A DNA stretch of 64,000 nucleotides, taken from NCBI RefSeq assembly GCF_009730915.1, contig NC_052473.1, positions 16,636,100 through 16,700,099 of the forward strand, in the 5' to 3' direction. Made by a program: the position numbers and the translations under genes. The stretch is from Dioscorea cayenensis subsp. rotundata (lineage: Eukaryota; Streptophyta; Magnoliopsida; Dioscoreales; Dioscoreaceae). Below are positions 1 to 64,000 of the stretch, one piece after another. The notes beneath the pieces are model-generated. The model was given only the letters and a program-made list of their open reading frames with translations. It was not told the origin of the DNA and searched no databases. Numbering within the stretch: position 1 is the first letter of the stretch; each line of letters starts with the position of its first letter.

Positions 1-228
1 NNNNNNNNNNNNNNNNNNNNNNNNNNNNNNNNNNNNNNNNNNNNNNNNNNNNNNNNNNNNNNNNNNNNNNNNNNNNNNNNNNNNNNNNNNNNNNNNNNNN
101 NNNNNNNNNNNNNNNNNNNNNNNNNNNNNNNNNNNNNNNNNNNNNNNNNNNNNNNNNNNNNNNNNNNNNNNNNNNNNNNNNNNNNNNNNNNNNNNNNNNN
201 NNNNNNNNNNNNNNNNNNNNNNNNNNNN
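1..228. other. Assembly gap (N run)
   Basis: All bases are N. The left end of the GGTTC-rich repeat that follows is therefore missing. Confidence 1.
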
Positions 229-624
229 GCGGTTCGATTCGATTCGGTTTCGGTTTTCGATTCTGGCGGTTTTGATTCAATGATTCGGTTTGACTGGTTA
301 CATACGGTTCGGTTTTTAAACTAAATAATTCAATAATTCAAATTAATTAACACAAAAAAATACAAGAATTAATTTAATACTAATATAAGATAGTAGGTTA
401 AGTTAGTAGGTATCACGAGTATCACGAGGTTTTCAATGTTTTTATTTATTTTGTTGTTATTATTTTTTTAATGTTCATGTATGTTATTTGTTTTTTTCTT
501 TTTGGAATTGTTTTTTTATTTTTTTGTTTTTTTCCTTTTTTTCTTTTTGATTTCTAGTATACTTATATAAGTTGCATAGTTTACAAATTGAAAATCTTGG
601 GAGTTTTATCTATATATTGGAATA

Positions 625-671
<47 letters not shown>

Positions 672-1594
672 TTAAATGATCAACAAAATCAGGCAAATTG
701 ATATATATACACATATATATTCATGTTTATTTTATTTTATTTATTTATATATTTTTTTAATGATTCGAATGTTTTACATGAGAGCATTTTACTCAGTATA
801 TTTTCATTTATATAAAATAAATATAATTTAATATGAACTACGTTAATTTTGTAAGTTTCAAAACGGAAGATACATGAAATCTAGTCTTTGTTTTTTATAT
901 TAAATTATAAAAATAATATGGAAATCTACTAAAGAATTGAATATTTAAGTACTTCTCGTTAATTAAATTATTTTAATAAATCCATATTTAATTTGTAACT
1001 AATAATTTGTGGCATAATCAATTAATTATAACTTATCATCTTGCATGAGTAACAAAGTTTCGCATGGCACAGAGACATATAAGTTGGACGAATGTCACAA
1101 ATTAGACCCTAATCGGGCTAATCAAGTATTCGTAATCGGACTCTAATCAATAATCAATTTGGTTAATATCTTTTAATTAATTATTTAAAAATATCTTTAA
1201 ACATGCAATTACTTAATTAATTACTAATTAATGATATTAACAAAAATAAAAAAACCTAATCATAAATGACGTTATTTATATAGTATGACATTATTCATAT
1301 TATATTTATATAGTATGACATTATTCATATTATATTTATATAATATAATATGAACTTTTGTTTTGAACCTTTGGTTGAACCAGTATGTGGAGCTACGGGG
1401 TTGAACCGCATATGGGAACTGCCGGTTGGAACTGCGGTTGAACCGCCGGGTTTTCACGGTTTTTAAATTTTGAAACCGAACCGAACCTTATATAAAGGTT
1501 CGGTTCCGGGTTTTAGGACTGATACGGTTTTTCCGGTTCCGGTTCCGGTTTTTGGCGGTTCGATTCCGGTTCGGTTCCACGGTTTCGGTTCAAA
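229..1594. mobile_element. GGTTCGGTT-rich transposon remnant
   Basis: Both ends (229-320 and about 1430-1594) are built of variants of GGTTCGGTTCCGGTT, around an AT-rich core with a long (TA)n run at 626-669 and a short tandem repeat at 1280-1340. GC-rich subterminal repeats around an AT-rich core resemble non-autonomous hAT-type elements. The left terminus lies in the N gap, so neither terminal inverted repeats nor a target duplication can be checked. Short reading frames inside are not coding-like. Confidence 0.5.
626..669. repeat. (TA)n microsatellite
   Basis: Uninterrupted TA dinucleotides over about 44 bases. Confidence 0.95.
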
Positions 1595-1827
1595 ATGGCC
1601 ACGTCTACCTATATTCACATCGCAAACCAAAATAAAGACTACTTTCTAAGGTGTGCATACCTCAGTGGTCATACTGATGCACACAAGCCCTATGGTGAGA
1701 TCTGTAAGGACCTATTCTACTATGATGTCAACTTGCTTTACCCCTTCGTAATGAAAGAATATCCAATGCAAGGTGGTAAGCCTGTCTAGCACGGAAATAA
1801 TAAAGAAGACTTTTTAATGTATTGAGT
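1595..1827 (+). pseudogene. Family B DNA polymerase fragment (mitochondrial linear-plasmid type)
   Basis: The frame from 1595 encodes about 64 residues ending in GGKPV. It contains SGHTDAHKPYGE followed by YYDVNLLYPFVMKEYPM. This matches the motif A region (DxxSLYP) of protein-primed family B DNA polymerases carried by linear plasmids of fungal and plant mitochondria. The usual Ser after DVN is Leu here. The frame hits TAG exactly where the family has Trp, then continues as HGN before losing similarity and reaching a second stop near 1827. Only a small piece of an enzyme of several hundred residues is present, with no exonuclease, motif B or motif C. The immediate neighbours are transposon-like. 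I infer a decayed nuclear insertion of mitochondrial or plasmid DNA. The family call is fairly secure; the route of transfer is inference. Confidence 0.75.
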
Positions 1828-1973
1828 TGGTAATTACATTATCAGTAATGTTATCTCAATTATCAAATTTTGAGAATGTAATATTACCATCTCATCAACC
1901 GAATGAAGTAATCTTATATTATTCAGTCCAAATTATGGGGTAATCTACTCGCAACTAAACACCACCTAAGAGC
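1815..1973. mobile_element. Possible small MITE
   Basis: GAGTTGGTAATTACATT near 1825 and the inverse of GAGATGGTAATATTACATT near 1880 form an imperfect inverted repeat. The right end, read inward, is GGTGGTGTTTAGTTGCG, typical of Harbinger-type MITE ends. No target duplication is clear. Confidence 0.35.
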
Positions 1974-2167
1974 TTTTGCACTTACACCTACCGTTTATGC
2001 TTATATCAACTAAATAGTCTCACGAAATTATCCCAAACTACGTGCCATCCATACCATGAAGGGCATGGGGTCCACATTATGATGGAGGCAAACACTAAGA
2101 TATATTCACCATGCTTTTTTTCTTCTCTTACGGATGGAAAGACTTCAATTTTATCACCATTTCTAAG

Positions 2168-2514
2168 GTTTTGTTTGGTTTGACTTGGCTTATAAAAAAA
2201 GTACTTCTTTTTTTTTTTAGTTTAGTAGAAGTGTTTCTGAAAAAAAGTGTTTCTCCAGAGTAAGTTAAGCACTTTTTGTATTTTCTGTTTGGATTAATTT
2301 TTATGTAAAAGCATAAGCTGTAAAAATAAGCTAAAAAAATAGTTTTTTTCATAAGCTAGTCATGACTAGCTTTTGAAAAAAAAATTGTTTTCAGTTTTTT
2401 TACATCTTCTGCTTTTTTAGATTAGCCAATACAAACAATATTTTTGGAACCCAGAAGTGTTTAACTTATAAAAAAACACTTTTGCATTTTCCAAAAACCA
2501 ATCCAAACAAGGCT
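2168..2514. mobile_element. MITE with TTGTTTGG ends
   Basis: The left end GGTTTTGTTTGGTTTGACTT and the inverse of the right end (GCCTTGTTTGGATTGG) form an imperfect terminal inverted repeat around A/T-rich DNA. A related copy lies at 55033-55360 in a callose synthase intron. The exact boundaries and target duplication are unclear. Confidence 0.55.
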
Positions 2515-2766
2515 CGATCTTCTATAAAATCCCCCTCAAACCCCTTTTGTCTAGTGACACCCCAATTTCCATCTCCCCAATCTCCAGTGAGATCCTAGGA
2601 CCCATCCTATCAGTGATGTCAAAATGAGGTGATGGAAGGCTCAAGGAGAATGTGGTGGTGGCGAAGATGAGAGATGATCCTATGCCGGTAATGATCATAA
2701 AGAAGGAGATCATGGATGGTGACTAACTTTGTGAACTCGTGGATCATGGACATTGATGCCGCTTAA
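2515..2766. other. Spacer, no gene recognised
   Basis: Between two MITEs. One plus-strand frame (about 2617-2725) is open and moderately coding-like, but I recognise no family and see no gene structure. Confidence 0.4.
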
Positions 2767-2919
2767 GGCTTTGCTTGGATGGAGGAAGGGGTGGGTTCAT
2801 AAAGTAATGGAAAGGAAGGGTTGAATAAATTACAAACCCTTCTAAACCCTCCCCCATGCATGGGTTCAAAGAACCCTTACTTTATGAACCCTCCCAAACC
2901 CTCCCAGCCAAGCAAGCCC
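2767..2919. mobile_element. Tourist-like (PIF/Harbinger) MITE
   Basis: The left end GGCTTTGCTTGGATGG and the inverse of the right end (GGGCTTGCTTGGCTGG) form terminal inverted repeats that extend inward through GTTCATAAAGTAA. A TAA flanks both sides (2764-2766 and 2920-2922), the TWA-type target duplication of this superfamily. Length 153 bp. Confidence 0.8.
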
Positions 2920-2922
2920 TAA

Positions 2923-4976
2923 CCTTCTCCAACATTCAAGCATAGCGCCGCCATGCGAGTGATGCTGAGATTAGACACCATCTCATTTGGGACACAATTT
3001 CATAAAAATTTCTTAGTTGATATAACATTATTCTTTTTTAATTATAAGGTTATCAGACTCGCCCCAATGACTCGGCGAAGCCAAGAATCAAGAGTCTAAG
3101 GTTCAACCATGGTCAACCAAAACCAAGGCCAATAAATTTGTATTTTAAATATATCCATAAAAAAAATTGTTGCTTTTGAATTTTATACTAAATATTCTAT
3201 TGAGAGGAAATCTTCAATTTAACTGATTTAGTGTGTTTTATTTAAAAATAAATAAATGAATAAATCAAAGTTTTTCAAACTCAAAAGAAATCCCTCAATC
3301 TCTCTCAATCCTTCAAAGAAATCCATCAAATAAAAAGATATTTTACAAAATTTAAGGATGTAATTAATTTTTGAAAGTGATAATTACATCCAATTTTACT
3401 TGTTAGTTTTCACAATGCAAATAATTAATTTTTATAAAAAGACAAGCTATTTTTAATTGCCACCATTAACTTAGTTATGACATGCATTTTGAAGGGATAA
3501 TGCATTTAATTATTTCATTATAATCCAACAAAGTGGTAGACAAAATTTTTGGGGAAAAATGGTTAATAGTCTCTTGGTTTTTTAAAGTGACAAATAAAAT
3601 AAAATTAAGAGCATTCTAGAAAGGGACAAATAAAAAATAACAAAAAAATAATAATTTTAGAGTTATTATTAGAAATAAACAAGATGAGATTTTTTATTTT
3701 TTAAATATAACTACTTATTTTGAGAAATCCAGAAGAGTGAAATTTCATTTCCTAGAATTTAAATATAACTACTTATTTTTTAAAAAAAATAACTTTTCAT
3801 GGTTATTATCAGAAGGAAAATGAAAGTTATGCAATAGGTGAATACAGTGCTCTATATGAAATAGATAGATAGATATTGGCTTTTTACAGGTACCACCCTT
3901 AAAATATTCAAATTTGTCATGTGTCATTTTTCAATGTTATATGCAGCACTTTATCTGAGATTATAGGATTAGTTCATTAAAAGAAAATAATAATATCAAT
4001 TTTGATGTTGCAAATGCTCATCCCAACAACAACAGTAATAATAATAATAAATTTGCGTATTTTTTAGAAGCTTTGCATGCATGTTATTGTAAAAACTTAA
4101 ATTACACATACATTTATATATAATATATTATTAAATAGAAATTATTTATAAAATGAAAGTCTATTTTAAAATATATTAATTAACACAGTTATTATAACTT
4201 TACATCTAACAAAGATACGGAAGAGAGAAACATCTTTCAGCTCTTTTTACTGCATTCTTTATTTAGCTCATTTAAAATAATTAATTATTAAAAATAAATA
4301 ATTAATAAACAAAAAAATATTTAAACAATTTGATGGAGATGATTGGAATGATTTTATAATCTAGATGTATAATCTGTCCCAGAGTGATTCAATGAACAAT
4401 TTATGTTTTTTTTATTGCATTTAAGTTTTTATTTATATTATTTATGATATTAATAATTGAAAAACTTTAAATACACTTATTTATTTGTGCAATAAATATC
4501 TATAATATTTTTGAAATTCAAGATATATAATATAACAACTTTCATTATAGGAGTTGTTTAGTTATATTATTTTTTATATATGATATTACATCAAAACCCC
4601 TCACAATTTTAAAAACTCCGATGTGAAACCAAGGAGAATGCCTAGTCTTACAAAATATAAATGTTTTTAAGAGCTTTGCATGTAGTACACCCTCATGAAA
4701 ACTTCAATATTCTCCCTCTATTCTGAAATACAAGTAATTTTAGAAAAAAAAATTATTTAAAAATAATTATCGTTTTACAATACATTTTTTTTTCAATTTT
4801 TCCCATAACCCTAAAAAATATATGGTTGAAAAAGAAGGATAATTTAGTAATTTATTTTTTAAAATTGGATAATTTATTAATTGATTATATGTATTTTTGG
4901 AATGGTATAAAATTTTATAATGTTCAATATATTTGAAAATATATAAATTAAATTTAAAAAATATGAACATATGCAT
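2923..4976. other. AT-rich intergenic DNA
   Basis: No open frame with coding character, RNA gene or complete transposon seen. A Stowaway-like fragment (CTCCCTCTATTCTGAAATAC) lies near 4711. Confidence 0.6.
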
Positions 4977-5757
4977 CAAGGTTGTCAAAACCGAATCGAG
5001 GTTGAACCGGGGTCAATAATTAAATATAAAAAATATTATAATAATTAATGAGCAAATATAATATTAAACCCATAATTATAATATAAAAACCTACTCAAAT
5101 TTGATATTTAAATTGATAAATGACATTATATACAGTAGAGTTTTCTAATTATGTCATTTATTTTTACATTTTTTAAATATTTACAAATTTAATATATTAA
5201 TATATAATTATCGAACTTCTCTCGGTGTTATTTATTTATTTGTTTATTAGTTGATTTTGTTAAAATAGATAAGAAATTTAATTCACTAATTCTTATATTT
5301 CAATTAAGTTTTATTTTGTTTTAAATTTTCTTATATTTTTTATTTAATTAAAATATTTTAATTATATATTTTTATAATAAAATTACACTCATTTATTGTT
5401 TTATTTTCTTAATAAATTAAATTTTTAGAAAATATTTACATAACACATTAATAAATTTTATTTTTAAATGTTAATTTTTGTTGGTATGTTTATGATATAT
5501 ATATATATTATAATTCTATTTATCGTCTAATGAGAAAATAATAATAAATTATTAAATATTGTAAAGAAAAAAATTAAACATTGTGACCCCGTACGGGATC
5601 AAGCTGGTTCCCTGATTGAACCGTCCAGGGTCACTGCTAATACCGGATTTTTAATACCCGATTCAATCGGGATATCCCCGGTACGTAGCATGATCGATTC
5701 TCGATTTTTCCCAGGTTAAACCCTGGGCAGACCGATCCGAGTCCCCTGACAACCTCG
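4977..5757. mobile_element. Non-autonomous hAT element
   Basis: The ends read inward as CAAGGTTGTCA (left) and CGAGGTTGTCA (inverse of right), flanked by identical 8-bp target duplications ATATGCAT at 4969-4976 and 5758-5765. Subterminal regions are GC-rich (GGTTGAACCGG, TTCAATCGGG) and the core is AT-rich. An 8-bp duplication with CARGG-type ends indicates hAT. There is no transposase frame, so it is non-autonomous; length 781 bp. Confidence 0.85.
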
Positions 5758-6190
5758 ATATGCATATGTATATACATACATACATTGAGAATTAATAAAG
5801 CGTTCCTTTGAACAACAGAAAAAGACACCAAGATATTATTTATAACCACATTAAAATAGAACCAACAAGTTTGACTCAGATGCACCAGTACAGAGTTAAA
5901 AAGTGATTGCCTCAAGAGAGGTATAGTAAATAGTGGATATGGCCAGCATTTTTATTAAATTATTGACTCAATGGATATTTTATCAGCAAGTATGTGCAAC
6001 AAATCAAATAAACAAGAGAAAACAATTGATGTACAAGAGTGTTAACAAGCTTGAGAATTTCTTCAGGCTTAACTGAATGTTCTCTCATGTGTTGAAACCA
6101 CAGCCAAAACCTGTACTAAGTAAGCTCCTGGTCAGCCTGAAGGTCAAACCACAGAATAAAGTTATTACCATAACATCATAAATAAATCCC

Positions 6191-6668
6191 AATGAAAAAC
6201 TTACTATAGCTGCTGTCATCACAAATTTGGGCAAGTCTTCATTTTACTGTTTACAAATATGATCACTTTGATTGATCCCACCTCCAACTGCAATCTAGAA
6301 AAAGAAAATGGCAACCATGTTTGATATTTCAATAGCAACATTTTTAGAACTGCCCTATGGGGATGTTTCATGACAATGCAATGCAGACAGCACAATGGCA
6401 GTATGCCAATGAAACAGCATACTCATGTGGAGGAGAAAACTAAATCAGGCTGACATTAAAACAATAATCAGGTAACTAAATCTGAGAACTATAGTGTAGT
6501 TGCCTCTTAAAATGATAGAGGCCGTATCGAACTTTTCATAGCCATTACTTGATAGGTCAATGCAGAACTTGTAGCGGAAAATGGAAAGAGGCTCAGTTTC
6601 ACCCTGCTATCAGGAAGATGATAATAAGCTGCAAATGGTAGCCAGCACAGTCTAGCTAGCCTTCCATG
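6191..6668. repeat. Segment inverted relative to 18013-18475
   Basis: This ~470 bp matches 18013-18475 in reverse orientation while flanking DNA on both sides matches in direct orientation. A third related copy (about 22620-23480) agrees with the orientation seen here, so the 18 kb copy is the rearranged one. Confidence 0.7.
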
Positions 6669-6853
6669 TTGCCTCGCCATCCATCTCCATTTCAATTTCA
6701 GGTTTTTCATATTTCTGCAAACTCTGGGCCCGTTTGGTAATTTCTTTATTTATTTATTTTTTTGTTGGGGGGTGGAAAGTAAAAGAACCATGGACTTTCT
6801 CTTTCCCTTCAATCCAAGCACAAGTTGGTTTTAGGGGATATCATCACAGCCTC
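6588..6853 (-). ncRNA. Box C/D-like RNA element, long form (266 nt)
   Basis: Read on the minus strand it starts GAGGCU-GUGAUGA (box C) and ends CUGA-GCCUC (box D), so six terminal bases pair (GAGGCU/AGCCUC). CUGAUAGCAGGGUGAAA lies just before box D, giving the C'-like UGAUA and a short possible guide. The inner hairpin is degenerate (GCAGCUUAUUAUC). Length is more than twice that of ordinary C/D snoRNAs. The 12399 element is related. Its duplicate at 18 kb is split by an inversion. Confidence 0.55.
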
Positions 6854-7483
6854 TTGAGACACATAAATGGAGACAAGAAAGAAGATGAAGATGAAGGAAC
6901 ACCAAAGTCATGTTTGGAACAATGGAATGCATGTACCAGCCTTGAATTGCTATTTTCACTTGAGGCAAAATTACAGAAATGCATGATGCCTTGACATATG
7001 TGATTATGCAAGCCACTTAAATGGATTTTTGGCAAAGATGAAGGATTAGACCGCTAAGGAAGGCAAAAAGTGGACGACCCTCGCCGGCGCAAGTGATAAC
7101 ATGGTCCACGCACATGTAGACACTAGAACCACCAGCACACAACCACTCCTCACACTCCCAGAAATATACTCCCACTTGTGATCCAAACTCTCACCACTAG
7201 TAAAAGGTTCTAACAGATCCAAACTACCAATATACCACTTAATCATTGATAAGCCACTAAAATGTATTACTTGCATGTATATATACACACCCAATAAAAT
7301 TTCAATTTGCGTGTATCTAAAATTCATAATAAAAGCCAAAGGTGAGCAAAATGCCTATTGCCCAATTGACACCAGTCCCTTGTGTAGGATGTCAAACACC
7401 TAAGTGAAGCAAGGTAAGAGCTCAGTGTGTTAAGATATTATTGTTGTTGTCCAGTGAAAAAGTATTCCCCAAATAGTTATGAC

Positions 7484-8065
7484 TACACCTGTCCAAGGGC
7501 CGGGCTACCCGCCCATGCCCAAAGGCCCGCCCGAAATTTGAGCGGGTTTGGACAAATATATAAGGCCCGATGTCCGGGCCTTGGACAAAAAAAAACCCGT
7601 TTTAAAAATGGGCCGGGTTTGGGTTTTGTTGTTAAAAGCCCGACCTGACCCGGCCCGGCCCGTATTATAAAATATATTTATTAATTAAGTTGGTATATAC
7701 TTATACAATATATATATATATATATATTTGATTGCCATTAATTATAATGATTTGAATTTTAGTTGTTTTAATTAAATAAAGATTTATATTTGGTATTTTA
7801 ACTTTTAAGTATTTTGTAGAACAATATTTGGTCATATCCACATATTAATAATATTGTTAATTTTTTTTTATAATTTATATATTATTTAATAAAAACTATT
7901 TGGGCGGGCTTGGGCGGGCCTTGGGTAGAGATCATTAAATTTGGGCGGGCTTGGACAAGGATTAAAGCCCGAATTTTCAGGTCGGGCCGGGCTTGGGCAA
8001 TGTTGAATTTTAGTAATTTTCATTCAAGCCCGGCCCGAACCCGGCCCGGCCCATGGACAGGTCTA
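7484..8065. mobile_element. Non-autonomous hAT element, GGCCCGGCCC-rich
   Basis: Ends read inward as TACACCTGTCCA and TAGACCTGTCCA, followed by GGGCCGGG repeats. The 8-bp target duplication GTTATGAC lies at 7476-7483 and 8066-8073. The paralogous position near 19120 (CCAAATAATAATGACTAATG) has no insertion and one copy of the target, so this element entered after the block duplicated. 582 bp, no transposase. Confidence 0.88.
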
Positions 8066-8279
8066 GTTATGACTAATGGTTGTTATTATTGATGTAATAT
8101 TATTCATTCATTTGAAAATACATCTCGTCTTCCTGTCATTCAACCAGGCAAAAGAAAACAGTTCCCCTTCCTTTTCTTCTTATTCTCATTTTTGAGTTTG
8201 TAGGGACATGGACACTCCTCAAACCCTCAACCTCTAATTAGGAAAGAGTGCTATTCAGTTCCCTCTGAGAGGAACAAGA

Positions 8280-8424
8280 GAGGTTCAGATTCAGTCCTTA
8301 TTATCAAACACAATTCAACAACCAGAATCAATGATGGCTGCAGTGGTGGCCTGTAGATTTGCAGGTCACCGGGGCTGCCACGCCATTTTAAACATAAAAC
8401 TTCAGGACAAATCATCACTACCTC
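8280..8424 (-). ncRNA. Box C/D-like RNA element (145 nt)
   Basis: On the minus strand: GAGGU then AGUGAUGA (box C); hairpin with AUGGC-GUG-GCAG on the 5' side and CUGC-A-GCCAU on the 3' side, extended inside by GGUG/CACC and CCUG/CAGG pairing; UUUGAUAA (C'-like); GGACUGAAU; CUGA (box D); ACCUC closing a five-pair terminal stem. The stem differs in sequence from that of the 8609 element but stays paired, which supports a functional RNA. Duplicate at 19802-19947. Confidence 0.68.
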
Positions 8425-8608
8425 TGAAAATGGTAGTCATGAACTAGATAAACTTTATAGGGTTTGCAAAATAAGCAAACCCTCATCTGACCTCAAATCT
8501 AATTCTGACCTCATTTGGATTATTATTATTATTGTCATTGTTGTTGTTGTCATCGACAATATGGTCTCTGTACTTTTGTTTCATTGTGTTCAAAAAAACA
8601 AGAAACAA

Positions 8609-8732
8609 GAGGCTCAGATGTGTAACCCTTTCTATCAGAGATAAACACTAAATCAAGGGCTGCAGCAGTAGCTGCCAAGCCACTTGATCTTGAGACTCTT
8701 GTAAGTATAATTGGGCAAATCATCACAGCCTC
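8609..8732 (-). ncRNA. Box C/D-like RNA element (124 nt)
   Basis: On the minus strand: GAGGCU-GUGAUGAUUUG at the 5' end, UCUGAUAGAAAGGGUUACAC before box D (CUGA), and AGCCUC at the 3' end, giving a six-pair terminal stem. The inner hairpin has GCAGC/GCUGC with a UACU loop. Best preserved of the short class; paralogues at 14960, 15425, 20116, 26381 and 26752. A (TGG)n tract lies just upstream (8776-8809 on the plus strand). Confidence 0.68.
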
Positions 8733-8861
8733 ACAGAGACATGGCCAACAACAATACAGTCGCAAGAGAACTAGGCCTCACCACCACCACCACCACCACC
8801 ACCACCACTACCAGCAGCAGCAGAGAAGATAGGGCTGCAAACGAGGTGCACATGAGCACAC

Positions 8862-8990
8862 ATTAATCCATCATACCACCAAGATCCCTCTTCTTTGGCC
8901 CCAATTATCTCCATAAGAACAGGAGCAGTGGTTTCCTGCAGAGAAGCAGGCCATCCAGATTCCAAACTGCTTCACCATGGCTACAAAGAG
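8862..8990 (-). ncRNA. Conserved segment H (unit B')
   Basis: A ~130-bp segment kept in all four transcription units (also 15661, 20301, 26989). On the minus strand it has GGATGGCCTGCTTCTCTGCA, a self-complementary GCCUGC...GCAGG hairpin followed by AACCACUGC. It resembles the C/D-element hairpin but has no clear box C or D. It could be an exon of the host transcript or another structured RNA. A reading frame containing GWPASLQETTAP exists in the two B units but is not kept in the A units. Confidence 0.4.
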
Positions 8991-9080
8991 ATAATAAAGG
9001 AACAAAGAAGATGATTCAAGGATAAAGATCTCTCTCTATCTCTCTCTCTCTCTCCGTCATCCTCATCCTCCTGCACTCGA

Positions 9081-9227
9081 GAGGAAACAATAAGCCCCTG
9101 GAGAGAAAACATGATTCATAAACAAGAATCAAAGATGGCTGCAGCGGTGACCTGTAGATTTGCAGCACACCAAGCTGCCCCGCCATTTCAATCCTCACAA
9201 AACTTACAGATGAATCATCACTACCTC
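9081..9227 (-). pseudogene. Degenerate box C/D-like element
   Basis: Box C with its stem strand (GAGGU-AGUGAUGA, minus strand, at 9227) and the full hairpin (AUGGC-GGG-GCAG / CUGC-A-GCCAU, with GGUG/CACC extension) are intact. Box D is gone: the expected position reads UGUUUCCUC. Duplicate at about 20470-20606 has also lost box D. Confidence 0.5.
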
Positions 9228-9515
9228 AAATTAAAAAAGAGGACAAACTTTGCTTGAATGCAACATTGAAAGTAACTAGCTCACTTAAACTCAGATCATT
9301 TGAATTCTTAAACGACATGTATTTTGGAATGGAGAGAGTATATAATTTGAATAGGAGACATCAAGATAACAGATAAGATTTTTGCAATTCAAATGGAAAG
9401 ATGGCAGATTTCAAGAAGATAGATGCAAATAGCCTTTTTTCTTTGTTTTCTCAATTTTTTCATCACTCAGAATGCACCATTGATTTCATTCTTGTTCTTC
9501 AGAGAAGAGAAGGCA

Positions 9516-9590
9516 GGCTCACATCTGCCCTTTTCATTTCATTAATGAAGAGCAAGAACCAAAGAAGCTGCTATAGTGACCAGGCCATTT
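9516..9590 (-). pseudogene. Partial box C/D-like element
   Basis: The 3' half is present: a hairpin remnant (AUGGCCUGG...UAGC-A-GCUUC), AAUGAAAAGGGCAGAU and a D box changed to GUGA before GCC. No convincing box C lies to the right. The duplicate at 20847 keeps CUGA. Confidence 0.4.
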
Positions 9591-9860
9591 GTTTTCCAAT
9601 TCTTGTACTTAATTTTTGTTTTCTAAGAGGCAGGCAAGGACATCCCAGAAACACTTGTTGAGAAAGGAGAAAGGGCCATAGAACAGGACTGGGGATCAAC
9701 GATGGAGGTGTCATGCACCTTAACACTTGTTGCAATTTCGTTTGGCAGTTATAAGAACATCTACATCACCTCCAAAAAGTGACAAGAGAGAGCAAGAAGA
9801 GCCGCTGCAGCAGCAATAGGAGGTGAGCAGGAATTACAGGGTTGAAGATAAGAGAGAACA

Positions 9861-9965
9861 GAGCTTTAGGACTACCAACCCTTCACACTCCTTTTCTCTC
9901 TTAGTCTCTTCAGAGCCCCTTCCCTATTGATTAAAGTGGCATAATTGCATATATCTATATAAAAC
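9861..9965 (-). promoter_or_regulatory. Putative leader/promoter region of unit B'
   Basis: Carries GGACTACCAACCCTT (plus strand), a motif kept in all four units (also 16080, 21197, 27402). To the right, a minus-strand TATA-like TTTTATATAGATATATGC lies at 9943-9963, with CACGTG at 9972-9977. I infer transcription leftwards; the start site cannot be fixed. Confidence 0.4.
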
Positions 9966-10017
9966 TCATCACACGTGATGATGATGAGTCACATAAGTCC
10001 ACTGACAGTGCTACAAC

Positions 10018-10054
10018 AAATGGCTGCAGACCACAACAATCTGCCACGCCATTT
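10018..10054 (-). ncRNA. Isolated conserved hairpin
   Basis: On the minus strand AAAUGGC-GUG-GCAG pairs with CUGC-A-GCCAUUU around an 11-nt loop: the array hairpin with its 3x1 internal loop, here without clear C and D boxes. The duplicate at 21384-21420 has lost part of the inner pairing. Confidence 0.45.
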
Positions 10055-11337
10055 TAACACGCGCACGTGCACGCAATGTGGCATCAGTAGTGTTCCATGC
10101 ATACACAAAGCCAATGTCAATGGGAAATAATAGAATTGTAGGAAACATTTCCATATAGCAGAATTGGTGAAAGATACAAAAGGGCCTTTAGTATAACAGT
10201 ATTGGCACTATTACTAAGCCTTGGTTTGCGGGACCCTTATTGCACAATTCAAAACACGCTAAATGCAGAATTGCCAAGGGTCCAACCCAATCCCCATGTC
10301 GGCCGGGTGGGGACAAACAAAGGATCCACAGTTCAATTATAAGACATTGTGCTTGTATCAAAATGTGGTGATGCTAGTTTAGGGAATTTCCATAAAGTCA
10401 GTAGAACATTTCCTGTTTAAGCAAAATTGACACAGAAATACCATGGCACCTACCTTGTATAGCTTAGGCATCAGGGAAAGTAACAGAACCAAATTTCCCT
10501 TTTGAGGAGGAGGCTGCCATTGTCATAAAGACCTATTGTTCAGACACATGACACTCAAATAATAAATGATTCGTATAGGAGAAGCATAATAAATTGTGAA
10601 TATTGGCAGTGTTGTACAGTTATAAAGTTACCCTACATAAAATATGAGTAAATACATCCTTATCGCTCATTATATTGAATAATATTAAATTGATGACTCA
10701 ATGATCAAAACTAACTGGCCAGCATTCTAAAAAGATCATAGAACGAATGAAGTTGTTAATTACTGAAGATTGTAACAGCAAGTTCCATAAACATCAAATC
10801 AGAAAAGGCTTAACAATCTAGCAAGATGATTGTAATACTCGAGGTTCTAAAATTCCTAAATAAACAATAATAAAAATGCTAGGAGCCAATCTATGGTGGG
10901 TTAGGCCAAATACGCGTACAAATAATTATAAGGAAATTTAGCACCAGAATGTACCAAATTTCACATATTGTGAACAAGGCTCGATGTTGTCTCATTTACC
11001 AAAACAACAGCTTTCATCTAAGCCACAGATCCCTTTGACCTGAAAAAGAAACCACATAACAACTTTAAAGTGGCAAAGCACCAAAATGCATAAAAAAAAC
11101 CATCACACCCGCATGTGCACACACATGCATGAATATAATCCATGTGCAAGAAGACCACTGGCCAGAATCTGGACATATAAAGGATAAGAGAAGGAAACTG
11201 TTCCCTTCTGTAACTTGAACAGTAAAGACACTCACTAACTTCTGCCATAGAGATCACAGATAGCAAAGTAGACTGGCGGGCCGCGGCAGCCACAGAAACA
11301 ACAATAACAACAACAACAACAACAACTTCAAGCATAA

Positions 11338-11478
11338 AGCTCATGTCTGACCTTGAATCAAACATACTACTGAAACAAGTATTAGCGATGGCTGCAAAAA
11401 TGGCATGGAGAGTCACCCCTCACCTTAGCTGCCCCGCGATTTAAATCTAACCCTCTTTGATATTAAATCATCACAGCT
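11338..11478 (-). ncRNA. Box C/D-like element, D box altered (141 nt)
   Basis: Starts AGCU-GUGAUGAUUU and ends AUGA-GCU on the minus strand; the terminal stem is the self-complementary AGCU. The hairpin is GCGGGGCAGCUAAGG with ...UGCAGCCAUC. Box D reads AUGA rather than CUGA, as in the paralogue at 24276. Possibly decaying. Confidence 0.5.
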
Positions 11479-11733
11479 GATCATAACACTCTTCTCCAAC
11501 ACAATGTGCATGATTTTTTAGAGACATGAAATTTTATGAGGATATTATGTAATTTCATGTTTTCAAAGATGTATGAAAATGTAATGAGCGGACGGAATCA
11601 AAATTGATATGTAATTTCATGCGTCAAACAATGTCCACTATTAAAGCTTGCCAACATATTTTGAAATAAACAAGAAAACTAGTGCTTCTTTCGGAAAAAT
11701 ATAAGTCACATACTTGCAACAAAAATAAAACAA

Positions 11734-11850
11734 GGCTCAGATTCGCCTTCTGCAAGTCACCTGATTCCAACCAATCACCATAGCTCAACCAATGCATTGG
11801 CTCTCAGGTACGTAAAGGTTGCAGCGGTTACCAGCTAGGTAACTGGCCAT
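11734..11850 (-). pseudogene. Partial box C/D-like element
   Basis: GGCTCAGATTCGCC at the left end (minus GGCGAAUCUGAGCC, box D intact) and a hairpin GGATGGCCAGTTACCTAGCT...AACCGCUGC like segment H. No matching box C strand found. Confidence 0.35.
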
Positions 11851-12156
11851 CCAAGCTGTTAGGCCATTTACATAACTGAGAGATCAACATGGTCAAGAGA
11901 TGCGGTCAGTAAAGCATCAATCACCTCCAAACATGCAAAATTTACATGCACTGGTGCTTAGCGTATCCTCATCGCCTCTAATGTGAGTGTGTTCACAAGT
12001 ATGCATGTGACAATGACCGAGGGCTAGCAGTTTTTGACAAATTGGCAACAACCACTCAGCATTTAATTGAATTTAAGAACATGCACAACTATGGAGGATA
12101 ACCGCAAGCTCAACAAAAACCTGTGCTCTCACCTGACGAATTTCTTAACTACTTCT

Positions 12157-12321
12157 TGTTGGAAATATAGTCCCACATCGGTTATGTGATAGAAGTGTAA
12201 TGGGTTTATATATGAATAGTATAAAAGTTGAGCCACCAAGTCTTGAGACTTTTTGGTGTAAGACCCCTAAGTTATGTAGCACCCATATAGGGCTCACTAG
12301 TACAAAATATAAAATCTAACA
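12157..12321 (+). mobile_element. Solo LTR of a TRIM-like element carrying a USE motif
   Basis: Begins TGTTGGAAATATAG and ends ATCTAACA (TG...CA). Flanks CTTCT and ATTCT match at 4 of 5 positions. It contains GTCCCACATCG (12170-12180), identical to the upstream sequence element of plant snRNA promoters, and TTTATATATG about 25 bases later. 165 bp; no internal region or second LTR, and no counterpart near 23.6 kb, so it is a copy-specific insertion. Confidence 0.75.
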
Positions 12322-12398
12322 ATTCTTATCAAAAACAAGATTCATCAAACCAAAAAATAATCTGAATTTTAGAAGATGTAAATATTGAAGGAATTGAA

Positions 12399-12601
12399 AG
12401 GCTCAGAACCACCCTTTAATATCAGTCACATTGGCCATTATCCCAAAGGATAAAAAATAATAATAATAAGAAGAAGAAGAAGAAGAAGAAAATGAAAATG
12501 AAAATGTAGTGCCAACTTACTGAAATCTCTTAGCAACATATGGCTGCAGGTCAACACAACCTGCCCCGCCACAATTGGCATAGGGTTGTTCATCACAGCC
12601 T
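12399..12601 (-). ncRNA. Box C/D-like RNA element, long form (203 nt)
   Basis: On the minus strand: AGGCU-GUGAUGA (box C), hairpin GUGGC-GGG-GCAG / CUGC-A-GCCAU, a purine/AT-rich insert (the GAA/AAT repeats near 12465-12510), CUGAUAUUAAAGGGUGGUU, then box D CUGA and AGCCU. The terminal stem is five pairs. The insert suggests that spacing between hairpin and box D is not constrained. Confidence 0.6.
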
Positions 12602-13052
12602 CTAGGACACAAGGATTTAAACATATTTAAGTCCTATAGAAGGCTTCTACAACAATAGAATATGATTCACTCAATCCAGAAAGAACGACAAAGAATGTCA
12701 ACTGCACCTTCCAACTGCTATTTCCAGTGGTAGTGAAATAACAAACAGCTGAAAAGTCGCACTTGGCAGTTGCGCCACTCCCGGGCATAACTATAACAAA
12801 AAAAGGAAGATCTTGGGGGAAAAAGAGTGCCACCATGTGCACAAACATGCATGAATACAATCCATGTCCAAGCGGAACTATTAGGAAGAATCCGCACATA
12901 GAATAAGAGAAGGAAGTTATTCCCCTTTGCAACTTGAACGGCAAAGGCACTCACTAACTTACGCCACAATGGCAACACAGTGAGCAAAGAAGACTGCCAG
13001 GCGGCAGCAGCATTAACAATAATAACAACAACTTCAACAACTTCAAACATCA

Positions 13053-13192
13053 AGCTCAGATCTGACCTTGAATCAAACATAATGCTGAAACAAGTATTAG
13101 GGATGGCTGCAGAAGCAGCATGGAGAGTCACCCCTCACCTTAGCTGCCCTGCCATTTAAACAAGTATTAGGGATGGCTGCCATCTAGTCACA
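13053..13192 (-). pseudogene. Box C/D-like element with broken box C
   Basis: Box D (CAGAUCUGAGCU, minus strand) and a long hairpin (AUGGC-AGG-GCAG ... CUGC-A-GCCAU) are intact, but the box C end is replaced by a short direct repeat of AAGTATTAGGGATGGCTGC and reads GUGUGACUAGAUGG. Paralogue of 11338 and 24276. Confidence 0.45.
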
Positions 13193-13319
13193 CAGTACTC
13201 TCCTCCAACACAATGTGCATGATTTTTGTCCAGAGACATGAAATTTTATGAGGTTATTATGTAATTTCATATTTCCAAAGACGTGTGTGTGACCGGAGAG
13301 CTGAAATCAAACTACTACT

Positions 13320-13910
13320 ATCTTATTTTTCTAAACCAAAGGGATGACACTGAGATAGGTAGAGGTAGAAATTTTCAATACCTAAGCTCTCTAATCTAAG
13401 ATAACAGGGAACTTACAGAAGATGTCATAAATAGTATCCAAGCAAGATGACTAAAATTAAAAAGAGCTTCTAAAGTTTTACGTGGCCATAAAATACCTCT
13501 TAGATTGAAATTTTATAGAATAGTTGTTAGGCCAAGTATAATCCAAGGGCCTAAATATTGGGTGGTTAAAAAATAATATACATAAAGAATAGTCATGGCT
13601 GAGAATGTTAACATGGCGTCATCTGTAAGTAGGAAGAACAGATTAATAAATGAATTTATCCAAAATAAAATGAGAGTGACACCTATTACTAATAAGAAAA
13701 AACTGATTAAGATGGTCTTGACATGTCCTTACAAATAAGGTTAATGCCCTCTGAAGAAAAATGGAAGCTCTTCAAGGGGAGAGTTATAGACAAGAAATAG
13801 AAGTACTTAAAAAAGTATTCGGTAGAAAATTTACAACATGATATCTAAGCTTGGTTAATCTAGCCTTTTCACTTATGAAAGAGCACCGTGGAAGCGAAAA
13901 ATTAATCTAC
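13320..13910 (+). mobile_element. LINE reverse-transcriptase relic
   Basis: Translated pieces such as FYRIVVRPS and YWVVKK correspond to the FYRTVVRP...YG..CWAV region near the end of plant LINE reverse-transcriptase proteins. They are interrupted by stops and frameshifts. The duplicate at 24660-25250 shows it was present before the block duplicated. Confidence 0.6.
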
Positions 13911-14118
13911 TGTCATTAATTCAGGAATACAATTTTCTCAATAAAAAGTCACCTAGCATAGAAGATAAATAAGATATGTACAATTATTAAAGGTCAGCAA
14001 TTGTCACTACTGAAGATTTCATGGAGATTTATGAAATAACACTCTCCATTATTTTGCCTACTTCCACTAAACACATCACTTATTTGCCACGCTTCCATGT
14101 ACTACAAAGAAGAAAGCC

Positions 14119-14467
14119 AAGGCTCAGATCCACCCTTTTCATCACATTAATACAAAATACGAACCAAATATGGCTGCTGTAGTGATCAGCCCTGCCATTT
14201 CTTTTTCAATTCTTGTTTCCATGATCCAAACGCAACCTAAATTTTGGCTTCTAAGATGCATAGCAAAGGCAAAGACCCGCAGAACTCAGTTCGGCCAAAT
14301 GTATATAAGGATTCAACACAATAGCTTAAGCTAATAGTGTGAAAGACACAGACTTACATATCCATATTAATAAGTACCAAATTTAATGAAGGGTGACAAT
14401 TAAATACTACGACAAAGGAGTCATACCATTTGAACACAGGAACTCAAGGGTGAATCATCCCTGCCTC
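14119..14467 (-). ncRNA. Box C/D-like element, longest form (349 nt), weakened box C
   Basis: Hairpin AUGGC-AGG-GCUG / CAGC-A-GCCAU: the inner pairs are swapped relative to other copies (GCAG/CUGC) but remain complementary. GUGAUGAAAAGGGUGGAU then CUGA lies at the 3' end. Box C reads GGGAUGA in GAGGCAGGGAUGA. The duplicate at 25557 keeps GUGAUGA. Confidence 0.5.
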
Positions 14468-14586
14468 TAAAGACAAAATAAAATTGAGAGACCACAAATC
14501 AATAAAAAAAGGGCAAACTGAACCCCATGCCTTCTTAAGAAATTGAATAATATCAGAGTCATTGTTAATTTCCTCAAAGAAAAAGG

Positions 14587-14865
14587 AACATTGATCTAAA
14601 CTTCTTATCAAAGAGAACGCAGAATCAACGGATGGCTGCAGCAATAACCACCAAAGCCACTGACCTTAACCAATGTTCTCACACTTGGCAAAGGAAAGAG
14701 TTACCATCATCCTAATGTGAATGTGGTCTTCACACGCTTTCAGAACAAGAACAATTATGAAACAATGCAAGAAAATATAGCATGCGAGAGGACTTGATAT
14801 GTCACTCTTCCGATTTATAGCAACCAAGGAGCTGTCTCCAGCCATGGACAAACACATCACAGACC
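14587..14865 (-). pseudogene. Degenerate box C/D-like element
   Basis: UUUGAUAAGAAGUUUAGAUC precedes a lost D box (AAUG). The hairpin 3' strand CUGC-A-GCCAU is present. The presumed box C reads GUGAUGUG at 14850-14865. Confidence 0.3.
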
Positions 14866-14959
14866 ACACACACACACACACATAATTGAAGTTTGGACCT
14901 TAGATAGCATTGCCTTCTTTCTTTGCCTTCATCATTTACTGAGAAACCAAGAGGCAATA

Positions 14960-15074
14960 GGCTCAGATCTGACCTTTTTTTTTATAATCAGAGATAAACA
15001 CTGAATCAAAGGCTGCAGCAATAGCTGCCACGCCACTCGATCTTGATGCTCTTCTATGTCAAATCATCACAGCC
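14960..15074 (-). ncRNA. Box C/D-like RNA element (115 nt)
   Basis: Minus strand: GGCU-GUGAUGAUUUG; hairpin GGC-GUG-GCAGC / GCUGC-A-GCC; CUUUGAUUCAGUGUUUAUC; CUGAU (C'-like); AAAGGUCAGAU; CUGA; GCC. The terminal stem is four pairs. Very close to 15425, 26381 and 26752, so this class was duplicated within unit A as well as with the block. Confidence 0.65.
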
Positions 15075-15360
15075 ACGAGAAGACAAAAGTGCAGCATTGC
15101 CATTAACAAGCATCATCATCATCCTCCTCATCATCTTCTTTATCATCATCATGGTAGTAGTAATAGTAGTAATAGTAGTAGTAGCAGAGACTTCAAAGGT
15201 CGCGAGTTCAAGCCCCTCCAACTTAATGGTTGAGGTTTGTTGCTCAACCCACATTTATCATATACTCCTTCCGGTCCTTTTTAGTCGGCAAGTAAAAAGG
15301 AACGAAGAAAAGCTCTCAAGTAAAAAGAGATAACACACACACACATATATATATACACGC

Positions 15361-15387
<27 letters not shown>
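15361..15387. repeat. (AG)n microsatellite
   Basis: About 13 AG units between two C/D-like elements. Confidence 0.9.
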
Positions 15388-15391
<4 letters not shown>

Positions 15392-15424
15392 GGGAGGAGG
15401 AGGAGAAGGAAGTGGGGAGGAGGA

Positions 15425-15535
15425 GGCTCAGATCTGACCTTTATTATCAGAGAGATAAACACTGAATCAAGGACTGCAGCAGTAGCTGCCACGCCACTTG
15501 ATCTCGAGGCAGTTCTACCGCAAATCATCACAGCC
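15425..15535 (-). ncRNA. Box C/D-like RNA element (111 nt)
   Basis: Minus strand: GGCU-GUGAUGAUUUGCGG; hairpin GGC-GUG-GCAGC / GCUGC-A; CCUUGAUUCAGUGUUUAUC; CUGAUAAUAAAGGUCAGAU; CUGA; GCC. Nearly identical to 26752-26860, its positional partner in block copy 2. The last 18 nt before box D match the 14960 element. Confidence 0.65.
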
Positions 15536-15569
15536 AAGCGAACACAAGCGCAACATCGCCATTAATAAG

Positions 15570-15570
<1 letters not shown>

Positions 15571-15601
<31 letters not shown>
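15571..15601. repeat. (CAT)n microsatellite
   Basis: About ten CAT units; reads (ATG)n on the transcribed minus strand. Conserved in position at 26897-26930 with a different length. Confidence 0.9.
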
Positions 15602-15602
<1 letters not shown>

Positions 15603-15660
15603 TGGTAGCAATAGTACCAGAGGGTTCAAATCCCTCATACAGAAGAGGCTCGGATTCGCC

Positions 15661-15796
15661 ATTAATCCATGATACAACCCACCAAGACCATTCCTTTTCT
15701 CCCACAACACACCAACCCCTCCCTCTACGAGAACGGGAGCAGCGGTTGCCTGCTAAAGAGCAGGCCATCCGAGCCGCTACACCATCGCTACAGAGA
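15661..15796 (-). ncRNA. Conserved segment H (unit A')
   Basis: Counterpart of 8862-8990. Minus strand contains GGATGGCCTGCTCTTTAGCA then GGCAACCGCUGC, a short hairpin. Left-flanked by CCGAGCCTC, a D-like end with CCGA, and by a plus-strand GAGGG-TTCAAAT-CCCTC stem-loop at 15620-15636 that looks like a tRNA T arm. Confidence 0.4.
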
Positions 15797-16071
15797 GAGA
15801 AGAGAGGAGCAGCAAAGAAGAGGAATCGATCAACGATGGAGAGTTGGAGACATCACACGCCTTCAAACGCTGCGATCGCATTCGAAGGTGATTAGGGCAT
15901 CGTCATGGCCTCTAAATCGAAACAAGGAAGGCAGAAGCAAAGCAGCAGCAGCAGCAGCAATGGAATGGAATGGAAAAAGGAAAGAGAAGAGCATGGCGCC
16001 ATGAGATGAGGAGGAATCACAAAGAGCTTGAAGATAAGAGAGAAGAGAAAGCGGCGAAGAAGAAGAGGGCA

Positions 16072-16224
16072 GAGCTTTGGGACTACCAACCCTTTTTCCC
16101 GCAGCGCTCTCTCATGCTCTTCATCTCGTCTTTTGAGAGTCCTCACTCAGCAAATAGGCAAAGGTTAATGAGGCCATTAGCTTGGTATTTATAGAGGTAA
16201 AAAAAAGGCTGTGTGACTAGTCAC
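16072..16224 (-). promoter_or_regulatory. Putative promoter and leader of unit A'
   Basis: Minus-strand TATA box CTATAAATACC (TATTTATA on plus at 16186-16193), preceded upstream by the palindrome GTGACTAGTCAC (16213-16224), and followed downstream by a leader containing GGACTACCAACCCTT (plus strand, 16080-16094). The same arrangement and spacing recur at 27394-27544. Conservation of TATA, palindrome and leader between copies supports leftward Pol II transcription. Confidence 0.55.
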
Positions 16225-16230
16225 TGGCCC

Positions 16231-17240
16231 TACTAACTCTATTTTTTGCAACAACTTCATCTTGGAACTTGTTTTCCATCCGGGAAATGTTTAAAATCAA
16301 TAAAAGTTGTTTTTTTAACACTTGCACCAACTCTACTTTTGGAACAACATCTTGAAAACCAATGCGTAAAAGAAAAAAAATAAATGGTTTTTTTACACAC
16401 TTGACAATTTAAATATTATTTTATTATGAGTCATCACGATGAATGAGATGTTAAATGGATAAACATTCTATTAAAAAGAAAATATATAATGAAAATCAGA
16501 GATATGTTAAACCATGATAAAAATGAACCAATATCAAATCGAACTCAAAAGTCGTCATGACAGCTTTGATTATTTGCCAGCCATATATTGTATATGTGCT
16601 CATATTTATAAATATATATATATATATATTTCAACTAAATCTTCTGACATAAATAAGATTATGTTCATTAATTCATCTTCATATATACTTTATTTTCAAT
16701 TTAAATAAAATAAATTATAAACACAAGCTAATACCACAATAAACAACAGGTACTAGAGGAAGGGCAGAACATAAATAAAAAAAAAGGAATAAAAAAATAT
16801 ATCAAAAGCAAAGAATTATAAGCTGACAGCCTTCTTAAATTGTAGTAGAGGTGTTAAATCAAGTACCCTCCAAACACCCACAAAAAAAATTAAAATTAGA
16901 ATTAAATACAAAACAAACCTCGTAACAGATTAAACAATGCACACTCTATAAACAATGCCGTTTTACACTACAGAAAAAAAGTCACTGCTAGAAAAATCAT
17001 TCAACAAAGAGAGGAATACAACTGGCATTGTAATGAAGAATGAAACATCTGAGAAGATGGTTTCATCATTCTTTGAAATCAATTTCAAACATTAGTTACG
17101 ATAAATTTAGAACAAAAATTTCATCCCTGTAATTAATTACAGATGAAAAATCCGTTAGCAACATCTACAACGTAGTCATCTTCTAGCAAGACTAAATCAC
17201 CAGCAGATTTAAACTACGTACCTTTAGTTTGCAGTATATT
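16231..17240. other. Spacer between the two block copies
   Basis: AT-rich, with TA runs near 16610. No gene, RNA or transposon recognised. Confidence 0.5.
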
Positions 17241-17254
17241 TTTCTTTCTTTGTC

Positions 17255-17598
17255 ACTGAAATAAATCAAGCACTACCTCAACTGATGAATCCGCACCATC
17301 CTCATCCGCCTCAGACATTTCGACATCATTTGCCTGATGATGGAGTTGATTGTCTAGAAACTTCTAATGGCGCATTTCTCTTGGCTCTCTTCACATGCAT
17401 GGAGGTATTATTGGAGATTGTCATGTCTTCTGTATCTGATTTTGATGTTCGCGAATCTGGTTCATAGTCTGTCATGGCACCATTTTGAAGATTATCACCG
17501 CTCAGCACTTCAGATTGTGCCAAAGCATTTGGCTTTTGTGTCTGCTTCTGTGACAACAGTGAAACTTTCATTTTGTACTGCAAGAATTCTGTGTACAT
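17255..17598 (-). pseudogene. Coding-like fragment, function unknown
   Basis: On the minus strand a 90-codon frame (17598-17326) encodes a polar, Ser/Thr-rich sequence (DYEPDSRTSKSDTEDMT, VKRAKRNAPLE). Just before its stop the coding character switches frame: the next frame reads HHQANDVEMSEADEDGADSS and then reaches a possible splice donor (GAG|GTAGTG). That pattern suggests one exon tail with a frameshift near 17340. I do not recognise the family. It lies between the two ncRNA blocks and has no visible other exons. It may be a captured gene fragment, or chance. Confidence 0.35.
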
Positions 17599-18012
17599 CT
17601 TCGTATATGGTCTCTAGATGATGGAGATGCTTCCCTAATTCAGACAAAAATCATGTGAATAATATTTGTGCTTGCATCACTTATTGATTTATATTATTGA
17701 CAAATCACTTGATCAAGCACAATCTCACTTTCAATAAGATAAAAAGTCACTTGACCTCCCAGGTAGTTAAACAGTAATGATTTCCCCAAAAAACAAGGAG
17801 ACAGCAAGATAATACAATATATTAGACATTAAGCCTCAAGTTTTATTCCAGATGGACCAGAATAGACTATAAATAAAAAATTAGCTCCAAGAGAGATATA
17901 GTAAATGGTTGACACAGGCAACATTTTATATAGAATTATTGACTCAATGATTAAATATCATATTTGCAAGTTTGTTAAAATATCAGTGCAACAAATCATA
18001 ATAACATGCAGT

Positions 18013-18640
18013 TCTTGGCTAGACTGTGCTGGCTACCATCTGCAGCCATTATCATCTTCCTGATAGCAGGGTGAAACTGAGCCTCTTTCCATTTTCCGGT
18101 ATGAGTTCTGTATTGACCTAACAAGTAATGGTTATGGAAAGTTTGATAACGGCCTTTTATCATTTTAAGAGGCAACAACACTATAGTTCTCAGATTTAGA
18201 TACCTGATTATCTTATTCTTCTTCTAGTTTTCTCTTTCATTGGCATGTCACTGTGTTTTGTCGATGTGTTGTCTGCATTGCATCGCCATGAAACACCTCA
18301 TAGGGCAGTTCCTAAAGTTTGTTTTTGAAACAACAAACAAGTTTGCCATATTCTTTTTCAAGATTGCAGTTGGAGGTGGGATCAATCAAAGTGATTATAT
18401 TTGTAAACAGCAAAATGAAGACTTGCCAAAATTTGTGATAACAGCTATGGTAAGTTTTTCATTGGATTTATTTATGATGTTACGATTCAATTTCAGTTTT
18501 TTCATATTTTTGCAAACTGAGGGAGCCGTTTGGTAATTTCATTATTTTTGGGGAGTGCAACGTAAAAGCGCCAAGGGCTTTCTCTTTTCCTTCAATCCAA
18601 GCACAAGTTGGTTTCAGGGGAAATCATCATAGCATCTTGA
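18013..18640. pseudogene. Box C/D-like long element split by inversion
   Basis: The box D half (GUGAAACUGAGCCUC) now lies on the plus strand at 18071-18085, while the box C half (AUGCUAUGAUGAUUUCC) remains on the minus strand at 18620-18637. In the 6588-6853 copy both are on the minus strand. The two ends can no longer pair in one transcript. Confidence 0.55.
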
Positions 18641-19149
18641 GACACCTGAATGGAGACAAGAAAGAAGATGAAGAAACACCAAAGTCACAGTTTGGAGCAA
18701 TGGAATGGATGCAAATGGAGTGCAATGTTCTAGCCTTGGATTGTTATTTTCACTTGAGGCAAAATTACAACATATGTGATTATGCAAGAGCTAGACCGCT
18801 AAGAAAAACAAGGGAGTGCAACTATCACCACACTTGTGAAAGTTTTTAACGGGGCCCGGGTACCAATAGACCATTTCGTCGTTGGTAAGCCATTAAAATG
18901 TATTACTTGCATGTATATATACACACCCAATAAAATTTCCACTTGCATACATATCCCTATAAAACTCATAATAAAAGCCAAAGGCGAGCAAAATGACTAT
19001 TGGCCTTTTTGGCACTGAGTCCCTTACATAGGGTGTCAAACACTGACGCCACGCAAGGTCAGAGCAAATATGTGTTAAGATATTGTTGTTGTTGTTTAGT
19101 AAAATAGTATTTCCCAAATAATAATGACTAATGGTTGTTATCGTTTGGA

Positions 19150-19523
19150 GTAAATTTTTTAATGACACCAAACTATGATCATTTTTCATTTTGGAGTCCA
19201 AACTTCAATTTGAATCAAATTGGTTACCATACTTCAATTTTGTTTCATGGAATGATCACCTGAGAGATTCAAACTTATTTTTTATGATATATATGCCTGA
19301 AATTCTCTGTCATCATACATGACACGCTGCCTATTCAACTGATAATTTTATCTAACCTGCTGATTGAGAATTTTTGACATTACATCATCAAAAATAACTC
19401 GGAATCTATTGGATGATCCTATGGTGAAACAAAATTGAAGTTGAGTAATCATTTTGATTCAAATTGAAGTTTGGACTTCGAAATAAAAAACTGTCAGTTT
19501 AATGCCCTATCAAAAAATTTACC
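19150..19523. mobile_element. MITE with long inverted repeats (Mutator-like ends)
   Basis: Left end GTAAATTTTTTAATGACACC and inverse of right end GGTAAATTTTTTGATAGGGC; inside, long arms pair (TCCAAACTTCAATTTGAATC against its inverse near 19460). Absent from the corresponding place in block copy 1 (after 8090). The target duplication is imperfect. Confidence 0.6.
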
Positions 19524-19801
19524 TTAATTGTTAATGTAATCCATCTTTTTCATTCATTTGAAGATACATCTTTTTATTTTTCCCTTCATTCAACCAAGCA
19601 AAAGAAAACAGTCCCCTTCCTTTTTCTTCTTCTTCTCATTTTTAAGTTTGTGAGGGACATGGACAAGCCTCCTCAAACCCTCAACCCCAAATTCGGGAGG
19701 GGAGTGCTATTCATTTCCCTTCTAACTTCATTTATCATCAATCAATACCTTCCTTAGCTATGATTGCCATCAGATCAATTCCTTCTGAGAAGGACAAGAG
19801 C

Positions 19802-19947
19802 GAGGTTTAAGACTCAGTCCTTTTTATCACACAGTATTCAATAACCAGAATCAAAGATGGCTGCAGTGGTGGCCTGCAGATTTGCAGGTCACCAGGGTTG
19901 CCACGCCATTTTAAACCTGAAACTTGAGGACCAATCATCACTACCTC
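19802..19947 (-). ncRNA. Box C/D-like RNA element (146 nt)
   Basis: Partner of 8280-8424. Terminal stem GAGGU/ACCUC and box C AGUGAUGA are intact, as is the extended hairpin. Box D at the expected place reads CUUA; a CUGA lies six bases upstream. Confidence 0.5.
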
Positions 19948-20115
19948 AGAAAAATGAAGTCATAAACTAGATAAACTTTATAGGGCTTGCAAATAAACAA
20001 CTCCTCTTCTGACCTCATTTGGATTATTATTATTATTATTGTTGTTGTTCTTGTTGTTGGCAATATTGTCTCTGTTTTTTTGCTTCATTGTGTTCAAAAG
20101 AAACAAGAAACAAGA

Positions 20116-20233
20116 GGCTCAGATGCAACCCTTTCAATCAGAGATAAACACTAAATCAGGGGCTGCGGCAGTAGCTGCCATGCCACTTGATCTAGAGACT
20201 CTTGTAAGGCCATTTGGGCAAATCATCACAGCC
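20116..20233 (-). ncRNA. Box C/D-like RNA element (118 nt)
   Basis: Partner of 8609-8732: GGCU-GUGAUGAUUUG at the 5' end, CUGAUUGAAAGGGUUGCAU then CUGA-GCC at the 3' end. Hairpin GGC-AUG-GCAGC / GCCGC-A-GCC. Compared with 8609 the stretch just before box D differs (GUUGCAU against GUUACACAU). Confidence 0.62.
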
Positions 20234-20300
20234 GCATTGAGACATCACCAAGAGCATTGCCATCGCAAAAGAACTAAGCCTCGCCACCATCACCACCACC

Positions 20301-20422
20301 ATTAATCTATCATACCACCAAGATCCCTCTTCTTTGGCCCCAATTATCTCCAGAAGAACAGGAGCAGTGGTTTCCTGCAGAGAAGCGGGCCATCCAAACT
20401 GCTTCACCATTGCTACAAAGAG
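20301..20422 (-). ncRNA. Conserved segment H (unit B)
   Basis: Counterpart of 8862-8990, with GGATGGCCCGCTTCTCTGCA on the minus strand. See that entry for the structure and for the reading frame shared only by the B units. Confidence 0.4.
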
Positions 20423-20469
20423 ATAAGAAAGGATGGAGATATCATTTAAACATGTACATTTACATCTTG

Positions 20470-20606
20470 CCCCCCTTTTTTATCAAACATAATTCAGAAA
20501 CAAGAATCAAAGATGGCTGCATTGGTGGCCTGTAGATTTGAAACACACCAATCTGCCCTGCCATCTTACTCCTCGCAAAAACTTACAGATGAATCATCAC
20601 CACCTC
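20470..20606 (-). pseudogene. Degenerate box C/D-like element
   Basis: GAGGU-GGUGAUGA at the box C end and a recognisable hairpin; no box D at the left end. Partner of 9081-9227. Confidence 0.45.
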
Positions 20607-20846
20607 AAGTTCAAAAAAGAGGACAAACTTTGCTTGAATGTAACATTGAAAGTGACTAGAAGCGCCTGAAAACTGACTCATTTGAATATTCGACATCATG
20701 ATAACAGAGAAGATTTTTGCAATTCAGATGGAAAGATGGCAGATTTCAGGAAGATAAATGCAAATAACCCTTTTTTTCACTTTCTCTATTTTTCATCACT
20801 CAATGCACCATTGATCTCATTCTTGTTATTCAGAGAAGAGAAGACA

Positions 20847-20921
20847 GGCTCAGATCTGCCTTTTCCATCTCATTAATGAAGAGCAAGAACCAAAGATGCT
20901 GCTGTAGTGACCAGGCAATTT
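20847..20921 (-). pseudogene. Partial box C/D-like element
   Basis: Box D end AAGGCAGAUCUGAGCC is intact and CUAC-AGC-A-GC hairpin remnants are present, but no box C is found. Partner of 9516-9590. Confidence 0.4.
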
Positions 20922-21188
20922 GTTTTCCAATTCTTGTACTTAATTTTGTTTTCTAAGAGGCAAGCAAGGGCATCCCACAAACATTTGTTGAGAAATGAGA
21001 AAGGGCCATAGAACAGGAATGGGGATCAAGGATGGAGATGTCATGCACCTTAACACTTGTTGCAATTGCATTTGAGAGTGATAAGGCATCTCCATTGCCT
21101 CCAAAAAGTGATAAGAGAGAGAAAGAAGAGCAGCTGCAGCAGCAATAGGAGGTGAGAAGTAATCACCGGTTGAATATAAGAGAGAGCA

Positions 21189-21305
21189 GAGCTTTAGGAC
21201 TACCAACCCTTCACACGCTACTTTTCTCTCTTAGTCTCGTCAGAGCCTCATCCTATTGATTAAAGTGGCATAATTGCATATACATATATATATATATCCA
21301 TATAA
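21189..21305 (-). promoter_or_regulatory. Putative leader/promoter region of unit B
   Basis: GGACTACCAACCCTT at 21197-21211 (plus strand), and to its right a minus-strand TTTTATATGGATATATATA at about 21287-21306. Partner of 9861-9965. Confidence 0.4.
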
Positions 21306-21383
21306 AACTCATCTCGCATGATGATGATGAGTCATATGACTGCAAACGAGGGCAAGGCGATTGTCCATTGACAGAGCTACAAC

Positions 21384-21420
21384 AAATGGATACAGACCAC
21401 AACAATCTACCACGCCATTT
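21384..21420 (-). ncRNA. Isolated hairpin, weakened
   Basis: Partner of 10018-10054; AAAUGGC-GUG-GUAG against CUGU-A-UCCAUUU keeps most but not all pairing. Confidence 0.3.
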
Positions 21421-22663
21421 AAAAAACACACAAGTTCGCAATGTGACATCAGTAGTGTTCCATGCATACACAAAGCCGATGTCCATGGGAAACAATAGAA
21501 TTTTAGGAAACATTTCCATATAGCAGAATTGGTGAAAGATACACAAGGGCCTTTAGTCCAGCAATATTAGCACCATTGCGTAAGCCTTGGTTTGCGGAAC
21601 TTTTATTATACAATTCGAAACATGCTCAACACATCAATGCCAAGGGTTCCCGGCTATGGGAGTAAGTTTGCAAACCAATCCTCATGCCGGCCCGGGTGAG
21701 ACAAACAAAAATCTATAGTTCAATTATAAGACATTGTTCTTGTACCAAAATGCGGTGATATTAGTTTAGGGAATTTCCGTAAGTTAGTAGAACACTTCCT
21801 GTTTAAGCAGAACTGACACAGAAGTACCATGGCTCCTACCTAGAACTAAAGCTTAGGCATCATGATATGTTTAATTAGAGAAAGTAACATAACCAAATTT
21901 CCCTTTTTTTTAGAGGAGGGGGCTGCCTTTGTCACAAAGACCAATTGCTCAGACACATGACACTCAAGTAACAAATGATTCGTATAATAGAAGCATAATA
22001 AATTGTGAATACTGGCAGTGCTGTACATTTATGCAGTTACCTACATAAAATACAAGTAAATACATCCTAATCGCTCATTATATTGAATAATATTAAATTG
22101 TTGACTCAATGATCAAAACTAACAAGCATTCTAAAAAGATCATAGAACAAATGAAGTTGTTAATGACTGAAGATTGTAACAGCAAGTTCCATAAAAATCA
22201 AAGAGCCAAATCATAAGAAAGTGCCATTCTGGTTCTTAAAGTTCACAAGAATGATCAAATCAGTAAAGGCTTAACTTAACAATCTAGCAAGATGATTGTA
22301 ATACTCGAGGTTCTGAAATTACTAAACAAACAACAATAAATATACCAGGCACCAATCTATGGTGGGTTAGGCAAAATACGACGTGGTTGGTACAAATAAT
22401 TATAAGGAAATTGAGCACCAGAATGTACCAAATTTCACATATCATGAACAAGGCTTAATGTTGTCTCATTTGCCAAATCGACAGTTTTCATTGAAGCCAC
22501 AGATTCCCTTGATTGATCTGAAAAAGAAACCACATAACAACTTTAAAGTAACAAAGCACCAAAATGAACAAAGAACTCACCAGTAATGGGATCACAAATT
22601 TAGTCAAATACATGGCAAACTGGTTTTTGCTTCGATAGAAACACTGCAGTACTGCCCTATGCG

Positions 22664-23374
22664 CATGGTTTTTAAAATCGGATGAGGCGTGCGCAAGGAA
22701 ACAGCCTCAAGGCGAGGCGCAAGGAAACAGCCTCAAGGCGAGGCGCAAGGAAACAGCCTCAAGGCGTGCCTTGAGGTTGAAAACTGAGGCTTAAGCCTCA
22801 CTGTCCTGAGGCGCACGCACTGAGGCGCACCGCCTCAGTGCATGTGAGGCTTAAGCCTCAAAAATCCTGATTTTTGTAATATCATTTTAATTTTTAAAGC
22901 AAATAAAAAATATTTATATGTATATACTTTCATTAATAAAAACTTATATATGTAAAATTCAATAAAAAAACTCATCAACACTTATGATCAAGTAGTACAT
23001 ACCAATTTAATTTTTTAATCTAAAGATTATGTAAAAATGACAAAATTTATCAAAATAAACTACAAATAAGATAAGATGAGTTACAAATAAAATGGGTTAC
23101 AAATAAGTTAAGATGGGTTAAAAATAAGATAAGTTATAATTTTATTAATTTTTTTTATAAACTATTTATTTTATAAATAAAATAATATATTTTAATCAGA
23201 TAAAATAAGTTTGAAAAAATAATTTATTTTATAAATAAAAATAATATAATTATTACTTTGTATTTGGTAGATAATATTATTGTTGTTTTTTTTTAAAAAA
23301 AAAAATTGAGGCTTACGCCTCGCCTCACGGTTGAGAAACGCCTCGAAACCCGCCTTGGGTTTTTAAAAACCTTG
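22664..23374. mobile_element. Non-autonomous hAT element with internal 26-bp repeats
   Basis: Ends read inward CATGGTTTTTAAAA and CAAGGTTTTTAAAA, flanked by the 8-bp duplication CCTATGCG at 22656-22663 and 23375-23382. Three tandem 26-bp units (GCGCAAGGAAACAGCCTC...) occupy 22691-22768; the core is AT-rich and the right end again has GCCTCGCCTC. Absent from block copy 1. 711 bp, no transposase. Confidence 0.85.
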
Positions 23375-23789
23375 CCTATGCGTTCATCACGACTGGTGCT
23401 GATGGCACAATGCAAGAAACAATGAAATGCAACTGAAACAACACATTCTTGAAGAGGAGAAACTATAAGAAAATAACACTTTTTGATGGGAACTGTAGAC
23501 AAGGAATGAAAATACAGAGGAAAACTGTATCCTAATGTTTATATAGATAAACAACCGAAATGGATAAGAAAAATAAAGAAATACCAATTTCAAAGAAAAT
23601 CAATTATTTAACAACATGCATCACAGAAGAGACTGCATAAATAAATAAGAAAAAAGGCATTCTAAATCATAGTAAACCATCAAAGTTACTTTAAGAGCGG
23701 GGGGTAATACTCAAAAACCAAGGGGTGGCAAGTAAAAAAACCACTTCCATTTCTATTCTCCACAATCCTAACACAACTTAACTTGAGGA

Positions 23790-23804
23790 GAAATCATCAG
23801 CCAC
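23790..23804 (-). pseudogene. Orphan box C end of a long C/D-like element
   Basis: GUGGCUGAUGAUUUCUCC on the minus strand matches the box C end of 6588-6853. No box D partner remains to the left, where the hAT element sits. Confidence 0.4.
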
Positions 23805-24275
23805 TTGATACTCATAAACTGTGACAAAAAGGAGGTAAAGATGGAAAAGACCAAACTTATAACTGGTACAATGGAAAGAAAACAAAAGAATGTCGCCTGC
23901 AATCTCCAACTGTTATTTTCACTCGTGTAAAATAACAAACAGCTGCCAAGTGGCACTTGGAAGTTGCACCACTCCTGGGAATACATCTAACCAAAAAAAA
24001 ACACACAAATTATAGGTCTTATATAGAACGTCTCGAAAAAAAACCATCACACCCACATGTGCACACGCACTCGCATGAATATAATCCATGTGCAAGCAGA
24101 CTACTGGCCAAAATCTGGACATAAAAGGATAGGAGAAGAAAACTGTTCCCTTTTGTAACTTGAATGGTATAGGCACTCACTAACTTACACCATACTGAGG
24201 TCACAGTCAACAAAGTAGTCTGGCTGGTTGCGGCAGCTGCAAAAACAACAATAACAACAACAACTTCAAGTATAA

Positions 24276-24406
24276 AGCTCATATTTGACCTTGAATCAAA
24301 CATAATACTGAAACATGCATTAGGGATGGCAGCAGAAATGACATGGAGAATCACCCCTCACCTTAGCTGGCCCGCCAATACTCTTTGAGGTTAAATCATC
24401 ACAGCT
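24276..24406 (-). ncRNA. Box C/D-like element, D box altered (131 nt)
   Basis: AGCU-GUGAUGAUUUAACC at the 5' end and GGUCAAAU-AUGA-GCU at the 3' end; terminal stem AGCU/AGCU. Hairpin UUGGC-GGG-CCAG with CUGC-UGCCAU is partly rearranged. Partner of 11338, sharing the AUGA form of box D. Confidence 0.5.
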
Positions 24407-24659
24407 GGTCATAGTACTCTTCTCCAACACAACGTGCATGATTTTTTAAAGAGATGAAATTTTATGAGGTTATTATGTAATTTCATGTTTCCAAAGATGT
24501 ACATAAATGTCACGAGAGGGCCGAAATCAAAATTCATATATTATTGTCAACGACCTCTTAGTTTATTGGCATCAAGTCTCCGGCACATGGTGCATTAAAG
24601 CATTAATGCCACGCTTGTGCACACTCCAAATGTGGCTTATCCAATTTGTAAAAAAAAAT

Positions 24660-25250
24660 GATAAAAATAAAAATAATTAATATTATCTTATTTTTCTAAA
24701 TCAAAAGGATGATACAAGATTGGTAAACATAGAGAATTTCACTACCTAAGCTCTCTAATCCAAGATGATGGGGAAATTATAAAAGACATCACAAATAATA
24801 TTAAAGCAAGTTGGCTAAAAACGAAGAGGACCTTCTAAAGTTTAATGTGATAGTAGAATACCTCTTAAATTGAAAACATGTTTTACAGAACAGTCGTTAG
24901 ACCAATAAAGTACGGGCTACAATGTTGGGTGGTTAAAAGATATCAAATATAAAGAACAGGCATGGCTGAGATAAAAATGCAGAGATGGACGTCATGTGTA
25001 ACAAGAAAAAAAGCATTAAGAAATGTATTTATCCAAAACAAATTGTGAATGACACCTACTAGTGACAAATTAAGAGAAAACCGAGTAAAATGGTACAAAA
25101 CAAGTAGATGCTTTACGATGAAGCGCGGAAGCTTTTCAAGTGGAGAGTCATAGACAAAGAAGTTGTCAACTTCAAAAGTATTTAGTAAAAAATTTACAAA
25201 AATGATATTCTACGCTTACTTTATCTCACCTTTTGACTTATGTTAGAGCA
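24660..25250 (+). mobile_element. LINE reverse-transcriptase relic
   Basis: FYRTVVRPIKYGLQCWVV is readable near 24880, followed by MAEIKMQRW near 24962: the typical tail of plant LINE reverse-transcriptase proteins. Frameshifts and stops are present. Partner of 13320-13910. Confidence 0.7.
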
Positions 25251-25556
25251 GATAATTAAGACTAACAGCTGCATATTGTTCTTTGGTTTTTTCCTAAACC
25301 ATCACTTGCTTAGGAATGCAATTTTCTTCCTTAAAAAAAGCCACCACTTGGGAAAATTTTCTTCCTTAAAAAAAGTCACCTAGGAGCAGAAGAAATAAAT
25401 GGGAAATGTGCCATTATTAAAGTGTCAAAAGATTGTCACTCCTGAAGATTTAATGGAGATTTATGAAATAGCACTCTTCATTATTTTGCCTACTTTCCAC
25501 CAATCCAAACACATGACTTACTTGCCACGCTTACAAGTACTTCAAACAAGAAAGCG

Positions 25557-25899
25557 GAGGCTCAGTTCCACCCTTTTCATCACATAAATACAAAATTAGA
25601 ACCAAATATGGCCACTGAAGTGATCAGCCCCGCCATTTCTTTTTCAAAGCTTGTTTTCATGATCCAAATACAACCTAAATTTTGTTTCTAAGATGCATAG
25701 CCAAGGCCAAAACGTACAGAACACAGTTCAGACAAATACATATTGGGTCCAATTCAACACAATAGCTGATTGCATGAGAGAAGACTTATAAATTCATATT
25801 GATAAGTACCAAATTTACTGATAGCAGATTATTAAATACCACAACATAGGTGTCCTGGCATTTTAACACAGGAATGCAAGGGTGAATCATCACTGCCTC
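25557..25899 (-). ncRNA. Box C/D-like RNA element, long form (343 nt)
   Basis: Minus strand: GAGGC-A-GUGAUGAUUCACC (box C); about 240 nt without clear structure; hairpin AUGGC-GGG-GCUG / CAGU-G-GCCAU; GUGAUGAAAAGGGUGGAA; CUGA (box D); GCCUC. The terminal stem is five pairs. Both boxes and the C'-like GUGAUGA are canonical, so this is the best preserved long form. Confidence 0.58.
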
Positions 25900-26015
25900 A
25901 TAAAAACAAAGAATGGAATTGAGAGGCCACAAATCAATAAGAAACAAGATAAACTGAACCCCTTGCTTTCTTAAGAAAATAGATAACATCAAAGTCATTG
26001 TTAATTTCCTCAAAG

Positions 26016-26250
26016 GAACATTGACCTGAGCTTTCTATCAAAAAGAACGCAGAATTAATGAATGGCTAAACATTGATCTGACCTTTTTACCATCCTTCTT
26101 ATGTGAAGGTGATCTACACACCCTTTCAAAACAAGAGCAATTAGGAAACAATGCAAGAAAATAAAGCGTTAGAGAGGACTTGAAATCTCACTCTTATGAT
26201 TCATAGCAACCAAGTTGCTGTCTCCAGCCATGGACAAACACATCACAGCC
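26016..26250 (-). pseudogene. Degenerate box C/D-like element
   Basis: Box C end GGGCU-GUGAUGUG (one base from canonical) at 26240-26250; box D end reads GGUCAGAUCAAUG. Hairpin mostly lost. Partner of 14587-14865. Confidence 0.3.
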
Positions 26251-26380
26251 CACACACATAGATAATTGATGCTTGGAAATTTGATAGATCCATTTTTTAT
26301 TTATTTATTTATTTATTTTTGATTGTATCACCTCCTTTTTCTTTTTCCTTCATCATTTTCAGAGGAACCAAGGGGCAATA

Positions 26381-26484
26381 GGCTCAGATCTGACCTTTTT
26401 ATCAGAGATAAACACTGAATCAAGGGCTGCAACAGTAGCTGCCACGCCACTCGATTTAGGCTTTTGGGGCAAATCATCACAGCC
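26381..26484 (-). ncRNA. Box C/D-like RNA element (104 nt)
   Basis: Minus strand GGCU-GUGAUGAUUUGCC; hairpin GGC-GUG-GCAGC / GUUGC-A-GCC; CCUUGAUUCAGUGUUUAUC; CUGAUAAAAAGGUCAGAU; CUGA; GCC. Partner of 14960-15074. GAAAATGATGAAGG just past box D is also shared with 14960 and 26752. Confidence 0.65.
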
Positions 26485-26539
26485 AAGCGAACACAAACAA
26501 GAAGCATTGCCATTAATAAGCATAAGCATCATCCCTCAT

Positions 26540-26600
26540 AGAGAAGAGGCTCGGATTCACCATTAATCCATGATACCACCAAGACCCCTCCTCTTCACAC
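26540..26600 (-). pseudogene. Fragment of segment H left end
   Basis: GAGGCTCGGATTCACCATTA...CCATGATACCACCAAGAC repeats the left part of 26975-27010 and stops abruptly: a partial tandem duplicate. Confidence 0.4.
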
Positions 26601-26649
26601 ATAATTGAAGTGTGGAATTTGGATGACTTTATTTATTCTATTTTATTTC

Positions 26650-26651
<2 letters not shown>

Positions 26652-26687
<36 letters not shown>
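26652..26687. repeat. (TA)n microsatellite
   Basis: About 18 TA units. Confidence 0.9.
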
Positions 26688-26689
<2 letters not shown>

Positions 26690-26751
26690 GATAGCATTGC
26701 ATCCTTTCCTTTCCTTTCCTCCATCATTTTCAGAAGAATAAAGAGGGAAAA

Positions 26752-26860
26752 GGCTCAGATCTGACCTTTATTATCAGAGAGAAACACTGAATCAAGGACT
26801 GCAGCAGTAGCTGCCACGCCACTTGATCTCGAGGCAGTTCTACCGCAAATCATCACAGCC
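26752..26860 (-). ncRNA. Box C/D-like RNA element (109 nt)
   Basis: Minus strand GGCU-GUGAUGAUUUGCGG; hairpin GGC-GUG-GCAGC / GCUGC-A; CCUUGAUUCAGUGUUU; CUGAUAAUAAAGGUCAGAU; CUGA; GCC. Almost unchanged from 15425-15535, whereas nearby spacer differs, which hints at constraint or recent conversion. Confidence 0.66.
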
Positions 26861-26988
26861 AAGCGAACACGAGCGCAACATCGCCATTAATAAGCATCAT
26901 CATGATCATCATCATCATCATCATCATCATTGGTAGCAATAGTACCAGAGGGTTCAAATCCCTCATACAGAAGAGGCTCGGATTCGCC

Positions 26989-27126
26989 ATTAATCCATGA
27001 TACCACCCACCAAGACCATTCCTTTTCTCCCACAACACACCAACCCCTCCCTCTACGAGAACGGGAGCAGCGGTTGCCTGCTAAAGAGCAGGCCATCCGA
27101 GCCGCTACACCATCGCTACAGAGAGA
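26989..27126 (-). ncRNA. Conserved segment H (unit A)
   Basis: Counterpart of 15661-15796 and almost identical to it. The plus-strand T-arm-like GAGGG-TTCAAAT-CCCTC stem-loop at 26948-26964 is also conserved. Confidence 0.42.
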
Positions 27127-27393
27127 GAAGAGAGAGCAGCAAAGAAGAGGAATCGATCAACGATGGAGACATCATACACACCTTCACACGCTGCGATCGC
27201 ATTGGAACGTGATTAGGGCATCGTCATGGCCTCCAAAGCAAGACAAGAAACAGAGAAGCAGAAGCAAAAGCAGCAGCAGCAATGGAATGGAATGGAAAAA
27301 GGAAAGAGAAGAGCATGGCGCCATGAGATGAGGAGGAATCACAAAGAGCTTGAAGATAAGAGAGAAGAGAAAGCGGCGAAGAAGAAGAGGGCA

Positions 27394-27544
27394 GAGCTTT
27401 GGGACTACCAACCCTTTTTTCCGCAGCGCTCTCTGTTGCTCTTCATCTCGTCTTTTGAGAGTCCTCACTCAGCAAATGGGCAAAGATTAATGAAGACATT
27501 TGCTTGGTATTTATAGAGGAAAAAAAAGGCTGTGTGACTAGTCA
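27394..27544 (-). promoter_or_regulatory. Putative promoter and leader of unit A
   Basis: Minus-strand TATA box CTATAAATACC (27507-27516), upstream palindrome GTGACTAGTCAC (27533-27544) next to TGGGCT (a site II-like element, plus strand), and downstream leader motif GGACTACCAACCCTT (27402-27416, plus strand). Matches 16072-16224. Confidence 0.55.
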
Positions 27545-27831
27545 CTGGGCTCTACCATTGTTTCATCTTTTGGAAATGTTAAAAAACAATAAAAAGTGGT
27601 CTATTCAGGTCTGAATCCTCGTTGAAACTCTTTAGCCAGCAGTCATGAAATCCCATTACAATCCTTTTACCCGGTAAGAATTCAGGGGTTATTTGGTTGG
27701 CATTAGTGAAATGGGAGGACTGTAAACACTTATTTGGGTGTGAAATAATGGAAGTGGGAGAGCATTGATTAAGATATACGAAAGTTTTGAGTAAAAAGTT
27801 ATAAATCACCTCAAAATTGACGGGTTGTTTG

Positions 27832-28800
27832 TTTGCAAAGGATTGGGCACATTCTCAATTCTTTAGTTGGAAGGTATAGGGAGTATGGGAGGATTCTTTG
27901 AGAAATGAGATGAGGGGACAACCTGATTGCCATTCATCTAATTTTTTTGAAGAATCCCCAATCCAGAATTTGAAATGACCATTTTACTCCTGACTTTTAA
28001 TTGTTTTTTCGTTTAAGTTTACTCTTTTTCCTTTTAGTCTATGAGAGAAACCACTGCCATCTTTCTTCGATCCGTGAGAGAAAGCCTCCCGCCGTCCATG
28101 CCCCATCTATCCGATGCCGCCAGCCTCCACGTGCTCACCGGTGAGATTCCTAACTCCCGTTTACGTGGTTGCCTCCTCCGCCGTTGGACCCACAACGACA
28201 CCCACGGATCGATCCCTAGCCCTTGGGCACCAACAGTGGGCTTGAGCTCAATACCGAATGCTTAGGGTTCAAGAGCCTTAACGAGCGCGTTGATAGTGGC
28301 GGTAGCGAGATCGTAGTGGAGAAGGTTGAGAGGAGTGCATGAGAAAGGCCACGGTGGAGGGTGGTAGTGGCAGAGCCTGTGTTTTGGCCGCTATTGACAT
28401 TGTTGTTTCGAGAAAGATGGGAGGCGGTGCTCGTTCTTAAAGGTGGTGAGGATGGATGATCAGATTTTGTAAATATTTTCGGATAATAATAATAATAATA
28501 ATAATAATAATTTTTTTTCTATAACAATTTTTTAAATTTTAAAATTAAATATAAAAATGAAAAATTAAATTATAACATGATAATATATTATAAATAAAAA
28601 TAATATTATTAGTTAATACATTTATTTATTTCATATTCACATAAAAAGACATTTTCCACAATACTTTTTTATTTTTTTACATTCCTAATGAATTACTTTC
28701 CCACGCCTTCTAACGAAACACAGTTTTACTTCCGTTCATAATCCATTCCCCCTTATTTTCATTCATATCTCAATTCCACTCCTTACATATAAAACAACCC
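27832..28800. mobile_element. MITE-like element enclosing a GC-rich insert
   Basis: GGGTTGTTT at the left and AAACAACCC at the right; TTGA borders both ends. Subterminal similarity is weak but present. It carries a GC-rich stretch at 28060-28440 inside otherwise AT-rich DNA, with short open frames on both strands and no recognised family. DNA at 27680-27831 looks like part of a related element. Confidence 0.45.
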
Positions 28801-28805
28801 TTGAG

Positions 28806-29567
28806 TATTGTCATCCTTGACTATCTTACCTTTTAAAATATATTCAATTCAAAAACTTTGTGATTTTTGCATGATTAAAATACAAAAAATTACAATAATT
28901 ATGACTATTATGCTTAGCAATTTATTTATTTAGAAGTTTTTTTATTTACGAAAATTAAAATGATGATCCTAACCCTTATTTAATTAATGAACTTAACAAT
29001 TAAATAATTATTATGACTTAGTTTTCTTATTTAAAATTAAATAGTTATTTATAATAATAAATATTTTTAAAATGTAATTAGCTATTTATTATGGTTAATT
29101 AAATTCTAATTAATGGTATTAACAAAGATTTGGATATTAAAAAATAGTGTCTAATGTGAGCTATTAAAGTTTAATATTTATTTTAATACTTAAATAATTT
29201 AAAAAATAATTGTCACACCTCATTACTATATATATAATAATAATAATAATATCCATTTGTATAAAGGGCATAACAGTCATTTTATCATATATTCTTTTGT
29301 TCAAATCCCTCTCATTTTTATTATTCCTCCACTCTTTTCTATTTCATTCCTTACACCCAAACGCCCAAATAAAAGAGAGAGAATGTTTCTGAAAGTATGA
29401 GTACTGATTATGTATGTGTGATCTCAACACTCTTGCGTGCACGGGTTATGCCCCACTTGCTCTAGTGAAACTTGTGCACACTTTTGTCTTTCTTAGAGGC
29501 CTAACAGCTCATTGTGACAATAAATAAATATTATAAATAAGTAATATTAAAAAATTGGTGGATCTAA
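28806..29567. other. AT-rich spacer
   Basis: No gene, RNA or complete transposon seen. Confidence 0.5.
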
Positions 29568-30439
29568 GGGCATCTTTAGTGGTTAGACTATCATAGAGTT
29601 TGATGGTCATGCCACCTCATCAACCCATTAAAACTCCTACTCATTAAACTATCTCTCATAATAGTCATACTATAAAATAAGATCCACAATCAACCCATCA
29701 ACTCATTAAACTATCTTTCATTATTTATACTATAAAATAAGACCCACAATTATTTCATCCATTTTTTAAACTATTGACATTAATATATTTCATTAAAACA
29801 TAGTTATTTAATAAATTCTTGAATATTTATATTATAAATAAAATTACATTACGATACCACATTAATTTAAAATTACATTGCATTAAAAATAAAATTACAT
29901 AGTATTCAAAATTACATAATATTAAAATTACATTGCATTAAATATAAAACAAATAAAACTTAAGACGATGATTCTCAAGTTGTTTAGCATTGATGTGGCT
30001 AGTATCCATGGTCAAAATTTGATGATCAGCAACCATTTCAAAAGATTTTTTCAAACTTCTCACTTCTGCTAATTTTTCATTCCTCCATTCTCGTAATTCT
30101 GCCCATCTTGCTTCCATTTCTTCGTATGTGTTTGGTTTTTAGCCAAAAGAATGTTAAGGTTTGTTTGAGTATGTGGGTGTATTTATAGAGGTAAAATAAG
30201 AATTTAAAATTTTAAAAAAATTAATTAAAAAATTAATTAAGAGTCATTGTCACATCTTAACGGTTAAATTTTAAAAATATTAAAAAATATTAAAGTTGAT
30301 CCAACGGCTCAATTCATAAGAAAAAATTTATTCATGGGGCCCACTTGTTGAGCACTCAACGACCATTGAGCACTCATACTGGGAATCCCTTTTCTTTGAA
30401 CGCTCATTGAGTGTCAGAAAGCATCCATTAAAGATGTTC
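29568..30439 (-). mobile_element. PIF/Harbinger-type element with protein remnant
   Basis: Ends read inward GGGCATCTTTAGTGG and GAACATCTTTAATGG; TAA flanks both sides (29565-29567 and 30440-30442). On the minus strand (about 30126-29950) an open stretch reads MEARWAELREWRNEKLAEVR then SFEMVADHQILTMDTS. This resembles the C-terminal part of the Myb-like accessory protein of plant Harbinger elements. No transposase; 872 bp. Confidence 0.75.
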
Positions 30440-30442
30440 TAA

Positions 30443-33337
30443 TGAACTCTTTGTCTATTGGCACCAAATCCCTTGTATAAAATGTTCCTCTTTGTTAAAA
30501 AGAAAAAAGTTTGAAACCTAGTACAAACAGGACAAAAAGGTGCAAATATGTTAAAGGATTAACTTCGCCATGGGTATGTTACTCACACTAGCATGTGGCT
30601 TATTGATATTCCGTTAAAAAGAAAATTTGATAGAGGAGGAGAATTTATTAATTGGGATGATTTTATAATTTTACAAAGTATATATATATATTTTTAGGAG
30701 CTTTACATGTATACCCTTGTAAGAAAAAAACTTTAATATAAATGATTTTATAATTTTCCATTAAAAGTATATTAGACAGTTACTGGTTAACCCAATGATC
30801 ATCATCTGCAGAGATGGGCAAAGGCGCAAGGTCAAAACCTAGCACATGAGTGCTTGTTGTACAATAACAATATTGTAGAAGCATTGGCATGAAAATATAT
30901 TAGCTATGTTTGGTTCCTGAAAATGTTTTAGGTGTGCACAGCAAAAATTTCACTAGTGCACCTCATATCAATTTTTTGATAATCCTATGATAGGTGTTTG
31001 CCGTTATTTTTATTTTATTTTATTTTATTTTTTGTATTATGAATTGCCGCTTGTCCTCTTTGTCAAATATATATTATATATATACTAGTATAATTCCCTC
31101 GCTTCGCTTTGGAGGTTTTACAATTTTGATAGTCATCAAATATGAGTATTTGTGTGAAATAAATATTGATATAATTTTTATTTATAATATAGCAAAAACA
31201 TATAGTGTTTACTTTATCGAGTTCTGAAAGCAATCCCCATGGGAAGATTTTCATCATCATAGCCCATGCCCATCAAAACTTATCCATTCAAAACAATTGT
31301 AGTTAGATATATATTGTGTGTACCACTATGCAATTTGGAATTATGTAGCATACATGTAGATATCATAGCTGCATAACATTTGCATTAAATTTGCATTAAA
31401 TGAGCACGTGTAACCCTATTTGACTTGAGTCCTTCATAAAAGATGTTAAGCAGATCATACTATGAACATTCCAACAATGAGTAATACTAGGTAAAAAATT
31501 ATATTTAAGTTTTTTTAATTGTGATTAAATAAATATAAAGGGATAAACTAAGTGATGCTAAGCATAGTTTTCATTTTTCTTTTTTTATAATCACTTACAT
31601 CAAAATCTATTATAACAAAAGTTGAACTAATAATTTGTGTGTAATTCAAATAAAAAAATCTCAAAGTGTTACGATTCCAAATTTCACTACTTTATGTAGA
31701 ATGCTTTCAACCAATTATATTTTTTTTTGTGTGCACATTCATGGTTGAAATACAAATTAGTACAAAACTCAGTTATTATGCTTTTAAATTTGACAAGATA
31801 GATTAAAAAATATTTGGTACAATACTTAGTTTTTCATTATCTATAAATTTATCCAAATAAGAACATATCAAACATATGTGATGTTTGCAACAAAAGAAAC
31901 ACAATCCAACAACGAAAGAAATGAGCAATTAAATTATAAAATGTAGGAAAATAATGAAAAACTAACTAGTAACATTATAAACACAGGGGAGCATAAAATT
32001 CTTATACAAAAAACAAAGTTATGTCTAGAAAGAGAATTGTATGAATTGTATTAAAAGAGAAACCAACTTTAAAATTTGTTATTCATCTTCATTAAAATTT
32101 GGCTAAAATAAACACATTTATCATTTAATGTCTTTTATTTTAGTCTCTTCATTTTTTCTAGAACAACCTATCCATCTTCCCATAAACCTAACCTGTATGA
32201 TTTAATATATATGAAACTATTAGTATACCATTTTCACTAGTTTTTTATTAAAACAATTATTCACCAAAATGTATATCATGCTAAATTTGTTCAGATGATG
32301 AGTAAAAACATATGAAGAATATCGGATTAACTATTAAAATTTAGATTATTTTGCATATGTACTACTATAAAAGCACACAATTTGTTATCTTCTTCTATAA
32401 ATGTGCAATGTTACTGTTTTTCACACATACCTCTTGAAACTCCCAAATATAATGTAATGATTTTCACTTGCAAAAAATTATCAGTTTTCATCAAAGATTT
32501 TATTAAATATATGTTAAATCAATTTAATGCCCTTAACCAAATTAATAGCATTAAATTTTTTCTAATAACAATAATTAATTTACAATATGAGATTTTATAA
32601 ATAATATAGATTGATTGGAATTCGTTATATTCATTTAATTATAATTATAGAGTTTTACAAAGACAACTAAATTATAAAATGCTCTTTCACGGGGGTTTTT
32701 AAATATTATATATTCCTCTTGATTTTTTTTTTCAATTTCTCATATTTAATGTAATACAAAATAATTTTAAAATAATTAAGAAATATTTCAGCTTTCTATA
32801 ACTATAGGTTTGCATTGTAACAGCTTATTAAATATTTAATGGTTAAACAATCTACTCTTAACAAAATTAATAGCATAAAATATTTCCTATTAATAATAAT
32901 TAAATTACAACGTGCACTTTTTGAAATAATATCTTTTGATCAAAATTTGTTTTACTCAGTTAAATTATAGTTTTAAAGTTATTCAAATGGGGAAATTATA
33001 AAATGCTTTGTTTTTTTTAAATATTTTCTATTGGTCTTGTATTGGTTTTTTTATTTTATTTCCCATATTAAATGTAATATCAAATAAATATTTTTAAATA
33101 TTTTTTAAACAAAAAATTTTTAAAAAAAATTGGAAAGATTTCACTTTTCATAGAATATCAAATTTCATTGAAAGGTTTCTTTTTAATATAAAATCAATTT
33201 AATGCTTTTTTTAACAAAATTAATACCATTATATTTTTTTATTAACAACATCACAAAACAAATGAATAGGATTAAACATCTCCCATTACTAATATCACAT
33301 TTAATACAAACAAAATCTCAAAAAAATAATTTTAAAC
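30443..33337. other. AT-rich intergenic DNA
   Basis: Long AT-rich stretch without coding character. A TA/TTTTA-rich part lies near 31015-31090. Nothing recognised. Confidence 0.5.
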
Positions 33338-33339
33338 TA

Positions 33340-33600
33340 CTCCCTCCGTCATAAACCCATGTTCTTTTTTATCTGTCATTTTTTAATATAAAGAAGCATT
33401 TATTATTTTTTTTCCAAAGTTACCCTAACACTCTATTTAATTTTTTTCTTGAAATTTAATATGAGTGAGAAATGTGAAGATATAAATTAGGGATAATTTT
33501 GGAAAAATAACTATTTTTTTATTAAATTATGTGAAATAACCAACTTTCTTGGTATGTAAGATTCGGTTATTCATGATAGATACAAAAGGAACGGAGGGAG
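33340..33600. mobile_element. Stowaway (Tc1/mariner) MITE
   Basis: Left end CTCCCTCCGT and right end ACGGAGGGAG are the classic Stowaway ends, flanked by TA at 33338-33339 and 33601-33602. 261 bp. Confidence 0.92.
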
Positions 33601-33775
33601 TATTTTAAATGTTTGTATAGATGAGTGTGATGGACTAGAAACACGGAAATAAAGAGTGAGAGCTTTCACATCTTTTCCTCTTTAATTTGGTTATTGTGTT
33701 CATTTTCTTTATTAATTTTATAATATTTAATAAAAGGACGAGAGATATGTGATGGGCAAATTATTTCAGTGAGTA

Positions 33776-34213
33776 TTTAAGTTTGGGCTTATATCAGTTT
33801 GAGCACTAACTTTCAATTATATCAAAATGAATACTAAATTTTAATTTCATGGGTAATTGGGGATTTCTGGTGATGTGGATGCTGGAAAGCTTGCGTGATG
33901 CCCTGGGTCCACATAACCGACTCGACAACTAATCTACTTAACAAATTGATAGAAGAGGGTCGACATGTACATGGATTTAGGGCATTCACGTAAGTTTTTT
34001 TGGCGTCTGCATCACCAAGGGTTGAGTTGGTGAGTCGGTGATGAGGACTCAGAGTATTCACATAAGCTTTTATGTATTCACATCACTAAAAACTCACCGA
34101 AGATCTTTAAATACCTTGCCAGAGAAATAAAATTAAATTTGATGTTTATTTTAATACAAATAGAAAATTAGTATTCAAACTGGTATAAACTATAAAGCCA
34201 AACTTAAGTACAC
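33776..34213. mobile_element. MITE with long inverted repeats
   Basis: The left arm TTAAGTTTGGGCTTATATCA is mirrored at the right by the inverse of TTAAGTTTGGCTTTATAGTT, with similarity continuing about 70 bp inward (CAGTTTGAGCACTAA / CAGTTTGAATACTAA). It ends about 170 bp before the DUF1068 start codon and may therefore overlap that gene's promoter. Confidence 0.65.
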
Positions 34214-34385
34214 ATGTGAAGAATTTGAACCGATCTGTGAGACAAAGCATGGTGTGAAGAGAGAGACAGAGAGGGTGCAGCCAACGAGCTCAAAGAAAAG
34301 GAAAAAAAGGTGCCATTTTTATAATAGAAATCTCAAAGAACACCGAGTGAGAGAGCTCTCTACAAGAAGAGGAGAGAAGAAGACG

Positions 34386-37300
34386 ATGTCGAGCTCGTCT
34401 CGGCGTTCCGGGGCCTGCGTGCGCTGCTGCCTCGTGCTCTGCGCCGTCGCCTCAGCCCTCTGCGTCTCTGCTCCCGCCCTCTACTGGCGCTTCAACAAGA
34501 CCCTCGCCTCCTCGAAATCATCCTGCCCTCCTTGCGTCTGTGACTGTCCCCCTCCCCTGTCCCTCCACAACATCGCCCCCGGTGAGCCGGATCCTTCTCT
34601 TCTTTTTTGTACCTCTGTTTCGCCTCTTTGATTCACGCCCTTACTGATTTACGCCGTTCTTGTAGCTGTGAATTTAGGGTTCTTTTTTTCCGATATTTCT
34701 CGAATTTTGCCGCTTGCTTTCGATTCGCATGTTGTGATTTTAGATCTAGTCGCATTTGATGCTATTTGGAGAGTTTGTGTTCGATCCTTGTTGAATTTTA
34801 AAATTAGGCAAGAAAGCTGTGATCTTTTGAGTAACGATAGCTTGAGATGATGGTGGTGATGCTTGTTGATGTGATTTTTTATCTTTATATGGATCCCAAT
34901 CCAGGATTTTCAGAATTGCAATTGCTCTGAATTGTTTCCTTTTTTTGAATTTGATTTTTATTTACTGGAATTGCTTTTCTAGATCCTTGTGCTTGGGTTA
35001 GTGTTGAATAGTTTTGATTATGTTTTACCAGGTCTTGCCTAAACTAATAGAGAATGTGTGTTTTGATCATCACTGAATAGCATGATAGGGTCAGTGAGAG
35101 AACCACAGCAAAATACATATTCATGGCATCAAAGCTCTTTTCAAAGTACGAATAGTATATTCTTCGATAATTTAGATGCACGGGAAAACCATTCTTCGGT
35201 TGACCTTATAGCGGTGTGGTGACTAACTAATGGGATGTTCAGTACCATGGTGGTGGCAATAGAGGAACCTATGTTTTAATGTGAACTTACATTTCTCACT
35301 ATGGCAATTTTTTCTTATTATATTTTTAATTTTAATTTTATTTTTTGGTGAAGTGGAAGTAGGTTAGAAGACGCAGGCCTTATGCTGTTCAAATGCTTTT
35401 AGGAATGAGTATGTTTCATTGGAGATGTTTATTTTTTTAGGCTTAATATGAGATATTGAAAAATATGACTCTTAATGGCCAGCCAAAACCTACCAGTTCA
35501 TCATCTATGTAGTCAAGAAGTTGTGCTTTGGTCAAAATCTAATTTTCTATAGCCTTGCGGATACCTATTATGGTCTTCTGATTTTGTACTTTACTTTTGC
35601 AATGTCTTTGTGGCCAATTAGATGCCATAGGATTTCACCTTTTTAAATGGAACTCCTTGCTCATATCTTTTCATTCCGAGGTTCACAGTATTCTCATTTC
35701 TGTTTTTACACCATTCTCTGAATACTACTTGATGTTGTCATGTCACCTACTACAAAGTAAAACATGCATGGCATGGCGGTTTCTTTATCCAGACATAATA
35801 CTTTCATCTGTATATTTTGTCTTAAATTCCAGATTCTTTTGATCAATTTATTTTTTTTAATTAATATTAACTTTATTTGCAATTTTCTTTTGCAGGATTA
35901 GTCAACCTTTCTGTTTCAGGTCTGTGCTTTGTACTCATCCTGATGAATACTACTCTTTGTTTGAATAAGTTGAAAGATTTTCTTTAGATGAAAAGCTTGT
36001 CTTATTATTGAATAAATTAGATGCATAGATCCCCACCACGGTTTTGGCACCTTGTGCATTTTGCATTGCATTTGGTATAGAGTAGAAAGTGTCTACGTTA
36101 AAAATTCTTCTATGAGCCTCTACACATTATTTTCTTCCTAAGACCCTGTCACAGATTAGTGGACAAGGATAACTGAGATATAACTCTATCAGGTTTAATC
36201 ATTAGAGGTTTTGGATATACTGCCAGAATCATAGTTGTCATCAAACATTTAAGAACTTTTAGCATGGACAATATTGTGGGGTACATTTGTGTCATGAGGA
36301 GGGACATCTGTGTATAGTTTCCTATCCTATCTTGTTTTCTCATCTCCAACATGCACCTCACATTTGTGAGAAATCAATGCCTGAATACAACTTCCTTGAT
36401 GTAATGACAAGTAAATTAACATCCCTAAAGGCTATTTGTCCGAGGTACAACCGTACAACTATATTATAGGATGCCTACCATCTGTGTCCTATGTTGATCA
36501 AAATTCTCCAAATAATTGGGGACTATTAGGGACTCTAGTCTTATATATACTATTGTCACAAATTAATTTTACTCATTATTCTTGTTGCCTATTATTTTGA
36601 ATTCAATTGCTATTTTAGCTTTTGTTTGATGTGAGTAAAATTTTATCACAATCATACTATGATCTTTTCTGCTATGAAATATTTTCGTTTTCCTAACCTA
36701 GCCATAAGGGGACAAGGGAAACTAATTGGCCCCTTGCATTGTTGTTTCCTGCTAGAGAGCTAAAAATAACTTATGATTGACAATGTCCTTGATAGTGGTA
36801 ATTTAGAATGTGGGGGTGAAAGCCTACGTAAGTGGTGAACTCTTCAAAAAAATATTGCTATAACACCTATGCAACTATTTATGAGGAAAAAGAATGATTG
36901 GGAGGAATCATCTTCCACTCTGTTTTGTTGTTCAACAATGATGATTGCAATGTTAAGGGTCAATCTTGAAACTGGAATTACTGAACATATCTCGCTCAAA
37001 CCTTTTATTGGCATCTTCTGGCTTCCTAATTGTGTCATACAAAAGGCCCAAAATCTTGGAGAGACTATTTAAATGTGAAACCAGAAATGATCTTGTGTCT
37101 GTTAATTGTCTTCAGCTTCTCTTGATTTGCCATCTTATTTGTGTGTTGCTTCCTCCAGTGGACCAGTAGAATTAAAACTGAATGTGTACTAAATTGTTGC
37201 CAAGGTTTTGTTGACGATACTTTCTAGAGCCAAAAATCATTTCTGATAGCTTGATAGGACAATCTGACAAAAAAATTGAAATGGTTGAAAAGAAAGGATT

Positions 37301-38316
37301 GGATATAAAGCAGCTGGTAAACAGGAGATCCAGTAATTATGGTTAAGTGCTGTTGACTAGGATTATTTTTTATGGGATGTGAAATTCCATAGAACAAGTA
37401 TGTATGGTCAGTAGGTTTGTGTTGTTTCCTATCTGTTTTGGATTTTATAATATGTGGAATTTCGCAAAAGACACTTCTCACATTTTGTCTGCTTGTTTGT
37501 CCTCATCTTGACTTGATCAGCCACTTGTGTTATCAAGCAAGTCTTATGTTGTATCTATTTTAAGTTCTTTTGCCTGATCAGATGGATTTAATTTGTTGGT
37601 CAAAGAATTAGCTATCGATTATGGGTGAGAATTTGTAACCATCTCTGAAGTTCTGTGAGAAATTAAAGAATACACTGAGATGAAATCAAACTTTCCAGTT
37701 TGAGAAAAATTGAGGTGATAAGAAAGATAGATTGTGTCTTCGAAGAATTTATGTATAGAAAGTTTAAGGCATCATCAATCTGATTACTTCAAGTTTATGT
37801 TGTTGGTGTTGGATGGTTACAAGAATAATAATTTGAAGGTACATGACTTCAATTCGAATGACTTTAGATTGTATATTATGTCAAGTAATAATGGTTCAGA
37901 ATCATAACTGAAGAATCCTGGCATGTGTGAGCATTGTTATCACTTTATGCTCGGTTTAATTGTTATGCTGAAATTTTTTTACATGCAATGTTGATATTGT
38001 TTCTACATAAACAGATTGTGGGAAACATGATCCTGAGCTCAACCAGGAAATGGAAAAGCAGTTTGTGGATTTGGTCACTGAGGAACTAAAATTACAAGAG
38101 GCCGTTGCAGAGGAACATTCACATCACATGAATGCCACACTTGTCGAAGCGAAAAGATTAGCTTCTCAGTACCAGATCGAGGCCGAGAAATGCAATGTTG
38201 CCACAGAGACTTGTGAGGGGGCCCGAGAAAGATCGGAGGCATTGCTGACGAAGGAGAAGAAGATCACTGCTCTATGGGAACGGCGGGCGCGCCAACTAGG
38301 CTGGCAAGGAGTGTAG
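34386..38316 (+). CDS. DUF1068 family protein (173 aa, three exons)
   Basis: Exons 34386-34581, 35896-35919 and 38015-38316 join in frame at GT-AG borders to a 173-residue product. Seen: a short N-terminus, one hydrophobic segment (about 14-33, CCLVLCAVASALCV), a Cys/Pro-rich stretch (CPPCVCDCPPP, 47-57), then a charged helical tail likely to form a coiled coil (about 80-165; EMEKQFVDLVTEELKLQEAV, ending LWERRARQLGWQGV). This layout and the EELKLQEAVAEEH and LWE.RARQ.GW signatures are those of plant DUF1068 proteins, small single-pass membrane proteins of unknown biochemical role. Exon 2 is a 24-nt microexon encoding GLVNLSVS. An in-frame ATG at 34254 would add 44 basic residues; I chose 34386 because the family starts there and the upstream part looks like leader. 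Exon 1 is GC-rich, exon 3 is not. The next gene is convergent. Confidence 0.93.
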
Positions 38317-39225
38317 AAAATAGGTGCACATCGTGCTTGCTTGTCTACAATTGACTGAAAAACTAAATTATTCTATTAGAAATGCATACATCCTTGGATA
38401 AATGTCTTCTTTCCTCACTTTGCAATTTGTAAATCTTCATGCTGAATTTTCTGTTACTACCAAAAAATTGGCACTTCTTTTTTCTTTCGAGAAATGTGGG
38501 CAAGTCACAGGTATGAACATTATGAACATTAAATATTTGATTTGGCAGAGAAATGAAATGTTAATTCTTCAATTGTTATGAGTGGTTCTATTGCAAATTA
38601 TTGTTGTTTATTATATTAAGCATTTTATTATCAGAAAAAAAAATGATTTTAGTTAAAAGGAATTTGGCCAGGTTCCAAGCATCCTGTGATGATGAGATTA
38701 TTGTATAAAGTTTTTAAATTTTAGTTTAAAATATCAAAAATTTCAAGAGATGGAAAGTTAATCAAAATTGAAGGAATGGGTTGCAAATAAAATCCTCTAA
38801 AAAGTAAATTAAGAGGAGGATTATTGTGTGAAATTATAAAGTGAAAAACATCCAAACAAAGGTGTGTATTTGTGAATGGTTTTATTTTTGTTTATTTTAG
38901 TATTGGAAGAATAATACCCTGAAAGTTCAGAATTAATTTCAAGAAACAATGTCAAAGAGCATGCTAGTTGGAACCAACTCTAAATCTAATTCAGGCTATT
39001 ATGAATTTATATAAAGATTCACTATACAACCATTGTCTCTATTCTTTTTGTTTCACTAAATATCAGATGAAAATTTTTGTTTCATGATATCTCTACTTCT
39101 TAATATCACATGAATTTTGTTTTTTCTTTTTTTTTTTCTGTCTTATTATGTCCAAAGTAAAATTCCAACTTAATTTTCTATTAAAAATAATAGAAAAATA
39201 CAACCATTTTGATCAAAGGAATCAG
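38317..39225. other. Convergent intergenic region
   Basis: Holds the 3' ends of the DUF1068 gene and the hydrolase gene. AT-rich; no further gene seen. Confidence 0.6.
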
Positions 39226-42200
39226 TCATCTCTTTCCAAATCTCAAGCATTTGTTGTGCTTTACTTCAGTTATAGTTGAAGTTGGTGGATTGTTCTGCTT
39301 CCTTGACTTCACCAGTGAGAGTTTTTCCATCGAAACGATGAACTTTCGAAGATGCTTTATGTATTCAGGATATGTCTCTAAGTTGCAATGACCTCCACCT
39401 TTGATCCATAACGGATCGTATTTTTCATTCGATAGTTCCCATAGACGCTTTCCGTGTGAAAAATCGACTATATCGTCTGCAGTTCCCTGCAGATATAATC
39501 ATTTGACAAGTATTTTTATAAGTTCAGAAGATAACTGATTACATGATCATCAACTCAAATTGGTACAAAGAATTATATAGACATTTTCTGCTAGCATACC
39601 ACCAAAACACATTTTAAAATTTTCGCAAAATAGGAAACATAAACGAAGAAAATAGAACTCACATGAATAACAAGGACGTGGCAGTTGACTTGTCGTATCT
39701 TGTCTATGTTCTGCGAAAAATCGATATTGTCAAAATACATCAATAATTTAACAGTACAAACATTCAAGGGAAAAAAAAAGAAAGAAAAATACGGCGCAAT
39801 TATTAAACAACACTTACTTTGAAGATATCAAACCAAAATGTCATCTTCACCGGATACAAGACTCGTATGCCCGAGAGAATTGCACTATGAAGAACGACGC
39901 CTCTGAGTTTCTGCAAACGAGCCGCTAAGTGTAGTGTCGGTCCACTGCCAACAGATTGGCCATACAAAATCAAGTCCTCCTGTTTTATGCCGTACTCCCT
40001 CTTCAAGCAATCATACACAGCTTCTATGTCGTAGTATGTGTTGAATTCAGATGGCTTCAAGATACAAGAATGAAAAAAATACTCTAGTTAGATGTTGTAT
40101 TAAGAAATAGTTTATGTGGGTAGAGAAGAAGTTTACATGGATCACAGAAAAAAGTTAAGATGCCTGCGATTGAAACAATTCCCTGACATTTTATTGCAAA
40201 AATATACTAAATTTATCAAAACAATGAGTTTGCCGGTAGACTAGACAGTTCCAACAGGTAGTGACATTTATATGAAAATGAGAGTTATATTTTAATAGCA
40301 GAGTACTTCATAACAAATTTATCTAATACAGTTTAATCTTTCTTCACACAAGTATTGTAGTGCTAGATATGATTTTTAAACAAGTGATGACTACAAATGT
40401 ATCTTGTGAGTAAGAAGCCTGCGATTGAAACAATTCCCGACATTTTATTGCAAAAATATACAAAATTTATCAAATCAATGAGGTTGCCGATAGACTAGAC
40501 AGTTCCAACAGGTAGAGACATTTATATGAAAATGAGAGTTATATTTTAATAGCAGAGTACTTCATAACAATTTTATCTAATACGGTTTAATCTTTCGTGA
40601 CACAAGTATTATAGTGCTAGATATGATTTCTAAACAAGTGATGATGGCTACAAATGTATCTTGTGAGTAAGATAATCACAAAGAGATGTTTACCTTCCCA
40701 GTTGAGGCTCCATAACCTGAATAGTCATAACTGCAAAAGAGTTTTAAAAGTTATATATCAATTTTGAGATACACAAGAACTCAATTATTGCTATTTTTTT
40801 TCGGAAATTGAGCATCAAGAAATTAATAGGATCATGACATGATCTACGTGTCATGACTTGGACCCAGACACAAAAATAAATAAGAAAAAAAGGAACAACA
40901 TGATGTTACATACAGACCAAACATGACATCAAAGCGAAGTCAGCTAACAAGGAAAACAAAGTATGTGTTTCATAAAAGGAAATCCCTTTGACAGAATAGG
41001 AACAAGAAAACTAGCAAGAACAAAGCAACCAAAACAATAGACAATAAGCATGACAGTGAAGAAAAAAGTTGATAAAAATAAAAATAAAAGTATTAAGTTT
41101 GTACAAAGAAAATCCACTAAACCAAACAGAAATAAGAAAACTAGCAAGCACAGCAAGCACATGACAAGATTTAGTATTCACACCACTGCCCCACTCAAAA
41201 CAAACAACACAAAGTTTACAAAACCAAACATGATGTAGAAGCAAAAGCTTTCCTTTTAAAAATAACAAGATTCCATAATGAACAGAAAAAAACATAAACA
41301 ATCAATTGACCAACCAAAAACAAGGTAAGGATAAGACAAGCTGCAATTTTACCAACTAGAGCAATTTGTCAACTAACCACAAGTCCATAACAGGTGCTTA
41401 GTAATTACATCATAAATTTATTTGCAAAATGGTCCTTTTTCGGTACTGATTGCTCCACAGTAGTTAGCTAAACTCAGTATCTAAGATGCCAAACAAAACT
41501 AAGAAGCCAGCCTGGAAAAACACATAAGCTTGCGTGCAATTGAATATAATACTCAAAGCACTAAGTATTGGTTTCCCCTGAATTAACTAGAAGTCTGCCA
41601 TCAAGGAAGAACTCTGTACTCGCACATGAAGCATAAAAAAAGAGGAAAAAACTTGGTGGGTGGTGAATAGAAAAAAGGAGAATGTCAAAATATGCAAATA
41701 AATTAATAAAGATTAAATTTTGTAGTTTTCAATGGAGACATTAATCTAACAATACTTTACATAAACCCAATCATAATTATGCAACATCCTAATTATCTGA
41801 ATCTACAAAAAGTGTCTAGAAGACAAAAACAACCAACATAGAAATCAAAGAGTGGGCTAATACAAAACTGATAGAAACCAATACTCAACAAAATTATTGA
41901 TTAAGTTCTTAAAAAAGAAACATCAAGGTTCATCCTATTTGCAAAATACTCTTCATCAATTATGCACATAAATCAGATTAGACAACAATCAACTAACACC
42001 TACTCTGCAGACAAAACACCATATGCTAAATCCAAAGCTACCATACCAGAACTATGGAATCAATTTTAATAAAAAGGTTGGTACAAAAAAAAAAGAATAA
42101 CCATAACAAGGACAACTAAGCCATAATTCTGAAAAACATGCTGTTTAGGCGCACTAACATTTTAGAAAAATATATATATATATATATATAAATGATCAAT

Positions 42201-43164
42201 CACACCAAATCTCCAACAACCCTTCATTCTGTTCAACTTGAGAACATCTAAACAAGATCCAAATGAAATAAGAGCACCGAAGGAGAAAAGGACACAACAT
42301 GTAAGACAAATAAGAAAATCACACAAAATGTAACTTTTCAGTTTTTTATTTCCGTCTCTCATCCAAAAAAATTACATCAAGTCCAAAGAAAACCAGGCTC
42401 AATAATGGAAAAACAGAAGAAAAAAAACAGCAAAATTATATATAAAAAAAGGAGCACCAAATCCACCAATAAAGCATCAAACTTTAAGCTTTAAAAACAC
42501 GATTTTTCTTCTTCTTCTTTTTGTTTTTTATTTATTGTCCTCCCAAAAGCTGGATTAAGAATAGAAATTTCAACATGAGAAACACAACCATGTGATAGAA
42601 CTTCTCATTTCCATACTCTAATCACATTGAAACTTGAAATTCTATAAAATCAAAACCACAAAAAATTTAAAAAAAAAAAACAATTTTTTTTCACAAAAAT
42701 CTTAAAGCGTTCCAGAAAAAGAATATCTCAAATAGATACACATGAAAATCCCAAACAAACAGAAGACCCAAAACCAAAAATAAAAAATAAAAAATAAATC
42801 CAGAAAACCCATTAAAAAGAAGAAGAAGAAGAAGAGAAACAAACTAAAATCGAACGAACCTCATAATGTTAACGCGGAGGTGAGCTCTAAGCTCGAGAAA
42901 GAGATCAAGCATCTGGCCAAGATCAGCAGCGTTACCATGGGAGTACAAGAGGGTGAACCGCGCGGAAGGATGCCGCCAAAACGTAGCAACAACCCGATTC
43001 CCAGCACGCGTCTCCACAAGATGCACGTCAACGTTTCTATCAACCCCAAGCCCAGACAAGCAAAGCCGGCCATCCTCCCCACCCTCTCTAAACACCTCAT
43101 AAGTCGGCGGTTCAGGCGGGAAGAAGGCGAAACGGGCAGCCACCGAGGAGGTGACGTTCCCCAT
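39226..43164 (-). CDS. ABHD17-like alpha/beta hydrolase (probable protein de-S-acylase, 295 aa)
   Basis: Five exons on the minus strand: 43164-42860, 40730-40694, 40054-39818, 39710-39663 and 39486-39226, all with GT-AG borders and consistent phase. The product starts MGNVTSSVAARFAFFPPEPP, as plant ABHD17-like proteins do. Visible catalytic features: HGNA oxyanion motif (76-79), YDYSGYGAS (about 103-111), nucleophile Ser148 in GQSVGSGP, Asp213 in GTADD and His242 in GGGHCN, so the triad is complete. Animal ABHD17 and Arabidopsis ABAPT relatives remove palmitate from membrane proteins; that role is inferred by family. There is no signal peptide; it is probably cytosolic or membrane-associated. 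Two ATGs are adjacent (43167, 43164); the second gives the family's usual start. Exon 1 is GC-rich. Intron 2 carries a 255-bp tandem duplication. Confidence 0.94.
40162..40672. repeat. 255-bp tandem duplication in a hydrolase intron
   Basis: Copies at 40162-40416 and 40417-40672 both begin GCCTGCGATTGAAACAATTC and end CTTGTGAGTAAGA, with few differences. The second ends 21 bp from the 37-nt exon 2. Confidence 0.9.
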
Positions 43165-43350
43165 CACCGGCGGCGATGTCGGTCGTGGTCTCCGGCACCG
43201 TGGGGTGGTCTAGATCCCATGCATGATAGGTGTTTGTTGAAATGACGGAGATAAGAGATTTAATTAAGGAAAATTGGATCCGTTTGGAACGGCACAAGCA
43301 CCAACAGCACAGGACATAAGAAAGAGAGAGAGAGAGAGGGATGGATATCT
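43165..43350 (-). promoter_or_regulatory. Upstream region of the hydrolase gene
   Basis: Probable 5' UTR and proximal promoter, with a (GA)n tract at 43326-43338. No clear TATA box identified. Confidence 0.35.
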
Positions 43351-46300
43351 TTCACTTCTTTTAATGTGTGTTCTTTATTTAGCTCTTTTAAAAATAAAAT
43401 TTTTATTTATTTATTTAAAATTTTAAAATAAAAAAATAAAAACGAGATGGAGATTATCGGATTATTATCTATGGTCTATTGATATCAGATTCCCGTGCAT
43501 ACCTCTGATTCTAGTGTATATCTCTGGCTATTAATCTTAAATAATGAGGACTTGTCATTTAGTGTCATTAAAAAAAATGGATGAATATTTATTATTGATG
43601 GGGTGAAAGGATAAATTGGGATAATTTTTTATAAAAAAATAGATGGTTTATTAGGAGTTTTGCATGAGGTACTCCCTGTAAAAATTTTAGTATAGATTAT
43701 TTTAATATTTTCACTAGGGTTTTTTATTTTTTATTTTATATATATTTATAAATTATAGGTATGTTTTGATGTGAAGTTATTATCTTAATACATATGTTCT
43801 CTTATTTTATATGAGTTGAGGTTTAAATTTATTTTTTCGATAGGATATAAATATTTTACCAAAAGATTCAATATCAATAAATCAAGAGATCGTTGATCAC
43901 TGGAGTATATTTGGAAATATATAAATTAAATGAAAAACTTTATATGTTATGTATATGTATATTTGATGAAAGGGAAAGAGAGGGTGAGAGAGCTTTCACT
44001 TCTTTTAATGTGTTCTTTATTTGGGTTTATTTCCTTTAAATTTCATGGAGATTTATAGAAAGAATAACTATATTTGAATAATAGTAACCCTTGAATTTTG
44101 AGATAAATTTGGTTTTTGTTCTATTTTAAGCTTATTTAGTCATAGATTTCTCTTGTCCTTTTTTTCCATATGTGGTAATGTAAAACCAAATCACAAGCTC
44201 CTTTTTAACTATAATTATATCATAAAATATTGAAAAAAAAAATTTGGGAAATTTTATTTTCTAACTAAAAAATAAAATTTCTCATTATTTATTTTTATGA
44301 AATTTTTTAAAAAAAAAACTAAATGGAAAAAAAAGACATATGTTACTTAGGTTGGCATAAACCATAGATTTGTCTTTAGTTCAGTGAATGTATTCCTTCA
44401 GATCAATCTCCTTTGTATACATTCTATTGTTTTCTCATGATCCCTAACTTGGGATTTTGACTAAAAATAAAAACCACATCATTTAAAAAAAATAATAATT
44501 AATTAGTTAATCACAATGATTGACCATGCTTGGATTACCCCACTATTTTTGTTTTTATTATCATATTTATGATCTTAATATTAATATCAATAAACACTAA
44601 CTAATTTAAAAAATTATAAATATTGAGTAGATATAAATATGATATGTAAATATAAATTTCGAAGATAACTGTTTTTAACATTTTAAATTTAATTAAGAAA
44701 AATATTTTTTTTTCATACTAAAGACACTGAATTTGATCATGTAATCAGAGACATAGCTGTAAAGAAGTTTTTTTGAAGAGCCTGACTCTACTAATGAGAA
44801 CTGAAGTGTTACTAGACTAAGAGTCATTTTGGTGTAAATAATTTTATTTAAAAAATTATTTTTTTTTAAAAAAATATTTAAATATGGGATTAAAATAAAT
44901 CTGACAAACCAGATTCCAGAATAAGATATATATATATATATCTGAATTAAAATTTTATTTTTTTTAAAAAAAAGTAACACGGATCCCGAGGCAAGAATGG
45001 ATGGTGAAGATAAGGTCAAAGGAAGGAGGGTAGATCTGGAAGAAGGGTCAAAGAGTCAGACATTCTTCATGGGCTCAGGGAACGGTCCTCGTTGAGCCAG
45101 CGGACAGCCTTTTGTCCTTTTCTGACTGCTGTCACTTTTACATAAAAGCCCTTCTACTTTTTATTATTTACAAAACTGCCACTGTGACGGCGCCATTGGG
45201 TTGGGTTGGCTTTCGGAGTCTTGTTGGAAGATTTGTTCTCCCAACATCACAACACTGTCACATGCTGTGCACGTGATTTACTTTTGTTTTTTTCTTCTTT
45301 TTTTCTAGATTTTTCACATTTAAACCCCTCTAATAATTTCAAAATTAAACTTTTATCTGTTTTTGAGTGGTAATTTCACATGTTATTTTTTCATGCACAT
45401 TCCTGGAATCTAGGAATGGTAATATTTTGAGTAAATTTAGAAAACACAAATTTCAAACTCAAAATAATTTAAAAAAACAAATATAGTTTTTCTTTTTCTT
45501 TTTTAATGATGGTTTGTTAATTAATTTTTTTTAAAAAAAGGGTTGCTTTCTGTGAAAATCATTAATAGAAAATTTGAGTTCGATGACAATTTTGCTCTCA
45601 TAAATATGAAAAAAAAAACTTAAACAATTGAATATAACTGCCAAAAAAATAAAATAAAAAATGCACAAAATTGGTCATGTACAATGGAATGCTTCAATCT
45701 TAAGATTAATTCATTGTTAAAAATAAAAAATTACTGGTTAAAAATTATTTTAAAAATTATCAATGGTTAACCTAAATAAATTTACCATGTTTGACAATTT
45801 CATTCTTAAAAATATGAAAAAAGAAATACTTAAACTGAATACACTTGCATATAAGAAGTTAAAAAAAATCAAAAAAAAAAAAAAACAATCATATTCAATA
45901 AATCGGTTCAATCTCATCATTAATTCATCGTTAAAAATAAATATCATGAAAGGCTAAATATAAAAAGAAATGGTCAAAAGCATTATAAAGATAAGTAAGA
46001 CTTATAAATAATTAAAAGAAAAAAAAAAGTAAATAATGAAGGAGACAAACATAAATGAATGAAATGGATGGACATGAGGGAGGATGGAGACACAAGGCAC
46101 CATCTATCAAAATCATCCAAGTTGGCAATTGGTTTAGTTAGTTGGACATTTTAACTTTTTTTCCTTTTTTTCAATAGCTAACCATGTTTATGTGTACATC
46201 TTGTCTTCAAACCCAATCAAACTAGACCCACAAAAGAGAAACAAGAGTGATTGTGATGCTTGTGGTCTCCACCCCATGCCTTATTTTTTCCCATTTTAAT

Positions 46301-48152
46301 GGTAATAAAAACAAGAGTAATTTTTAAGATAAAAATTTCTACTCTTTATTTATTTTACTAATAAAAAAGGTTCAATTTTCTATGTAGAGAAAATTCTTTT
46401 TCCTGAATGTAGACAAGCCACATATTAGGAATGAGTACAAGCGATGAGTTGAACTCTATAGCACTTTTGTATTTATTAATGTAAATTAGATTCAAACTCG
46501 TCTCCTCAGCAAAAATGAAAACTTTATATAGGGGACCAAATAATGGCCGGTACATTTCATATTTGTTTTATTCATTTATCATTAAAAATAATTGGATTGG
46601 TTAAAAGAAAATCACCATTGAAAATCATCCAAAATTATGTGACTTATATAACTTAGATAGGTTACTTATCTCAAGATGAGACATGATTTGATGGGTTACC
46701 TTACTCAGAGGAGAGCAATTAAATTTAGTTAGTTTAACAACAACAATAATAATTGTTAAATATAATAATTTAAAGTGCATTTTTTTTTTAAAAAAAAAGT
46801 ATTTGTTTTGATTGGTATTACTCAAATTAAAAGATATATAAACTTTTCTAGCGATACAAATTCAAATTTATACTTGGTTATTCCAAATACAACTAAACAA
46901 TATTTACTGCCTTAATAAATACATAAATAAATAAACTTTCTTAAATAAAACATTTCATTTTTTATTTTTAATTATTAGAGTATGACCAGGGTGACTTATA
47001 TGATTTTTTTAAAGTATAAACTTTTTTTTTGGAAATCTATGATATTAGCAGAAGAATTAGGCCAATTAACAAGTCAAATCCTATAACTGAGTAAAGCCTT
47101 GTGAAATGGACTTATCAAAAAAATTTTGGCAATCATACAATATTGGTCCATCTAACTTAAAATTGACCGAGGACTTATTTAAACATATTTTAAAATTTTA
47201 TTATAAAAAAGTTAACTTTAGTAAACTAATCCGTCACTAATTAATGTATTCTCAAATTTCAACATATGATACACTTTTTGTTGCCTTCGTGGTTTTCCAT
47301 AATTTTGGAATTTTCACATAGTTGTTGTTTTATTATTTTTTGCCCATTTTCATTTTATTAAATTAATAATTTTTTTAGATAATATGTGGATAAATCATCA
47401 TTATATATATTTTATTTATACATCAATCACGCATTGCAAAGGAAAACCAATTTTTTTAAAAAAAAACTTCATGTTGTAGATCCAAAGCTAAAGAAAACAA
47501 AAACTAATTGAAGAAGATGGCAAGAAATGTGAAGATTGGTCCATTTGGTCCCTAGAATGAATGAACTTTAATTGTGATGAGTTGTAATGCCACCTAACCC
47601 AAGTTTCCTTTTTATTTAGTCTTTGTTTGGTCCAAGAGAGGAAAAAAAAAGGATTTAAAGGGAAAAATGGGTCAACATTGATACTTATCCTTGTGAAGCT
47701 TTTGTGATCATATGTGGCCTCTAAAAATGAAAAGAATGGTTCAAAGGAGGTCATGCATGGTCCATTGCATGCACTTCATGGAATCATTGAGCTTGGTTTA
47801 GTTTCCCAAGTCTTTTCAGAGGAGCAAAGCAAAGCAAAAGCTAACAAATACATAAGACATTCTCACACTTCCCTATGTCATTCGTTGTCCAACTTAATTT
47901 TTCATATATACATTCATAAATGCGCATAATACTAAAATACCTTTTATATAATATATATATATAGTCACTAGAGAAAAAAATATTATCCTATTTTAATAGA
48001 ACAATAACAAAACGTTATCTCAAAATTGTCATTTCAAAATATATATATATGTAAATATTAATGTTTGGGATGCATACATTTATCTACCATTTTTTTAAGT
48101 ATTTATATATAGATATATTTGAAATTGACACAACCACTTAAGTAGAGAATAG
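43351..48152. other. AT-rich intergenic DNA
   Basis: No gene found. A less AT-rich patch at about 44980-45260 (GGCTCAGGGAACGGTCCTCG, GACGGCGCCATTGGG, GCACGTGATT) has no supported coding frame and may be a relic or conserved non-coding DNA. Confidence 0.5.
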
Positions 48153-48500
48153 GGTAAATTTTTGAGAAAGTCACGATCAATTTGTATCTTTTTTATCATT
48201 ATGTATTGATTTTTTTCATCGACCTGTCACTCATGGATTTTTGGGTAATTTTGACTAACTGTGGTGCCAAAAATGCCACATTACACTATTTTAAAGATTA
48301 TTTTATCATAGCTAAAGAGGATACAGGGTTGACGTGTCCATCCAGCTAGGATGTAAAAACACTTTTATACACTCTGACGTGGCATTTCTAGCTCATTTAA
48401 AATTGGCCAAAAATCATAAGTGATTGGTTGGTGAAAAAAATCAATATATAATGACAAAAAAAATATAAATTAAAACACAATGATCATAATAAAAATCTTC
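48153..48500. mobile_element. MITE-like inverted-repeat element
   Basis: GGTAAATTTTTGAGAAAGTC at the left resembles the ends of the 19150 element. Internal arms pair: TATGTATTGATTTTTTTCA near 48203 against the inverse of the region near 48440. The right boundary is unclear. Confidence 0.45.
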
Positions 48501-51500
48501 TCAGTGAGCTTGAGAGGACTCTCTCAAAGAAATCAATAAAATAGCTCAGGCATTGGATTCTCACTAATACTTATGTTATTCAAGCTAACATTAGTTTTCA
48601 TTTAGTTAAGTCCACACCTGCCTGCGTTTAGGTCATGTCTCTGTCTTGAAAGACATAGTGGATGGATAATAAGTGAATATTTATGTATTATTCTTTGTAT
48701 ATATATTATGTATATATATTTATGTATGTGTATGTATATTTCTTGAATAATAAATTCAGAATTCAATTATTTGTATTCATATTTAAGTTAAAGTGGTTGT
48801 TTTTATCTTGTGATTTTTTTAATTATATTTATTAAAGTTATAAAATATGAAATAAGCTAATATTAAATGAGTAAAAAGCTTGAGATTTATACAAAAGATG
48901 ATAATGGTGTATGTGAAAAACAACTATATATAATAATGGCAATGATCTCTTCATTTATTAGCACAGGTCTCATGCAGAAGGTATTTATGTTTTTATCAAA
49001 AAAAGCCGGTTCAAATTTTGGTTCGCATCAAAATGAAGGCGGTTGATGTGTTGAGGTCTTAACTCTACACATGTCCATACTCTTGAAGTGATTTACCTGC
49101 ATTTCATCTTAAAATAATTTATGTACAATAATAATAATCACAACAAACAGAGATCATATATGAATGGATATAGTTATACAAAACTAAAATCCAGAATAAA
49201 TAACAAATAGTTTAAAAACTAGCATGCCACACAAAAAAAGGGAAAAAAATTCTAATAATAATAATAATAATAAAATAAATTTATATAGCAAAACAAAATA
49301 GATGCATCATGTGATCGAAGACCGATAATATGCTGTGAAGGAGGTTATATATACATAATGAATTCCTCTTGTGTGGGCAGGGAGGAGTGTTAAGAGTTGA
49401 GGTTTATCTAGTGATCATTCAGGGGTGTATGTAGAATTAAAATTTAAGCACGTCCGTTTCGAAATGACCCCATATATATTATATTTATAATTAATTTGAC
49501 ATTCAGTTTATTGATAGTTTATTTTATTTTTTTATTGATAATATTCATACATTTTTTTTTATTATTTATCTCAATCATATATTGAAAGAGAGCCAAACAT
49601 TTGATTTTTCACATGATAATAGAATCAAATCATTGACAAGATACACAGTTAAAATTATTTTTAACTTTAAGTATTATGTACAATCATATATAAAAACCAT
49701 TTGTTTGTTAATTCATTGTGCTCTTTGAAGTGTATATATTCCTCTTATTGTAATTAAAATGGCAAATAATTCATTTAATTTTATATTATTATTGTTGTTG
49801 TTGTTCTTGTAGTAAACGTAGACTTAGAAAAACTAACATCAATAAAATGACAAGCAAAACTTCAACAAAAATTTCCATTATTATTATAAATTGATTGATT
49901 GACTGACTTTGAAAGCATGAAAAATTTCTTATCAATAATTTTTGGGTTAAACAACCCAAACAGGTATTGCATTCTGGTGAAAAAAAACTGAATACAAAAA
50001 GGCCAAAAAATAAAAATTTAAAAATAAAGAAAAGAAAAGCAGGAGAATCTCAAAAGCTAACAACTTTTTAGTTGACTATAAATAAATAGAGAAAAAATTA
50101 ACAACCTATATGCCACTACCACAAAACAATTAATTAATTAATTAATTAAGGAAACTGCATCATTAGCTCATACAGTGATGTGATGATTTGGTTTCCATTT
50201 CAACAAACAAAAGAAGTTATTATTATTATTTTTAAATACATCTGACTTCTTTTAACTATGAATAAGTCTTAATCATCATCTTAATTTTATCATGTTAATC
50301 TATGTATGGATGGTATACTATGAATTTAAGTCAAGTGTCATAAAGATGAGTTACTTAAATAATTGATGCCAATTTTGAATAATTACCATTTATTTATATT
50401 ATGCATAAATCTCAAACAACTATTTATCTCATAACAAATTTTCAACGATATAATAAATATAATAGTAAAAATAAGAGTATTACGGTTGAAAATATATAAT
50501 TATCTCCACTTTAATTATCCTTTTATTTTATTCTACTGTTAGGGATTCAAACAGGAGTTTTGATGCATAGATTTAAATTATAACATAGTAAAAAATCAAC
50601 CTATATATATACTCATGGAAACCAATTATGTATTAAATATTTAATAATATATGTTATAAAAAAAATTATATAAAATAGACTATATATATGCTACTTTAAT
50701 TAGTTTAAATACATTGTAACTAAGTAAAAATATAAAATATTATTACAATTGTGAAATATAAAATAGTGCCGAATAATTATTTCATTATTTTATCTTTATT
50801 ACTCATTTATTTTTTATTTAGTCAAAAAAAAGTGTGTGTTCACACAATTAAGTTATATTTTACTAACATTCATTAAATAATACATTTTTACTAAATGGAT
50901 GAATATATTTAAAATATAAATAATTATATAAATAAAGTGAAATAAATATTGTAATTTCATATTTACTCCTGAAACATAAGTTTTCATTACATGATTTTGG
51001 ATTGGAAAAGATGGACTTAAATATTCATTTCATGGTCAATTGTTTCTTCTTGGTGCCTCAATCCAAGTTAGGGATTTTTAAACATTTTATTGGCACCACC
51101 TTGTCTCAACATGGTCGTCTTGGTGTTTTGGGCTGGGCTTTTGAGTCATTTGGATCACAACCCAATGGGCTAAATTTATTTATATTTTTTACTATACGTG
51201 AGTTATTTTAAAGTCCATCTTGTCCGCATCTAATTTATAAAAATTATGTTTTTGAAAACACAAAAATAATTCATTAAGCATGGAGTGTTGATACAACTGG
51301 TAGATATTTTGGGTTAAAGTAAGTAGTTTCGAGTTAAAATCCTCAGGCATATAAAAATATATTTAGAAAAACACATGTTGGGAGAGGTCTATAATTTTAT
51401 AAGGCTCTCATTCTCTCACTTTGAGAAACAAATTAAAGGACCAAATATTTTCCAACTACAATAGTTTATAAATTTTTAAAAAAACTCACTTTTAAACCAA

Positions 51501-51720
51501 AAATAATTAAAATTTAAATATATTATTTTTTAAATATATATATATGGCTGGATGTGAACATTTGTAGATAATTTATATACAAATGTATGTTTTCTCTCAA
51601 CTGTTGGATTGAAATTCAACGCAGTTGCGATTTTTCTCATTTTTTTGTACTTTTTTAAATCAAAAAAAATTATATAGTATATGGGTTTTTTTTACAAAAA
51701 TATACAAAATTCAAAATAGA
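48501..51720. other. AT-rich intergenic DNA
   Basis: Several TA, AAT and TTAA runs (for example 49255-49275, 50130-50150). Nothing coding or RNA-like recognised. Confidence 0.5.
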
Positions 51721-51734
51721 AATTTTTAAAAATT

Positions 51735-51953
51735 TTTTTTGGGGAAGAGGAGCGGGGCGAGCCCACTGAGACCCGGGAATGCTGCACAAAGCCCCGGTGG
51801 AGCAAGTGGGGATGGGGCCGGGACTTACGTGGGTCTTTGGAGCCACCGTCATGCAACTCCCGAAATGTGCCTCGATCGAGAATCAAACTCTCATCACTCG
51901 GTGAGAGCTCTATCGGCGATCCGTGTACCAATAGACCCGAATGTCGTTGGCGG
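51735..51953 (-). mobile_element. tRNA-derived SINE
   Basis: GC-rich 219-bp element in AT-rich DNA. Read on the minus strand it has a box B-like GAGTTTGATTCTC (plus 51878-51890) in its 5' half and ends CTCTTCCCC followed by an A run. Nearly identical direct repeats flank it: AATTTTTAAAAATT (51721-51734) and AATTTTAAAAATT (51954-51966), as expected for target-primed insertion. A fragment of the same head (CCAATAGACC...TCGTTGG) occurs near 18867. Confidence 0.7.
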
Positions 51954-52080
51954 AATTTTAAAAATTAGAGAGAGATTTTGAACATACATACTACATCCAC
52001 AAGAAACTTCTTCTTTCTCATTTATACTAAACTCTAAAATTAACCACATCAAGTCTTATTACTTAAATTTATACAGCCAA

Positions 52081-52137
52081 TTTGCGCGGGAAAACATCTC
52101 CCACCCCCTGCCAGCTGGCAATGCGAGGTGGGGCCCA
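52081..52137 (+). promoter_or_regulatory. E2F-like and TCP-like sites upstream of callose synthase
   Basis: TTTGCGCGGGAAAA (52081-52094) fits the E2F consensus on both arms. GGTGGGGCCCA (52127-52137) fits TCP/site II binding sequences. Both lie 525-580 bp before the start codon and suggest expression in dividing cells; binding is inferred from sequence only. Confidence 0.45.
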
Positions 52138-52397
52138 AAAAAAACCAGATTCCATTTTCTCATTAAATTAATAATTTAATCAATTAATTTTTAAGTTCAA
52201 TTTAATTTTCATTGGCAACCCGCGAACAACGCCAAACCGTACAAGATCCACAGCGAATCGTCCGACCCGTCCCTACCGTGTATTTTGTGGGCCCTCACAC
52301 AATCATTCAATCAGATCACGCCACGTGTCCACTCGATCATATTAGAGCTTCTAGTTTAACCACCCTCTCGCGAGACACCCTCCCATCCATTCCGCAT

Positions 52398-52453
52398 CTT
52401 CTTCTTCTTCTTCTTCTTCTTCTCCATCTCTTTCTCTCTCTCTCTCTCTCTCG
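52398..52453 (+). promoter_or_regulatory. Pyrimidine-rich leader tract, callose synthase
   Basis: (TTC)n at 52398-52422 followed by (CT)n to 52453. Pyrimidine tracts of this kind are common at plant 5' UTRs, so transcription probably starts in or near here. Confidence 0.5.
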
Positions 52454-52661
52454 CCCCCGCTCAACCCTCACAACCTCCATCTCTCGAGGTCCCAAATCCT
52501 TCGATTCCTCTCATCTCTTCTCCATTCTACAAGATCGAGCTAGGTTATCGATCGCCGATCGGCGATGGAGGTTTGATCATTTTGTTTGGTTGTTTGCAGA
52601 GCTTTTTCGGTAGAGTTTCTAGGGTTTTGGTTTTGAGGAGTTGCTTGCGGGGGGAGGAACG

Positions 52662-54219
52662 ATGGAGCCGTCCGGACCCCAAGGGCTGTCTCGGCGCCCG
52701 TCCAGGACTAGCGCCGCGATGACGACCTTCTCCATGGAGGTGTTCGACAACGAGGTGGTCCCTCCGACTCTCGGAAGCATCGCTCCCATCCTTCGCGTCG
52801 CTGCCGAGATCGAACAAGAGCGTCCTCGCGTCTCTTATCTCTGTGAGTAAATCTAAGTTCCCAACTCTTCTCTCCAAACCCTAGCACAAACTCCATATCG
52901 ATGGATCGATCGAGATCGATCTCATTGCTCTTTTGGGGTTTCTAGGTCGGTTCTATGCTTTCGAGAAGGCGCACAGGCTCGATCCGAGCTCGAGCGGCCG
53001 TGGAGTTCGGCAGTTCAAGACTGGGCTTCTCACGCGATTGGAGAGGGTGAGCAATCCATCTCCAACTCTGCTTCCATCTTGCTCTCCATTTTCTGATTTT
53101 TTTTCTTTTTTTCTGTTTTTTTTTTAATTATTTTTGGACATGAATTTGTTATTCGTTTTCAAATTCTTGTTTTCTTTTGGTTTTTTTATTCTAAATAATT
53201 ATAGAAAAAAAAATCAAAAAACCTTTTTGGTATCTTTCCGTTACTAGCATATCACCAGGACTGGGTTTTTTAAATGGGCAATCATTAATTATTTTGCATT
53301 TTATATAAAACTTTGGCCGCACGATTGCCTCGGTATGTGATGTGAAATCACATCTTGAGGCAAGTTCACGGTGGATTTCAGCACAAATTTGTGCTCACGT
53401 GATCAGTAAGTGTGTGGCGGCTTGGCTGCGCGGGGGCGGGAATGATGTGCTTCCTTAATTCCGACAGCTGGGAATATTTGGTAGGGCCAAAGACTCTTCT
53501 TCTATGAATCTATATATATTTTTGGGTCTTGGTAATTTGTTCATTTTAGAAGGGATGTCCAATGCGTGGTTTACGTTGTGGGAGATCAGAATTCAGTCCA
53601 CTTAATTATGTTTATTTGGGTTAGAGGTGTATGAAGTTACAATAAATAATATATATTTTTTAAAAATATTAAGTTTGAGTGAAAATTTGTATTTGAAAGG
53701 ATTTTTTTAATTTAATTGATCGTAATAAAAATTAAATATTTTAAGATTAAAAATTTATTTTTGAAATAAAATTTATATTTTTTATTAATATTAATTTTTA
53801 AATTTAATTATCAAATATATCTATTTAAAAAATTAATTACTCTACCCATATAAACAAGGTGATTTTTTTAAAAAAATTTTAATTTCTGTTTTCAGAATAC
53901 TAAATGGCTTTTGAAAAAGGTACGTATATGGAAATCTAAATTCAGATGTATACCAATCAGGAAACTTTAAAATTTGAGATTCACACACACACGGCCGCAC
54001 ATATCTCTCATAGTTAATTTTTTTTTTTTGTATAAAAAATTTCAAATATTTTTTAACTCACTTGATTTGAATGTTATTTTTTTTTTATTTTGATAAAAAA
54101 ATCCTGAAAGATATGCTAGATGTTTGATTTTTTCCCCTATTCCCACAGAAAGACCGACTTTTGTGTGATTTATTTTTAATAAATTTGTTAGAATTTTGAT
54201 TGTTTTAGTATATTAAATG

Positions 54220-54265
<46 letters not shown>

Positions 54266-54702
54266 AAGTTTCTTTTACTCGCATACCTTCTGAAAATTCA
54301 CCTAACTATTTGTATACCTCTCAATAAAATCAAATGCATACATATAAAATTCGATTTATTTTATCTGTTTAACCACACACATCATTAAAATGTATTATAT
54401 ATTATATAAATATTGATTTTTAAGATTATGAAAATTATAATTTATTAATATATTTAAACTACTTTTGCCAATATTAATTTTTTGTTCATAATGAATAAAT
54501 TGAGTATAATTTTCTTTAAGGGTATATATGCAAAAAAATTTATTTAATTATTATTAAAAAATTTTAGATGGTATGTATGCATAAGTTTTATAGTTATTTA
54601 ACATATAATAATAAAAGGTATCTATAATAATTATTTTTATTGAAAGATATATGCGTAAATATTCGAAGTTTCAGAGGTATATAGATTAAAACTAAAACCC
54701 TT

Positions 54703-54756
<54 letters not shown>

Positions 54757-57700
54757 CTGCATGATCCATTAGTACTGATTGTAGTTACAATCTTGAAGTC
54801 GTGGATTAGATAAAGGGAAATGTATAATGGAAAAACAAAAAGCGCGCTGTCTTTTGTATGTAAAACATGCATCAAGATATTCAGAATTATTGACAAATGA
54901 AAAATGTATTTACGCCTTTCTTTTGATATCTTCGTTATTTCTATTTTATTTTGTTTTTTTCCCCTCCGTTTTACCTTAATTGTTACATTTTATATTAATC
55001 TTTTTATCCTTCACATTAATCATTGTTAAGGGAGAATTGGTCTTGTTTGGTTTGGCTTTTAAAAAAAAAAATACTTCTTTTATGTTTAATAGAAATGCTT
55101 TTAGAAAAAAGTGCTTTTCCAAAATAAATTAAGTATTTTTTTATATTTTGTGGTTGTATTAGTTTTTCTGTAAAAACAGAAGTGTAAAAATAAGCTAATA
55201 TTTCATAGCTTTTGAAAAAAAAACTTTTTTTTAGTTTTTTTTTTTTTTTTACATCTTCTGTTTTTTCGAAGCTCGATAAAAACAACTTTTTTTCAAAAAT
55301 CGAGTCTTAACTTATAAAAAAATACTTTCGGGTTTTCCATGGTCGATCCAAAGCAATGCAGAGACAACTGCCTCCAACCTAGTTGGAGGTTATTTTTAAG
55401 ATATTTACTAATATTTAGGACACACTTTAATGTTATTAATTAACCATATCCTTTTCTTTCGTGCACCTTTCAATTTTTGAGTTAGATTTGAACCAATCCT
55501 TGATTAGCATTAGGCTTATATTAAAGTTTATTAGATGAAATAAATTTAGAAATTATTTTTTAAGAAAAATAAATTTAATTAATAGGGATTTAAGAAAAAC
55601 AATTATTTTCTTTTACTAGTGATTTAATGGAATTAGAAGAAATTTAATTACAAATTATATTTTGATTTGAATTAATATTTCAGGATAATACACCGAGTCT
55701 TGCTAAAAGAATAAAAAAGAGTGATGCACGAGAAATTGAGAGCTTCTATCAACAATACTATGAGAATTATGTGAGATCTTTGGATAAAGGCGAACAAGCA
55801 GATAGGTACATATCTTGCCGAACTAAATATCTTTTAATAAGAATGGCACACATTGCTAGTTCTCTAGAAAAAAATTATTTTAGTATTTTTCATAAATTTC
55901 TTTCAGAATTGTTTTTTCTCTTAAATATTATATTAATCCTGCAAATTTTAAATTTTAACAATTAAATATATCTAGTGACCCATGCGTTCATTTTTTTTAA
56001 ACTTGATATTTCACTGTCTTTTACTAGTTGATGTGTAGTTTATTCATCTTTTCATCCAATGAGTGAGTAGAATGGATGAAGAATCGTAGTAAATTTATTT
56101 TAATTATGTTTATATATATAAACTATGACTTCCAACTATTGTTGTGAGAAGAGTTTACCCAACCGAGGATGGCATTTAAAGACATGTTCCTGAAGCATGC
56201 TATTCAATAAGACATCAATGTATGATTAAAAAAAATCCAAATTTTTTTTTTTTTTGAGAAAAAAAATCCAAAATTAACTCCACAAGTCCACAACAAAGGT
56301 ATCATAATAAAAAAACAAAGGGTATCATTTGTTTTTTCTTGCACAAGTCAGACCTTATTCTGCAGTCATTCTGCAGTTGAATCCAGCGGAAACCCAAAAA
56401 TCCCTAATTATCCTCCCAATCCCAGTCCCAATCCCAAACCATTTTACATTCTTTTTCTACCTTCATTCTTTTGTGTCATGAATCCTCCGGAGGTCCACAT
56501 CTGCCTCCGAGCTCCAGTTCCTATGCTCTCAAAGAAACGTACGGTTGGACATTCTTCTCCATTGTACTATTGTTTGGTTGTTAGGTTGTCAGCGTCGCCA
56601 TTCTGCGAAACATGCTTGTTAATGCTGGACACGGGTGGGCAGCATTGCTATTTATAGCTGATCCTTTTGTCTTTGATTATTTCACTTGCAGAGGTCAGCT
56701 AGGGAAAGCTTACCAGACTGCCGGAGTTCTTTTTGAAGTTCTCTGCGCAGTCAACAAGACTGAAAAAGTCGAAGAAGTAGCTCCTGAGGTCTGTTCACCA
56801 CATGTGTCTGGCTTTTGTTTGGTTTTGTTGTGAATATTTCAGGTCTAGTTGAAGTATCTTGCTTGCAACTTCTGTGCAGATTATAGCTGCTGCCAAAGAT
56901 GTACAAGAAAAGAAAGAAATTTATGCCCCATACAACATTCTACCCCTGGATGCCGCCGGTGCGTCCCAATCCATTATGCAACTTGAGGAGGTATAGCGTA
57001 GAGCTTCAAGTGCCTAATTAGTCATCTGCCATGCGTCTCATTTGGTGCACAAGCATTTCACTTTTCAATTATTCCTTGTTTGGCTTCATTTTGTATAGGT
57101 TAAAGCAGCTGTGTCTGCTCTGCGGAGCACACGGGGTTTGTCCTGGCCTACTTCATTTGAACAGCAAAGACAGAAGACTGGGGACTTGGATCTACTTGAC
57201 TGGTTGAGAGCTATGTTTGGTTTTCAGGTCAGCTGTTTCTGGCAGGATTTAACTATTGTGTCATTCAATTATTTTCCTTAGTCATTTGATTTATTCTAAA
57301 TCTTCTCTTTGATTTATAGAGAGATAACGTGAGGAACCAAAGAGAGCATTTGATATTATTGCTTGCCAATGTTCATATAAGGCTGAAACCAAAGCCTGAA
57401 CCTCTTAACAAGGTCTGTATAACTTATTACTACCTTGTTGCGCTCATTACTCTTTTCAAACTCTTTTTCAACTTTGATTTTTATCTCATTGATTATCTAA
57501 GAAGATGTAGTCCAAGAGTTATTCTTGCTTCTATACTACATTTAGATAGTGTGTTTTTGTGTGGTAATTCATGCTTGATAGTATCTTTTTCAGCTTTACC
57601 ATTGATAACATTGGCCTAATGGTGCTCTTATGCCACTTTACATAACAAGAATTTAGATTGTGCAGACCATCTTCGCATTGTGGTTCCACATTCCATGTGA

Positions 57701-60700
57701 ACTTTCCTTCTCTTGATGAATATTGGTTAGTAAACATTTTCTAAAAAAAGGAAAATCAAAGTTATGCTACAAAGCCTTCACTTACCGTGATTCTGCTAAA
57801 TAGATGTGTGCTTGGGGACTGTTAAGGAAACCTTCAGCATAGCAAGCCTTGGATTCAGACATATCCCTATAATGTTTATGGTGTAATGGATCTAAACTGC
57901 ACATATCAATCTTTGTAGCATTTAATAGCAATTAAATCTAGTTCTATAGTTTCCTTATCCTAGCATCTCCTAGATTCATTCGGATGCATTATTCTCACCT
58001 GTTCATTAGCGGTTATTATCCCTTTGTGGATCTGCATTTTGCAACAACCAGTGCAATTGTTTTGCAAAAAACTGCCTCTGCATTAATTGTGTATTTTGAA
58101 TCTTTGATTTCTTTAGCTTAAAGTATTTTGAGATTAAAGCTTGATTTTGGAGATTCTGTCAAATTAGATTTAAACTCCTGAGGCTCAAAGCTATAAGTAT
58201 AGCAGTACCTATAAAACAATTCTATTTCTGTGTATATTTAAGCCTGCCACTAGCCTGCAAAATTGAGGTTAGCTACCAGATGAAAAACTCTATAAAGGAG
58301 ACAGCTGAAATGGCTATCCTCTAGTCTATTTCTAGACTATGAAATTAAATTCTTTCAGCTCTTGTTTGGTATCTTATCTTAGTTCGCATAATGACACTTA
58401 TCTTTGTGATGCAGCTGGATGAACGGGCTGTTGATGCAGTTATGAATAAACTTTTTAAGAATTATAAAACATGGTGTAAATTTTTGGGCCGCAAGCACAG
58501 TTTACGGTAGTGTAACAACTTTGCATAATTGTGGCTCTTAGTGTTCCAACTACTTCTTATGTTTTTCATTGCATAATTCATTTTACTGTTATTATTTAGG
58601 CTGCCTCAAGGTCAACAAGAAGTGCAGCAGAGGAAGATCCTCTACATGGGTCTATATCTTCTTATCTGGGGTGAAGCTGCTAATGTCCGCTTCATGCCAG
58701 AATGCCTGTGTTACATTTTTCATAATGTAAGCTTTTTTTCTCTTTTGTTTGTGTTACTGTGGTCAGACTCATTTCCTGTCTTCTATTTCTTTAGTTCTCA
58801 TTTAAAAGATGGTCTAATGTACATGAATACTTCCAGATGGCATATGAACTACATGGACTACTTGCTGGAAATGTTAGTGTAGTTACTGGAGAAAATATTA
58901 GACCTTCATATGGTGGAGATGATGAGGCTTTTTTGAAAAAAGTTATCACACCAATATACCATGTTATTGCGAAGGTAAATGATACTATGCTAGTAAGATG
59001 CGCAGATAATTCTGATTTATCATACTTTGGGCTTAATGATGAACTTATTGGTTTTATTTACTAGGAAGCCAATAAAAGTGACAATGGCAAGGCGCCTCAC
59101 TCATCTTGGTGCAACTATGATGATCTGAATGAATACTTTTGGTATGTGATGAGTTTGACACACTAACTCCATTAACTTAGAATAATCTCTTGTGTGCTTC
59201 AAGAAATGAAGCTAAATAAATGGTTCAGGTCATCTGATTGTTTCTCCCTGGGATGGCCCATGCGTGACGATGGTGATTTCTTTAAATCAACACTTGAAAC
59301 GCGGCCCCTAGCAAAGGTATTGTGTTAAATATGTAATGGAAATTACATTTACTTGTTCATACTTTGATGAAATGGCCATTGTCTGCTGAACTGCAGGCAG
59401 GAAACTCATCTCAGAAGAGTTCTGGTCCAAGAACAGGAAAATCAAATTTTATTGAGACCAGAACGTTTTGGCACATCTTTCGAAGTTTTGATCGCCTATG
59501 GACCTTTTATATACTGGCCTTGCAGGTAAAATTGCCGATGCAATATAACACAACTATCTAGGCTCCATTGAGTCTTCACTTTCTCAAACTCATTTTTCCA
59601 GGCAATGACTATCATCGCATGGAGTGGTTATTCTCCATTGGAAATTTTTCAAAAGGACATCTTGTATTCAATATCTAGCATTTTCATCACAGCAGCCTTC
59701 CTTCGGTTTCTCCAAAGTATGAGTTTCATTTTAGCCTGCTTATGATTAATAATGTTCATTCTGCTTCTTAGGTTTGCCTGAGAGTTATATGCTTTCAATA
59801 ATTGGTTGAATTTCTACTATTACTTATTTGGTATGAAATAAGGTATTGTCAACATAGAAGGCTGCCAGTCTTGGTCTGAATTGCATGTGATATTATAAGA
59901 AAATTGAATAAAACATTCCTTGTTTATAGGTGTAACATGTAAAATTCATATCTGATATGTGCTTTTGATTAGTACAGAAGGTAGGGAAATTCCTCGATGA
60001 TAATATAGGGCAAATTTTGCAGCATGTAATTGGATGATTGCTCTATGATCCATTTCAGGATCTTACATTATATGAACTTGCCCCATTTTTCCTTAGTTTA
60101 TGTTTGCCTCTGCTGATTTTCTGTTATGTGTCTTTTCTCTCGTTTAACTATCTTTGATTGATGTCAGGTTTCCTTGATCTTGTCTTGAATTTCCCTGGTT
60201 ACCACAGATGGAGGTTTACTGATGTCCTCAGAAATATTCTCAAGATAATAGTCAGTCTTGCATGGGTCATTATTCTTCCTTTGCTTTATTTTCAATCAAA
60301 GTCACCCATAAATTTTCCATTTAAAGATCTGATGAAGTGGCTCAAGCAAATAAAAGGAGTACCGGAATTATATATCTTGGCTGTCATACTTTACTTGCTC
60401 CCAAATTTGCTCACAGTGGTGCTTTTTCTATTTCCCATGCTTCGGCGCTGGATAGAAAACTCTGATTGGCATATTATCAGGTTGCTTTTATGGTGGTCTC
60501 AGGTACTGAACCACTCTTTAATCTTGCAAATATTTGTGTTTTTGTTAAACTTCCTGTTTAGTTATTTATGGCAACTAAATTATACTTATAAGTTCAGAGT
60601 AAAGAAAACTCACTCCAGAGTGTAGGCACTAATATTCAATTTGAGCATCCAATAACAATTGAATTTTAGATTGAAGGCATCAGCATCCTTTTGAAGAATT

Positions 60701-62572
60701 GATGGTACTTTGTAGTGCCAAATATTTGGGTAATTTAAATGAATTGCAATTAACACATTCTTTACAAAAGACCGTATTTATCAAACTTACAGGAATTTTG
60801 ATAATTGTATTTTCTTATTTATGACATATCTGGCTGATTTGAAGAATATTTTCTTCATGGTATTTTGCTCTTCCAGGTGCCCTTTTCCGTCATTCAGCCC
60901 AACCTGCTGCTCTTTGCAAAGCCATTGTAGTTAGGTTCTTTTTGTGACTAACATTTTATTAACCCATAGTGCATTAAGATCATGTTCTTCCCTTTGAAAA
61001 TAAGTTGTCCTAGTGTCAGTGGCACTAGGCAATACACCTTATCCAACATTTCGTTTTTCTGTATCTTCTAGATACTACCTATCAATCCCAATGGTCCCAT
61101 TATTATGATGTCTGCTGTAAGTGGGATGACCTACACAGCCCATCTACAGTCCATTTTGAATTTCATTCACTTGTTTCTTCTGATTTTTGATGAAATGTTT
61201 ACTTCATATTCCAGAAATAGTTTTGCTTAGTTTTTGTTTTCTTTGGCATTAGACAATATATTTCAGCATTTAATGTTGTAAAATACCTGAATAAAAAATA
61301 ACTGTCAATGTTGGCATCTTTTGACATTTAATTGCAAACTTCAATCTCGGGTTCTCTCTCAGATCTTATGCCGAGATTTAATTCCAAAAATACCAATATT
61401 CTTATTCTCTGGATGGTTCACAGACTTTTCCATGAAGAATGAATGCGATCTGTTATGTATATTGTGTCTATTCTAAATATTATATCATATTGGTGGAGAC
61501 CTTTGCTTACATTGTGAAAGTGATCATCTACATGCAACTTCCTAAATTGACTTTATATATGTATGTATATCAATGTTTTCAATGTTTTGCGTCTTTCTAT
61601 TGATGTATCACATTTTGCATTTTATTTCCCAAGTGGCCTGATACTTATTTTTTGCGATTTCTTTTCTGTTCATTTTAACTTTATTAACAAGTTTCCGTCA
61701 AATGATTGGCAAGATTAACTTAGTCATTAGTGTTGTCATTGTGGTCACATACTTTAGTTGATAAGTTGTAGCATAATCATCAAAGCAGCATGCCTTTCTA
61801 ATTTTTTCTGTACTATTTTATTTAATTCACTAAATCTATTAATTTGCTACTCCAGCCAAGGATTTATGTTGGACGCGGTATGCATGAAAGTCAGTTTGCA
61901 CTTTTCAAGTATGTATATGCAGAAAATTAAGTTGTTACAATTTAAGTGTGTTATACTTCCCCCTTTATATCACTGACAACTTGCCAACTTGGTGTTTTTT
62001 CCGCTGCAGGTATACTTTGTTTTGGGTGCTACTCTTGTGTTCCAAGATAGCTTTCAGTTACTATTTCCAAGTATGCCTCTTATTTCTAAATGCATCTGCT
62101 GACAGTTCCTCATATCACCCTTAGTTCTTTAATTTATATTGTCGTTCAGGTAAAACCTATGATTCAACCAACAAGAGATATAATGAAAGTGCACAACATT
62201 CATTATGCTTGGCATGAGTTCTTTCCGAATGGTTTGCTTCCCCTTTCTCCATGACTTGTTGTGAAACTTGTCAGCTTGGCAGTTAATCATACTGTTGATC
62301 TTCTGTTCCATGCAGCTCCAAATAACATTGGCGCTCTCATTTCTCTCTGGGTTCCTGTGGTCTTGGTTAGTTTTTCCATTTATTGTTCATTTGAGAAAGT
62401 TATGATGTGCTGGTTCTTGAGTTTTGGTGGAGAAGAGCATATATACTCTCCCATTATGAGTCTTATTTAAGACAAGTTTCTACAGGTTTATTTTATGGAT
62501 ACTCAGATATGGTATTCAATATACTCCACCTTGTATGGCGGTGTTTCTGGAGCATTTGATCGACTTGGAGAG
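52662..62572 (+). CDS. Callose synthase (1,3-beta-glucan synthase), CALS1-4 type, 5' part
   Basis: Twenty exons join in frame to the first 756 residues: 52662-52842, 52946-53046, 55684-55805, 56692-56788, 56880-56990, 57099-57227, 57320-57412, 58415-58506, 58600-58726, 58837-58974, 59065-59141, 59229-59316, 59397-59525, 59602-59716, 60168-60502, 61856-61908, 62010-62070, 62150-62231, 62316-62365, 62486-62572. Every border is GT-AG. Seen: [20 protein letters not shown] near the start, GRGVRQFKT, a Vta1-like N-terminal region (to about 190), the FKS1 domain-1 region (about 316-450; [29 protein letters not shown]), then transmembrane segments from about 480, and [16 protein letters not shown]. 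Similarity is highest to the Arabidopsis CALS1-4 group. The enzyme makes callose from UDP-glucose at the plasma membrane or cell plate. The family is about 1,900-1,950 residues, so the catalytic loop and C-terminal membrane domain lie beyond the window. No frameshift or stop seen. Confidence 0.95.
54222..54261. repeat. (TA)n microsatellite in intron 2
   Basis: About 20 TA units. Confidence 0.9.
54721..54753. repeat. (GA)n microsatellite in intron 2
   Basis: About 16 units, directly after a short TA run. Confidence 0.9.
55033..55360. mobile_element. MITE in callose synthase intron 2
   Basis: Same family as 2168-2514 (GTCTTGTTTGGTTTGGCTTT at the left, a GATCCAAAGCAATGC inverse end at the right, with the shared internal AAGTGCTTTTCC and AGAAGTGTAAAAATAAGC). 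Confidence 0.5.
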
Positions 62573-63997
62573 GTAAATGAAATTGTAGTAGTTATTCCAA
62601 CCTTTATAGGAGATGTTTCTGTCAAAATCTGTTAGTTCTTTCTGAAATGTCTACTTTATAAGAAAGTAACCTTGCTCTTTGTTTTCCAAGGAAAATTGAA
62701 CCTCTATGACTGGCATAATTTTGGATGTTATGGATCAGGCTAGAGGCAATTATGCTATTTGTCATATTAACTTTTTTATTGTGTTTTTTCTGTGGATCAT
62801 TCTTTTTATTAATTGGATAAGAAAGAATGCGGTATGACACAAAGTTTTCCAAGTTTATGACTGAATTTGAATGGGTTCCTTTGCCAGTTGTATATTTTCA
62901 TTTGTTCTTATACCATGAGAAAACATTTGGATTGGATGGGTATGATCTTTGGCAGAAACATTTCAACTAGTCAGTAAACACATTAAATACTAATTTTAGA
63001 TGGCATTTGTCACAGCCTAATAAGAGAAAAAGGGTCCACTTAAGGGAACTGTGGATGTCTTTCGGTTTGATCTAGGAAAACATCTTGTTATTGCGTTCGG
63101 TTCAGCACCCTATCATCAATCATGCACATTTCCAAAGCTCCTTTATCTCCTCTAACTTTGGCTTGCCCCAACAGGATTTCATTGTTGTCAGAAGTAAATA
63201 TGGTTGGGATGAAAGTGCCTTTTAAATAAATTAAATATCTGCAATTCCCTTTTTATTGGTTAGGCGATCGCCATTTTCTTTTATATTTATTAAAATTTTT
63301 ACTTTCCATCCTCATTGCAGTTGTATGAAACATATGAAATTTTGATAATATTGGTTGCTTACTTTATGAATGTGACTTTTTTTTTTGTTATTTTTGTATA
63401 TTAACAAAATTGGTCAAAATTAGGTTAAGCTCAAGTTGAGTCACAGACTTCTCCATTTCTTCTTACATATTCATATTTGATGTTTTCTATCAGGTTGAGT
63501 GTAATCCTTTGTGTCCTTATTAAATTAGTTTTGCATTCACTTACTGTATACTCTTTTAGGCCAACACCATTCTTTGGCAATAACATCATGAGTACCTTTT
63601 CAAATAGATAAAGGTGAAGACAACATTCTATTTAATGGGGAACACTCAATCCATCAAGCATCTGTTGTACTTGTAAAAGTTCCTGCATGCATTCTCTTGC
63701 TGTTCCAGGATTTTCTTTCTCTGAGCACCATTTTGTTGCACTTTCTGTTAGAGAATTATCGCCTTTCTCTTATTGTGATTAACCAATATTAATGAAGACA
63801 TAGTATTTGTAACTTTGCAGTGCATTTCAACATAAAATAAGTTTTCTACCCGTTATGCATTTGTGCTTATAGAACACAAACAGAAGGCATGTTACTAGGT
63901 AGCTAGTCTTTCAAACTTTTGAATGGTGACTAATTTATGGTCCTTTATTTGTAGCTATCTCAATAGCATTTGCAAGTACAAGCAATACGTAACTTCC
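62573..63997 (+). other. Callose synthase intron, continuing past the window
   Basis: Begins with the donor GTAAAT after exon 20 (LGE). The next expected exon (IRTLGMLRSRF in the family) is not found before the end, so this intron exceeds 1.4 kb. Confidence 0.7.
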
Positions 63998-64000
63998 NNN

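What the first reader, a model, noticed from the sequence alone, without database searches (positions are those of the whole stretch)
5916..27560. Array of box C/D-like RNAs of an unrecognised family
Seen: at least ten minus-strand elements share a terminal stem, box C GUGAUGA, an internal hairpin, a C'-like UGAUA and box D CUGA; about a dozen more are decayed. All lie in two related ~10 kb blocks with no convincing protein gene. Known: plants often carry C/D snoRNAs in polycistronic clusters, and mammals have orphan C/D arrays in host transcripts. Inference: a lineage-specific orphan C/D RNA array. The elements (104-349 nt) are longer than most C/D snoRNAs and share a hairpin ordinary guides lack.
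Basis: partly seen in the sequence, partly recalled or inferred. Interest (0 to 1): 0.88.

Follow-up and report, generated by a model that had tools for sequence, protein, structure and literature searches.

The report
Plant array of C/D-like structured RNAs
A stretch of plant DNA carries a duplicated, partly decaying series of related non-coding elements that look like an unusual form of box C/D small nucleolar RNA; whether they are made and what they do is not yet known.

Summary
In two paralogous ~10 kb blocks, 11 minus-strand elements have exact GAUGA (box C) and CUGA (box D); 18 further copies are decayed or divergent. Nine pass a strict kink-turn test (0 on the plus strand; 0.48 expected). 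A second hairpin recurs with compensatory changes. Since the blocks duplicated, structural sites changed less (31/304) than the rest of the same elements (63/410) or spacers (542/3547). No Rfam family reaches threshold; no 8-bp match to a yeast-like rRNA precedes a main box D in the 16 elements that have one. Best reading: long, orphan, perhaps non-guide box C/D RNAs from a noncoding precursor. Expression, protein binding and occurrence elsewhere are untested; the genome search did not complete.

The parts
6650..16240 (-). Block A: array unit, 5' end of the presumed transcript at the high-coordinate side
   Evidence: A/B alignment
18460..27560 (-). Block B: paralogous array unit
   Evidence: A/B alignment
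16186..16193 (-). TATA box (TATAAATA) heading block A
   Evidence: that it is a promoter is inference
27508..27515 (-). TATA box (TATAAATA) heading block B; Site II motifs at 27546 and 28237 and a telo-box at 28262 lie within 1 kb upstream
   Evidence: that it is a promoter is inference
15423..15537 (-). Element A15.5, boxes intact
26750..26862 (-). Element B26.8, boxes intact
14958..15076 (-). Element A15.0, boxes intact
26379..26486 (-). Element B26.4, boxes intact
14119..14467 (-). Element A14.4 (long type; 11 pairs possible in the inner stem; box C GGGAUGA)
25557..25899 (-). Element B25.9 (long type), boxes intact, first inner pairs broken
12398..12602 (-). Element A12.6, boxes intact
8609..8732 (-). 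Element A8.7, boxes intact
20114..20235 (-). Element B20.2, boxes intact
8280..8424 (-). Element A8.4, boxes intact, stem I GAGGU/ACCUC
6588..6853 (-). Element A6.8, boxes intact; its B counterpart is broken by an inversion
15645..15912 (-). Element A15.9, type II, box C UGACGA with box D CCGA
26973..27233 (-). Element B27.2, type II, same box pair as A15.9
11732..11978 (-). Element A12.0, divergent box C GAUGAGGA, box D intact
9514..9772 (-). Element A9.77, decayed boxes
20845..21101 (-). Element B21.1, box C decayed, box D intact
11336..11480 (-). Element A11.5, box C intact, box D AUGA
24274..24408 (-). Element B24.4, box C intact, box D AUGA
10020..10052 (-). Element A10.0: only the conserved hairpin is recognisable (inner stem GCAGA/UCUGC)

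Best explanation
The blocks encode noncoding precursor RNAs, transcribed on the minus strand from a TATA promoter (inferred), that carry up to about a dozen long box C/D-type elements each. Each intact element folds (inferred from pairing) into stem I, a kink-turn made by boxes C and D, and an inner stem that in part of the elements takes up the bases normally used as the box D guide; a second hairpin with an asymmetric internal loop (usually 3 nt against a single A) stands inside. By knowledge of box C/D RNPs, the kink-turn would bind Snu13/15.5K, then Nop56/Nop58 and fibrillarin, which would protect and release each element. Because the guide position can be paired and no rRNA match was found, the likeliest role is non-guide: the RNP would present the conserved hairpin to another protein or RNA, in the manner of U3 rather than of a methylation guide. 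Shown here: elements, boxes, pairing patterns, strand bias, slower change at structural sites. Inferred: transcription, processing, protein binding and function.
For: Strict kink-turns 9 minus / 0 plus against 0.48 in shuffles. Box C/D arms, 17 rows: 4 of 8 pairs with changes on both sides, 0 of 500 shuffles reach this; cells paired 85.3% against 81.5%, 2 of 500. Hairpin, 23 rows: 9 cells changed on both sides, 3 of 500 shuffles reach this; its fifth inner pair occurs as CG, AU, GC and UA. Cognate inner arms pair better than non-cognate (-7.9 against -5.6 kcal/mol; mean permutation p 0.002, worst choice of representatives 0.022). UGAU (C') in 11 of 11. Within-block BLAST matches: 29 of 34 on the same strand, several ending exactly at the box C border of elements. 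Structural sites 31 of 304 changed between A and B in four distal pairs, rest of those elements 63 of 410, spacers 542 of 3547; in all six pairs 32 of 475 against 73 of 613. Plus-strand A over T in the array (0.35 against 0.26-0.28) matches the T-rich sense strand of three nearby genes; three other stretches show A about equal to T.
Against: No expression data. Constraint since the block duplication is modest, and 18 of 29 copies are decayed or divergent. Arms and hairpins were delimited by eye. The inner stem is uneven: the best 3' partner of a 5' arm is of its own type in only 6 of 19, and 9 of 19 cognate arms are weaker than -7 kcal/mol. In the hairpin, two of five measures do not exceed shuffles (126 and 154 of 500) and the fifth inner pair is unpaired in 10 of 23; in the arms, 'further pair types' is not exceptional (59 of 500). 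Relatedness of copies inflates such counts. Stem I has only 3 contiguous pairs in five of the nine strict elements. Free folding of ten elements gives z-scores of -0.3 to -3.3 and mostly not the proposed fold. The C'-to-D spacing is that of a normal guide. Block A has neither Telo-box nor Site II within 1 kb upstream.
Confidence: 0.42

Rival explanations
1. Ordinary 2'-O-methylation guides, whose targets are plant rRNA positions, snRNAs or mRNAs not represented in the yeast-like rRNA used here. The bases between C' and D would be the guide, and their pairing with the bases after box C would be incidental.
For: C' starting 16-24 nt before box D in 11 of 11 fits a 10-15 nt antisense element before box D as described for plants in PMC5122169 (passages). 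Plants carry many clustered guides (same paper). The inner stem is weak in many copies.
Against: No contiguous 8-bp match before the main box D of 16 elements; longest complementarity 11.0 nt against 10.8 (sd 0.2) in 10 rounds of shuffled elements. Average preference for cognate pairing of the same bases with the box C side.
Confidence: 0.24
2. A tandemly duplicated lncRNA gene whose repeated exon or intron modules contain kink-turn-like structures that are never excised; the whole transcript, or nothing, is the functional unit, and the array is mostly decaying.
For: Many broken copies; divergence of element interiors equal to spacers; 5' part nearly identical between blocks including non-element sequence.
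Against: Boxes, C' and hairpin persist between copies whose remaining sequence aligns poorly; slower change at structural sites.
Confidence: 0.22
3. Dispersed transposon family, for example a foldback or MITE-like element with short terminal inverted repeats.
For: Ends GAGGC...GCCTC are a short inverted repeat; copies vary in length.
Against: No consistent target-site duplication at 14 elements, longest shared flank word 2-6 nt; no hairpin-model match outside the blocks at E up to 10 and no element-derived BLAST match of block A outside them. Both cover only 64 kb.
Confidence: 0.06
4. Precursors of small silencing RNAs (miRNA-like hairpins).
For: Arms of about 20 nt pair imperfectly in several copies.
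Against: The arms change, with compensation in stem I and the first inner pairs, instead of keeping one 21-nt sequence; the best kept bases are those of box C, C' and D; Rfam matches to miRNA families in the array are only to the GC-rich repeat at 7978-8053.
Confidence: 0.05

Closest known systems
U3 snoRNA (C'/D kink-turn domain)
   Same: Long box C/D RNA with kink-turns in which fibrillarin is not positioned for methylation (PMC7277114 Figure 5 legend, seen)
   Different: No Rfam match; [quoted passage not shown] here an array with TATA boxes on a presumed long precursor (inferred)
SNORD115/SNORD116 orphan C/D arrays of mammals
   Same: Many paralogous orphan C/D units in one host transcript region (recalled; PMC11662933 and PMC3792690 seen only as search listings with the start of the abstract)
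   Different: Plant locus; longer elements (108-349 nt) with an additional conserved hairpin; guide position paired in part of the copies
Plant polycistronic C/D snoRNA clusters
   Same: Clustered box C/D units under a polymerase II promoter (PMC4660826 passages; PMC5122169 passages)
   Different: Units here are one divergent family without a match to yeast-like rRNA; Telo-box and Site II only upstream of block B
snoZ242 (RF00441), 198-nt C/D RNA
   Same: Full-length weak alignment to the decayed copy B6.8 (20 bits; E 0.83 for the array; E 0.01 for the stretch alone)
   Different: Far below the gathering score of 90; the intact paralogue A6.8 does not match it, though its box C end weakly matches two other C/D families, sR33 and SNORD104 (16.8 and 14.5 bits, below threshold)

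Membership tests
[quoted passage not shown]
   Of 11 elements chosen for exact GAUGA and CUGA, 10 carry GUGAUGA, A14.4 has GGGAUGA; the other 18 of 29 copies lack one or both exact boxes
Box C/D snoRNA | Kink-turn: stem I, 3-nt bulge, tandem G.A pairs, inner stem | tested here: met
   9 strict kink-turns against 0.48 in shuffles; sequence only, no structure probing
Box C/D snoRNA | C' and D' boxes | tested here: inconclusive
   C' UGAU in 11 of 11; no consistent D' seen by eye
Box C/D snoRNA | Antisense element before D or D' matching rRNA or snRNA | tested here: inconclusive
   No match of 8 bp or more before the main box D of 16 elements against yeast-like rDNA; 9-10 nt matches at minor CUGA sites of A6.8 and B20.6; plant rRNA and snRNA not available; no positive control run
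Box C/D snoRNA | Binding of Snu13, Nop56, Nop58 and fibrillarin; stable RNA | not testable with these tools
   needs RNA and protein experiments
Plant polycistronic snoRNA gene | TATA promoter with Telo-box and Site II within 1 kb | tested here: inconclusive
   TATA in both; both motifs upstream of B, neither upstream of A; chance of both in 1 kb estimated by hand at about 0.05 from window frequencies
snoZ242 (RF00441) | Rfam gathering score 90 | tested here: not met
   20 bits at one decayed copy
Dispersed DNA transposon | Target-site duplication | tested here: not met
   No consistent flanking repeat at 14 elements
Dispersed DNA transposon | Copies elsewhere in the genome | tested here: inconclusive
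   None seen in the rest of 64 kb; the genome search did not complete

The most novel reading that the evidence does not exclude
A new kind of plant noncoding RNA: kink-turn-closed, non-guide box C/D RNAs in which the guide site is sealed by the inner stem and a second conserved hairpin is the working part, amplified into an orphan array, like those of mammalian imprinted loci, under one promoter.
Probability: 0.18. Interest if true: 0.8.

Novelty: new variant of a known kind. Interest (0 to 1): 0.5.

Why it matters
Orphan C/D arrays are best known from imprinted loci of mammals (recalled). A plant array of long C/D-like RNAs with a conserved extra hairpin, and in part a sealed guide position, would be an independent case; with natural intact and broken copies side by side it would allow a direct test of what such arrays do.

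Tried and rejected
Rfam at E up to 10 for the array: 7 weak matches, among them snoZ242 at a decayed copy, all below gathering scores. A scan of viral contigs for a 16-mer of the element: 31 stretches, in which no second element feature was sought. A protein search with the plus-strand open frame 26906-27328 in the hope of related loci: 70 candidates, none at E 1e-3. Two open frames in A11.5/A13.2: differences by codon position 34, 26, 24 of 125, 125, 123; no coding signal. Guide search against rRNA: negative at main D boxes. Strand test by wobble: 17 G.U against 10 A.C cells, in the expected direction but weak. The hairpin model at E up to 10 found 13 of its own 23 training rows; the 10 missed include the long-loop types and A6.8. 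A full-length MAFFT alignment misplaced the hairpin 3' arm between short and long types, so trimmed arms were aligned instead. Literature searches listed no description of such a family; listings and passages only, so this is no proof that none exists.
Full report
Setting. The window is plant DNA: a gene piece at 34 kb belongs to Pfam DUF1068, and the named relatives in its protein search are plant proteins. Open frames near 42.8 kb and 60 kb look like an ABHD17-type hydrolase and a callose synthase from recall; Pfam did not match those fragments. The species is not known.

Observation. Twenty-nine copies were read out on the minus strand. Eleven have exact GAUGA and CUGA. A strict kink-turn pattern occurs nine times on the minus strand of the array, never on its plus strand and once in the rest of the window; 300 shuffles give 0.48 on average and 3 at most. 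UGAU starts 16-24 nt before box D in 11 of 11; 23% of 32-nt windows of that strand hold it by chance.

Block history. Blocks A and B are a duplication with an inversion of the far 3' part, which splits the B copy of A6.8 (and reading of the sequence). Inside each block there is older duplication: of 34 listed matches 29 run on the same strand, and the 5 inverted ones lie outside elements. Several end exactly at the box C border of elements, such as 8306-8424 with 9107-9227 and 9107-9221 with 11360-11474. A LINE-like remnant near 13.3-13.9 kb and 24.7-25.2 kb, judged by eye, is shared by both blocks.

Anatomy. Reading the boxes as a kink-turn gives GAGGC-UGU-GAUGA ... CUGA-GCCUC. Stem I changes in step: GAGGC/GCCUC becomes GAGGU/ACCUC in A8.4, and AGC/GCU in A11.5 and B24.4. 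In type II copies A15.9 and B27.2 the U.U pair becomes C.C (UGACGA with CCGA). Counted on 17 trimmed rows, 4 of 8 pairs show changes on both sides, which 0 of 500 shuffles reach. Beyond the kink-turn the bases after box C can pair with those before box D, up to 11 pairs with wobble in A14.4 (GAUUCACCCUU/AAGGGUGGAUC). Cognate arms average -7.9 kcal/mol against -5.6 for arms of different types; with one representative for each of ten types the mean permutation p is 0.002 and the worst 0.022. This is an average: 10 of 19 cognate arms reach -7 kcal/mol, and the best partner is of the own type in only 6 of 19 (A15.0, A14.4, B25.9, A12.6, B21.1, B19.9). Arm lengths were set by eye. Rechecking this made me lower the best explanation from 0.45 to 0.42 and the novel case from 0.20 to 0.18, and raise ordinary guides from 0.22 to 0.24.

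Second hairpin. The consensus is GGC-NNN-GCAGC...GCUGC-A-GCC. On 23 trimmed rows the inner pairs 3, 4 and 5 change on both sides in 9 cells (3 of 500 shuffles reach this), the fifth pair being CG, AU, GC or UA; it is unpaired in 10 of 23. The number of pairs so changed (3) and of pair types (11) is not exceptional (126 and 154 of 500). A covariance model of these rows gives 16 places at E up to 10: 14 on the minus strand of the blocks (E up to 3.7), one on the plus strand at the inverted piece of the A6.8 copy (E 6), and one more on the plus strand at 11275 (E 6.9). Most are training rows; 10 of 23 training rows were not found.

Selection. In four distal A/B pairs structural sites differ at 31 of 304, the rest of the same elements at 63 of 410, and spacers without the LINE remnant at 542 of 3547; in all six pairs 32 of 475 against 73 of 613. 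A hand calculation gives z about 2.4 for structural sites against spacers and 2.0 against the rest of the elements. Constraint is modest.

Transcription. On the plus strand the array has A 0.35-0.36 and T 0.26-0.28; three genes of the window are T-rich on their sense strand (their names partly by recall), and three other stretches are balanced. TATAAATA occurs four times on the minus strand of the array span; two of them, 16186-16193 and 27508-27515, head the blocks, the others are at 16603 and 22911. Upstream of B lie two Site II motifs and a telo-box within 1 kb, upstream of A neither; these motifs mark plant snoRNA promoters (PMC4660826, passages).

Guides. A yeast-like rDNA found inside a bacterial record (L036; so judged from recalled 5.8S words) stood in for plant rRNA. 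Of 22 elements tested, 16 have a main box D; no contiguous match of 8 bp or more precedes it. At minor CUGA sites A6.8 has 9-nt matches in 18S and in the first spacer, and B20.6 a 10-nt match in the first spacer. The longest complementarity with one wobble is no longer than in shuffled elements (11.0 against 10.8). Plant rRNA and snRNAs could not be tested, and no known snoRNA was run as a positive control.

Known families. Nothing in Rfam reaches its threshold. PMC5122169, PMC8413462, PMC4660826 and PMC7277114 were read in passages; other papers were seen only as listings. The architecture most resembles U3, whose structure leaves fibrillarin out of position for methylation (PMC7277114 Figure 5 legend).

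Verdict. A real family of box C/D-like elements, best read as long orphan C/D RNAs with a possible non-guide role. The step from sequence to RNA is inference.

Noticed in passing
window 7474-8075: GC-rich inverted repeat rich in GGCCCGG, weakly like MIR8757; present in block A and not aligned in block B.
   Followed up: partly
window 12155-12318: Looks like a solo LTR of a small retrotransposon (TGTTGG...TAACA) with a GTCCCACATCG motif, inside block A; read by eye.
   Followed up: no
window 13310-13960 and 24650-25250: LINE-like reverse transcriptase remnant shared by both blocks, 100-column windows 68-81% identical; named by eye.
   Followed up: partly
window 15444-16238 and 26771-27560: The 5' part of both blocks is nearly identical (seven of eight windows 90-100%) while most of the rest is 72-96%: gene conversion or strong constraint.
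   Followed up: partly
window 22675-22860: Short tandem and inverted repeats (GAGGCGCAAGGAAACAGCCTCAAGGC) in block B, in a stretch that does not align with A.
   Followed up: no
L032-L038: Eukaryotic ribosomal DNA, judged by a conserved 18S end, inside records deposited as bacterial genomes or MAGs; one looks yeast-like.
   Followed up: partly
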